Below are positions 1-64,000 of a stretch of DNA of 64,000 nt, piece by piece. Below the pieces are notes generated by a model. That model did not search any database. It saw nothing but the letters and a program-made list of their open reading frames with translations, and had not been told where the DNA came from. This DNA comes from Centroberyx gerrardi (Eukaryota > Chordata > Actinopteri > Beryciformes > Berycidae). The stretch lies in contig NC_136012.1 of the NCBI RefSeq assembly GCF_048128805.1, forward strand, positions 10,452,621-10,516,620, given 5' to 3'. The position numbers were made by a program, and so were the translations under genes. The stretch's first letter is position 1; every line of letters starts with the position of its first letter.

Positions 1-846
1 AACTTTCCTCACATCCTCTGAAACATGTCCAAAATCATAAGTTACATCTCCATGTACACCTTCATCTGCATCAGTAGCAGTCACTGTTAACACTACTGTA
101 TCTAGAGGAGAGTTCTCAGGCAGACTCGATTCATATACGGCCTGGCTAAACACTGGAGCATTATCATTAGCATCCAGTACAGTGATGTGTATTAGTACAG
201 TACCTGATCTTTGTGGTGTGCCACTATCAGTAGCTGTGAGAAGCAAATTAATCTCCTGTTGTTTCTCGCGGTCAAGCTCTTTTTCAAGAACAAGCTCAAT
301 ACTATTGCCATTAACAGCCAGAAGAAAATTATCATTCTTTTCCAGATTGTATCCCTGAACTGAATTTTGTCCTACATCGGCGTCACGTGCCTCCTCTATC
401 AAGAAACGAGCTCCTCTGTCTGCTAACTCGCTAATTTCAATATTGATGGATTCTTCGTTAAATTGTGGGGAGTTGTCGTTAATATCTTGAACGTGTAGAC
501 TAATACGATGCAGCTCTAGAGGATTCTCCAGCACAAGTTCATGTTGTAGGATGCATGACGCCTTTTCCCCACAAAACCCCTCTCGGTCAATCCTGTGGGC
601 TACAATTAAATCTCCGTTACTTAGGTCGATGTCGCAATACCTTTTGCGATTCCCTTCGGTATCAATACGGGCCTTTCTAGTGGGTAGATTGCCCGTCTCC
701 AGCCCGAGATCCTTCGCTATATTCCCAATAACAGATCCGCGTTTCATCTCCTCTGGAAAAGAATAGCTCACATCTCCATATACGGAATGCCACGGAAGCA
801 AGAAAACGAAGCAGCACATGAGTAAGGTGAATCCTTTGTGCCCCAT
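1..846 (-). CDS. pcdh2g: V1: protocadherin gamma-like variable exon, 5' part (cut by window edge)
   Basis: Only the first 282 codons are in the window: signal peptide (MGHKG start, residues 1-24), EC1, EC2 and the first part of EC3, stopping at the equivalent of [11 protein letters not shown]1 has the family's Cys-X5-Cys loop, and the EC1/EC2 and EC2/EC3 linkers carry DINDN and DANDN calcium motifs. It is nearly identical to V5 over this whole length, with a handful of substitutions (for example LPTRK against LSTRK, VAHRID against VADRID), and its upstream spacer also matches that of V5. I see no stop in frame. The start is set by homology with V5 and by the promoter element about 200 bp upstream. 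EC4 to the tail lie left of the window, so completeness cannot be judged. Confidence 0.93.
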   Translation of the reverse strand, partial: MGHKGFTLLMCCFVFLLPWHSVYGDVSYSFPEEMKRGSVIGNIAKDLGLETGNLPTRKARIDTEGNRKRYCDIDLSNGDLIVAHRIDREGFCGEKASCILQHELVLENPLELHRISLHVQDINDNSPQFNEESINIEISELADRGARFLIEEARDADVGQNSVQGYNLEKNDNFLLAVNGNSIELVLEKELDREKQQEINLLLTATDSGTPQRSGTVLIHITVLDANDNAPVFSQAVYESSLPENSPLDTVVLTVTATDADEGVHGDVTYDFGHVSEDVRKV

Positions 847-1043
847 TGTAGCAATGTAGTGCTTATAGAGGAGCAGCCTTCGCTTAGATGAACCAATACA
901 GTAAGGGTTATACAATCAACGAAAATCGACCGCTCTCCACAGTTATTGTGTCTGCAGCCTCGCCAGTCAACAGCAACTCAAGAATGACTCCTTGTATTCG
1001 TCTACACATCAGAGGGTGGAGTAATGGAAATATTTAGTGTAGA

Positions 1044-1067
1044 CTGGCAGATAGCGACACCGTGAGT
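1044..1067 (-). promoter_or_regulatory. CSE promoter element of V1
   Basis: Plus strand reads ctggcagatagcgacaccgt; the minus strand has the CGCT core of the conserved protocadherin promoter element, a CTCF-type site. It lies about 200 bp upstream of the V1 ATG. A second conserved box (GGTGGA at 1015-1020) lies between it and the gene. Confidence 0.8.
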
Positions 1068-2673
1068 GGAGTTAAGAAATGGCGGATAAGAGATATTTGT
1101 TCCCTTTAAGCACATGTGTAATCATGATATTAATTTAATATAAAAACGATTGAAATCGGTGCTCGTGTACGCAGATTTATAAACTAGATACTCAAACGAT
1201 ATAAGTACATATATCAGGCAATTGTATTCATCAAGTAAAACAGCATAATTCCAGGGAATGCAACTAGGCTGTTATTTTTTTTTTTTTTTTACTGTTATCA
1301 AAACGCAATCAATTACGTGTCCTCAATATGTTATAATCAGGTCTTGTTTAGACTGGTAGAGGAGATTTGGATGCATGGCAAGGAAAGTGAAGGGACCATT
1401 ATCGTGGATGAAAATAGTTTCTTCAAAGCCCAGGACACGCTGCAAACAAACTAAAACGGTCAAAGATCGCCTCCAACTCAAAATGACATCATGTGACGTG
1501 AAATCTAACTGCTAACAGGTCGTCGATAAAACTGTGGAATAAGCTGACATTAAATCCTGCCATTGGAAAGAAACCGAACATCACGGACAACTGGATTTCT
1601 GTGGAGAAGCACACTTTCCCACCGTAGTATTGCTTTAGAATAGCATTTATCATTCTCAGTATAAAACGTTCCTCCTCCATAATCCTATCACTTCACTCTG
1701 GCTACAGTAGGTAGAAGACTAGTCAGAAAAAAGTTTTAACAACGCTGTATAGTTGATGTTGTACGTATGAATCAATATGTATGAAAATAACCTACAAGCG
1801 TGACAGCCGAACTCATTCACAAGTTTTCTTAAAATTTGTGTTCTTTGTAAATCAAGACTAAATCACATAGGACAGAAAATGACTGCTGCACTGGTCTCTA
1901 TGGTTGAAACTTTCAAGCATGTTGCACTTCTGACCATACCCCAATCAGCGGTGCCAAAGCGGGTGTTTTCTATTATCTGTCGAAGGCAAAATATCTACTT
2001 TGACATCACTGAACACATGACATCACTATGAGGTCTGTAATTACTTAAAGTGTTTGCATACATAATAAAACTTAGCAGAAACTTTCCAACCACACGTAGA
2101 TTTTTATCTGACCAAAAAAACAAAAAAAAACAATCCAGGTAAGAAAAAAAACATGATGGTGAAATGTTCGTGGAAACGTTTCTATACTTTAAGGTCAAAT
2201 CTGATTGCTCGCACGTTGCGTGAATGAGGCCCAATTCTCTCTACAAAAGGAAATTCATTGCTGCTAACTGTAGCCTATTGGAAAGGATGTCTGAGGGACT
2301 TTAAGAAGGCGCCTTTAACACCGCACGTCATATAAAAGCATAGATGCTCAGACGGATCAAACCCCCGGTAAACTCCTCCACTGCTTCCACTGGATAGTAA
2401 GACATATAAATACATTGACATTATGTTCTCACGGGTTACTTTAAGGGCTCAACAAGAAAAAAACAGAGGTTAACTAATCCTAATAACAAAGCATGTCTGT
2501 GTTGATGCAATTCCCAAGATACAAACATCAATTGCATGAGACGTATCAAGCCCCAACAAAGTGGATGTCAAGGAAAGGAGCCTTACGTAATATTTGATCA
2601 TATTGGAAAGTTATTTTTACAAATGCAGAAAACCAAAACGGTCGCAAAAGCAGCATGAACAATTGATTGGCAG

Positions 2674-2694
2674 TTCAGCACCATGGACAGAGAC
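2674..2694 (+). promoter_or_regulatory. RE1/NRSE (REST site) upstream of V1
   Basis: TTCAGCACC-AT-GGACAG followed by AGAC matches both half-sites of the REST/NRSF element with canonical spacing. About 1.6 kb upstream of the V1 promoter element. The paralogous site is at 23283. Confidence 0.8.
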
Positions 2695-2766
2695 ACTTAA
2701 GAATAATTCAGCGAATGAAATAATCTTCTGAGACGCAAACATCAGACAAGTAACATACAAACTGAC

Positions 2767-2821
2767 GATAGATAGATAGATAGACAGATAGACAGATAGA
2801 TAGATAGATAGATAGATAGAT
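2767..2821. repeat. (GATA)n microsatellite
   Basis: About 13 tetranucleotide units with some GACA interruptions, 70 bp from the RE1 site. The duplicate at 23377 is a purer GATA run. Confidence 0.95.
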
Positions 2822-3294
2822 CTCGTGAAATCCTTTAAAGCCCGTCGAAAAAAATGAAGGCAAACCACAATAGGCACAACTACCCATTATAACGCACAAA
2901 GTACATTTAAGATCTAAGGTGTTCAGACAACGTCGTCAGTAGGCTATGAGTTGGATAAGGAATCCCAAATAACACGTTTTCACTTTTAAAGGACAAAAAA
3001 GGTGTGGTCAGAAATTACGTTTCAAATAATTAAGCGATTTATTTTAGAAAAGTCGACATCACTGTTTATTCATAGGGATATTCATATCACTGGGACGTGC
3101 CAATGAGGTCAATAGCCATTAAAAACAAGCATACATTTTTATGAACAGCATGGTTTGGACAAACCAAAACAGTTGTTTCTATTCACCTACAGGGAAAGAC
3201 CAAGAAAAACTGACATATTTTAAAAGAACCTGAATAAACGGACTCGGCAAGTTTGATAAATCTTGTCCAATTGAAATCTGAAACTTGCCCCTAC

Positions 3295-5709
3295 CTCCGG
3301 GGAACCATCAGAATCTCCAAATGCCTCAGCAAAGTCAGATGGACTTTTCCTCAGAGTCTGGTCAGCAGGCAGCGTGGTGTCGTTGTAAGATCTCACGAAC
3401 TTGAAGTCACTGGTTCTAGAACCCGTTGTCAAGTAGGCGTCATAATTGTAGGTGCTGCGTAAAGTTCCTGTGCCGTCAACCTCTGCGTAATTGGGAGGGA
3501 GATAAGCGCTGGGGATGGCGACAGCTCCGTCAAACAACAGTCTAGGCTTTCTCCTGCGACAAAACCTCACACCCAGGATGACAATCATGAAGGTCAGGAA
3601 AAAGGTGGAGACGGACACCAGCGCGATGATCAGATATGAGGTCAGCTTGGAGTGGCTTTCATCATAAGACATATCCTTCAGTTCTGGCACTTCAGCCAAG
3701 TTATCAGAAATGAGTAAATACATGGCACAGGTGGCAGAGAGAGGAGGCTGTCCGTTATCTTTCACTGCCACAATAAGGTTCTGTTTCATGTTGTCAGATT
3801 CAGAAATGTCCCGCTGTGTCCTGATCTCTCCGCTGTGGAGACCAATAGTGAAAAGTCCCGGATCAGTGGATTTGACTATATGATAGGACAGCCAGGCATT
3901 CTGCCCGGAGTCCGCGTCCACCGCTATCACCTTGGACACCAGAGAGCCTCCGTGCGCAGCTTTGGGGACTAGCTCGGTCATGAAGGAGTTGCCCTCCGGA
4001 GCGGGGTACAGTATCTGAGGAGAGTTGTCGTTCACATCCGTTATGAAAACACTGACAGTCACGTTGCTGCTTAACGGAGGAGAACCGTTGTCTCTGGCCA
4101 TCACGTGGACTTTAAAGCTCCTGAACTGTTCATAATCAAACGACCTCACAGCGTGGATCACCCCCGTGTCTCCGTTAACGGATAGATAGGAGGATACTGG
4201 GGCGCCGTTCACATCACCAGGTAAGATAGAGTAAACCACTGTTCCGTTCTGACTCCAGTCTGGGTCTCCAGCAGTAACTGAGCATAAAGTGGAGCCAGGT
4301 TTGTTATTTTCAGACACATAGGCGCTGTAGACCTGTTCCTCAAACACAGGTGGGTTGTCGTTGACGTCGGCTACTGACAGCTGAACAGTTTTAGAGGAGG
4401 ACAGAGGCGGAGAGCCCTCGTCCGTGGCAGTGATTGTAATGTTGTAATCAGACACTAGCTCACGATCCAGTTGGCCCGTGGTCACCAGAGCAAAGTAGTT
4501 TTTGATGGAAGGAACCAACTTAAAAGGGACGTTTTGTTGAATGGAGCAGCGGACCTGTCGGTTGTTCTCAGAGTCTCTATCCTGCACGTTAATGATGCCC
4601 ACCTCTGTACCAGGTGACACGTTCTCTGGAATGGAATTAGTCAGCGATTTCAGATTTATCATCGGGGCGTTGTCATTTACATCCGTAATCTCAATTATTA
4701 ATGTTGCGTATGACGCCAATCCAAGACCATCTTTAGCGCTAATCTGCATTTCGTATGACGACTCTTTTTCAAAATCAATAGATCCAGCCACTCTAACGTC
4801 TCCTGTTTTAGGGTGTAGAGAAAAGACATTGCTATTTTCATCAGAAACATGATCAAACCCATAGGTAACTTCGCCATTCACACCCTCGTCTGCATCAATA
4901 GCACTGACTGTAAGCACTACAGTATCTAGAGGAGAGTTTTCAGGCAAACTGGCTTTATAGACGGCTTGGCTAAACACCGGTACGTTATCATTGGCATCCA
5001 GTATAGTGACGCGTATGACTACAGTGCCTGACCTCTGAGGAGAACCACCATCGAATGCGGTAAGCAATAGCATAATCTCTTGTTTTTCTTCCCTGTCTAA
5101 TTCTTTGTCTAATACTAATTCACCATATTTTCGTCCACCACCTTTAGTGTTTACATTTAATGCGAAATGGTCATTCTGTTGAAGTGTATAGCCCTGAACA
5201 GCATTTTCTGCAATGTCTCCATCGTGCGCCTCGTCCAGAAGAAAACGTGCACCCTTGTCCGCTGATTCTCGAATTTCAATTTTTAATAAATCCTCTTTAA
5301 ACTGCGGCGAGTTGTCATTAATATCTTGAACACTGATACTAATGCGGTGCAGTTCTAATGGATTTTCCAGAACAAGTTCCTGTTTTAAAACACACGATGC
5401 CTTTTTCGCACAAAGCCCTTCTCTGTCAATCCTTTCATGTACAGTCAAGTCTCCGGTATTTAGATTAACACCACAATACTGAATGTTGTTGCCTTCAATA
5501 TCAATACGGGCTTTGCGAGCGGACAGTCTACCCAGTTCAAGTCCTAGATCCTTGGCTATATTTCCAATCACAGATCCACGTTTCATCTCCTCCGGAACAG
5601 AGTAGCTCACGTCTCCATAGGCAGAGTGCAAAATAAGAAAAATAAAAGCAACGCCATGGCAGTGTAGCGCAAATCTATTGTGTCTCATCATTACAATGAA
5701 AAGGTCCAC
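3295..5709 (-). CDS. pcdh2g: V2: protocadherin gamma-like variable exon
   Basis: 805 codons. Homophilic cell-adhesion receptor of neurons, expressed from its own promoter and spliced to the shared constant exons. Signal peptide at the N-terminus (three possible Met codons, at 5709, 5691 and 5688; MMRHNRF could be the true start). EC1-EC6 follow with linker motifs DINDN, DANDN, DVNDN, DVNDN and DVNDN. The membrane helix is [19 protein letters not shown] and on, followed by [10 protein letters not shown] and the cytoplasmic tail. The donor is GAG|GTAGGG at 3295; the frame beyond it is intron. V6 is its close duplicate (about 97% alike by eye; V2 has one extra residue, DENSN against DNSN, in EC3). 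EC5 has TAGDPDW where most exons have TARDPDW. Confidence 0.96.
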
Positions 5710-5904
5710 AACAAATCCAGGTCTGCTTCTCGATGTATATCAAAATATATCACTGATACTTCTTTGGTTTTATCCAATACACAAAAGTCGTTATGTTGCA
5801 GTTCTATTGTGAAGCTTCCTCACTCAAATGGAGCACAGTACCAGAATTTCGCTTTGTATTCGTCAACACCAATGGGTGGAGGGTGGTTGTGCCTCCTACC
5901 TTAG

Positions 5905-5928
5905 TTGGTACATAGCGACACCAAGAGC
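5905..5928 (-). promoter_or_regulatory. CSE promoter element of V2
   Basis: Core agcgacacc on the plus strand (GGTGTCGCT on the transcribed strand), about 200 bp upstream of the ATG. The accompanying GGTGGA box is at 5875-5880. Confidence 0.8.
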
Positions 5929-7146
5929 ATTTTTCAGATATAACACTGCAATGTATGATTTTTACAGAATAAATGAAACATAAGTCGCACGGTATGATAA
6001 CCCTTTAAAGCCAGTGAATCTAAACCCAAATAGAAAATTGCCTTTGCCTAAGACAAGATATAAAATGATTTCACCACACGTGATAAAATAATGAAAGTGA
6101 AGAGAAAGAAAATGTGTATTAATATTAAATATGAATACGTGGATAAGAATCTTATCATATGTGTCCAGCTATATTTGACACGTTTAGTTGAACAAACTTT
6201 TACTTCATAAAACTACTCCAGATAACGCAAGCCTACAAGAAAGACGGACAGCGAAGAGTTCATTTGGCAAAACAGATAAACACCATTCCTGAAAAAATAG
6301 AACAGACTGTTTTTGTAAGGCTTCACGGACTTTCTGAATCGAAACCCATTTTGTCAGAAAATCTTTAGTATTATTACTGCCTGGTGTAATACATTACTAG
6401 TTTGATTGTTTGATTTATATTACTTGGAAAAAAAGACTTATAGAAATGAATACAAATGGAGTCATCTGTTTTTGCAAATGAACTCTTAATTTGTAAATGT
6501 GAAGATGAGAAAAGAATGCACTGCAATGTTATTTTCAAGTTGCCTTTTATCTTACAAATCCATGTTACACTATAAATTATACTTTTGATCCAAGTGCAAT
6601 TTTGATATACATCGCTGACAAAAAAGGAGTCATCATGTCCGTCATAACACTCCCCTAATGATCCAATTTTATGGCCATACGCCTTGACCAAATATAGCAA
6701 ATGAAAACATTGTCCTAAAACGTCTTCAAAGATCCTTCTTTTTTACTAACCCTATTACGATCCGAAGGTGATTTCCTTCTTTTCTGATTTCACGTCTCTG
6801 TCCCTCCTCTCTCTCTCTCTCTAATGAAAGTGTGCCCATCCCTTTCCAGAGACGACAACTACCAAAAAAGACAGTGAGGTTCCACTGCCAAAACACAGAG
6901 AACACAGTTGCTGTTTTTCCAACTTGTGCAAGACGTTACAATAATATCCAAAAACAGTAATGAGCTCTAAATCAGTATTTATTGAAAGAGCCATGTTCAG
7001 TATGTTGGATCAAACCAAAAACTTAAGTATGGTGAAATATGTTGGACCATATTTCTTGAAAAAAATATTAGCAACAGAAAAAACGACGCCAGCATGAGAA
7101 GACAGAGAGTCGGCTTATCGTAAAAATGCATAGAGATCACACGCAT

Positions 7147-7167
7147 TTCAGCACCAAGGACAGAGAA
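7147..7167 (+). promoter_or_regulatory. RE1/NRSE upstream of V2 (first)
   Basis: TTCAGCACC-AA-GGACAG, both half-sites intact. The paralogous site is at 27519. Confidence 0.78.
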
Positions 7168-7382
7168 ACTAAAAACGGCATGCAAACGGCATGTAGTTTT
7201 ATCAATGTTAGACATAGGCTACAGACAGACAGGCGCGCGTCCAGGCAGACAGATAGATCGACTGAGAGGAAAGAAAATTGAAACTGACTAGCCTCCTACT
7301 TGACTGAGACATTAACAACATTAGCACACTAACAGGGGCGGGTAAGTAGTTCCTCAAGGACGCGTCAAGAGGTTATAGACAG

Positions 7383-7403
7383 TTCAGCACCAAGGACAGA
7401 GAC
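7383..7403 (+). promoter_or_regulatory. RE1/NRSE upstream of V2 (second)
   Basis: TTCAGCACC-AA-GGACAG, 236 bp from the first site. The paralogue at 27745 has one change in the left half-site. Confidence 0.78.
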
Positions 7404-7832
7404 ACAATAAGACAGATGAGTGAATAAAAGACTTATTCCAAGACAGAGTGCATAGCTAGAAAGCTAGAGATAATAGCTATCAAATGAGATGGAAAGAATA
7501 CAAACATGTCACAATGACATGCAGACCACTCCTTGATTGATAAAAACTGACCACTGAATGTAGCTTGGATAATAAAAAAATTAATAAAAAAAAGTTATCC
7601 TCAACGTGAACTGAGACCACAAAATGATATAACACCGGGGCGTCCCAATGAGGTCAACAGCCATTAAAACAAGCATACATTTTTATGAACGGCATGGTGT
7701 GGACAAACCAAAACAGTTGTTTCTGTTCACCTACGAGGAAAGACCAATACAAATTGGCATATATCTAAAGAAACTGGCGGACTCGGCAAGTTTGACAAAT
7801 CTTGTCCAATTGAAATCTGAAACTTCCCTTAC

Positions 7833-10226
7833 CTCCGGGCAACCATCAGAATCTCCAAATGCCTCAGCAAAGTCAGATGGACTTTTCCTCAGAGTCTGGT
7901 CAGCAGGCAGCGTGTTGTCGTTGTAAGATCTCACGAACTTGAAGTCACTGGTTCTAGAACCCGTTGTCAAGTAGGCGTCATAATTGTAAGTACTGCGTAA
8001 AGTTCCTGTGCCGTCAACCTCTGCGTAATTTGGAGGGAGATAAGCGCTGGGGATAGCGACCGCTCCGTCAAACAACAGTCTGGGCTTTCTCCTGCGACAA
8101 AACCTCACACCCAGGATGACAATAATGAAGGTCAGGAAAAAGGTGGAGACGGACACCAGCGCGATGATCAGATAAGAGGTCAGCTTGGAATTGCTCTCAT
8201 CATAAGACATATCTTTCAGTTCTGGCACTTCAGCCAAGTTATCAGAAATGAGTAAAAACATGGCACAAGTGGCAGAGAGAGGAGGCTGCCCGTTATCTTT
8301 CACTGCCACAATAAGGTTCTGTTTCATGCTGTCAGATTCAGAAATGTCCCGATGTGTCCTGATCTCTCCGCTGTGGAGACCAATAGTGAAAAGTCCCGGA
8401 TCAGTGGATTTGACTATATGATAGGACAGCCAGGCGTTCTGGCCGGAGTCCGCGTCCACCGCTATCACCTTGGACACCAGAGAGCCTCCGTGCGCAGCTT
8501 TGGGGACTAGCTCGGTCATGAAGGAGTTGCCCTCCGGGGCGGGGTAAAGTATCTGAGGAGAGTTGTCATTCACATCCGTTATGAAGACGCTGACGGTCAC
8601 GTTGCTGCTGAGCGGAGGAGAACCGTTGTCTCTGGCCATCACGTGGACTTTAAAGCTCTTGAACTGTTCATAATCAAACGACCTCACAGCGTGGATCGCG
8701 CCCGTTTCTCCGTTAACTGATAGATAGGAGGATACCGGGGCGCCATTCACATCACCAGGTAAAATAGAATAAATCACTGTGCCGTTTTGTCTCCAGTCTG
8801 GGTCTCGAGCAGTAACAGTGCATAAAGTGGAGCCAGGTTTGTTATTTTCAGTCACGTAGGCGCTGTAGACCTGTTCCTGAAACACAGGTGGGTTATCGTT
8901 GACATCAGCAACAGATAATTGAACAGTTTTAGAGGAGGACAGAGGCGGAGAGCCCTCGTCGGTGGCAGTGATTGTAATGTTGTAATCAGACACTAGTTCA
9001 CGGTCCAGTTGGCCCGTGGTCACCAGAGAATAGTAGTTTTTGATGGAGGGAACCAATTTAAAAGGGACGTTTTGTTGAAGAGAGCAGCGGACCTGTCGGT
9101 TATTCTCAGAGTCTTTATCCTGCACGTTAATGATGCCCAGCTCTGTACCAGGTGACACGTTCTCTGGTATGGAATCAGTCAGCGATTTCAGATAAATCAC
9201 TGGCGCGTTGTCATTCACATCTGAAATATCTATAATCACTTTTGTATCTGAAGAGAGACCATAGCCATCTTTGGCCTCAACGAACATTTCATATTTGGAT
9301 CCCTCCTCATAGTCAATGTCACCTGTTACAATAATCTGTCCTGTTTTCTGATCTAGTGAAAAAAGCTTTCGTGACTTATCAGAGAGTCGGCTAAATTCAT
9401 ATGTAACTTCACCATTGACACCCTCGTCTGCGTCTGTTGCACTTACTGTAATTACTGGGGTTTTCAACGGAGAGTTTTCCAGTAGACTAGATTTATAAAC
9501 CACCTCGCTAAATACTGGGGCGTTATCATTAGCATCCAGTACAGTGACGTGAATGACTATAGTACCTGATTTTTGAGGAGAACCACCATCTAGAGCTGTG
9601 AGCAATAATTTCGTTTCCTGCTGCTCCTCTCGGTCTAACTCCTTGTCTAAAACCAATTCGCCATATTTACTACCAGCAGTTGTTGTTTGAATATTCAAAA
9701 CAAAGTGGGCATTTTGTTGCAAGCTGTAGCTCTCAACGGAATTCTGCCCTATATCTGCATCATGGGCTGCATTAATGCGATACCTAGCTCCTTTGCCAGC
9801 TGATTCTGTAATTTCCAGCTTTACTGTATCCTTCGGGAAAATGGGTGCATTATCGTTTATATCTTGGATCTGCAGGGATACACGGTGTAATTCTAAGGGA
9901 CTCTCCAACAGCAAATCGAATTTAAGAATGCACGAAGGCTTGTCTCCACAATGCTCCTCTCTGTCTATTCTTTCCGCAACAATTAAATCCCCGCTTCGAA
10001 GATCGATACCACAATATTGTCTGTCGTTCGCTTCAGTGTCAATACGAGCTTTGCGAGCAGACAATCTGCCCACGTCAAGACCGAGATCCTTGGCGATATT
10101 TCCAATTACAGATCCGCGCTTCATCTCCTCCGGTATAGAGTAGCTCAGGTCTCCATGTGCGTAGTGCAGGACAGCGAAGAAAAAGACAAAGCCATAGCTT
10201 TGAAGAACGTACCCTCTGTGTACCAT
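7833..10226 (-). CDS. pcdh2g: V3: protocadherin gamma-like variable exon, no second copy
   Basis: 798 codons from [10 protein letters not shown], chosen over an upstream in-frame Met at 10301 because it aligns with the other starts and gives a normal signal peptide ending near HYAHG. EC1 carries Cys-X5-Cys (CGDKPSC). EC2 is the longer type with a [14 protein letters not shown] strand. EC3 is distinct from all other exons in the window. From EC4 on it has the shared sequence, with small differences such as QEQVYSAY and GETGAIHAV in EC5. The donor is GAG|GTAAGG, closest to consensus among the exons here. This exon has no duplicate in the second block; its place there is taken by the chimeric V7. 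Its promoter element has a changed core (see 10446). Confidence 0.96.
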
Positions 10227-10445
10227 CCTCGTAAAAGCAGTACTATCCACAAAACAATTGCTTGTAACTGTTGTTTCGAGCCAGCTCGAGAATGAATTCA
10301 AAATGCAATATTAGACCAAACTACCAGGACGAATGTAGGCCTTCCATACCATTTGTCGTCCGCACTGCATATGTAAAACCTCAGCTTTGTGGTGGATCCC
10401 GATAACGGCTGCTGTGCAAAGGAGACTGAATATTTTACTCCTTTG

Positions 10446-10469
10446 TTGGTGTATAGTGACACCATGAGT
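10446..10469 (-). promoter_or_regulatory. CSE promoter element of V3, altered core
   Basis: Position and flanks (gtatag.gacaccatgagt) match the other copies, but the plus strand reads agtgac where all other copies have gcgac. The CGCT core is therefore CACT on the transcribed strand, a change expected from CpG decay. Confidence 0.7.
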
Positions 10470-10728
10470 ACACATGAAATATAACAGATTCACAGAGATG
10501 ATTAAATTAATGTAAGTAAATACCCAATTAACTCATGTAGTCGTTTGACCTCTAATTTTGATCATTTTAAACAAAAAATGAAATAAATTACTTGTATCAA
10601 ATATAATAATACGCATACCAATACCCATAAGAAATTTGCTATTAATGTGTCAAATGGTAACAGTAGGACATATGATATTATCATAGCAAGAATGGTAACT
10701 GTTCCTGGAAGATGCACAGTTACGGGCT

Positions 10729-10749
10729 TTCAGCACCAAAAGAGGGGAT
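10729..10749 (+). promoter_or_regulatory. Decayed RE1 upstream of V3
   Basis: The left half-site TTCAGCACC is intact, but the right half (GGACAG) is replaced by AGAGGG. It is in the expected place, 260 bp upstream of the V3 promoter element. Confidence 0.4.
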
Positions 10750-11945
10750 GTTAAGTAGCAGAAATTAAGCTCTTGAATTAAAGAATATTTAAAGGTATGT
10801 GGGAATTTATCAGAGTCAAGTTAACACTTCCTATGAAGTATGTGTTTATAGAACATTATAAGTGTAGTTATAACACACTATAAACACGTTTACAATGACT
10901 TATGACACATCTATAAGCAACTATTTATGTGGGGTAACTTTTTCCGCAATTTCCTAATAATTTCGTAGAAAGGAACTGCTAATCCCTTCATAGTATGCTT
11001 GACTTGGTAGGGTTTAGATGTAGCGTGTAACTTAATGTTCTGAATAGAAAGAGATATTGATGGTAGTGTGTGATGTAAAGTAGTGTTGTTAATAACAAGG
11101 TGCAGGTGACAGAGAAAGTAGTGTAGTGGACTTGGGTCTACTCTTGGTCTGAGTCTGGGCAAAGAGGGGGGTGTTTCTGGGACGCTGGAATACACTAGTG
11201 ATCCTTCTTGAGGTGTCGTGGACCTAATTCAACGAAACATCGGTGAAGGAGGGTGCCCACTTGATAACCCCAATGATTTGCCTACACTCACTCTGAAACT
11301 AGAGTAGGTAGCTGGTGAATGTTGATGCCTGTCTTATGTTGCTGTAAATTTATGACGGTGTAGCCTGATGTTTTCTATGTTACTCATTGGTATGGTAGTA
11401 TAATTCTGTTGAATTCTGAATTGGGCCTCTATATGAATGCTCACCTTGGATTATGGCACAAGGGATATTAACATCATGTGTATTGATAAATGCTAGTAAG
11501 TTTCCTGGAAAGAACCATTACATTATATACTAATTATAGGGAAAATAGAGAAAGAGTTGATTAGTTGGTAAGTACCTCCAATTTCTTCTGGAGTTTCCAA
11601 GACAGAACCATGAAATGTAGTAGTTATATAGAAAATTAGAAATCAGAGGAAGGAATTCAACAAATAACGATATTATATAATTATATGAATAATGATTGGG
11701 TTACCAAATTGACCTCTGCCTATTATTTTTCCAAAAAATAGTTTACAGTTTTGCAGTTCTTTCCAGGAAATTATTTTAAAAAATTACAGTATCTTTTCGA
11801 CTCCACCAGACTGCTTACATTTTCTATATGACTACTACCTAATTTCATGGTTTGTTCCAGGAAACCTCTAGCCTGATATTCAGACTGAATGGCCATTTCA
11901 TTATCACTCCATGATTCAGTCTGACATTGCCTCCTTGTTAGTCGT

Positions 11946-11949
<4 letters not shown>

Positions 11950-12003
<54 letters not shown>
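11950..12003. repeat. (TG)n microsatellite
   Basis: An uninterrupted TG run of about 26 units. Confidence 0.97.
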
Positions 12004-12004
<1 letters not shown>

Positions 12005-12974
12005 ATTACCCTTTATGACAAGCAATTCATGTGTTTTTGTTTGCTTTTAAGTAATGTGAGAAACCACGTTTTTCTCATTTAAGTGATCCACTCATTTCCC
12101 AACCTAGGTAATTTACAATGTGTTACTGTTAATGTTCCCAAAAATGCAACTTTTTTTTTATGTCAAAAACTGACCGTTGTGTGCACTAATAATTATCAAT
12201 TAAGTGATTACCTATCAATCAATTAAAAATATGAAGTGATTAATTAATTTGATGTTTAACTTGCACAACTATAAAGATGCTTATGATAAATATTAAACAA
12301 GTGATTAAATGAGTCACTTAATTCCACTGCATAATTCTGGTGAACAGGAGAGCTACCATAACCATGGTCAAGAACCATCAATAAGATCTTACCCAGCTGA
12401 CTAACAATATCCTAAGTTGATATCATTGCTAAGAATTATTGATTAACCACCAAGTGATGTTAGTTACAGTTATATAAGCACTTATTAATTAATCAAGAAG
12501 GACATTATTAACTTAATTTATCATTACATCACAGTTTATGTATTCATTACCTCTCTGTTAGCCACTGGTAATTGTAATGCTAATGAATTATGTTGTGTGT
12601 GTGCTCATATTAAGAAGTGACATGGGAACATATCAGTAGTCGCAGGTTAGTTCCGCTAATTACACTAATCATGTGTGGCTATATTTGCTCCTCCATTGTA
12701 CGGCCCTTGGAGAAGACAGTCCTGTGGCCTACCTGGTCATTTTCAAACATCCTCCATCATGTGCAGATATTCAGTCTTCCTTACCATGCTCAAGAGTTGT
12801 TTTAATGTTTTGAATATTAATTAATCCTTACTTATTGTTACTTGACCATTACATACTACTCTGTGTGCCCCTCCAAGTAAAGTGTAGATCAATACTACAT
12901 TACTTTAAGTTTTAACTTATGACTAAGAGATGGCTAGTTACTGTAACTTCTCTTTGTGAATGAATCTAAAATAT

Positions 12975-13184
12975 TTGGTCACACTTTAGTCCAATGTTGA
13001 TACTCAACTGCCAATCAAGTGACTATAATGTGCCACTAAAAAGTTTACTGAGTTTCAAGTGATACTCATAATTGAGTCAGGTTCGAGTTAGGTTAATGTT
13101 TTAGTGACACTTTGTTGAACATATACTTTTTGTCACCTGATAGTTAAGTATCAACATTGGACTATCAAAATAAAGTGTTACCAA
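12975..13184. mobile_element. MITE-like element with imperfect terminal inverted repeats
   Basis: The left end TTGGTCACACTTTAGTCC and the right end (reverse complement TTGGTAACACTTTATTTTGA) are related, and both continue into CCAATGTTGATAC. Length is about 210 bp with no coding capacity. Starts of the type GGTAACACTTTA are common in non-autonomous DNA transposons of fish. No clear target duplication was found. Confidence 0.6.
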
Positions 13185-14161
13185 CTATTTTGTCTTTCTC
13201 ATCATGTAAAGATAACAAACTAGCTACTAAACAAATTCAAATGGGCTTAAACTAATGAATATGATTAAAGTGAACATACTGAGCATAGTGTTGTAGTGTT
13301 TAAGTCCAGAGTCCAGATTTTGGGCTCAATCTGGAGTCATTTGTTATGGCTATTAACTCAACTTTGACTCAACAGTAGATGAATTGGATTTAAACGTTCC
13401 TGGGTTTGATGGTAGTATAGAAATATGGAAAAAAGGGCACTGACAGAATATGTTTAACTCTATTGTAAATATTAAACATTGCTTTTTGCACTCAAGTTGA
13501 AAAAGTTTTTTGTGTCCAAATCTTTCTCTCCTATTGGACTGCTTACCTGACAACCTAATTAGAAGTATTAGCTAGAAAGCTAACTTTTTTTCTATTTAAG
13601 CCCTACCTCATTTCTTATTTGTTTTTGTATTTTGTTTGTTAATAGTGAGTGCATGGTAATGTTAATAGCATTACTGAGTGATTTACATTCCACCTTCTGT
13701 AAACCCCAGTCTCGTAGTATTGGATCTGGTCTTAAGTCTATGTGCACTGTAGACAAGTTCCCAGAGCAGAATGTGACCGTTACTCATTTGTATGTTCTCA
13801 GCATATTTTAAAGGGCCATTGATATTCCTTTTTATTTTAAAGCAGCTTCACTCAGACTAAGCTGAAACACTACTATTGCAAATTGGCCTTGGACTCAGAC
13901 TCAACTGGTCCATGAGATTCAGTCGTTCAACAAACACACTGATGGTGACGAGTGAAGACATGAAAACAATCTTCATATCACAAAATAGGACTATTCATTA
14001 GAATGGTTTAAAAACCATACTGTAGTTCCCTTGGCTGGATTTTTATATTTTAGATTATGATCATATATCTCATCCAAGAGGAAACAACAATTATTTAAAC
14101 TAAAGGACAGCACAACTGTCATCAAAGGGACCTCATATCCCACTGTAGTGGCCTACATCCC

Positions 14162-14297
14162 TAGCCTGGTAAGACCATCCTGATCACGTGACCTCACATT
14201 CTGTTTTGCTCCACGGATCAGTCTGATGATGATGAATCTGATCCATGGAGCGAAACAGAATGTGAGGTTGCGTGATCAGGATGGTCTTACCAGGCTA
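14162..14297. mobile_element. Palindromic (foldback) MITE with 9-bp target duplication
   Basis: Two 60-bp arms (14162-14221 and 14238-14297) are inverted copies with about four mismatches around a 16-bp loop. The ends are TAGCCTGGT and ACCAGGCTA. The 9-bp direct repeat CTACATCCC flanks it exactly (14153-14161 and 14298-14306). A 9-bp target duplication suggests a Mutator-like source. It could fold into a long hairpin as RNA. Confidence 0.85.
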
Positions 14298-14859
14298 CTA
14301 CATCCCCAGTAGAACAGTTGTGTTGGACTAATGTAAGTTGAGCAGAAAAACAGATAATAGAAACAGATCTAAATATTGTTTTTCTTCGTGGTAAAGCACT
14401 GTGCCAATATAAACTTCTCCAACATTAGAGTGAAACAACAATAAGAATAATAATAAGAAAGAGTAGATATATTGCCAATCTACAAATTTAGCACTACATG
14501 ACCAGAAACAGATCTCCAACACAAATTTACCAAACATAGACAAAATGGGAGTGCTATTAATAATTGCATTAATTTTTTTCTCGCCAAATATAGCTCATAT
14601 TTATTTCATATTTATTATTTATTATCATAACAGAGAGTGTTTCCACCTAACAAGTCTGAATATTCATATGGTTTACACAAGACAAATAAAGCATCATGTC
14701 CATATGTGTATGAAAAAACATATGCATGTTGGCATTGTAGATTTTTCACAAGAAGACACCAAAAACAGTCAACAGAAAACTACTGTTGGCAACCAAATAG
14801 AGGGTGGTAGAGGTAATCAAGCCATTGCAGTTTCAGATTCTAATCCAGTAGGGGGTTTA

Positions 14860-14880
14860 TTCAGCACTAAGGACAGAACC
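14860..14880 (+). promoter_or_regulatory. RE1/NRSE in the V3-V4 spacer
   Basis: TTCAGCACT-AA-GGACAG: one change in the left half-site, right half intact. It lies about 4.4 kb upstream of the V3 promoter and only about 430 bp from the 3' end of V4. Confidence 0.65.
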
Positions 14881-15313
14881 CATATGACCACAGACCAAAG
14901 GACACTGAACTATCCCACTATTTCAACAGTTACCTCAATTAGAAGCATTACATTTTACGAATCTACAACAACATTTTAAACTCATTTCACCCCGTTCATT
15001 TTGTTTCTGAATGATTCAAATATGGAGTTCCAAGCAAAAATTTATTAGAAAATCGTTGAGGAAAGGTTTCAAGAATAATGAACTGACTCCACTCCAAGAC
15101 ATGATTAACATGTGATATTTATGTTAACTTGAACTGTTCAGACAAAATTTGTCAAAAATAAATAAAATATCTACCAAATATGAAAACAAGCGAACTGAGG
15201 TCAAAACCCATTAGGCACAAGAATCAATTTTTATGAACAACATAGCTGATTCAAACCAAAATGGTCTAATCACCTACAGGAGAGGCCGATTGAAATCTGA
15301 AACTTGCTCCTAC

Positions 15314-17713
15314 CTCTGGGGAACCATCACAATCTCCAAATACATCAGCAAAGTGTGTTGGACTTTTCCTCAGCGTCTGATCAGCAGGCAGTGTGTTGTC
15401 ATTGTAAGATCTCACGAACTTGAAGTCACTAGTTCTAGAACCCGTTGTCAAGTAGGCGTCATAATTGTAAGTGCTGCGTAAAGTTCCTGTGCCGTCAACC
15501 TCTGAGTAATTGGGAGGAAGATAATTACTGGGTATGGCGACCGCTCCGTCAAACAACAGTCTAGGCTTTCTCCTGCGACAAAACCTCACACCCAGGATGA
15601 CAATAACGAAGGTCAGGAAAAAAGTGGAGACGGACACCAGCGCGATGATCAGATAAGAAGTCAATTTGGATTTGGTCACATCGTAAGACATATCCTTCAG
15701 CTCTGGCACTTCAGCCAAGTTATCGGAAATAAGTAAATATATGGCACAGGTGGCAGAGAGAGGGGGCTGTCCGTTATCTTTCACTGCCACAATAAGATTT
15801 TGTTTCATGCTGTCAGATTCAGAAATGTCTCGCTGTGTCCTGATCTCTCCACTGTGGAGACCAATAGTGAAAAGTCCCGGATCAGTGGATTTGACTATAT
15901 AATAGGACAGCCAGGCGTTCTGGCCGGAGTCCGCGTCCACCGCTATCACCTTGGACACCAGAGAGCCTCCGTGCGCAACTTTGGGGACAAGCTCGGTCAT
16001 GAAGGAGTTGCCCTCCGGGGCGGGGTACAGTATCTGAGGAGAGTTGTCATTCACATCCGTTATGAAAAAACTGACGGTAACGTTGCTGCTGAGCGGCGGA
16101 GAACCGTTGTCTCTGGCCATCACGTGGACTTTAAAGCTCCTGAACTGTTCATAATCAAACGACTTCACAGCATGGATCACCCCCGTGTCTCCGTTAACGG
16201 ATAGATAGGAGGACACCAGGGCACCGTTCACCTCACCAGGTAAAAGAGAATAAATCACTGTACCGTTTTGTCTCCAGTCTAGATCTCGAGCAGTAACGGA
16301 ACATAAAGTGGAGCCAGGTTTGTTGTTTTCAGTCACGTAGGCGCTGTAGTACTGTTCCTCAAACACAGGTGGGTTGTCGTTGACGTCAGCTACAGTTAAC
16401 TGAACACTTTTAGAGGAGGACAGAGGAGGAGAGCCCTCGTCGGTGGCAGTGATTGTAATGTTGTAATCAGATATTAGTTCACGGTCCAGTTGGCCCATGG
16501 TCACCAGAGAATAGTAGTTTTTGATGGAGTGAACCAACTTAAAAGGGACGTTTTGCTGAATGGAGCAGCGCACCTGTCGGTTATTCTCAGAGTCTCTATC
16601 CTGCACGTTAATGATGCCCACCTCTGTACCAGGTGACACGTTCTCTGGAATGGGATTAGTCAGAGATTTTAAATATATCACAGGAGCGTTATCATTTACA
16701 TCGGTGATATCTATTATAACTTTTGCATTTGCGGTAAGACCATATCCATCCTTTGCTTCAATTCGCATTTCATATGTTGTCCCTTCCTCAAAATCAATAG
16801 GACCACTTACTTGTATTAAGCCAGTTTTCTGGTTTACTGTAAATAATTTGGCAGCTAAATCAGAAATGCGGCTGAACTCATAAGATACCTCTCCATTCAG
16901 TCCCTCATCAACATCAGTAGCACTTACTCTAACCACTACAGTATCTACATCAGAGTTTTCAGGCAGAGTAGCTTTATAGACGGCCTGGCTAAACACTGGG
17001 GCGTTATCATTGGCATCCAGCACAGTGATTTGTATGACTACAGTACCTGATCTCTGAGGAGAGCCACCATCAAGAGCTGTCAACAATAAGCTCATCTCCC
17101 TTTTTTCCTCCCGGTCTAATTCTTTGTATAGTATTAATTCACTATACTTCCCCCCGTCTGCATTGGTATTGACTTTTAGGTCAAAATGATCATTTCTCTC
17201 CAGTTTGTAACCCTGCACGTCGTTGTCATTTATGTCTGGGTCGTTAGCCTCATTTATAGGGAAGAGTGCTCCTTTGTCGGCGGATTCACTAATTTCGATC
17301 TTGACTAAATCCTTCGGGAATATGGGCGCGTTGTCATTGATGTCCTGAATGTGAAGTGATACGTGATGCATTTCCAAGGGTCCTTCTAAGACTAATTCAA
17401 ATCTAATGATACATGAAATCTTTTCGCCACAAAGCTCCTCTCTGTCAATTCTCTCAGCTACAACCAAATCCCCGTTCCGAGTATTAATGTCACAAAATCG
17501 TTTACGGTTCCCTTCAATATCGATACGAGCATTTCGAGAGGACAATCTTCCCACCTCAAGTCCAAGATCTTTGGCTATATTCCCAATAACAGATCCGCGT
17601 TTCATCTCCTCTTGAATAGAATAGGTCACGTCTCCATAAACGAGGTGCAGCGTTTGAATAAAGAAAACACAGCCGCAGAAAAGGCCGAGGGGGGAGAATC
17701 CTTTGTTTCCCAT
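15314..17713 (-). CDS. pcdh2g: V4: protocadherin gamma-like variable exon
   Basis: 800 codons from [10 protein letters not shown]; signal peptide ends near HLVYG. EC1 has CGEKISC. EC2 is marked by [19 protein letters not shown]3 is marked by [20 protein letters not shown]7 has the same EC1-EC3 but a different 3' half, so V4 is the unrecombined version. EC5 has TARDLDW (Pro to Leu) and [10 protein letters not shown]. The extracellular stalk ends [13 protein letters not shown], where most exons have DESNSK, and the cytoplasmic part has [14 protein letters not shown]4 is thus slightly outside the homogenised group. The donor is GAG|GTAGGA at 15314. Its 3' flank is an older relative of the V2/V3 flank. 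Confidence 0.96.
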
Positions 17714-17910
17714 TTAGACACAAAACCTCCACAGCTTACAGAAAAGTCCACATGTATTATTGTTCAGAAACAAAAGCAAACCCAGTCAGCGTTGATGTTA
17801 CTCAGAACTGCACAAAGAAAATCTGATCGAACCCTCCACGACTTTAATCTAAAGACAAGAAGGTCCAGATTAAATGACGACACAGTAGGTGGGGATGTGT
17901 TATTCTTGAA

Positions 17911-17934
17911 CTGGTGAACAGCGACACGGTGAGT
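17911..17934 (-). promoter_or_regulatory. CSE promoter element of V4
   Basis: Plus strand ctggtgaacagcgacacggt. The CGCT core is intact, 198 bp upstream of the ATG. A GGTGGG box lies at 17888-17893. Confidence 0.82.
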
Positions 17935-18051
17935 CCTTTTTAATAGTTACACGTGACAGAGCAACACAAAAAAAGGTATTGATAAAGCTGCGTCCCTCGA
18001 ATTTTTGACTTAAAACCATGTAAACCACGTTCCTATAAGAAAGTCATATAG

Positions 18052-18386
18052 TTTTTTTTGTATACTTTATTATCCCCGTGGGGAAATTTGCCCTCTGCAT
18101 TTGACCCATCCTATACACACACTAGGAGCAGTGGGCAGCCGCAGCACAGCGCCCGGGGACCAACTCCAGTTCTTTTGCCAGTGCCTTGGTCAGGAGCACT
18201 GACAGGAGCACCAACCCCAACATACATGTCTTTGATGGTGGGAGGAAACCGGAGCACCCGGCACACAAACACGGGGACAACATGCAAACTCCACACAGAA
18301 AGGACCTGGGACGGACCGGGGTTCGAACCCACGATCTTCTTGCTGTGAGGCAACAGTGCTAACCACTGAGCCACCTTGCCGTCCCG
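18052..18386 (-). mobile_element. tRNA-derived SINE (DANA/mermaid, V-SINE type)
   Basis: Read on the minus strand from 18386. There is a tRNA-like head with A box (TGGCTCAGTGG, 18363-18373) and B box (GGGTTCGAACCCC, about 18318-18330). The central part is typical of fish SINEs (GGAGTTTGCATGTT, GGTGCTCCGGTTTCC). The tail ends GGGGATAATAAAGTATAC plus a short A-run (T-run on the plus strand). It looks full length. The paralogous site upstream of V7 (about 30935-30950) is empty, so it inserted after the block duplication. No clean target duplication could be read; a few bases at the site seem to be replaced. Confidence 0.88.
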
Positions 18387-18528
18387 CATAAAAATAGTTT
18401 AACATAAAAAAAAAAAGTTTTACAAACAAGAGCACGTCGATCTTTAGAAAAATACACGGTTGGTTGTTCTTGCAAGACTATTGTTTTCATTCCCCTCGGC
18501 TACAAGCACCTGACCAAAGAGCCATTCG

Positions 18529-18549
18529 ATCAGCACCATGGAGAGCTAC
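18529..18549 (+). promoter_or_regulatory. RE1-like site upstream of V4
   Basis: ATCAGCACC-AT-GGAGAG: one change in each half-site. About 600 bp upstream of the V4 promoter. The paralogue at 31082 has the same pattern. Confidence 0.6.
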
Positions 18550-19273
18550 AGTTTTCAAATATGGTAACGAATGAGGATTTTTTTCACTTCTGAAAAACTC
18601 TCTCGGTTATAGATAATGATGTTGTGATATTTTGCAAGAAAACATACATGGTCCCGATCTCATAACGCCCCTCTAACTTAAGATTGCAATCTTATGTGAT
18701 CACGAGAAAAAAACTTTACAAGTCAAACATTTTAAAATCATTGCTTGCTGCACTAATCAAACTATCGTTGATCATCATATCGCATAAAACACAATGACCA
18801 AATTTAACATCACTGAAAGAAAGCAAAAACCCGAATAAATATGATCAGATTCCAGTTACTGATAAGGCAGTCAGTCAAATGATAGTCATTTTACAATTTT
18901 CAAACAAATACAGTACACTAATACACCTTGCAAATTATATCTCCACATTGAATTATAAGATCCATTTGCCGCAAGTTAAACGGAAGAGACCCAGATAAAA
19001 AGTCTGTCTGCAAAGCGGATGATTAATTTTGACATAATAGTACAACCACCGAAGAGAGACATTATGTGGTTTCACAATCTAGTCTAATTCACCACTACTT
19101 TGTGGCTACTGGATGATATGTCTTTCACGAAAGTAACAACAAAACGTGCAGAGCCAACACTCATTCAAGCCACGTCTTAAAACAATCATGCAGGGAGATG
19201 ACATAAGAGCTATAAAAAGTGGATGTAATACACATAGGTATATAATATTCATTCATGTCCACTTTGAACGTAC

Positions 19274-21649
19274 CTCTGTGGAAACCGCGGAGTCTCCAAA
19301 TGTCCCAGTAAAGTCTGCTGGACTTTTTCTTAGAGTCTGGTCAGCAGGCAGTGTGTTGTCATTGTAAGATGTCACGAACTTGAAGTCACTGGTTCTAGAA
19401 CCCGTTGTCAGGTAGGCGTCATAATTGTAAGTGCTGCGTAAAGTTCCTGTGCCGTCAACCTCTGCATAATTGGGAGGAAGATAAGCGCTGGGGATGGCGA
19501 CCGCTCCGTCAAACAACAGTCTGGGCTTTCTCCTGCGACAAAACCTCACACCCAGGATGACAATAATGAAGGTCAGGAAAAAGGTGGAGACGGACACCAG
19601 AGCGATGATCAGATATGAGGTCAGCTTGGAATTGCTCTCATCATAAGACATATCTTTCAGTTCTGGCACTTCAGCCAAGTTATCAGAAATAAGTAAAAAC
19701 ATGGCACAGGTGACCGACAGAGAGGGTTGTCCGTTATCTTTCACTGCCACAATAAGGTTCTGTTTCATGCTGTCAGATTCAGAAATGTCCCGCTGTGTCC
19801 TGATCTCTCCGCTGTTGAGACCGATAGTGAAAAGTCCAGGATCAGTGGATTTGACTATATGATAGGACAGCCAGGCGTTCTGTCCGGAGTCCGCGTCCAC
19901 TGCTATCACCTTGGACACCAGAGAGCCTCCGTGCGCAGCTTTGGGGACAAGCTCGGTCATGAAGGAGTTTCCCTCCGGGGCGGGGTAAAGTATCTGAGGA
20001 GAGTTGTCATTCACATCTGTTATGAAGACACTGACGGTCACGTTGCTGCTGAGCGGAGGAGAACCGTTGTCTCTGGCCATCACGTGGACTTTAAAGCTCC
20101 TGAACTGTTCATAATCAAACGACCTCACAGCGTGGATCACCCCCGTGTCTCCGTTAACGGACAGATAGGAGGACACCGGGGCACCGTTCACTTCATCAGG
20201 TAAAAGAGAATAAATCACTGTACCGTTTTGTCTCCAGTCTGGGTCTCGAGCAGTAACGGAACATAAAGTGGAGCCAGGTTTGTTATTTTCAGTTACGTAG
20301 GCGCTGTAGGACTGTTCCTCAAACACAGGTGGGTTATCGTTGACGTCGGCTACTGACAGCTGAACAATTTTAGAGGAGGACAGAGGAGGAGAGCCCTCGT
20401 CGGTGGCAGTGATAGCAATATTGTAATCAGACACTAGTTCACGGTCCAGTTGTCCCGTGGTCACCAGAGAATAGTAGTTTTTGATGGAGGGAACCAACTT
20501 AAAAGGGACGTGTTGCTGAATGGAGCAGCGGACCTGCCGGTTATTTTCAGAGTCTGCATCCTGCACGTTAATGATGCCCACCTCTGTGCCAGGTGACACG
20601 TTCTCTGGTAAATGATTAGTCAGAGATTTCAAATAGATTACAGGAGTGTTGTCATTTACATCAGTGATCTCAACGGTTACCTTTGTGTATGACGATAACC
20701 CTAAACCATCCTTTGCTTTAATGCGCAATTCGTATGTTGTAACAGTTTCAAAGTCAATGGTACCGTTGACTCTTATTTTTCCTGTTTTACGGTCAATACT
20801 AAAAACTTTCCTCACATCCTCTGAAACATGTCCAAAATCATAAATTACATCTCCATGTACTCCTTCATCTGCATCAGTAGCAGTCACTGTTAACACTACT
20901 GTATCTAGAGGAGAGTTTTCAGGCAGACTGGCTTCATAGACGGCCTGGCTAAACACTGGAGCATTATCATTAGCATCCAGTACAGTGATGTGTATTAGTA
21001 CAGTACCTGATCTTTGTGGTGTGCCACTATCAGTAGCTGTGAGAAGCAAATTAATCTCCTGTTGTTTCTCGCGGTCAAGCTCTTTTTCAAGAACAAGCTC
21101 AATACTATTGTCATTAACAGCCAGAAGAAAATTATCATTCTTTTCCAGATTGTATCCCTGAACTGAATTTTGTCCTACATCGGCGTCACGTGCCTCCTCT
21201 ATCAAGAAACGAGCTCCTCTGACTGCTAACTCGTTAATTTCAATATTGATGGATTCTTCGTTAAATTGTGGGGAGTTGTCGTTAATATCTTGAACGTGTA
21301 GACTAATACGATGCAGCTCTAGAGGATTCTCCAGCACAAGTTCATGTTGTAGGATGCATGACGCCTTTTGCCCACAAAACCCCTCTCGGTCAATCCTGTC
21401 GGCTACAATTAAATCTCCGTTACTTAGGTTGATGTCGCAATACCTTTTGCGATTCCCTTCGGTGTCAATACGGGCCTTTCTAGTGGATAGATTGCCCGTC
21501 TCCAGCCCGAGATCCTTCGCTATATTCCCAATAACAGATCCGCGTTTCATCTCCTCTGGAAAAGAATAGCTCACATCTCCATATACGGAATGCCACGGAA
21601 GCAAGAAAACGAAGCAGCACATGAGTAAGGTGAATCCTTTGCGACCCAT
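19274..21649 (-). CDS. pcdh2g: V5: protocadherin gamma-like variable exon
   Basis: 792 codons from [10 protein letters not shown] (an upstream in-frame Met at 21718 is unlikely, by alignment with V1). Signal peptide 1-24; EC1 25-129 with CGQKASC at 92-98; EC2 130-233; EC3 234-338; EC4 339-443; EC5 444-552; EC6 553 to about 660; membrane helix about 676-701; CRRRKPR at 704-710; cytoplasmic rest 711-792. Calcium-linker motifs: DINDN 121-125, DANDN 225-229, DVNDN 330-334, 435-439 and 545-549. EC2 lacks the extra loop of V2-V4 ([16 protein letters not shown]). EC6 has [10 protein letters not shown], a local change. It ends STE|GTACG. V1 is its close duplicate in the preceding block. Confidence 0.96.
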
Positions 21650-21846
21650 TGTAGCAATGTAGTGCTTATAGAGGAGCGGTCTTCTCTGAGATGAACCAAT
21701 ACAGTAAGGGTTATACAATCAACGAAAATCGACAGCTCTCCACAGCTATTGTGTCTGTAGCCTCGCCAGTCAACAGCAACTCAAAAATGACTCATTGTAT
21801 TCATCTACACACCAGAGGGTGGAGTAATGGAAATATCTCGTGTAGA

Positions 21847-21870
21847 CTGGCAGATAGCGACACCGTGAGT
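21847..21870 (-). promoter_or_regulatory. CSE promoter element of V5
   Basis: Identical to the V1 copy over its core (ctggcagatagcgacaccgt), about 200 bp upstream of the ATG. Confidence 0.82.
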
Positions 21871-23282
21871 GGAGTTAAGAAATAGCAGTTAAGAGATATT
21901 TGTTCCCTTTAAGCACATGTGTAATCATAATATTAATATAATATCAAAAACGATTGAAATCGGTTCTCGTATACGCAGAGATACCCAAACGATATAAGTA
22001 AATAATATCAGGCAATTGTATTCATCAAGTAAAACAGAGCATCCAGGGAATGCAACTAGGCTGTTATTTTTTTATTTTTTTTATGTGTTATCAAAACGCA
22101 ATCAATTACGTGTCCTCAATATGTTACAATCAGGTATTGTTTAGACTGGTAGAGGAGATTTGCTTGCATGGCAAGGAAAGTGAAGGCACCATTATCGTGG
22201 ATGAAAATAGTTTCTTCAAAGCCCAGGACACGCTGAAAACAAACTAAAACGGTCAAAGGTCGCCTCCAACTCAAAATGACATCATGTGACGTGAAGTCTA
22301 ATTGCTAACAGGTCGTCGATAAAACTGTGGAATAAGCTGACATTAAATCCTTACATTGGAAAGAAACCGAACATCACGGACAACTGGATTTCTGTGGAGA
22401 AGCACACTTTCCCCTCGTAGTATTGCTTTAGAATCGCATTTATCATTCTCAGCATAAAACATTCCTCCTCCATAATCCCATCAATTCACTCTGGCTACAG
22501 TAGGTAGAAGACCAGTAAGAAAAAAGTTTTAACAACGCTGTATAGTTGATGTTGTACGTATGAATCAATATGTATGAAAATAACCTACTAGCTTGAGAGC
22601 AGAAGTCATTCACAAGTTTTCTTAAAATTGTTGTTCATTGTAAATCAAGACTAAATCACATAGGACAGAAAATGACTGCTGCACTGGTCTCTATGGGTTG
22701 AAACTTTCAAGCATGTTGCACTTCTGACCATACCCCAATCAGCGGTGTCAAAGCAGATGTTTTCCATTAGCTGTAGAAGGCAAAATCTCTGCTTTGACAT
22801 CACTGAACACATGACATCACTATGAGATCTGTAATTACTTAAAGTGACTTTGCACAAAAAAAAGTAAAACTTAGCAGAAACTTTCTAAAGGAGAGGATGT
22901 CCGAGGGACTTTAATAAGGCGCCTTTAACACCGCACGTCATATAAAAGCATAGATGCTCAGACGGTTCAAACCCCCGCTAAACTCCTCCACTGCTTCCAC
23001 TGGATAGTAAGACACATAAATACATTTAAATTATGTTCTCACGGGTTACTTTAAGGGCTCAACAAGAAAAAGACAGAGGTTAACTAATCCTAAAAAAAAG
23101 CATGTCTGTGTTGATGCAATTCCCAAGATGCAAACATCAATTGCATGAGACGTATCAAGCCTAAACAAAGTGGATGTCAAGAAAAGGAGCCTTGCGTAAC
23201 ATTTGATCATATTGGAATGTTATTTTTACAAATGCAGAAAACCAAAACGGTCGCAAAAGCAGCATGAACAATTGATGGGCAG

Positions 23283-23303
23283 TTCAGCACCATGGACAGA
23301 GAC
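23283..23303 (+). promoter_or_regulatory. RE1/NRSE upstream of V5
   Basis: TTCAGCACC-AT-GGACAG; same sequence as the site at 2674. Confidence 0.8.
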
Positions 23304-23375
23304 ACTTAAGAATAATTCAGCGAATGAAATGATCTTCTGAGACGCAAACATCAGACAAGTAACATACAAACTGAC

Positions 23376-23376
<1 letters not shown>

Positions 23377-23432
<56 letters not shown>
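23377..23432. repeat. (GATA)n microsatellite
   Basis: About 14 uninterrupted units; paralogue of 2767-2821. Confidence 0.96.
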
Positions 23433-23433
<1 letters not shown>

Positions 23434-23905
23434 GCTCGTGAAATCCCTTAAAGCCCGTCGAAAAAAATGAAGGCAAACCACAATAGGCACAACTACCCAT
23501 TACAACGCACAAAGTACATTTAAAATCTAAAGTGTTCAGACAACGTCGTCAGTAGGCTATGAGTTGGATAAGGAATCCCAAATAACACGTTTTCACTTTT
23601 AAAGGACAAAAAAGGTGTGGTGAAAAATTACGTTTAATAATTAAGCGATTTCTTTTAGAAAAGTCGACATCACTGTTTATTCATAGGGTTATTCATATCA
23701 CTGGGACGTCCCAATGAGGTCAATAGCCATTCAAAACAAGCATACATTTTTATGAACAGCATGGTTTGGACAAACCAAAACAATTGTTTCTATTCACGTA
23801 CAGGGAAAGACCAATAAAAATTGACAGATTTCAAAAGAGCCTGAATTGGCGGACTCGGAAAGTTTGACAAATCTTGTCCAATTGAATTCTGAAACTTGCC
23901 CTTAC

Positions 23906-26317
23906 CTCCGGGGAACCATCAGAATCTCCAAATGCCTCAGCAAAGTCAGATGGACTTTTCCTCAGGGTCTGGTCAGCAGGCAGCGTGCTGTCGTTGTAAG
24001 ATCTCACGAACTTGAAGTCACTGGTTCTAGAACCCGTTGTCAAGTAGGCGTCATAATTGTAAGTGCTGCGTAAAGTTCCTGTGCCGTCAACCTCTGCGTA
24101 ATTGGGAGGGAGATAAGCGCTGGGGATGGCGACCGCTCCGTCAAACAACAGTCTGGGCTTTCTCCTGCGACAAAACCTCACACCCAGGATGACAATAATG
24201 AAGGTCAGGAAAAAGGTGGAGACAGACACCAGCGCGATGATCAGATAAGAGGTCAGCTTGGAATTGCTCTCATCATAAGACATATCTTTCAGTTCTGGCA
24301 CTTCAGCCAAGTTATCAGAAATGAGTAAAGACATGGCACAGGTGGCAGAGAGAGAGGGCTGTCCGTTATCTTTCACTGACACAATAAGGTTCTGTTTCAT
24401 GCTGTCAGATTCAGAAATGTCCCGATATGTCCTGATCTCTCCGCTGTGGAGACCAATAGTGAAAAGTCCCGGATCAGTGGATTTGACTATATGATAGGAC
24501 AGCCAGGCGTTCTGTCCGGAGTCCGCGTCCACCGCTATAACCTTGGACACCAGAGAGCCTCCGTGCGCAGCTTTGGGGACAAGCTCGGTCATGAAGGAGT
24601 TGCCCTCCGGGTCGGGGTACAGTATCTGAGGAGAGTTGTCATTCACATCCGTTATGAAGACACTGACTGTCACGTTGCTGCTTAACGGAGGAGAACCGTT
24701 GTCTCTGGCCATCACGTGGACGTTAAAGGTCCTGAACTGTTCATAATCAAACGACCTCACAGCGTGGATCACTCCCGTGTCTCCGTTAACGGATAGATAG
24801 GAGGATACTGGCGCGCCTTTCACATCACCAGGTAAAATAGAGTAAACCACTGTTCCGTTTTGTCTCCAGTCTGGGTCTCCAGCAGTAACGGAACATAAAG
24901 TGGAGCCAGGTTTGTTATTTTCAGACACATGGGCGCTGTAGGCGTGTTCCTCAAACATAGGAGGGTTGTCGTTGACGTCGGCTACTGACAGCTGAACAGT
25001 TTTAGAGGAGGACAGAGGCGGAGAGCCCTCGTCCGTGGCAGTGATTGTAATGTTGTAATCAGACACTAGCTCACGATCCAGTTGGCCCGTGGTCACCAGA
25101 GAAAAGTAGTTTTTGATGGAAGGAACCAATTTAAAAGGGACGTTTTGTTGAATGGAGCAGCGGACCTGTCGGTTGTTCTCAGAGTCTCTATCCTGCACGT
25201 TAATGATGCCCACCTCTGTACCAGGTGACACGTTCTCTGGTATGGAATTAGTCACCGATTTCAGATTTATAACTGGGGCGTTGTCATTTATATCCGTAAT
25301 CTCAATTATTAATGTTGCGTATGACGCCAATCCAAGACCATCTTTAGCGCTAATCTGCATTTCATATGACGACTTTTTTTCAAAATCAATAGATCCAGCC
25401 ACTCTAACCTCTCCTGTTTTAGGGTGTAGAGAAAAGACATTGCTATTATCAGAAACATGATCAAACCCATAGGTAACTTCGCCATTCACACCCTCGTCTG
25501 CATCAATAGCACTGACTGTAAGCACTACAGTATCTAGAGGAGAGTTTTCAGGCAAACTGGCTTTATAGACGGCCTGGCTAAACACCGGTACGTTATCATT
25601 AGCATCCAGTACAGTGACGCGTATGACTACAGTGCCTGACCTCTGAGGAGAACCACCATCGAATGCGGTAAGCAATAGCATAATCTCTTGTTTTTCTTCC
25701 CTGTCTAATTCTTTGTCTAACACTAATTCACCATATTTTCGTCCACCACCTTTAGTGTTTACATTTAATGCGAAATGGTCATTCTGTTGAAGTGTATAGC
25801 CCTGAACAGCATTTTCTGCAATGTCTCCATCGTGCGCCTCGTCCAGAAGAAAACGTGCACCCTTGTCCGCTGATTCTTGAATTTCAATTTTTAGTAAATC
25901 CTCTTTAAACTGCGGCGAGTTGTCATTAATATCTTGAACACTGATACTAATGCGGTGCAGTTCTAATGGATTTTCCAGAACGAGTTCCTGTTTTAAAACA
26001 CACGGTGCCTTTTTCGCACAAAGTCCTTCTCTGTCAATCCTTTCATGTACAGTCAAGTCTCCGGTATTTAGATTAAGACCACAGTACTGAACGTTGTTAC
26101 CTTCAATATCAATACGGGCTTTGCGAGCGGACAGTCTGCCCAGTTCAAGTCCTAGATCCTTGGCTATATTTCCAATCACAGATCCACGTTTCATCTCCTC
26201 CGGAATAGAGTAGCTCACGTCTCCATAGGCAGAGTGCAAAATAAGAAAAATAAAAGCAACGCCATGGCAGTGTAGCGCAAATCTATTGTGTCTCATCATT
26301 ACAATGAGAAGGTCCAC
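23906..26317 (-). CDS. pcdh2g: V6: protocadherin gamma-like variable exon
   Basis: 804 codons; duplicate of V2. Possible starts at 26317, 26299 and 26296, as in V2. EC1 has CAKKAPC, EC2 has [22 protein letters not shown] in its final strands, and EC3 has [18 protein letters not shown]. Changes private to V6 within otherwise homogenised domains: [13 protein letters not shown] at the EC4/EC5 border, [10 protein letters not shown] and [12 protein letters not shown] in EC5, [10 protein letters not shown] at the start of EC6. All five calcium linkers keep DxNDN. The donor is GAG|GTAAGG at 23906. Confidence 0.96.
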
Positions 26318-26512
26318 AACAAATTCAAGTCTGCTTCTCGATGTATATCAAAATATATCACTAATACTTTTTTGGTTTTATCCAATACACAAAAGTCGTT
26401 ATGTTGCAGTTCTATTGTGAAGCTTCCTCACCCAAAGGCAGCACAGTACCAGAATTTCGCTTTATATTAGACGACTCAAATGGGTGGAGGGTGGTTGTGC
26501 CTCCTACCTTAG

Positions 26513-26536
26513 TTGGTACAGAGCGACACCAAGAGC
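26513..26536 (-). promoter_or_regulatory. CSE promoter element of V6
   Basis: Core agcgacacc with intact CGCT, about 200 bp upstream of the V6 start; paralogue of 5905. Confidence 0.8.
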
Positions 26537-27518
26537 ATTTTTCAGATATAACACTGCAATGTATGATTTTATAGAATAAATGAAAGCTAACCCACACGGA
26601 GAACCCTTAGAAGCCAGTCAATGTAAACCCAAAGAGAAAATTGCCTTTGCCTTACCATCCCCGGTAAGACAGGATATAAAATTATTTCATCACACTTGTG
26701 ATAAGATAATGGCAGCGAAGAGAAAGAAATGTGTATTAATACTAAATATGAATGCGTGGATAAGAACCCTATCATATGTTTCCAACTATAATTGACACCG
26801 GTTTGAACAAAATATAACTTCATAAAACTACTCCACATAAGGCAAGCCTACAAGAAAGACGGAGAGCGAAAACATTTCTCAATGTGAAGATGAGAAAAGA
26901 ATGCACTTTCATGTTAGATTCAAGTTGCCTTTTATCTTACAAATCCATGTTACACTATAAATTATACTTCGATCCAAGTGTAATTTTGATTTACATCACT
27001 GACAAAAATGGAGTTATCATATATTGTCCGTCATAACACTCCCCAAATGATCCAATTTTATGGCCATAAGCCTTGACCAAATATAGCAGATGAAAACATT
27101 GTCCTAAAACGTCTTCAAAGATCCTTCTTTTTCACCAACCATATTATGATCCGAAGGTGATTTATTTCTTTTCTGATTTCACGTCTCTCTCCTTCTCTCT
27201 AATGAGACTGTGCCCATCCCATTCCAGAGACAACTACCAAAAAAGACAGTGAGGTTCCACTGCCAAAACACAGAGAACACAGTTGCTCTTTTTCCAACTT
27301 GTGCATGACGTTACAATAATATCCAAAAACAGTAATGAGCTCTAAATCAGTATTTATCCAAAAAGCCAAGTTCAGTATGTCGGATCAAACCCAAAACTGA
27401 AGTATGGTGAAACATGTCGGAGCATATTCCTGCAAAAAATATTAGCAATAGAAAAAACGATATCAGCATGAGAAGACAGAGTCGGCTTATCGTAAAAATG
27501 CGTCGAGATCAAACGTAT

Positions 27519-27539
27519 TTCAGCACCAAGGACAGAGAA
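27519..27539 (+). promoter_or_regulatory. RE1/NRSE upstream of V6 (first)
   Basis: TTCAGCACC-AA-GGACAG, same as 7147. Confidence 0.78.
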
Positions 27540-27744
27540 ACTAAAAACGGCATCAGTTTTCTCAGTGTTAGACATACAGACAAGCAGGCGCACGTCCAGG
27601 CAGACAGATAGATCGACTGAGAGTTAAGACAATTGAAACGGACTAGCCTCCTACTTGACTGACACATTAACAACAGAAAATAGAATATTAGCACACAAAC
27701 GGGCGGCTAAGTTGTTCCTCGAGGACGCAAGAGGCAATAGACAG

Positions 27745-27765
27745 TTCAGTACCAAGGACAGACAC
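27745..27765 (+). promoter_or_regulatory. RE1/NRSE upstream of V6 (second)
   Basis: TTCAGTACC-AA-GGACAG. One C-to-T change compared with the paralogue at 7383. Confidence 0.68.
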
Positions 27766-28190
27766 ACAATAAAACAGATGAGTAAATTAAATAAAAGACT
27801 TATTCCAAGACAGAGTGCATAGCTAGATAGCTAGAGATAACTATCAAATGAGATGAAAAAATTCAAACATGTCACAATGACAAGCAGACCAATCCTTGAT
27901 TGATAAAAAAATGACCACTGAATGTAGCTTGGATAATTAAAAAAAATCCTCAAGGTGAACTGAGAGGACAAAATGATATAACACTGGAGCGTCCTAAAGA
28001 GGTAAATAGCCATTTTTAAAAAAGCATACATTTTTTTGAACAGCGTAGTTAGGACAAACCAAAACAGTTGTTCCTATTCACCTACAGGGGGAAGACCAAT
28101 AGAAATTGACAGTTTTCAAAAGAAAATGAATTGGTGGACTCGGCAAGTTTGATACATTTTCTCCAATTGAAATCTGAAACCTGCTCCTAC

Positions 28191-30590
28191 CTCCGGGGAA
28201 CCATCACAATCTCCAAATGCCTCAGCAAAGTCAGATGGACTTTTCCTGAGAGTCTGGTCAGCAGGCAGCGTGTTGTCATTGTAAGAGCTGACGAACTTGA
28301 AGTCACTGGTTCTAGAGCCCGTTGTCAAGTAGGCGTCATAATTGTAAGTGCTGCGTAAAGTTCCTGTACCGTCAACCTCTGCGTAATTGGGAGGGAGATA
28401 CGCGCTGGGGATGGCGACCGCTCCGTCAAACAACAGTCTGGGCTTTCTCCTGCGACAAAATCTGACACCCAGGATGACAATAATGAAGGTCAGGAAAAAG
28501 GTGGACACGGACACCAGCGCGATGATCAGATAAGAAGTCAGTTTGGAATTGCTATCATCGTAAGACATATCTTTAAGCTCTGGTACTTCAGCCAAGTTAT
28601 CAGAAATTAGTAAAAACATGGCACAGGTGGCAGAGAGAGGGGGCTGTCCGTTATCTTTCACTGACACAATAAGGTTCTGTTTCATGTTGTCAGATTCAGA
28701 AATGTCCCGCTGTGTCCTGATCTCTCCGCTGTGGAGACCGATAGTGAAAAGTCCAGGATCAGTGGATTTGACTATATGATAGGACAGCCAGGCGTTCTGT
28801 CCGGAGTCTGCATCCACCGCTATCACCTTGGACACCAGAGAGCCTCCGTGCGCAGCTTTGGGGACCAGCTCGGTCATGAAGGAGTTTCCCTCCGGGGCGG
28901 GGTAAAGTATCTGAGGAGAGTTGTCATTCACATCCGTTATGAAGACACTGACCGTCACGTTGCTGCTTAACGGAGGAGAACCGTTGTCTCTGGCCATCAC
29001 GTGGACTTTAAAGCTCTTGAACTGTTCATAATCAAACGACCTCACAGCATGGATCACCCCCGTGTCTCCGTTAACGGACAGATAGGAGGATACTGGGGCG
29101 CCGTTCACATCACCAGGTAAAATAGAGTAAACCACTGTTCCGTTCTGTCTCCAGTCTGGGTCTCCAGCAGTAACGGAACATAAAGTGGAACCAGGTTTGT
29201 TGTTTTCAGTCACGTCGGCGCTGTAGGACTGTTCCTCAAACACAGGTGGGTTATCGTTGACGTCAGCTACAGATAACTGAACACTTTTAGAGGAGGACAG
29301 AGGCGGAGAGCCCTCGTCGGTGGCAGTGATTGTAATGTTGTAATCAGACACTAGTTCACGGTCCAGTTGGCCCATGGTCACCAGAGAATAGTAGTTTTTG
29401 ATGGAGGGAACCAACTTAAAAGGAACGATTTGCTGAATGGAGCAACGGACCTGTCGGTTATTCTCAGAGTCTCTATCCTGCACGTTAATGATGCCCACCT
29501 CTGTACCAGGTGACACGTTCTCCGGTATGGGATTAGTCAGAGATTTTACATATATCACAGGAGCGTTATCATTTACATCGGTGATATCTATTATAACTTT
29601 TGCATTTGAGGTAAGACCATATCCATCCTTTGCTTCAATTCGCATTTCATATGTTGTCCCTTCCTCAAAATCAATAGGCCCGCTTATTTGTATTACGCCA
29701 GTTTTTTGGTTCACTGCAAATAATTTGGCAGCTAAATCAGAAATGCGGCTGAACTCATAAGATACCTCTCCATTCAGTCCCTCATCAACATCAGTAGCAC
29801 TTACTCTAACCACTACAGTATCTACATCAGAGTTTTCAGACAGAGTAGCTTTATAGACGGCCTGGCTAAACACTGGGGAGTTATCATTGGCATCCAGCAC
29901 AGTGATTTGTATGACTACAGTACCTGATCTCTGAGGAGAGCCACCATCCAGAGCTGTCAACAATAAGCTCATCTCCCTTTTTTCCTCCCGGTCTAATTCT
30001 TTGTATAGTATTAATTCACTATACTTCCCCCCGTCTGCATTGGTATTGACTTTTAGGTCAAAATGATCATTTCTCTCCAGTTTGTAACCCTGCACGTCGT
30101 TGTCATTTATGTCTGGGTCGTTAGCCTCATTTATGGGGAAGCGTGCTCCTTTGACGGCGGATTCACTAATTTCTATTCTCACTAAATCCTTCGAGAATAT
30201 GGGCGCGTTGTCATTGATGTCCTGAATGTGAAGTGATACGTGATGCATTTCCAAGGGTCCTTCTAAGACTAATTCAAATCTAATAATACATGAAACCTTT
30301 TCGCCACAAAGCTCCTCTCTGTCAATTCTCTCAGCTACAACCAAATCCCCGTTCCGAGTATTAATGTCACAAAATCGTTTACGGTTCCCTTCAATATCGA
30401 TACGAGCATTTCGAGAGGACAATCTTCCCAACTCAAGTCCAAGATCTTTGGCTATATTCCCAATAACAGATCCGCGTTTCATCTCCTCTTGAATAGAATA
30501 GGTCACGTCTCCATAAACGAGGTGCAGCGTTTGAATAAAGAAAACACAGCCGCAGAAAAGGCCGAGGGGGGAGAATCCTTTGTTTCCCAT
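28191..30590 (-). CDS. pcdh2g: V7: chimeric protocadherin gamma-like variable exon (V4-type 5', V2/V3-type 3')
   Basis: 800 codons. The signal peptide and EC1-EC3 are almost the same as in V4 ([10 protein letters not shown] start, [36 protein letters not shown]), and so is the start of EC4, including the shared [10 protein letters not shown]. In EC5 it switches to [22 protein letters not shown] and FKSFKV as in V2, V3 and V6, and its intronic 3' flank is of the V2/V3 type. The switch falls at about 29100-29290. The reading frame is intact, with all five DxNDN linkers, so the product should be functional. EC4 has IQQIVPF where others have IQQNVPF. The donor is GAG|GTAGGA at 28191. Confidence 0.95.
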
Positions 30591-30787
30591 TTAGACACAA
30601 AACCTCCACAGCTTACAGAAAAGTCCACATGTATTATTGTTCAGAAACAAAAGCAAACCCAGTCAGCGTTGATGTTACTCAGAACTGCACAAAGAAAATC
30701 TGATCGAACCCTCCACGACTTTAATCTAAAGACAAGAAGGTCCAGATTAAATGACGACACAGTAGGTGGGGATGTGTTATTCTTGAA

Positions 30788-30811
30788 CTGGTGAACAGCG
30801 ACACGGTGAGT
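30788..30811 (-). promoter_or_regulatory. CSE promoter element of V7
   Basis: Same as the V4 copy (ctggtgaacagcgacacggt), 198 bp upstream of the ATG. Confidence 0.82.
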
Positions 30812-31081
30812 CCTTTTTAATAGTTACACGTGACAGAGCAACACAAAAAAAGTTATTGATAAAGCTGCGTCCCTCGAATATCAGTATAGGTGACTTAAAA
30901 CTATGTAAACCACGTTCCTATAAGAAAGTAATATAGTTAAATAAAAATAGTTTAACATTAAAACAAAAGTTTTACAAACGAGAGCACGTGGATCTTTAAA
31001 AAAAATACACGGTTGGTTGTTCTTGCAAGACTATTGTTTTCATTTCCCTCTACTACAAGCACCTGGCCAAAGAGCCAGTCT

Positions 31082-31102
31082 ATCAGCACCACGGAGAGCT
31101 AC
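31082..31102 (+). promoter_or_regulatory. RE1-like site upstream of V7
   Basis: ATCAGCACC-AC-GGAGAG, about 270 bp upstream of the promoter element; paralogue of 18529. Confidence 0.6.
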
Positions 31103-31804
31103 AGTTTTCAAACACGAATGAGGATTTTTCTCACTTCTGAAAAATTATCTCGGTTATAGATAATGATGTTGTGATATTTTTGCAAGAAAACATACATGGT
31201 CCCGATCTCATAACGCCCCTCTAACTTAAGATTGCAATCGTATGTAATCACAAGAAAACACGCTACAAGTCATACATTTTAAGACCATTGCTTGCAGCAC
31301 TAATGAAACTACCGTTGATCATCATATCGCATAAAGCACTATGACCAAATTTAACATCACTGACAGAATATAAAAACCCGAATAAATATGATCAGATTCC
31401 AGTTATTGAAAAGGCAGCCAGTCAAAGGTTAATTATTTTGCCATTTTCAAACAATTACAGTACACTAATACACCTTGCAAATTACATCTCCTCATTAAAT
31501 TATTAGATCCATTTTCCGCAATTTAAACGGAAGAACCACATAAAAAGGCTATCTGCAAAGCGGATGATTAATTTTGACGTAGTAGTACAACCACCGAAGA
31601 GAGACATTACGTGGTTTCACAATCAAGTCTAATCACCACTACTTTGTGGGTGTTTGATATACCTTTCACGCAAGTAACAACAAAACGTGTACAGCCAAAA
31701 TTTATTCAAGCCACCTAAAACAATCATGCAGGGAGGTAAAATAAAAGGTATAAAAAGTGGATGTAATACTCTATCATATTCATTAATGTCCACTTTAAAC
31801 GTAC

Positions 31805-34195
31805 CTCTGTGGACACCATTGAGTCTCCAAATGTCCCAGCAAAGTCTGCTGGACTTTTTCTTAAAGTCTGGTCAGCAGGCAGTGTGTTGTCATTGTAAGA
31901 TCTCACAAACTTGAAGTCACTGGTTCTAGAACCCGTTGTCAGGTAGGCGTCATAATTGTAGGTGCTGCGTAAAGTTCCTGTGTCGTCAACATCTGTGTAA
32001 GTGGGAGGGAGATAAGCGCTGGGGATGGCGACCGCTCCGTCAAACAACAGTCTGGGCTTTCTCCTGCGACAAAACCTCACACCCAGGATGACAATAATGA
32101 AGGTCAGAAAAAAAGTGGACACGGACACCAGCGCGATGATCAGATAAGAAGTCAGCTTGGAATTGCTCTCATCATAAGACATATCTTTCAGCTCTGGTAC
32201 TTCAGCCAAGTTATCAGAAATTAGTAAATACATGGCGCAAGTGGCAGAGAGAGAGGGCTGTCCGTTATCTTTCACTGCCACAATAAGGTTCTGTTTCATG
32301 CTGTCAGATTCAGAAATGTCCCGCTGTGTCCTGATCTCTCCGCTGTGGAGACCGATAGTGAAAAGTCCAGGATCAGTGGATTTGACTATATGATAGGACA
32401 GCCAGGCGTTCTGTCCGGAGTCCGCATCCACCGCTATCACCTTGGACACCAGAGAGCCTCCGTGCGCAGCTTTGGGGACCAGCTCGGTCATGAAGGAGTT
32501 GCCCTCCGGGGCGGGATACAGTATCTGAGGAGAGTTGTCATTCACATCTGTTATGAAGACACTGACGGTCACGTTGCTGCTGAGCGGCGGAGAACCGTTG
32601 TCTCTGGCCATCACGTGGACTTTAAAGCTCTTGAACTGTTCATAATCAAACGACCTCACAGCGTGGATCACCCCCGTGTCTCCGTTAACGGACAGATAGG
32701 AGGACACCGGGGCACCGTTCACCTCATCAGGTAAAAGAGAATAAATCACTGTACCGTTTTGTCTCCAGTCTGGGTCTCGAGCAGTAACGGAACATAAAGT
32801 GGAACCAGGTTTGTTATTTTCAGTCACGTAGATGCTGTAGGACTGTTCCTCAAACACAGGTGGGTTGTCGTTGACGTCAGCTACAGATAACTGAACATTT
32901 TTAGAGGAGGACAGAGGAGGAGAGCCCTCGTCGGTGGCAGTGATTGTAATGTTGTAATCAGACACTAGTTCACGGTCCAGTTGGCCCGTGGTCACCAGAG
33001 AATAGTAGTTTTTGATGGAGGGAACCAACTTAAAAGGAACATTTTGCTGAATGGAGCAACGGACCAGTCGGTTTTTTTCAGAGTCTCTATCCTGCACATT
33101 AATGATGCCCACCTCTGTACCAGGAGGGATGTCTTCTGGTATGGGATCTGTCATTGATTTCAGATATATAACGGGGGCGTTGTCATTTACATCAGTGATA
33201 TCGATTATTACCTTCGAATCAGATGAAAGCCCATACCCATCTTTGGCGTCTATGCGCATCTCATATTTAGAATCACTCTCGAAATCGATTTGTCCTATTA
33301 CTTTTATCTCTCCCGTTTTACTGTTTAATGAGAATACTTTTTTCGCCCTCTCTGAAATGCGACTAAATTCATATGTCACCTCTCCGTTGACTCCCTCGTC
33401 TGCATCAGTGGCGCTCACAGTAACGACTACAGTGTCTACAAGAGAGTTTTCAGATAGACTGGCTTTATAGACGGCCTGGCTAAACACTGGGGCGTTATCA
33501 TTAGCATCCAGTACAGTGACGTGTATAATAGCTGTTCCTGATCTTTGTGGATTGCCTCCATCAACTGCAACGAGCACGAGATTTAAATTATGTTGTTTTT
33601 CTCTGTCTAGCTCTTTGTCCAATACCAACTCGACGTTCTTAGACCCCTCGGTATCGCCACGAACAGACAAAACAAAATTGTCATTCTTTTGTAAACTGTA
33701 TAGCTGAACCGTATTTTGCCCGATGTCAGCGTCATGTGCCTCGTTAACTCGATATCGAGCTCCTTTGTCGGCTGATTCTCTTATTTCCAGTTTTATTGTA
33801 TCCTTCGGGAAACTTGGTGAATTGTCATTTACGTCCTGAATAAGGAGTGAAATACGATGCAGCTCCAAAGGGCTCTCTAGGACCAATTCGAATTTAAGCA
33901 TACACGAAACCTTCTCTCCACACAGCTCCTCTCTGTCAATCCTTTCTCCGACGACAAAACTTCCCGTTTTTAAATCAATTTCACAATAACGCTTGTAGTC
34001 TTCCTCGGTATCAATACGGGCCTTACGAGCAGACAATCTCCCTATATCCAGCCCGAGATCCTTGGCTATATTTCCAACAATGGATCCACGTTTCATCTCC
34101 TCTGGAATAGAATAGCTCAGGTCTCCAGTGGTAAACTGGACGATGAGAGCAAAGCCGCACGCAAGGCCCAGCAGCAATTTTCCTTTGTGTCCCAT
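31805..34195 (-). CDS. pcdh2g: V8: chimeric protocadherin gamma-like variable exon (V12-type 5', V5-type 3')
   Basis: 797 codons from [10 protein letters not shown]; signal peptide ends near QFTTG. EC1-EC3 are almost the same as in V12 (for example [21 protein letters not shown], and [11 protein letters not shown] in place of [11 protein letters not shown] at the start of EC4). The tail ends [15 protein letters not shown], like [15 protein letters not shown] of V5 and unlike the V12 end. The flank after the donor (STE|GTACG, 31805) is also V5-like. Private changes: [10 protein letters not shown] in EC4 and [14 protein letters not shown] in the cytoplasmic part. All linkers keep the DxNDN pattern. 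Confidence 0.95.
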
Positions 34196-34420
34196 TGTTT
34201 CTCAGGAACTATTGTATGATACGGACACGACAGTTATCCTAACCGCTATAGGTTATTCCAGAATTGCTCTTGAAAGAAGGGTATTATATCTCCATAATAA
34301 AATGAAAGGGTATTGGTAAAAGCCACCTACACCGTTTCTACAGCAATGGCACCTTTGCTTTTAGGACTAGAACTACTCTTTCATTGCAGTGGGTGGAGAC
34401 GTGAACCTGTCTCATATCAG

Positions 34421-34444
34421 CAAGTGAACAGCGACCCCGTGGGT
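34421..34444 (-). promoter_or_regulatory. CSE promoter element of V8
   Basis: Plus strand caagtgaacagcgaccccgt with the CGCT core intact. A GGTGGAGACGTG box lies at 34392-34403. Confidence 0.8.
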
Positions 34445-34649
34445 TTATTACACATATTACACATAAATGATTGATAAATCAACATAAATTGCAATTGTTT
34501 CTATCATGATCCGATCAAAACCCAAATCGCTATTTATTTCAATAGTTATATGGAAACATAAGTCACACTCTCCAAAACAAATAAACAAAAATAATAAGTG
34601 ATCAATGTCAAATTTTTGACCTTGAAACACGCTCACAGTGAAAACAGCT

Positions 34650-34670
34650 TTCAGCACCATGGACAGAGAT
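34650..34670 (+). promoter_or_regulatory. RE1/NRSE upstream of V8
   Basis: TTCAGCACC-AT-GGACAG, both halves intact, only about 205 bp upstream of the promoter element. Confidence 0.8.
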
Positions 34671-35274
34671 TTACTGGAAGGTAATCCTTTATCACTGTCA
34701 CACTTGTTTCCTTCAACTGTTATTTCGACTGAACACCTGACTTAACGACCAACTTTTGGTCACAGGACTACATCACAAATGCGTTCATTAAACTATAAGG
34801 GAAAAATATAAGCTATTAAAATATTCACAAACTGACAACAGGAAAAAGTTATTCCCATATGTAGCATCTTAAGGTCTATTAGCCCACTGACGAAATACAG
34901 TTCACTGTCAAAATCTCAACTCTAGCTATCACAGTTATTAATATAAATCTAAGATTATTTAACATTTAAATATATATCCAAAATCATGGGTTAGGACTAC
35001 TTTAATCTGAAATAAGACAAACAGAAATTGAAACAGCTGGTGCAGCGACTGTCACAATGAATGACACGACTAACCCCTCAGAGTCTTTGATTGTCCCAGT
35101 TCTGGCATGTATGAGAGGAAAGGTGGGCCATGGATTATCTTGTTTTCTCTGCAAGCCCTTGCGTCGCTTAAAGATTGAACAAAAAATATACAGTATATAT
35201 ATTCATAAAATAAAATCTTCCCAGGGCATGTCTGCGGGTCAAGCAATGTCTGAAGACCACTTCGACACGTTATT

Positions 35275-35325
35275 TTTAGTAGTAGCAGTAGTACTATCAT
35301 CATCATCGTCGTCGTCATCATCATA
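35275..35325. repeat. Imperfect trinucleotide repeat (AGT/CAT/CGT)
   Basis: Short degenerate copy of the long CAT repeat at 51961. Confidence 0.85.
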
Positions 35326-35422
35326 TTAAGGCATATCGAACATAAGACCTGTTTGATTTTTCATAAAGAAGTGAAACCTGAAAATTGGGTAAAGCTGACA
35401 CTTCTTAATCAACATTTTAACC

Positions 35423-35652
35423 TTAACCCATCTTATGTGTTTGGGTCAAATTTGACCATTTTAGTCTTTACTTTGTCATAAATCCCGTTTCTTCCATCTG
35501 GTTGGCCTAAGGATTCGTGACATCCTCAAAACGAGACATACAAAAACAAAAAAATAGTGGTCACGCCCTTCATTGAATTTGAGTGTTCCTTTAAGATTTA
35601 CACCTTCGGTGTTTTGGGTCAAATTTGACCTGACATGGGAAATTGATGGGTG
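35423..35652. mobile_element. Old piggyBac-like MITE (TTAACCC... with GGTCAAATTTGACC)
   Basis: Starts TTAACCCAT after a possible TTAA target and ends near GATGGGT. It has two internal GGGTCAAATTTGACC palindromes (35443-35457 and 35616-35630) in inverted layout. Such starts are common in small piggyBac-type elements of fish. The decayed paralogue at 52131 shows that it predates the V8/V12 duplication. Confidence 0.45.
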
Positions 35653-36225
35653 AGCTATAATAAGCATCAAATAATATCAAACCAGAGTACAGCCATCAGT
35701 GTGGTAGTTTTGAGATGTGTTTTCTGTTAATCCAGCAGATGATTTTCTTACTCACACAAAGGTCCATATACAAACTAACTCGCACAAAAACCTGACCAAT
35801 ATTGCAAAGCTATATTGCAATCACAGTGATTACCCACACCTCCGATACAATGGCAAAAATTTCCAAAGCTATATTCAGTAATGAGCAAAACGTATCACAC
35901 ATGTAAGCTATATTCAAGTAATGAGCAAAACGTGTCACACATGTAGCCGGAGAACTCAAGGGGAAAGGAATGTATATAACGGAAATGAAATTGGGGAAGA
36001 CTGACATGGGTGGCGTGGTTTTCACGTGATAAATATCATGGCACATTATGCCACAAGAACAAATGCGTGGTCTAAAAGAGATAATATAACTGCTCATGTC
36101 TCAAATAGTCTATACTGAAGTTTCTGCATGCATGTCTACTCGTTGATGGGGCCATGCTACTGGAAAACTTGAAGGAATATTGTTTAAACGCATATACCAA
36201 AACGTCAGATTAAATTGAGGCCTAC

Positions 36226-36281
36226 CTCCGGAGACTCCTCTGAATGACCAAACGTCTCAGCAAAGTCCGTTTTACTTTTGT
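36226..36281 (-). pseudogene. Orphan 3' end of a lost V13-type variable exon
   Basis: On the minus strand it reads [16 protein letters not shown] followed by an intact GTAGG donor and V13-type intron. It is the last ~18 codons of an exon like V13 ([15 protein letters not shown]). Upstream of 36281 the exon sequence stops and unrelated flank begins. It has no promoter and no acceptor of its own. Confidence 0.85.
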
Positions 36282-36517
36282 AATGTTGTAACTGAAACCA
36301 CAAAATTAAATGTAAACGACTCCCTGAGGTCAAAAGCCATTAAAACAAGCATGAATTATTATAAACAGCATGGTTTGGACAAACCAAAACGGTTGCTTGT
36401 ATACACCTACAGGGGAAAGAGCAATACAAATTTAAATATTTTAAACGAAACTGTAAATTGTCTGACTCATCCAGTTTTACATATCTTGTCCAATTGAAAT
36501 CTGAAACCTGCTCCTAC

Positions 36518-38905
36518 CTCCGGGGAACCATCAGAATCTCCGAATGCCTCAGCAAAGTCAGATGGACTTTTCCTCAGAGTCTGGTCAGCAGGCAGCGTGG
36601 TGTCGTTGTAAGATCTCACGAATTTGAAGTCACTGGTCCTAGAACCCGTTGTCAAGTAGGCGTCATAATTGTAAGTGCTGCGTAAAGTTCCTGTGCCGTC
36701 AACCTCTGCGTAATTGGGAGGGAGATAAGCGCTGGGGATGGCGACAGCTCCGTCAAACAACAGTCTGGGCTTCCTCCTGCGACAAAACCTCACACCCAGG
36801 ATGACAATAATGAAGGTCAGGAAAAAGGTGGAGACGGAAACCAGCGCGATGATCAGATAAGAAGTCAGTTTGGAATTGCTCTCATCATAAGACATATCTT
36901 TCAGTTCTGGCACTTCAGCCAAGTTATCAGAAATAAGTAAATACATGGCACAAGTGGCAGAAAGAGGGGGCTGTCCGTTATCTTTCACTGACACAATAAG
37001 GTTCTGTTTCATGCTGTCAGATTCAGAAATGTCCCGCTGTGTCCTGATCTCTCCACTGTGGAGACCAATAGCGAAAAGTCCCGGATCAGTGGATTTGACT
37101 ATATGATAGGACAGCCAGGCGTTCTGTCCGGAGTCCGCATCAACCGCTATCACCTTGGACACCAGAGAGCCTCCGTGCGCAGCTTTGGGGACAAGCTCGG
37201 TCATGAAAGAGTTGCCCTCCGGGGCGGGGTACAGTATCTGGGGAGAGTTGTCATTCGCATCTGTTATGAAGACACTGACAGTCACGTTGCCACTGAGCGG
37301 GGGAGAGCCGTTGTCTCTGGCCATCACGTGGACTTTAAAGCTTCTGAACTGTTCATAATCAAAGGGCCTCACAGCGTGGATCACCCCCGTGTCACCGTTA
37401 ATGGATATATAGAAGGAGAGCGGGGTACCGTTCACCTCACCAGGTAAAAGCGAATAAATCACTGTACCGTTTTGTCTCCAGTCTGGGTCTCGAGCAGTAA
37501 CGGAGCATAAAGTGGAGCCAGGTTTGTTATTTTCAGTCACGTAGGCGCTATAGGACTGTTCCTCAAACACAGGTGGGTTATCGTTGACGTCGGCTACTGA
37601 TAACTGAACACTTTTAGAGGAGGAAAGAGGCGGAGAGCCCTCGTCGGTGGCAGTGATTGTAATGTTGTAATCAGACACTAGTTCACGGTCCAGTTGGCCC
37701 GTGGTCACCAGAGAATAGTAGTTTTTGATGGAAGGAACCAACTTAAAAGGGACGTTTTGCTGAATGGAGCAGCGAACCTGTCGGTTATTCTCAGAGTCTC
37801 TATCCTGCACGTTAATGATGCCCACCTCTGTAGCAGGTGAGACGTTCTCTGGTATTGGATTGGTCAGAGATTTTAGATGTATCACTGGGGCATTGTCATT
37901 GATATCAGAAATATCTATGATGACTTTGGCATAGGATGCTAACCCTAAACCATCCTTTGCTTTGATGCGTAACTCAAAAGATGTCATATCTTCATAATCA
38001 ATTTTACCCACAATCCTAATGTCCCCCTTTTTATGATCAATAACAAATGTTTTCTTGTCCGATTCTGATATGAGATCAAAATCATAGGTTACCGCCCCAT
38101 TTATTCCTTCATCTGCATCAGTAGCACTCACTGTAAGCACTGCAGTATCCAGTGGAGAGTTTTCAGGTAAACTGGCTTTATAGATTGCCTGGCTAAAGAC
38201 TGGGGCGTTATCATTGGCATCCAGTACAATTATGTGTATGACTACAGTCCCCGACCTCGGAGGAGAGCCACCGTCCATAGCTGTCAGTAGTAACTGTATT
38301 TCTCCATTTTGTTCACGATCAAGCTCTTTCTCAAGGACTAAATTCACAGCATCGTTGTCAACATCTAGAAGGAAGTGGTCGTTTCTCTGTATACTATACT
38401 TTTGAACTGAGTTCTGTCCTATATCTGCATCATGGGCCTCTCCGACTAGGAAACGAGCTCCTTTCCCTGCTGATTCTCTAATTTCTATATTTATTTGAGC
38501 CTCGTTAAATTGCGGGGAGTTGTCATTTATATCTTGAACGTGAAAATTAATGTGATGAAGCTCCAGGGGATTTTCTAATACAAGTTCCTGCTTCAAAACG
38601 CACGACGCCTTCTTCGCACAATGCCCTTCTCTGTCAATCCTGTCAGCAATAATCAAATTTCCAGTGTTCAAATTAATGTCACAATACCGTCTGTCGTTTC
38701 CTTCTGTGTCAATACGTGCCTTGCGAGAGGATAGTTTGATCGGTTCCAATCCCAGATCCTTAGCTATATTTCCAATGACAGACCCGCGTTTCATTTCTTC
38801 TGGAAAAGAATAGGTCACATCCCCGTACACCGTGTTGGAGTAAGGCCCCAGAAATAAAACAAAGCCGTGGAAAAGGGATATCAAAGAGAAGGCTTGATAC
38901 AACAT
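36518..38905 (-). CDS. pcdh2g: V9: protocadherin gamma-like variable exon with V2/V3-type 3' end
   Basis: 796 codons from [10 protein letters not shown]. The open frame runs on upstream to 39142 and through the promoter element, so the most distal Met is not the start. The signal peptide is followed by [12 protein letters not shown]1 has CAKKASC, as in V2. EC2 is short ([16 protein letters not shown]). EC3 is unlike any other in the window. Private changes in the conserved half: NVSPATEVG at the start of EC4, [14 protein letters not shown] and VRPFDYEQF in EC5, and ITDANDN as the EC5/EC6 linker, shared with V14. The tail [13 protein letters not shown] and the intronic flank are of the V2/V3 type, which suggests a recombinant exon. 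The donor is GAG|GTAGGA. Confidence 0.95.
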
Positions 38906-39122
38906 CCTCAGAGGAGAAAAAGAAATATCGCCAGTTACTGACAATACATCAAAATCGATGAGACGAAAATGATCTGTTTGCTTATGAAATTGCAGCTTAT
39001 TTTCCGCGATAGAATAACAGCGATATGAACATCTCCATGGGTTTGTAACGCCGTGGTAAACCCTAAGATGTGATAACTTAAGTGGGTGGAGACGTGGGTT
39101 GTCTACAGCAACTGAATTTACA

Positions 39123-39146
39123 CTAGTAAATTGCGACACCATGAGT
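39123..39146 (-). promoter_or_regulatory. CSE promoter element of V9
   Basis: Core ttgcgacaccatgagt; CGCT becomes CGCA on the transcribed strand, but gcgacacc is kept. 218 bp upstream of the chosen ATG. A GGTGGAGACGTG box lies at about 39085-39096. Confidence 0.75.
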
Positions 39147-39305
39147 ACGTTTCAAATATAGCATAGCCCTAAAACTATAAACCTATGCAATTATTAATCA
39201 GCTACTTGTTTGACCAATTTCATGCCCCCTAAAAACCGTGAGCCATTCATTAATTTCGAAAACAAATCGTATAGGTGCGGTAGGAACAAAGACGTTTAAG
39301 TGTGT

Positions 39306-39326
39306 TTCAGCACCATGGACAGAGAA
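39306..39326 (+). promoter_or_regulatory. RE1/NRSE upstream of V9
   Basis: TTCAGCACC-AT-GGACAG, both halves intact. About 160 bp upstream of the promoter element, the closest pair in the window. Confidence 0.8.
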
Positions 39327-39613
39327 ATGTAATGTCAAACTCACAACCTACAAAACAAAGCCGCTTAGCGTAATCGTTTACATATTTAGTTTACTACTTA
39401 AAGACTTAAAAAGGTCCTGGATAATGTAGTGATTAAAATGAAGATTAAAACCTTAAAATATTTTTTTCACTAATCACACGGTAACTGATAGCCTACAATT
39501 TAATTAACTTTTTGTTTGCAGTGCCTGCAGCTGCCATGGCTTCAAACTACTGTAATATAACAAAATCTAATATGACCTGATTATAAAATATACTTTATTG
39601 ATATTAATCCTAC

Positions 39614-42031
39614 CTCTGGCAATGTATCTGCATCTCCAAACGCCTCAGCAAAGTCACTTGGACTTTTCCTCAGAGTCTGGTCAGCAGGCAGCGTGTTGTC
39701 ATTGTAAGATTTCACGAACTTGAAGTCACTGGTTCTAGAGCCCGTTGTCAAGTAGGCGTCATAATTGTAAGTGCTGCGTAAAGTTCCTGTGCCGTCAACC
39801 TCTGCGTAATTGGGAGGGAGATAAGCGCTGGGGATGGCGACCGCTCCGTCAAACAACAGTCTGGGCTTTCTCCTGCGACAAAACCTCACACCCAGGATGA
39901 CAATAATGAAGGTCAGGAAAAAGGTGGAGACGGAAACCAGCGCGATGATCAGATAAGAGGTCAGCTTGGAATTGCTCTCATCATAAGACATATCCTTCAA
40001 TTCTGGCACTTCAGCCAAGTTGTCAGAAATGAGTAAATACATGGCACAGGTGGCAGAGAGAGAGGGCTGTCCGTTATCTTTCACTGACACAATAAGGTTC
40101 TGTTTCATGCTGTCAGATTCAGAAATGTCCCGCTGTGTCCTGATCTCTCCGCTGTGGAGACCAATAGTGAAAAGTCCCGGATCAGTGGATTTGACTATAT
40201 GATAGGACAGCCAGGCGTTCTGTCCGGAGTCCGCGTCCACCGCTATCACCTTGGACACCAGAGAGCCTCCGTGCGCAGCTTTGGGGATCAGCTCGGTCAT
40301 GAAGGAGTTGCCCTCCGGGGCGGGATACAGTATCTGAGGAGAGTTGTCATTCACATCTGTTATGAAGACACCCACACTCACATTGCTACTGAGAGGAGGA
40401 GAACCGTTGTCTCTGGCCAGCACGTGGACTTTAAAGCTCCTGAACTGTTCATAATCAAACGACCTCACAGCGTGGATCACCCCCGTGTCTCCGTCAACTG
40501 ATAGATAAGAGGACATCGAGGCTCCGTTCACCTCACCAGCTATAAGAGAATAAATCACTGTACCGTTTTGTCTCCAGTCTGGGTCTCGAGCAGTAACGGA
40601 GCATAAAGTGGAGCCAGGTTTGTTATTTTCAGTTACGTAGGCACTGTAGACCTGTTCCTCAAACACAGGTGGGTTGTCGTTGACGTCGGCTACTGACAGC
40701 TGAACAGTTTTAGAGGAGGACAGAGGCGGAGAGCCCTCGTCGATGGCAGTGATTGTAATGTTGTAATCAGACACTAGTTCACGGTCCAGTTGGCCCGTGG
40801 TCACCAGAGAATAGTAGTTTTTAATGGACGGAACCAACTTAAAAGGGGCATTTTGCTGAATGGAGCAGCGGACCTGTCGGTTATTCTCAGAGTCTCTATC
40901 CTGCACGTTAATGATGCCCACCTCTGTACCAGGTGACACGTTCTCTGGTATGGGGTTAGACAGCGATTTTAAACTAATGACAGGGGCATTGTCGTTAACA
41001 TCGATTAAATCAATAATTAATGTAGAATAGGACGTCAAACCTAAACCATCCTTTGCCCTAATTTGCAATTCATATGAAGATTCCTCTTCATAATCTATTG
41101 AGCCAATGATTGTTATGTCTCCAGTGTTTTGGTCTAGAGAAAATAACTTACTATAATCCTCAGATAAATGATCAAAATCATACGTTACCTCACCATTTAC
41201 TCCATCGTCTGCATCAGTAGCACTCACTGTAACCACTACAGTATCTAGAGGAGAGTTTTCAAGCAGACTGGCTTTATAGACGGCCTGACTGAACACTGGG
41301 GCATTATCATTAGCATCCAGTACAGTGACGTGTATGACTACAGTACCTGATCTTTGAGGAGACCCACCATCCAGAGCTGTCAGCAGCAATTTCAGGTCCT
41401 GCTGTTCCTCACGGTTTAACTCTTTTTCCAAAACCAACTCGCTATATTTTCGTCCTCCACTTTTTGTGTTAACGTTTATAACGAAGTGGTTATTCTTCTG
41501 CAATGAATAGCTCTGAACTGCATTCTGTCCTATGTCTAGATCATGGGCCTCTCCTAATAAGAACCGAGCTCCTTTATCAGCTAATTCATGTATTTCAATA
41601 TGTATTGTGTCCTCACTGAATTGTGGCGGGTTATCGTTGATATCTTGGATATGGATACTAACGCGGTGAAGTTCTAGTGGATTTTCCAACACAATTTCTA
41701 TTTTTAAAATACACGTCGCCTTCTTGCCACACAAGCTCTCTCTGTCAATCCGGTCAGCAACGATCAGATCTCCCGAAATCAGCGCCAAGTCAAAATACTG
41801 TCTACGGTTCCCCTCGGTATCAATACGTGCTTTTCGTGCGGATAGTCTGGCGACCTCCAGGCCCAGATCCTTGGCTATATTTCCTACAACAGATCCGTGT
41901 TTCATTTCCTCTGGAAAAGAATAGCTCACGTCTGCATCTGAAATGCGAAACGCGAGAAAAACGACTGCAACGACCCAGATATTGGTACTATTTCCATTAT
42001 TTCCTCTCTTCATAGCGAGATGACGGCACAT
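39614..42031 (-). CDS. pcdh2g: V10: protocadherin gamma-like variable exon
   Basis: 806 codons from [10 protein letters not shown], or 800 from the second Met at 42013. The signal peptide is unlike the other exons ([18 protein letters not shown]). EC1 has CGKKATC and the linker [11 protein letters not shown]2 is the long type ([21 protein letters not shown], with N for the usual D in LDRE). EC3 ends LIDVNDN. EC4 has [10 protein letters not shown] and EC5 has [14 protein letters not shown] and HVLARDNGS, so the homogenised half carries several private changes. LDRE at the EC2 calcium site becoming LNRE may weaken one ligand. The tail is [14 protein letters not shown]. It has no duplicate in the window. 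Confidence 0.95.
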
Positions 42032-42206
42032 CTCACCGAATTGCTATAGGTCTAATTTTAGAGAAAAAAAAGTCAGATAAGGAAGATATAGAAATAACAT
42101 GCAAACCAATGCCAAGATATTGTACTTGTTCTCTCGATTCAATGCACCAGCATTTAGCTTTGCTTTTTCGACCACTGTGGGTGTGGGAAGAGATATTCTA
42201 CTAAAG

Positions 42207-42230
42207 CATGTGGATAGCGACACCATGTGC
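42207..42230 (-). promoter_or_regulatory. CSE promoter element of V10
   Basis: Plus strand catgtggatagcgacaccat, CGCT core intact, about 180 bp upstream of the start. The companion box is GGGTGTGGGAAG. Confidence 0.78.
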
Positions 42231-43159
42231 ACAATTTTAAAATAACAGATCAAATATCTTGCTCAGTACGTGACCATTACGGTAACACTAAAATAACAAG
42301 CAGGTTAGTGTATATGTGATGATATCAAGACACATAAAATTGCAAAAAAAAAGACATGGTCTTGGAAAAAAGCGTCTAGGACGGGTTTTCAATCAAGCAA
42401 CCTGACATTGATTTCAACATAGGTATCTGCCCCTAAACACAAGAGAAACGTAAAAGAAATCAATAGAAATTATTCTTAAGCAATCAAGTCTGAATAGAAT
42501 AGGCTATAAAGATGAAAATCACCATTTGCACCATATAGAAGACAAAGCTTTGATTCTTCCCACCAATGCATGAATTACTGTGAGCGACAACACGCACATT
42601 TTCCAGGGTATGAAAAGATGAAATATTGCAATTACAACTGACACATCTAGTATATGAACAGGAGAAAATATATCATAACCATGGGTAGTGGCCCAGTCAC
42701 CACTGTCAGGGACTCCTGACATCAAAATGTTCTCGTAATCTCGTAATCTTTCAAGAGATCAGGCAACCAACAACAAATTAGTTTGAAAAAGGCAAGTTTT
42801 CCATTTAGACGGACAAACACAAGACCATTGGCATTTTGCAGACGTTAAGCAATAGCTGCTAAAACATATAATAGGCCATCTATTTTGACAGCTTTCGCTT
42901 TTAAACGATAATTACCATAGATATCCAATGTCCAGGAAGCAAGTTTAAAGCTCTCCCATAAATAACTGTATGACGTGGTGTGGTTTAAATAATAAATTGA
43001 GCCGTAGTCATTAAATAGAAAAAAAATAGCTAAACGTTGATAGTTTATTAAAATTACATTCCATGCAGTTTGTGTGTATAAAACTGTTTGGGATGCCAAG
43101 AACGAGAAAAAATTTGAAGCATAATAGAAAGTTCTTTGACACAGAAAACGTTTTAAACC

Positions 43160-43243
43160 CATCAAAATATCCCTCAGACATTTATTTGGATAATTTTTCA
43201 GAGATCCTGCTCAGTATTCAGCGCGTTGTCACTGTACGATAAG
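43160..43243 (-). pseudogene. Decayed relic of a variable-exon 3' end
   Basis: The minus strand near 43200-43240 reads like SYSDNALNTEQDL, related to [13 protein letters not shown]. cagcgcgttgtcactgta matches the exon's cagcgtgttgtcattgta. There is no usable donor. A duplicate lies at 61117. Confidence 0.55.
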
Positions 43244-43453
43244 GAAAATTAAGTAATTGATGAAACGTGAAAAAGACAAAGCCGATTTAATCTCGCACAA
43301 GTTGCCAAATGAAGTTTTACCGTCGAGTAAGACAACTCCATCTAATCAGATATTTTCAAAATATGTTATCTGTAACAAATAAAAACTACTCCATGAACAA
43401 TGAAAGTCGCAAAAGCACCACGTTTTTTAGCCCGCATTGAATCCCTTATTGAG

Positions 43454-43475
43454 CAGCACGGAATATCTTGGACAG
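43454..43475 (+). promoter_or_regulatory. Possible RE1 with expanded half-site spacing
   Basis: CAGCAC, ten bases, then GGACAG: both half-site cores with 7 bp more than the canonical gap. It is kept in the paralogue at 61362. It is the only RE1-like site of V10. Confidence 0.35.
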
Positions 43476-43852
43476 GGAAAGCAACACCATAAGCAAACAG
43501 ATACGCTTTTCCCGTGTACACAACCTATAAATGTACTAAACAAATTAAGTTCCAATTTATATTAGATTCCTTATGCTTATCGCAGAAGAATATACAGGAG
43601 TAAGAAGGGTGTTTCGAAATCGAATGGGATAGCCTATACTTTATGCAAAATATGAGCATCAATACAAACTCGTTAAACTGCTGCTATTGGACTAAAAAGC
43701 AAAAGTGTGGTTTGAGGGGCATGCTAGTTTTACTCTTCCAGCGTTAAACTCTTCTAGAAGACACGTAGGCTCCTCAAAAGCAGCAGCACGGGCAGATAAT
43801 CTTAAAAGAACAAAATTTCGAAACAGATGTGTCCAAGAATCAAATTTCCTTA

Positions 43853-43885
43853 AGGCCTGCCTCTGGGGTGAGTTAATGTAGTAGC
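43853..43885 (-). pseudogene. Possible relic of a V13-type exon-intron border
   Basis: aaggcctgcctctgg resembles gaggcctacctctgg at the V13 donor, with GT changed to GC. A duplicate lies at 61754. Too short for certainty. Confidence 0.3.
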
Positions 43886-44383
43886 CTAACATATTCGAGG
43901 GATCAACTGCATACATTACATTGGCATTTACATCAAAAGGCGCTTAAAATAACTCCATGAACGTGGATTGACAGGAATGATATTTTACCCTGGAACACTT
44001 TGCAGGATATGACTATGCACTATTAAATAATGAACTAAGGTTGATTGAGCAGCAAATATGCACAAAAACGATTCCTGTAATGCTATTACCTTCAGGAACA
44101 TGTCAAATCAAATTGTTCATCACTCCGTAGTATGTGGGTTAAAGACATTACATTTACACCATTGAAGTAATGTTAATTAATTCAATTTAGCAAAAATTAT
44201 GCAAAGCAAAATTTTAAAAAAAAAGTCCAGTATATATACACAGTATACACACCCACACAAATGAAATAGTTAGGTAACAAATCATTCGTAAGACAATTAA
44301 AAATGCTTTAAAATTACTCTGATTAACCTATATTATTGTATAATTATTGGAATTGCGTTATTTCAGCAAAAATCGTGTCCTAC

Positions 44384-46780
44384 CTCGGGAGATCCCTCGG
44401 AGTCTCCAAATGCATCAATAAAGTCTGTTGGACTTTTCCTCAGAGTCTGGTCAGCAGGCAGTGTGTTGTCATTGTAAGATCTCACGAACTTGAAGTCACT
44501 GGTTCTAGAGCCCGTTGTCAAGTAGGCGTCATAATTGTACGTGCTGCGTAAAGTTCCTGTGCCGTCAACCTCTGCGTAATTGGGAGGGAGATAAGCGCTG
44601 GGGATGGCGACCGCTCCGTCAAACAACAGTCTAGGCTTTCTCCTGCGACAAAACCTCACACCCAAGATGACAATAATGAAGGTCAGGAAAAAGGTGGAGA
44701 CGGAAACCAGCGCGATGATCAGATAAGAAGTCAGTTTGGAATTGCTCTCATCGTAAGACATATCTTTCAGTTCTGGCACTTCAGCCAAGTTATCAGAAAT
44801 TAGTAAAAAGATGGCACAGGTGGCAGAGAGAGGGGGCTGTCCGTTATCTTTCACTGCCACAATAAGGTTCTGTTTCATGCTGTCAGATTCAGAAATGTCC
44901 CGCTGTGTCCTGATCTCTCCGCTGTGGGGATCAATAGTGAAAAGTCCCGGATCAGTGGATTTGACTATATGATAGGACAGCCAGGCGTTCTGCCCGGAGT
45001 CCGCATCCACCGCTATCACCTTGGACACCAGAGAGGCTCCGTGCGCAGCTCTGGGAACCAGCTCGGTCATGAAGGAGTTGCCCTCCGGGGCGGGGTACAG
45101 TATCTGAGGAGAGTTATCATTCACATCCGTTATGAAGACACTGACGGTCACGTTGCTGCTGAGCGGCGGAGAACCGTTGTCTCTGGCCATCATGTGGACT
45201 TTAAAGCTCCTGAACTGTTCATAATCAAACGACCTCACAGCGTGGATCACCCCCGTGTCTCCATTAACGGACAGATAGGATGACACCGGGGCGCCGTTCA
45301 CCTCACCAGGTAAAAGCGAATAAATCACTGTGCCGTTTTGTCTCCAGTCTGGGTCTCGAGCAGTAACGGAGCATAACGTGGAGCCAGGTTTGTTGTTTTC
45401 AGTCACGTAGGCGCTGTAGGACTGTTCCTCAAACACAGGTGGGTTGTCGTTGACGTCGGCAACAGATAGCTGAACAGTTACAGAGGAGGACAGAGGCGGA
45501 GAGCCCTGGTCGGTGGCAGTGATTGTGACGTTATAATCAGACACTAGTTCACGGTCCAGTTGGCCCGTGGTCACCAGAGAATAGTAGTTTTTGATGGAGG
45601 GAACCAACTTAAAATGGACGTTTTGCTGAATGGAGCAGCGGACCACTCGGTTATTCTCAGAGTCTCTATCCTGCACGTTAATGATGCCCACCTCTGTACC
45701 AGGTGACACGTTCTCTGGTATGGGATTAGTCAGTGATTTTACATATATCACTGGGGCGTTGTCATTTATATCTGTAATATCAATAATCACCGTGGAGTAT
45801 GATGCCAATCCAAGGCCGTCTTTTGCACTGATTCGGAGTTCATGTGAGGACTCTTCCTCATAATCTATTGGCCCATTAACTTTCACTTCACCTGTTTTTT
45901 CATCAAGGGAAAATACATTGCTATCTTCTGAGACATGATCAAGTTCATATCTCACTTCACCGTTAACTCCTTCATCTGCATCAGTAGCACTCACTCTAAC
46001 CACTACAGTATCCAGAGGAGAGTTTTCAGGCAGACTCGCTTTATAGACGGCCTGGCTAAATACTGGGGCGTTATCATTAGCATCCAGTACAGTGACTTGT
46101 ACGACTACAGTACCTGATCTCTGAGGAGAGCCACCATCAAGAGCTGTCAGAAGAAAAATCATTTCCTGATCATTTTCACGGTCTAATTCTTTCTCCAACA
46201 CCAATTCACAGCGCATTCGAGACCCTGATTTTGTATCAACATTCAAAACAAAATGATCATTCCTTTGTAGAGTATAGCCTTTCACACCATTATCTCCAAT
46301 ATCCGCATCATGAGCTTCATCTAAAGAAAAGCGAGCTCCTTTGTATGTCGATTCTCGAATTTCCACCTTAATTATCTCCTTTTTAAATGCCGGAACGTTA
46401 TCGTTAATATCTTGGATATGAAGACTAATGCGATGCAGCTCCAATGGGTTCTCCAATACAAGCTCCAATTTTAAGACGCAGGAAGGCTTCTTGCCACAAA
46501 GAGCTTCTCTGTCGATCCTCTCGGCTACAATCAAATCTCCCTTACTCAGGTTTATGTCACAGTATCGTTTTCTGTCCGCTTCAGTGTCAATACGGGCCTT
46601 TCGAGCAGACAGTCTGCTCACATCCAGCCCAAGATCCTTGGCGATATTTCCAATAACAGATCCTTGTTTCATCTCTTCTGGAAAAGAATAGCTGATGTCC
46701 CCGTAAGTGGAATACAGTGTCGAAAGGATCACAGAAAAGCTGACGGCAAGGCTTGCCAACGGGAATCCTTTGTATCCCAT
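44384..46780 (-). CDS. pcdh2g: V11: protocadherin gamma-like variable exon
   Basis: 799 codons from [10 protein letters not shown], chosen over a Met five codons upstream by alignment. Signal peptide 1 to about 26. EC1 has CGKKPSC. EC2 has [22 protein letters not shown], with an extra Cys that no other exon has. EC3 has [26 protein letters not shown]4 has [14 protein letters not shown] and [20 protein letters not shown]6 has [10 protein letters not shown] in place of [10 protein letters not shown]. The start of EC6 has RAAHGASLV, shared in part with V12 and V15. The tail is [21 protein letters not shown]15 is its duplicate. Confidence 0.96.
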
Positions 46781-46999
46781 ATTTGATCCAAGCAATTGCA
46801 GGTCTTCCTTTAGGGATAAAATACCTCAAAATGTTCGTCAAAATAATCCAAATATCATTGAAATGTCTTGACAATGTAAATATCGCAAGCACTAAAACTG
46901 CATTCAAGACGTGTTTTTCACCGTCCTGATCACTATCTGAAAGATACACTAGCATTGGTAGAGAGAAGGAGAGGTGGAGGCTCTCTATCTCGGTCTACG

Positions 47000-47023
47000 A
47001 TGGTGAACAGCGACACTATGAGC
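47000..47023 (-). promoter_or_regulatory. CSE promoter element of V11
   Basis: Plus strand atggtgaacagcgacactat with intact CGCT core, about 220 bp upstream of the ATG. The companion box GGTGGA lies about 40 bp nearer the gene. Confidence 0.8.
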
Positions 47024-47320
47024 ATCCCTGAGAAATTACACAATAGAAATAGAACACGTGCGTAGAACAGGCCTAGGGTGCAGTACATTACGTTAAGGAA
47101 ACTAAATATTTGTTCTGTTGCTTAAATACACAGGTCACTTCATTCTGACCTACATAAAATTAATTTTAGCAATTCGTATAACCAAATGTCATGGAAAAGA
47201 CAGATTGTTGGTGTTAATAAGCACTACTTAAAATGCCATATTTCAAAGCAGGAATGGTAAACATTTCCTCTTGTCAAATCCGCTAAGTCCTCACAGATAT
47301 TTAAAGCAGCAATTCAAAAC

Positions 47321-47377
47321 ATTTTTCCGTTTGTTTTTGTTTGTTTTTTTTTTGTTTTGTTTTTTGTTTTGTTTTGG
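47321..47377. repeat. T/G low-complexity tract
   Basis: TTTTG-type units, unstable simple sequence. Confidence 0.85.
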
Positions 47378-47455
47378 AATCCCAGTTCAGCTCTCCCCAC
47401 CTGCACGATACCATATTATTACTAAAAGGAAAATTAATAATTCTAGGCCTGATAT

Positions 47456-47570
47456 TAATAACACCACTACTACTGCTAGTCCGACAAGTACTACTACTAC
47501 TACTATACTACTGCTACTAATACTAATGCAACTACGACTACTACTTCTAGTACTACTAATAATAATAACA
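47456..47570. repeat. Degenerate (ACT)n trinucleotide repeat
   Basis: About 115 bp of ACT/AAT/ACG units. Open frames across it are artefacts of the repeat. Confidence 0.85.
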
Positions 47571-47711
47571 GTGGCCACATAGTAGTACACCATTTGACCT
47601 AAAAAAAAATCCACACAATGTGAATTGAAGAAAAAACAACTATAATAATAAACGAATGACACTCTTCAGTCACTGAAGGTGCCACTCTCAACTTTTAAGT
47701 TCGAAGATCAT

Positions 47712-47732
47712 TTCAGCACCACGGAAAGAGAC
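47712..47732 (+). promoter_or_regulatory. RE1/NRSE upstream of V11
   Basis: TTCAGCACC-AC-GGAAAG: left half perfect, one change in the right half. About 690 bp upstream of the promoter element. Confidence 0.68.
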
Positions 47733-47868
47733 AATGACATCGAGAAACATCTCACCATCAAAAGACAGCATTTCTTCAGACAGACGCAAGGAGTAGAATT
47801 TCCACTTTAACAACTTAACTGTAATCGAAAATGTTTATATTGATTTTGTTCAGGCGCAGTTGCTTGCT

Positions 47869-47940
47869 TACTCAGGAGATCCTCGGAGTTTCTAAAGGCC
47901 TCAGCAAATTCGGATGATTTGTTCATTAATGTATGAACAG
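47869..47940 (-). pseudogene. Decayed 3' end of a variable exon
   Basis: On the minus strand it resembles SEFAEAFRNSED, like [12 protein letters not shown] of V11. The donor GT is lost. A similar relic is at 56702. Confidence 0.6.
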
Positions 47941-48353
47941 ATACTTTGTGAAATTAGCCCCAAAGACATTTACTGAAAAGCGCAAAACAGAACGGTCTCA
48001 TCTGTTGCAGAAACCGACATTAAATGACATAAGTTCTAGGTTAACTTCAAGATTTTGGCAGATGATTGAACTACAACTCTTGTCGGCCATGAAAAAAGCC
48101 TCTAAGATTCAAGTACACACGAACGTAACTTCAAACTGCAATATGAAGAGCAGTCTTTCAAGACAACAGTTAAATAACTAGAAATTAGTTAAACAAAGGC
48201 CAGTACTTCATTTAGACGGACAAACACAAAAATATTTGCATATTGTAAACATTATAGCTGCTAGACCACAGGAATCACGTTGCCTAACTGTACAAAAAAT
48301 TAAAAATGAATTTAAAAAATATATGACGTTTTGTTAAAATGTCAATGTCCTAC

Positions 48354-48462
48354 CTCTGGAGATCCCTCCGACTCTCCAAATACATCAGCAAAGTCTGTTG
48401 GACTTTTCCTCAGAGTCTGATGAGCAGGCAGCGTGTTGTCATTGTAAGATCTCACAAACGTG
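48354..48462 (-). pseudogene. Orphan 3' end of a lost variable exon, well kept
   Basis: Reads [35 protein letters not shown] in frame (about 35 codons), then an intact GTAGG donor. At about 48455-48465 it breaks, at ACAAACGTGAAAGG, into V13-type flank, which leads into V12. Only DQ to HQ and the lost upstream part mark it as broken. Confidence 0.85.
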
Positions 48463-48520
48463 AAAGGAAAATGAATTGTTTAAATGCATATCCTGAAACG
48501 TAACATTAATTGAGGCCTAC

Positions 48521-50911
48521 CTCTGGTGACTCCTCTGACTGACCAAACGTTTCAGCAAAGTCCGTAGGACTTTTCCTCAGACTCTGGTCAGCAGGCAGCG
48601 TGTTGTCATTGTAAGATCTCACGAATTTGAAGTCACTGGTTCTAGAACCCGTTGTCAAGTAGGCGTCATAATTGTAAGTGCTGCGTAAAGTTCCTGTGCC
48701 GTCAACCTCTGCGTAATTGGGAGGGAGATAAGCGCTGGGGATGGCGACCGCTCCGTCAAACAACAGTCTGGGCTTTCTCCTGCGACAAAACCTCACACCC
48801 AGGATGACAATAATGAAGGTCAGGAAAAAGGTGGAGACGGACACCAGCGCGATGATCAGATACGAGGTCAGTTTGGAATTGCTCTCATCATAAGACATAT
48901 CCTTCAATTCTGGCACTTCAGCCAAGTTATCAGAAATAAGTAAAAACATGGCACAAGTGGCAGAGAGAGGAGGCTGCCCGTTATCTTTCACTGACACAAT
49001 AAGGTTCTGTTTCATGTTGTCAGATTCAGAAATGTCTCGCTGTGTCCTGATCTCTCCGCTGTGGAGACCAATAGTGAAAAGTCCCGGATCAGTGGATTTG
49101 ACGATATGATAGGACAGCCAGGCGTTCTGCCCGGAGTCAGCGTCCACCGCTATCACCTTGGACACCAGAGAGGCTCCGTGCGCAACTTTGGGGACAAGCT
49201 CGGTCATGAAGGAGTTGCCCTCCGGGGCGGGGTACAGTATCTGAGGAGAGTTGTCGTTCACATCTGTTATGAAGACACTGACCGTCACGTTGCTGCTGAG
49301 CGGAGGAGAACCGTTGTCTCTGGCCATCACGTGGACTTTAAAGCTCCTGAACTGTTCATAATCAAACGATCTCACAGCGTGGATCACCCCCGTGTCTCCG
49401 TTAACGGACAGATAGGAAGAAACCGGGGCACCGTTCACCTCATCAGGTAAAAGAGAATAAATCACTGTACCGTTTTGTCTCCAGTCTGGGTCTCGAGCAG
49501 TAACGGAACATAAAGTGGAACCAGGTTTGTTATTTTCAGTCACGTAGGTGCTGTAGGACTGTTCCTCAAATACAGGTGGGTTGTCGTTGACGTCAGCTAC
49601 AGATAACTGAACATTTTTAGAGGAGGACAGAGGAGGAGAGCCCTCGTCGGTGGCAGTGACTGTAATGTTGTAATCAGACAATAGTTCACGGTCCAGTTGG
49701 CCCGTGGTCACCAGAGAATAGTAGTTTTTGATGGAGGGAACCAACTTAAAAGGGACGTTTTGTTGAATGGAGCAACGGACCTGTCGGTTATTCTCAGAGT
49801 CTCTATCCTGCACGTTAATGATGCCCACCTCTGTACCAGGAGGGATGTCTTCTGGTATGGGATCTGTCATTGATTTCAGATATATAACGGGGGCGTTGTC
49901 ATTTACATCAGTGATATCGATCATTACCTTCGAATCAGATGAAAGCCCATACCCATCTTTGGCGTCTATGCGCATCTCATATTTAGAATCACTCTCGAAA
50001 TCGATTGGTCCTATTACTTTTATCTCTCCAGTTTTACTGTTTAATGAGAATACTTTTTTCGCCCTCTCTGAAATGCGACTAAATTCATATGTCACCTCTC
50101 CGTTGACTCCCTCGTCTGCATCAGTGGCGCTCACAGTAACGACTACAGTGTCTACAAGAGAGTTTTCAGATAGACTGGCTTTATAGACGGCCTGGCTAAA
50201 CACTGGGGCGTTATCATTAGCATCCAGTACAGTGACGTGTATAATAGCAGTTCCTGATCTTTGTGGATTGCCTCCATCAACTGCAACGAGCATTAGATTC
50301 AAATCATGTTGTTTTTCTCTGTCTAGCTCTTTGTCTAATACCAGCTCGACGTTCTTAGACCCATCAGTATCGCCACGAACAGACAAAACAAAATTGTCAT
50401 TCTTTTGTAAACTGTATAACTGAACCGTATTTTGTCCGATGTCAGCGTCATGTGCCTCGTTAACTCGATATCGAGCTCCTTTGGCCGCTGATTCGGTTAT
50501 TTCCAGTTTTATTGTATCCTTCGGGAAAATGGGTGAATTATCATTTATATCCTGGATTAGCAGTGAAATACGATGCAGCTCCAAAGGGCTCTCTAGGACC
50601 AATTCGAATTTAAGCATACACGAAACCTTTTCTCCACACAGCTCCTCTCTGTCAATCCTTTCTCCGACGACAAAACTTCCTGTTTTTATATCAATTTCAC
50701 AATAACGCTTGTGGTCTTCCTCAGTATCAATACGGGCCTTACGAGCAGACAATCTCCGTATATCCAGCCCGAGATCCGTAGCTATATTCCCAACAATGGA
50801 TCCACGTTTCATCTCCTCCGGAATAGAATAGCTCAGGTCTCCAGTGGTAAATTGGACGATGAGAGCAAAGCCGCATGCAAGGCCCAGCAGCGATTTTCCT
50901 TTGTGTCCCAT
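48521..50911 (-). CDS. pcdh2g: V12: chimeric protocadherin gamma-like variable exon (V8-type 5', V13-type 3')
   Basis: 797 codons from [12 protein letters not shown]1-EC3 match V8 ([40 protein letters not shown]), as does [11 protein letters not shown] at the EC4 start. It has GNIATDLGL where all others have GNIAKDLGL. The tail [15 protein letters not shown] and the flank beyond the donor (48521) are the same as in V13, so exon 3' end and intron were taken from a V13-type exon. EC6 starts KVAHGASLV. The reading frame and the DxNDN linkers are intact. Confidence 0.96.
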
Positions 50912-51132
50912 TGTTTCTCAGGAACTATGATACGGACACGACAGTTATCCTAGCAGCTATAGGTTATTCCAGAATTGCTCTTGAAAGAAGGGTATTATAT
51001 CTCCATAATAAAATGAGAAAGTATTGGTAAAAAGCCACCTATACCGTTTCTACAGCAATGGCACCTTTGCTTTTTAGACTAGGACTTCTCTTTCATTGCA
51101 GTGGGTGGAGACGTGGACCTATCTCATAACAG

Positions 51133-51156
51133 CAAGTGAACAGCGACCCCGTGGGT
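51133..51156 (-). promoter_or_regulatory. CSE promoter element of V12
   Basis: Same as V8 (caagtgaacagcgaccccgt); GGTGGAGACGTG box about 38 bp nearer the gene. Confidence 0.8.
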
Positions 51157-51343
51157 TTATTACACATATTACACATAAATGACTGATAAATCAGCATGAG
51201 CTGCCATAGTTGGTATCACGATCCAATCGAAACCCAAACGGATATTTATTTTTACAGTTAAAAGGAAACATAAATCACACTCTCCAAAAAAGTAACCGAC
51301 GTCAAAGTTTTGGCCTTGAAATGCTCTCATAGTGAAAACAGCA

Positions 51344-51364
51344 TTCAGCACCATGGACAGAGTT
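51344..51364 (+). promoter_or_regulatory. RE1/NRSE upstream of V12
   Basis: TTCAGCACC-AT-GGACAG, both halves intact, 188 bp from the promoter element; paralogue of 34650. Confidence 0.8.
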
Positions 51365-51960
51365 TTAGTGGAAAGTAAACCTTGGTTATTATCACACTTG
51401 TTTCTTCAAACTCTTATTTGGACTGAACACCTTACTTAACGGCCAACTTTTGGTTACAGGTCTACCATCACAAAGGTGTACACTAAGCTGTAAGGGACAA
51501 CTGTAAACCATTAAAATATTTACCAACTGAGCACTGGAAGCCCACTGACAAAGGACAGTTCACCATCAAAATCTTAACACTATTAATATGAAATCTAAGA
51601 TTTAACATTTTAAAGAAAATTATCCAAAATCATGGGTTAGGAGTAATTTAATCTGAAATAAGACAAACCGTAATGGAAACAGCTGGTGCAGCGACTGTCA
51701 GAATGAATGACGACCAACTCAGTGAACTCCTCAGAGTCTTCGAATGTCACATTAGTGGAATGTATGAGAGGAAAGGTGGGCCATGTATTATCTTTTTTTT
51801 CTCTGTGAGCCCTTGCATTGCTTAAAGATTGAACAAAAAAAGAAATAAACAAAGAAATAAACAAATAAATGAATAAATCTTCCCAGGGCATGTGTGTAGG
51901 TCAAGCAATATCTGAAAACCACTTCTGCACGTTATTTTTGATAGTTGTAGTAGTATCAGC

Positions 51961-51962
51961 AC

Positions 51963-52012
<50 letters not shown>

Positions 52013-52030
52013 CCATCATCATCACCATCA
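51961..52030. repeat. (CAT)n microsatellite
   Basis: About 23 units with two ACC interruptions. It is much longer than the copy at 35275, so it expanded after the duplication. Confidence 0.96.
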
Positions 52031-52130
52031 GATTAAGGCATATTTGTCGAACATAACAGCGGTTTTATTTTTCATAGAGAAGGGACACCTGCAAATTGGA
52101 TAAAGCTGACAGTTCTTAAACATTTTAACC

Positions 52131-52366
52131 TTAAACCATCTGATGTGTTTGGATCAAATTTGACAATTTTCATCTTTATTTTGTCATGAAACCTGTTTCT
52201 TGCATCTGATTGGCATAAGGCTTCATGACATCCGCAATACTAGGTATTCAAACACAAAAAAATGGTGGTCAGCCCCTTCATTGAATTTTGAGTGTTCCTT
52301 TGAGATTTTCTACAACGTCGGTGTTTTAGATCACATTTGACCTGACATGGGAACTTGATGGGTGAG
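52131..52366. mobile_element. Old piggyBac-like MITE, second copy
   Basis: Paralogue of 35423-35652. The GGTCAAATTTGACC palindromes are here decayed to GGATCAAATTTGACA and AGATCACATTTGACC. Confidence 0.4.
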
Positions 52367-53014
52367 ACTATAATAAATATCGAATAATATAAAATCAGAG
52401 TACCGTCATCGGTGTAGCTGTAGTTTTGAAACAAGTGTTTTCTGTTAATCCAGCAGGTGGTTTTCTTCCCTCCTTTCTCACACATTCCCGCACCTGCACA
52501 CTCACACAGAAACCCATACACACATGCTTGCTGTTGGATTTTTAAGGCTACAACTTAATTCCCTAATTCTGACTAGATGATATTTTGTAATTGTGAAAGT
52601 GACATGATAAGACAAAGCCGTATTGCAATCACAGACAGTGATTTCCCCCACCTCCGATACAATGGCATAAATTCCAGAACTATATTTAAGTAATTAGCAA
52701 AACCCGTGTCACACACAGGCAACATATAACGTAGCCCTATAACTCAAGGGGGAAGTAATGTAGGCTATTTAACTGAAATAAAATTGAGGCTGGCGTGGTT
52801 TTCACGTGATAAATATAATGGCACGTTATAACAAAAGAACCAATCCGTGGTCTAAAAGAGGTAATATGACTGCTCATGTCTCAAGCGATCTAATATATAC
52901 AGAGGTTTCTGCATGCATGTCTAGTCATCGATGGGGCCATACAAATGCAAAACGTGAAAGGAAAATTAATTGTTTAAATGCATATCCTGAAACGTAACAT
53001 TAATTGAGGCCTAC

Positions 53015-55399
53015 CTCTGGTGACTCCTCTGACTGACCAAACGTTTCAGCAAAGTCCGTTGGACTTTTCCTCAGACTCTGGTCAGCAGGCAGCGTGTTGT
53101 CATTGTAAGAGCTGACGAACTTGAAGTCACTGGTTCTAGAACCCGTTGTCAAGTAGGCGTCATAATTGTAAGTGCTGCGTAAAGTTCCTGTGCCGTCAAC
53201 CTCTGTGTAATTGGGAGGGAGATAAGCGCTGGGGATGGCGACAGCTCCGTCAAACAACAGTCTGGGCTTTCTCCTGCGACAAAACCTCACACCCAGAATG
53301 ACAATAATGAAGGTCAGGAAAAAGGTGGAGATGGAAACCAGCGCGATGATCAGATAAGAGGTCAGCTTGGAATTGCTCTCATCATAAGACATATCCTTCA
53401 ATTCTGGCACTTCAGCCAAGTTGTCAGAAATAAGTAAAAACATGGCAGAGGTGGCAGAGAGAGTGGGCTGTCCGTTATCTTTCACTGCCACAATAAGGTT
53501 CTGTTTCATGCTGTCAGATTCAGAAATGTCTCGCTGTGTCCTGATCTCTCCACTGTGGAGACCAATAGTGAAAAGTCCCGGATCAGTGGATTTGACTATA
53601 TGATAGGACAGCCAGGCGTTCTGTCCGGAGTCCGCGTCCACCGCTATCACCTTGGACACCAGAGAGCCTCCGTGCGCAGCTCTAGGAACCAGCTCGGTCA
53701 TGAAGGAGTTGCCCTCCGGGGCGGGGTACAGTATCTGAGGAGAGTTGTCATTCACATCCGTTATGAAGACACTGACGGTCACGTTGCTGCTGAGCGGCGG
53801 AGAACCGTTGTCTCTGGCCATCACGTGGACTTTAAAGCTCTTGAACTGTTCATAATCAAGCGACCTCACAGCATGGATCGCTCCCGTGTCTCCGTTAACG
53901 GACAGATAGGAGGACACCGGGGCGCCGTTCACCTCACCAGCTATAAGAGAATAAATCACTGTGCCGTTTTGTCTCCAGTCTGGGTCTCGAGCAGTAACGG
54001 AGCATAAAGTGGAGCCAGGTTTGTTATTTTCAGTCACGTAGGCGCTGTAGGACTGTTCCTCAAACACAGGTGGGTTGTCGTTGACGTCGGCAACAGATAA
54101 CTGAACACTTTTAGAGGAGGACAGAGGAGGAGAGCCCTCGTCGGTGGCAGTGATTGTAATGTTGTAATCAGACTCGAGTTCACGGTCCAATTGGCCCGTG
54201 GTCACCAGAGAATAGTAATTTTTGATGGAGGGAACTAACTTAAAAGGGACGTTTTGTTGAATGGAGCACCGGACCAGTCGGTTGTTCTCAGAGTCTCTAT
54301 CCTGCACGTTAATGATGCCCACCTCTGTATGAGGTGACACGTTCTCTGGTATGGGGTTAGTCAGTGATTTTAGATATATCACTGGGGCGTTGTCGTTCAC
54401 ATCAGTAACATCTAGTAAAACTTTAGCGTATGAGGTAAGCCCTAAACCATCCTTTGCTTTCACTCTCATTTCAAATGAAGTCACTTCCTCAAAATCTGCC
54501 ACACCAATGACTCGAATTTCTCCTGTTTTACGATCAATAGAAAATATTTTTCCATCTTCCTCTGAAACATGGCCAAAATCATATGTCACTTCTCCATTTA
54601 GCCCATCATCTGCATCAGTGGCACTCACTGAAACCACTACAGTATCTACAGGAGAATTTTCAGGCAGACTGGCTTTATAGACGGCCTGACTAAACACTGG
54701 GGCGTTATCATTAGCATCCAGTACAGTGACATGTATTACTACCGTACCGGATCTCTGTGGTCTGCCACCATCCAGAGCTGTGAGAAGCAAATTGATGTCT
54801 TTTTCGCGCTCTCGATCAAGTTTATTCTCCATTACAAGTTCAACCTTGTTGCTGTCAACAGCTAGAATAAAATGGTCGTTTTTTTGCAGGTCATATCTTT
54901 GAACTGAATTTTGACCTATATCAGCGTCATGGGCCTCCTCTATTGAGAAACGGCTGCCCTTCTCTGCTGACTCCCATATTTCCATTTCAATCAGATCATC
55001 TTTGAATTGTGGCGAGTTGTCGTTTACATCCTGAATATGAAGACTTAAACGTTGAAGCTCCAATGGATTCTCCAACACAAGATCCACTTTTAAAACACAG
55101 GACGCTTTCTTGCCACAAAGACTATCTCTGTCAATTCGCTCCGATACAATCAAATCCCCGGTACTTACATCAATGTCACAGTACCGTTTACGAGTCCCCT
55201 CAAAATCAACACGAGCATTTCGAGAAGATAGTCTGCTCAGTTCAAGACCAAGATCCTTGGCTATATTCCCAATAATAGATTGGCGCTTCATTTCTTCTGG
55301 AATAGAATAGCTCAGGTCTCCATACACAAGGTGCAACGTTAGAATAAAGAAAGCAATGCCGTAAATCTGGCCTAGCGCTGACAATCCTTTGTGTTCCAT
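53015..55399 (-). CDS. pcdh2g: V13: protocadherin gamma-like variable exon
   Basis: 795 codons from [10 protein letters not shown]; an in-frame Met at 55462 is less likely by alignment. The mature start [18 protein letters not shown] has RQSI where others have RGSV. EC1 has CGKKASC and the linker DVNDN. EC2 is the short type ([16 protein letters not shown]). EC3 has [19 protein letters not shown], somewhat like V5. EC4 starts NVSPHTEVG and has [11 protein letters not shown]6 has [11 protein letters not shown]: the Cys found in all other exons (ATCAM, or ATCGV in V15) is Ser here. The cytoplasmic part has PPNYTEVDG. The tail [15 protein letters not shown] is shared with V12. The donor is GAG|GTAGGC. 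Confidence 0.96.
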
Positions 55400-55595
55400 C
55401 CTGATACTCCACAGCTTGACCAACGTATTGCCGTAATCATTCAAAGTGAAATAAAATGTCAACTATACCGAACTGAACGCAAGAGTAGGCTATACGATAA
55501 AACCTTTTCGTTGGTGTAACTGATTCTCTTGACAAATAAATGACGATTGAATATCAAGGCAGTAGTGGTGGGTGGAGATGTGTGCTCTTCCTCTA

Positions 55596-55619
55596 CTGGT
55601 CAACAGCGACATCGTGAGT
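55596..55619 (-). promoter_or_regulatory. CSE promoter element of V13
   Basis: Plus strand ctggtcaacagcgacatcgt with intact CGCT core, about 197 bp upstream of the chosen ATG, which supports that start. GGTGGA box at 55571-55576. Confidence 0.82.
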
Positions 55620-55937
55620 GTTTTTATGGTCTTTACACATGCTGGTGGATCATAAATCATGAAATATTCTTGAAAGAGACCATAATCACCTTGTCCATGA
55701 TCATGTTCACTCAGGTCCATGTGAACTGTACGCCACACGTAAAACAAAAAATATTCAATGCAATGTATAAAGGCCTTCGAAAAATATGAATCTAATATGA
55801 CAATTTCAAGATTTCATTCACACCTTATACTAAACAAGTCAAGACTCCCAAACAAATATTTTAAATTTTGGCTTTCTACTGGTTTACAGCATGAATTCTC
55901 GCAGTTGCAAAAGCACGATAAGGACGCAGCAATCATA

Positions 55938-55958
55938 TTCAGCACAATGGAGAGCAAA
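55938..55958 (+). promoter_or_regulatory. RE1-like site upstream of V13 (first, weak)
   Basis: TTCAGCACA-AT-GGAGAG: one change in each half. Confidence 0.5.
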
Positions 55959-56026
55959 AAATAAAAATGCAATAGCTCGCTGTCCACGAAATGTACGGCC
56001 ACTGATATCTGTTTTCAATGAATAAT

Positions 56027-56191
56027 ATTTCTTAAAAAAAAAAAAAAAATACTAATAATACTATTTTTTTTTTTTTACTATTATTTTTAAGAAATATCAT
56101 ACCATAAAGTAATTACTAAACGTTAGGTATTATTATTATTATTATTATTATTACTATTATTATTATTATTATTATTATTATTATCATTATT
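56027..56191. repeat. A/T-rich inverted repeat and (ATT)n microsatellite
   Basis: ATATTTCTTAAAAA and TTTTTAAGAAATAT form an inverted pair around A- and T-runs (56027-56098). An ATT repeat of about 20 units follows at 56128-56191. Confidence 0.85.
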
Positions 56192-56313
56192 AAACAAAAT
56201 ACTAGAACAGTGGAATACCATTTGGCCTATAAAAATTAAGTCGAAATGGACAAATAAGAAAAATAGAACCTGTCACATTTGCTGTACTGTGACTGTCTCT
56301 GTCCGAAGATTGT

Positions 56314-56334
56314 TTCAGTACCACGAACAGAGAT
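56314..56334 (+). promoter_or_regulatory. RE1-like site upstream of V13 (second)
   Basis: TTCAGTACC-AC-GAACAG: one change in each half. Confidence 0.5.
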
Positions 56335-56363
56335 AATGTAACCGGGAAACAAATACTGAACAC

Positions 56364-56560
56364 TAGAAAATGTGCTCCGTAGAGCACAGACCTCCGCCAT
56401 GTGTGACAACCACCTTTTGGTGACATGCCACGCCCAAAACCACGCCCCCCTTTGGCCAATCGACATGAAAAGTTAATCAGTTCTTCCTTGGCCCATAACC
56501 AACCTTCATACCAAGTTTTGTGCAAATCCGTGCCCAACTTTTTTGAAATATCCTGCTAAC
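56364..56560. repeat. Interspersed fish repeat fragment, class not certain
   Basis: Contains GTGCTCCGTAGAGCAC (near-palindrome), CATGTGTGACAACCACCTTT, CCACGCCCAAAACCACGCCC and CCAACCTTCATACCAAG. I know this combination as a recurrent genomic repeat of fishes, but cannot name the family from sequence alone. Confidence 0.4.
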
Positions 56561-56701
56561 AGGGAGGTATTTAAACGGCAGTAGTTCATCAGAAACGCGC
56601 AAGAAATACTTTTCTTCCATTTCTATTATAAAAAATTAAGCTAATAACTGCAGTTGAAGATGTTAACATTGAATTGATTCAGTTGTAACTGCTTGTAAGC
56701 C

Positions 56702-56765
56702 TAGATTCAGGAGATATCCGGAGTCTCCAAAAGCCTTCCCAAACTCGGTCGTTTCTTTAATTAAC
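56702..56765 (-). pseudogene. Decayed 3' end of a variable exon
   Basis: gagatatccggagtctccaa resembles the exon end gagatccctcggagtctcca of V11. The donor is lost. Related to the relic at 47869. Confidence 0.55.
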
Positions 56766-57205
56766 ATTATACATATGTTATCAAATTAGTATGGAATTTA
56801 ATTTGGAGTCTTGCATTGACAATAGCAAATGATGTACCAGAGATATGGTTCAGAAACAGCCACAAAGGGGTAACTTCATTTCCACGGTTATATGCAGATA
56901 CGTTGAAGCACAACTCCTTTTTCGAAATTTAAAATATCCTCTATCAATCACGTACACGCAAAGGTAACTTGCGTGTAGTGTAGCTGAAGTGTAACACATT
57001 CTTTCATGACATTAACCAAAGGACAAATTATCTGGAACTGAAGATATAATTTGGACAGACACACGAACAAAAATGTTTGCATTTTGAAATAGAGAAACCA
57101 TATAGCTGCAAAAAGAATCAAATGACCGAGACAAAGTATAAAACGATGGAAAAAGCATGCCTGTAATTAATATTTAGGTTTTGTGAAAATATGAAAGAGC
57201 CCTAC

Positions 57206-59605
57206 CTCTGCAGACACATGGGAATCTCCAAACGCATCTTCAAAATCAGCTGGAATTTTCGTCATAGTCTCGTCAGCAGGCAGCGTGTTGTCATTGTAAG
57301 ATCTCACGAACTTGAAATCACTGGTTCTAGAACCCGTTGTCAGGTAGGCGTCATAATTGTAAGTGCTGCGTAAAGTTCCTGTGCCGTCAACCTCTGCGTA
57401 ATTGGGTGGGAGATAAGCGCTGGGGATGGCGACCGCTCCGTCAAACAACAGTCTGGGCTTTCTCCTGCGACAAAACCTCACACCCAGGATGACAATAATG
57501 AAGGTCAGGAAAAAGGTGGAGACAGACACCAACGCGATGATCAGATAAGAGGTCAGTCTGGAATTGCTCTCATCGTAAGACATATCCTTCAGCTCTGGTA
57601 CTTCAGCCAAGTTATCAGAAATAAGTAAATACATGGCACAGGTGGCAGAGAGAGAGGGCTGTCCGTTATCTTTCACTGCCACAATAAGGTTCTGTTTCAT
57701 GCTGTCAGATTCAGAAATGTCCCGATGTGTCCTGATCTCTCCGCTGTGGAGACCAATAGCGAAAAGTCCCGGATCAGTGGATTTGACGATATGATAGGAC
57801 AGCCAGGCGTTCTGTCCGGAGTCCGCGTCCACTGCTATCACTTTGGACACCAGAGAGCCTCCGTGCGCAGCTTTGGGAACCAGCTCGGTCATGAAGGAGT
57901 TTCCCTCCGGGGCGGGATACAATATCTGAGGAGAGTTGTCATTCGCATCCGTTATGAAGACACTGACCGTCACGTTGCTGCTGAGCGGAGGAGAACCGTT
58001 GTCTCTGGCCACCACGTGGACTTTAAAGCTCTTGAACTGTTCATAATCAAAGGGCCTCACAGCGTGGATCACCCCCGTGTCTCCGTTAACGGACAGATAG
58101 GAGGACACCGGGGCGCCGTTCACCTCACCAGATAAAAGAGAATAAATCACTGTACCGTTTTGTCTCCAGTCTGGGTCTCGAGCAGTAACGGAACATAAAG
58201 TGGAGCCAGGTTTGTTGTTTTCAGTCACGTAGGCGCTGTAGTACTGTTCCTCAAACACAGGTGGGTTGTCGTTGACGTCGGCAACAGATAACTGAACACT
58301 TTTAGAGGAGGACAGAGGAGGAGAGCCCTCGTCGGTGGCAGTGATTGTAATGTTGTAATCAGATATTAGTTCACGGTCCAATTGGCCCGTGGTCACCAGA
58401 GAATAGTAGTTTTTGATGGAAGGAACCAACTTAAAAGGGACGTTTTGCTGAATTGAGCAGCGGACCTGTCGGTTATTCTCAGAGTCTCTATCCTGCACGT
58501 TAATGATGCCCACCTCTGTACCAGGCGAGATGTTTTCTGGAATAGGCTTAATCAAAGATTTCAAGTTTATTACAGGGGGGTTGTCGTTAACATCGGCGAT
58601 ATCAATTATCACTTTGGAATCTGAGGTAAGGCCATATCCATCTTTGGCTTCTATGCGCATTTCATACATTGATTCTTCCTCGAAATCCAAAGGCCCTGTG
58701 AGTTTGATTTCACCTGTGATGTGATTTAACGTAAACACCTGTCTACCTTTTTCTGAAATGCGACTTAATTCATATGTCACTTCGCCATTTAGACCGTCAT
58801 CTGCATCAGTTGCAGTCACTGTAACTACTACATTATCTACAGGATAGTTTTCAGGCAGAGTGGCTTTATATACGGCCTGGGTAAACACTGGGGCGTTATC
58901 ATTTGCATCCAGTACAATGACGTGTACGATTGCAGTGCCAGATCTTTGAGGGGTACCTCCGTCTAATGCAGTGAGCAATAATCTCAATTCCTGTTGTTCC
59001 TCACGGTCTAATTCTTTATCTAACACCAGTTCAGCAAATTTACCCCCATCTGATTTTGACTGAATTTCCAACACCAAGTGATTATTCGTCTGTAATATAT
59101 AGCTTTGAACAGCGTTTTGCCCTATATCTAGATCATGCGCCTCGTTCACACGGAACCGAACTCCTTTCACAGCCAATTCACTCATTTCTATCTTAATTTC
59201 CTCTTTAGGAAACACAGGCGTATTATCATTGATATCCTGTATTTGAAGCGAAATAAGGTGCAACTCCAGGGGTGACTCTAAAATCAACTCAAACCTCAAG
59301 ATACAAGATACCTTTTCGCCACAAAGCGCCTCTCTGTCAATTCTTTCTGCGACAATCAAATCCCCGTTGATAAGATTTATGTTGCAGTACTGTTCACGGT
59401 TCGCCTCGCTGTCAACACGGGCCTTCCGAGCAGATAACTTTCCCACATCCAGCCCGAGGTCCTTAGCTATATTTCCAATAACAGATCCACGTTTAATTTC
59501 CTCGGGAATAGAATAGCTCACGTCTCCGTTACCGATATGTAGCAGTTGAAAAGAGAAAACAAAGCTGTAGAGCAGGACTACTGCTGAACATCCATTGTGC
59601 CCCAT
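57206..59605 (-). CDS. pcdh2g: V14: protocadherin gamma-like variable exon
   Basis: 800 codons from [10 protein letters not shown]; signal peptide ends near LHIGNG. It has PEEIKRGSV where others have [11 protein letters not shown]1 has CGEKVSC. EC2 is the long type ([22 protein letters not shown]). EC3 has [19 protein letters not shown] and the linker [11 protein letters not shown]5 starts SLLSGEVNG and has VRPFDYEQF and ITDANDN, like V9. EC6 has [11 protein letters not shown], also like V9, so V9 and V14 share a conversion tract. The stalk has ESNSRLTSY. The tail [27 protein letters not shown] differs most from the other exons (DETMTK for DQTLRK). Confidence 0.96.
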
Positions 59606-59839
59606 CCTGAGACAAAAAAGGACAGAAAAACGTCCAATGCCTAAAATAAAACCAAAATGTCACAATGGGAGAATCTAAAAAAAATCCAACGTGTCGTAAT
59701 CAAACGTCAGTTTTATTTACAACAAGAGTGAAAAAGAAGAATATTTGATCAAACCACATCTATGGGTTTAATGTGACAAGACCAAGACCAAGCCTAGAAT
59801 AACAAAGCAGTAGCAAGGGGTGGAGAAGTGTTTGCTCAG

Positions 59840-59863
59840 CTGGTGAACAGCGACATGGTGAGT
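59840..59863 (-). promoter_or_regulatory. CSE promoter element of V14
   Basis: Plus strand ctggtgaacagcgacatggt with intact CGCT core. The GGTGGA box is about 30 bp nearer the gene. Confidence 0.82.
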
Positions 59864-60667
59864 CCCTTTTAGTCACTACACATGTGAAAGAGCATCATTA
59901 AAACAATACAGTAGAAGCTTTCTTAAAGACTCCTAACATTGCCATTTCTAGTTCATGTTATATAGGGCAAAACCACGTAATGTGCGTGCACTAGAGTAAG
60001 TAGACTCTAGTTTCAACTCAGTTCTAATGCAGGCAAACAATAATGCAGTTTATAGGTTAGAGAAAGACAACAGATGATTATTCTTTATATTTGCATTACA
60101 GGGCATTATTAAACACTTCCTTTGCGCAAATAACAGCAATGACCGATGCGTTTAACACAAAAGCCGCAGGAACACATTTCACCTTTAAATTGGTTACTGC
60201 TTAAGTCGTCAATTTTGGGGGGAAATGGGCTCTTCGAGTTTCCCGGTAAACTTAACAAGACAAAATGAAAGAAAATGTACAAACTGTCAAAATTAAAAAT
60301 GTTCGTATACTCTAAATTCCCGTCTCAAAGGTGGGATGTAAGGTTCACTATTAGTTAATCAAGATGCCTGATAGTTCTTTATCGAGCTCTATTACCCTTG
60401 TCCTTCACATGGTCTTCAACGATGTGCCATCGTGACCCATGAGTCTGCAAGTTTTCATTCCAAACAAAGACGACAGTAGGGGATTTCACTAATTACTTCC
60501 TCCTCTCTGGTTGAAGGAGTGATAATCAGTAAAATAAGGTGTTGTAGTGTTTCGTTGACATGAAAAGCTGCAGACTCATGGGTCTCGATGTCACACCTAT
60601 GAAAACTACTGCTATACAGTACATAAGCTGCAACAGGAATTAGATCATCTTTTACACACAAGCCATA

Positions 60668-60688
60668 TTCAGCACCATGGACAGAGGC
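60668..60688 (+). promoter_or_regulatory. RE1/NRSE upstream of V14
   Basis: TTCAGCACC-AT-GGACAG followed by AGGC; among the closest to consensus in the window. About 805 bp upstream of the promoter element. Confidence 0.82.
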
Positions 60689-61116
60689 AGAAATAAACCT
60701 CAGCTTTGTACTGCCAACACTTGGAAAATAGGCCATCTATTTTGACAGCTTTCGCTTTTAAACGATAATTACCATAGCTATCCATATTTTTGCAAAGCAA
60801 AGCAGAGAGAAAGTGTTGTGTTTCCAATGTCCAGGAAGCAAGTTTAAAGCTTTCCTATAAATAACTGTGCGACGTGGTGTGGTATAAATGATTAATTGAG
60901 CCGTAGACATTAAATAGAAAAAAAAATAGCTAAACGTTGATAGTTTATTAAAACTGCATTCTATGCAAGTGGCTAGAACTCTGAAGAAGAGTTTGTGTGT
61001 ATACAACTGTTTGGGATGCCAAGAACGAGAAAAAATTGAAGCATAATAGAAAGTTCTTTGACACAGAAAACGTTTTAAACCCATCAAAATATCCCTCAGA
61101 GATTTATTTGGATCAT

Positions 61117-61165
61117 TTTTCTGAGATCTTGCTCGGTATGCAGCGCGTTGTCACTGTAAGATAAG
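61117..61165 (-). pseudogene. Decayed relic of a variable-exon 3' end (copy)
   Basis: The minus strand reads like SYSDNALHTEQDLRK, related to [15 protein letters not shown]; duplicate of the relic at 43160-43243. This copy preserves the likeness better. Confidence 0.6.
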
Positions 61166-61361
61166 GAAAATTAAGTAATTGATGACCCGTGAAAAAGACA
61201 AAGCCGATTTCTCGCACAAATTGCCAAATTAAGTTTTACCGTCGAGTAAAACAACTCCATCTAATCAGATAAAATATGTTATCTGTAACAAATATACTCC
61301 ATGAACAATGAAAGTCGCAAAAGCACCACGCTGTTTAGCCCGCATTGAATCCATTATTGAG

Positions 61362-61383
61362 CAGCACGGAATACCTTGGACAG
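61362..61383 (+). promoter_or_regulatory. Possible RE1 with expanded spacing (copy)
   Basis: CAGCAC, ten bases, GGACAG; one base in the gap differs from the paralogue at 43454, while the half-sites are the same. Confidence 0.35.
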
Positions 61384-61753
61384 GGAAAGCAACACCATTT
61401 GCTTTTCCCGTGGACACAACCTATAAATATTCTAAACAAATTAAGTTCCAATTTATGTTAGATTCCTGATGCTTATCGCAGAAAAATATACAGGAGTAAG
61501 AAGGGTGTTTCGAAATCGAATGGGATAGCCTATACTTTATGCAAAATATGAACATCAATAAAAACTCGTTAAACTGCTGCTATTGGACTAAAAAGCAAAT
61601 GTGTGGTTTGAGGGGCATGCTAGTTTTACTCTTCCAGCGTGAAACTCTTCTTGAAGACACATGGCTCTTCAAAAGCAGCAGCACGGGCAGATAAACTTAA
61701 AAGAACAAAGGAAAAGTAATTTCGAAACAGATGTGTCCAAGAATCAAATTTCC

Positions 61754-61786
61754 TTAAGGCCTGCCTCTGGGGTGAGTTAATGTAAT
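61754..61786 (-). pseudogene. Possible relic of a V13-type exon-intron border (copy)
   Basis: Duplicate of 43853-43885, with the same GC in place of the donor GT. Confidence 0.3.
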
Positions 61787-62310
61787 AGCCTAACATATTC
61801 GACGGATCAACTGCATACACTACATTGGCAAGGTACAAGATACGTTTCAACTAAAAAAAATATGATTTACATCAAAGGGCGCTTAAAATAACTTCATCAA
61901 CGTGGATTGACAGGAATTAAATTTTACCCTGGAACACTTTGCAGGATATCACTACGCACTATTAAATAATGAACTAAGGTTGATTGAGCAGCAAGTATGC
62001 ACAAACACGATTGCTGGAATGCCATTACCTTCAGGAACACGTCAAATCAAATTGTTCATCGCTCCGTAGTATGTGGGTTAAAGACATTACATTTACAGCA
62101 TTTAAGTAATGTTAGTTTATTCAATTTAGAAAAAATTATGCAAAGCGAAATAAAAAAAAGTCCACTATGCAGTATACACACACACAAATTAAATAGTTAG
62201 GCAACAAATAATTTGCAAGACAATTAAAAATGCTTTAGAATTACTCTGATTAACCTATATTATTGTATAATTATTGGAATTGCGTTATTTCAGCAAAAAT
62301 CGTGTCCTAC

Positions 62311-64000
62311 CTCGGCAGATCCCTCTGAGTCTCCAAATGCATCAATAAAGTCTGTTGGACTTTTCCTCAGAGTCTGGTCAGCAGGCAGTGTGTTGTCATT
62401 GTAAGAGCTGACGAACTTGAAGTCACTTGTTCTAGAACCCGTTGTTAAGTAGGCGTCATAATTGTAAGTGCTGCGTAAAGTTCCTGTGCCGTCAACCTCT
62501 GCGTAATTGGGAGGGAGATACGCGCTGGGGATGGCGACCGCTCCGTCAAACAACAGTCTGGGCTTTCTCCTGCGACAAAATCTCACACTAAAGATGACAA
62601 TAATGAAGGTCAGGAAAAAGGTGGAGACGGATACCAGCGCGATGATCAGATAAGAGGTCAGTTTGGAATTGCTGTTATCATGAGAGATATCCTTCAGTTC
62701 TGGTACTTCAGCCAAGTTGTCAGAAATAAGTAAATACACGCCACAGGTGGCAGAGAGAGGGGGTTGTCCGTTATCTTTCACTGACACAATAAGGTTCTGT
62801 TTCATGCTGTCAGATTCAGAAATGTCTCGCTGTGTCCTGATCTCTCCGCTGTGGAGACCAATAGTGAAAAGTCCCGGATCAGTGGATTTGACTATATGAT
62901 AGGACAGCCAGGCATTCTGTCCGGAGTCCGCGTCCACTGCTATCACCTTGGATACCAGAGAGCCCCCGTGCGCAGCTCTGGGAACCAGCTCGGTCATGAA
63001 GGAGTTGCCCTCCGGGGCGGGGTACAGTATCTGGGGAGAGATATCATTCATATCTGTTATGAAGACACTGACGGTCACGTTGCTGCTGAGCGGTGGAGAA
63101 CCGTTGTCTCTGGCCATCACGTGGACTTTAAAGCTCCTGAACTGTTCATAATCAAACGACCTCACAGCATGGATCACCCCCGTGTCTCCGTTAACGGACA
63201 GATAGGACGAGACCGGGGCACCGTTCACCTCACCAGGTAAAAGAGAATAAATCACTGTACCGTTTTGTCTCCAGTCTGGGTCTCGAGCAGTAACGGAGCA
63301 TAACGTGGAGCCAGGTTTGTTGTTTTCAGTCACATAGGCGCTGTAGTACTGTTCCTCAAACACAGGTGGGTTGTCGTTGACGTCAGCAACAGATAGCTGA
63401 ACACTTTTAGAGGAGGACAGAGGCGGAGAGCCCTCGTCGGTGGCAGTGATTGTAATGTTGTAATCAGACACTAGTTCACGGTCCAGTTGGCCCGTGGTCA
63501 CCAGAGAATAGTAGTTTTTGATGGAGGGAACCAACTGAAAAGGGACGTTTTGCTGAATGGAGCAGCGGACCAGTCGGTTATTCTCAGAGTCTCTATCCTG
63601 CACGTTAATGATGCCCACCTCTGTACCAGGTGACACGTTCTCTGGTATGGGATTAGTCAGAGATTTTACATATATAACTGGGGTATTGTCATTTACATCT
63701 GTAATATCAATAATCACCGTGGAGTATGATGCCAATCCAAGGCCGTCTTTTGCACTGATTCGAAGTTCATGTGAGGACTCTTTCTCATAATCTATTGGCC
63801 CATTAACTTTCACTTCACCTGTTTTTTCATCAAGGAAAAATACATTGCTATCATCTGAGACATGATCAAGTTCATATCTCACTTCACCATTTAATCCCTC
63901 GTCTGCATCAGTAGCACTCACTGTAACCACGACAGTATACAGTGGAGAGTTTTCAGGCAGACTCCCTTTATAGACGGTCTGGCTAAATACTGGGGCGTTA
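62311..64000 (-). CDS. pcdh2g: V15: protocadherin gamma-like variable exon, 3' part (cut by window edge)
   Basis: About 563 codons, from the end of EC2 ([18 protein letters not shown]) to the donor. The frame stays open to the right edge, so the missing part is EC1, most of EC2 and the signal peptide. It is the duplicate of V11 ([18 protein letters not shown]). The EC5/EC6 linker reads DMNDI where all other exons have DVNDN or DANDN, so the last Asn ligand of the calcium site is Ile. Other private changes: SATCGVYLL in EC6, [10 protein letters not shown] in the stalk and [11 protein letters not shown] at the end of the membrane helix. The tail is [20 protein letters not shown]. Confidence 0.94.

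Follow-up and report, generated by a model that had tools for sequence, protein, structure and literature searches.

Probable REST (RE1/NRSE) sites in a single orientation between the variable exons of a protocadherin cluster in Centroberyx gerrardi

Sixteen short sequences lying between the variable exons of a clustered-protocadherin locus in Centroberyx gerrardi are most probably (probability about 0.87) the canonical RE1/NRSE elements of that locus, at which REST would silence nearby promoters, the site having been copied together with the spacer that holds it. What was obtained directly from the window, by which we mean the whole 64-kb stretch of DNA that was analysed, are the motif matches and their enrichment, the duplicated spacers, and the finding that the core has changed less than the sequence around it. 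REST binding and silencing are suggested by analogy with published work on fugu, on a zebrafish transgene and in human cells.

A clustered-protocadherin locus is expected to consist of tandem single-exon ectodomains with six cadherin repeats and a cytoplasmic part, with a conserved promoter element some 200 bp above each start and a splice donor at the exon ends, and this arrangement is found here, the domains having been determined for three of the 15 exons. The constant exons and the distal enhancer of such a locus would be expected to lie beyond the window. In the ORF list for the window, 15 protocadherin variable-exon ORFs stand in tandem on the minus strand: E1 (1-846, cut by the window edge), E2 (3220-5691), E3 (7731-10226), E4 (15266-17713), E5 (19253-21649), E6 (23831-26299), E7 (28116-30590), E8 (31724-34195), E9 (36467-38905; 36467-39142 in the ORF list), E10 (39581-42031), E11 (44363-46780), E12 (48506-50911), E13 (53000-55399), E14 (57167-59605) and E15 (62290-63999, also cut by the window edge). 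Pfam returned one Cadherin_2 and five Cadherin domains together with Cadherin_C_2 in each of E2, E9 and E14. A PDB search with E2, the one exon so compared, placed Pcdh gamma B4 first, and judging from this nearest solved relative of E2 alone the locus would be of gamma type. The splice-donor word GAG/GTA was present at all 14 exon ends within the window. Two further minus-strand segments, 48348-48464 (~39 residues) and 36214-36279 (~22 residues), terminate in the donor word GAG/GTAGG and are probably 3'-end relics of variable exons that have been lost.

Promoter elements were searched with a 17-nt word drawn from the window itself, which gave matches with 0-4 mismatches, the runner-up place in each searched range having 5-8. 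An element built around GTGTCGCT was found 192-251 bp above the start codon in all 14 exons whose start lies in the window, a range that takes the start of E9 as 38905. By its position we take this element to be CSE-like. The CSE-like element of E1 lies at 1044..1060 on the minus strand, and the 5' ends of the other 13 are at 5921, 10462, 17927, 21863, 26529, 30804, 34437, 39139, 42223, 47016, 51149, 55612 and 59856. The E9 ORF stays open above its likely start at 38905 up to 39142 (79 further codons), with an ATG within the promoter element.

Canonical RE1s are expected to carry a left half, TTCAGCACC, and a right half, GGACAG, 2 bp apart, and to be commoner than chance. The preliminary description had listed 17 such sites, of which 16 fit TTCAGCACC-NN-GGACAG with at most two mismatches over 15 fixed positions (TTCAGCACCNNGGACAG). 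The core is exact in nine (2674..2694, 7147..7167, 7383..7403, 23283..23303, 27519..27539, 34650..34670, 39306..39326, 51344..51364 and 60668..60688), has one mismatch in three (14860..14880, 27745..27765 and 47712..47732) and two mismatches in four (18529..18549, 31082..31102, 55938..55958 and 56314..56334). The remaining one, 10729..10749 on the plus strand, had been described as decayed; it has the exact left half TTCAGCACC, lacks the right half, shows at least five mismatches in all and was not counted as an RE1, and its left half may be a chance 9-mer. The 16 sites do share one orientation, as had been stated: all are on the plus strand, and all lie in spacers with none in exons.

A search of the complete window on either strand revealed no further match at up to three mismatches, and no exonic NRSE of the human type was found at this threshold in any exon. 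At four mismatches 23 matches appear, 20 of them on the plus strand, and nine are one recurring exon word. This word, ATTAGCATCCAGTACAG, occurs in 9 of the 15 exons (e.g. at 9528, 25598 and 41309); it lies on the strand that carries the RE1s and differs from their motif at four positions. It coincides in E1 with VLDAND in the translation, a cadherin calcium motif, and was not counted as an RE1. Other gaps between the half-sites, from 0 to 12 bp, gave seven matches; five are canonical sites read at a gap of 8 bp and two have a gap of 12 bp. Non-canonical spacings were set aside with just these two matches beyond the canonical sites.

Enrichment was assessed by counting mismatches to the consensus rather than by scoring with the REST position matrix (JASPAR MA0138.2). 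Dinucleotide-shuffled spacers gave a mean of 0.067 matches at up to two mismatches (two in 30 shuffles, and none at 0-1 mismatches) versus 16 real ones; the comparison with shuffled spacers that the preliminary description had proposed, with consensus mismatches used for the matrix, thus came out in favour of the sites. When 500 column-shuffled motifs were run on the real spacers, a control that retains the duplications, the maximum was 2 matches and the mean 0.016. The zebrafish genome measures about 1.4 Gb. A scan of it is reported to have yielded 1102 sites within one mismatch of a 16-bp core (PMC3531662), which by our own arithmetic predicts ~0.05 such sites per 64 kb versus 14 here, a rough figure since the species differ. 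Six sites carry an ATG variant at the gap. The REST/RE1 identity of the 16 sites is well supported by these sequence comparisons, and they are very probably genuine RE1/NRSE elements under constraint.

We observed that much of the array consists of duplicated spacers. The spacer at 847..3219 corresponds to 21650-23830 (95.0% identity), 5692..7730 to 26300-28115 (91.4%), 17714..19252 to 30591-31723 (93.1%) and 34196..36466 to 50912-52999 (83.5%), all identities being given where aligned, with gaps excluded; a fifth pair, 42870-44362 and 60727-62289, is a partial duplicate. Within the four duplicated pairs, five pairs of sites stand in exact register (2674 with 23283, 7147 with 27519, 7383 with 27745, 18529 with 31082, and 34650 with 51344). 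These account for 10 of the 16 sites, so that the 16 sites represent 11 families. In the partial pair, the site at 60668 lies beyond the matching block, starting 59 bp from it, and no site occurs in the other copy. Among the exons, E7 is like E4 over its full length (0.88-1.00) and like E3 in its 3' part only (0.90-0.95, versus 0.64-0.71 in the 5' part); the 3' spacer of E7 is a copy of that of E3, and its 5' spacer a copy of that of E4. This pattern suggests that exons have exchanged sequence within their homogenised 3' halves.

Retention by selection is expected to leave a core that changes less than the sequence around it. Across the 15 core positions of the five pairs, 1 of 75 differs versus a mean of 6.6 in random ungapped windows (P 0.021), a modest value that is biased towards conservation because the pairs were recognised through the motif match. 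Less biased evidence comes from a motif-free search, in which every 17-mer of each of the ten non-duplicate spacers was sought in the others, on either strand, with up to three mismatches. Two words alone, the RE1 and the promoter element, were found in 9 of the 10; with RE1 words set aside, a count of 7 of the 10 was attained by A/T-rich runs alone in this search, which was run without a shuffled control, and the ten spacers still share short stretches near the exon ends and the promoter. The 60-bp flanks of 11 family representatives and of the half-site, compared in 66 pairs against letter shuffles, were unlike; the best product of P values, 0.0025, is unremarkable among 66 pairs. The flanks of 47712 and 56314 look similar by eye, and that pair ranks seventh (0.029). 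Spread of the site by a transposon was also considered and rejected, the flanks of the 11 representatives and the half-site not being alike. The suggestion that the sites have been kept by selection thus finds moderate support in the paired cores and the motif-free search. The accompanying statement that the other spacer sequence has drifted holds when families are compared, whereas within copies the spacers remain 83.5-95.0% identical where aligned.

Thirteen of the 14 promoter-to-exon spacers contain at least one site, and three of those 13 hold two, which bears out the near one-to-one pairing with promoters noted earlier; the spacer 42223-44383, with the E10 promoter, has no RE1 at up to two mismatches. 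Together with the presence of all 16 sites on one strand, this pairing would fit a dedicated silencer at each promoter, in which every RE1 acts on the single promoter below it and orientation is relevant. Shared orientation would have a probability of about 0.001 (2 x 0.5^11, our own arithmetic) if the 11 families arose independently, and 15 of the 16 sites lie 167-1614 bp from a promoter element, the nearest being 39306, with the E9 element 167 bp below. The range of 160-1600 bp upstream given in the preliminary description therefore describes these 15, but not 14860, whose promoter element, that of E3, is 4398 bp below. However, the families are possibly non-independent, and the same pattern arises from tandem duplication. 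Each spacer in a tandem array is one exon's tail and the next one's head, so a site per spacer is silent on which exon it serves, and repeated duplication of exon-plus-spacer units is expected to produce both near one-to-one pairing and uniform orientation. With 10 of the 16 sites in five duplicated pairs, pairing and orientation no longer stand out as they had seemed to, and they are not special evidence for dedicated modules; the single orientation is explicable by descent from an ancestral exon-plus-spacer unit, without any role. The promoter distances, taken with one site per family, are moreover scattered no less widely than in random placement (P 0.54), which argues against the proposal that each exon has its own silencer module, and where the sites fall within the spacer, in relative terms, fits a uniform distribution (KS P 0.84). 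Tan and colleagues are reported to have found that, in fugu, genes lacking an NRSE come under the control of those of their neighbours, which also counts against dedicated silencers, and the portions of the literature examined contain no report of canonical RE1 silencing that depends on orientation to the promoter. We therefore consider one silencer per promoter unlikely. It is far less probable still that selection holds the orientation itself, with directionally bound REST steering cohesin/CTCF loop extrusion and the spacers acting as polar silencers that control promoter choice; no report of RE1 orientation in a fish protocadherin cluster was found in the open-licence papers searched.

Distances to the donor of the exon above, which carry a 1-bp error, range from 307 to 1867 bp, with 12 of the 16 sites at 307-891 bp (14860 is ~453 bp beyond the E4 donor), and their spread is somewhat smaller than in random placement (P 0.037, one site per family; one of two tests, uncorrected). 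The RE1 might, tentatively, belong to the sequence just 3' of the exon above and move together with the homogenised 3' exon ends; its pairing with promoters would then be incidental. The relic at 48348-48464 would in that case set 47712 ~640 bp beyond its donor. The pattern is nevertheless weak and was recognised partly after the fact: 34650, 51344, 55938 and 60668 are 1267-1867 bp from a donor, 34650 remains ~1576 bp off when the relic at 36214-36279 is counted, and duplication of the four spacers took in their promoter ends as well. Chance matches, or functionless hitchhikers of recent duplication, are scarcely credible as an explanation of the array. Five of the 16 sites are indeed second copies in duplicated spacers, but the 11 families left occur in 9 of the 10 non-duplicate spacers with unlike flanks, and the shuffled spacers set the chance expectation far below one match.

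We favour canonical RE1s that were copied with their spacers. Such sites would bind REST, which would recruit co-repressors and keep the promoters of neighbouring variable exons off in progenitors and in cells other than neurons; the loss of REST in neurons would leave the array free for promoter choice. The RE1 would travel within the spacer as exon-plus-spacer units duplicate, which would explain both its presence in nearly every spacer and its single orientation, and after duplication purifying selection would keep the core while the flanks drift. The four two-mismatch sites may bind weakly. Silencing by every site is not required, since in a human reporter assay 31% of REST-bound canonical-motif sites are reported to have repressed strongly (PMC9903721).

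As the preliminary description stated, REST sites had been reported previously in vertebrate protocadherin clusters; those of fugu (PMC3601302) and human (PMC8096226) are examples. A review describes NRSEs in promoter regions of the fugu cluster with silencing outside neurons, and ubiquitous expression in Xenopus tadpoles when the NRSE is deleted from Pcdh constructs (PMC3601302). The fugu cluster (Tan et al. 2010, NAR 38:4985, as cited) likewise is described as having multiple RE1s in teleost protocadherin promoter regions. In zebrafish, reporters carrying NRSEs are reported to be silent in cells other than neurons and to become active when rest is knocked down; a top-ranked zebrafish NRSE is reported to bind Rest, and the ATG variant at the gap in six of our sites fits its description (PMC3531662). 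The zebrafish REx2 transgene element, for which silencing outside neurons is reported as shown in fish, has the same 16-bp core and canonical spacing, although it is an artificial tandem pair directly at a promoter, unlike the natural spacer sites (PMC3531662). According to the human study, the alpha and gamma clusters have one or two NRSEs per alternate exon with directional REST binding, and in this may be likened to the fish array (Tang et al. 2021, PMC8096226). In gel shift the alternate-exon NRSEs are reported to be bound, except for gamma-a9, which failed at site b, and contact between enhancer and promoter is reported to fall when REST occupies HS5-1 (PMC8096226). The same study ties neural-specific expression in human cells to the alpha cluster and to neither beta nor gamma, which is a caution for the reading favoured here (PMC8096226). 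Human NRSEs are described from the variable exons themselves and from two enhancers, HS5-1 and HS7, whereas none of the 16 sites here is exonic (PMC8096226).

The observation is statistically strong, and the system is one known from fugu and, in a different form, from human. On the simplest reading, by analogy, the same system as in fish and human would operate here, with many REST anchors silencing the array outside neurons. What is new is the near-complete array in a single orientation, and the finding that no words other than the RE1 and promoter element recur in 9 of the 10 non-duplicate spacers. As a dense natural RE1 array whose core and promoter element have persisted through the divergence of the non-duplicate spacers, it is a good test bed for whether REST silences protocadherin promoters singly or regionally, and for why the human sites are exonic while those here lie between exons.
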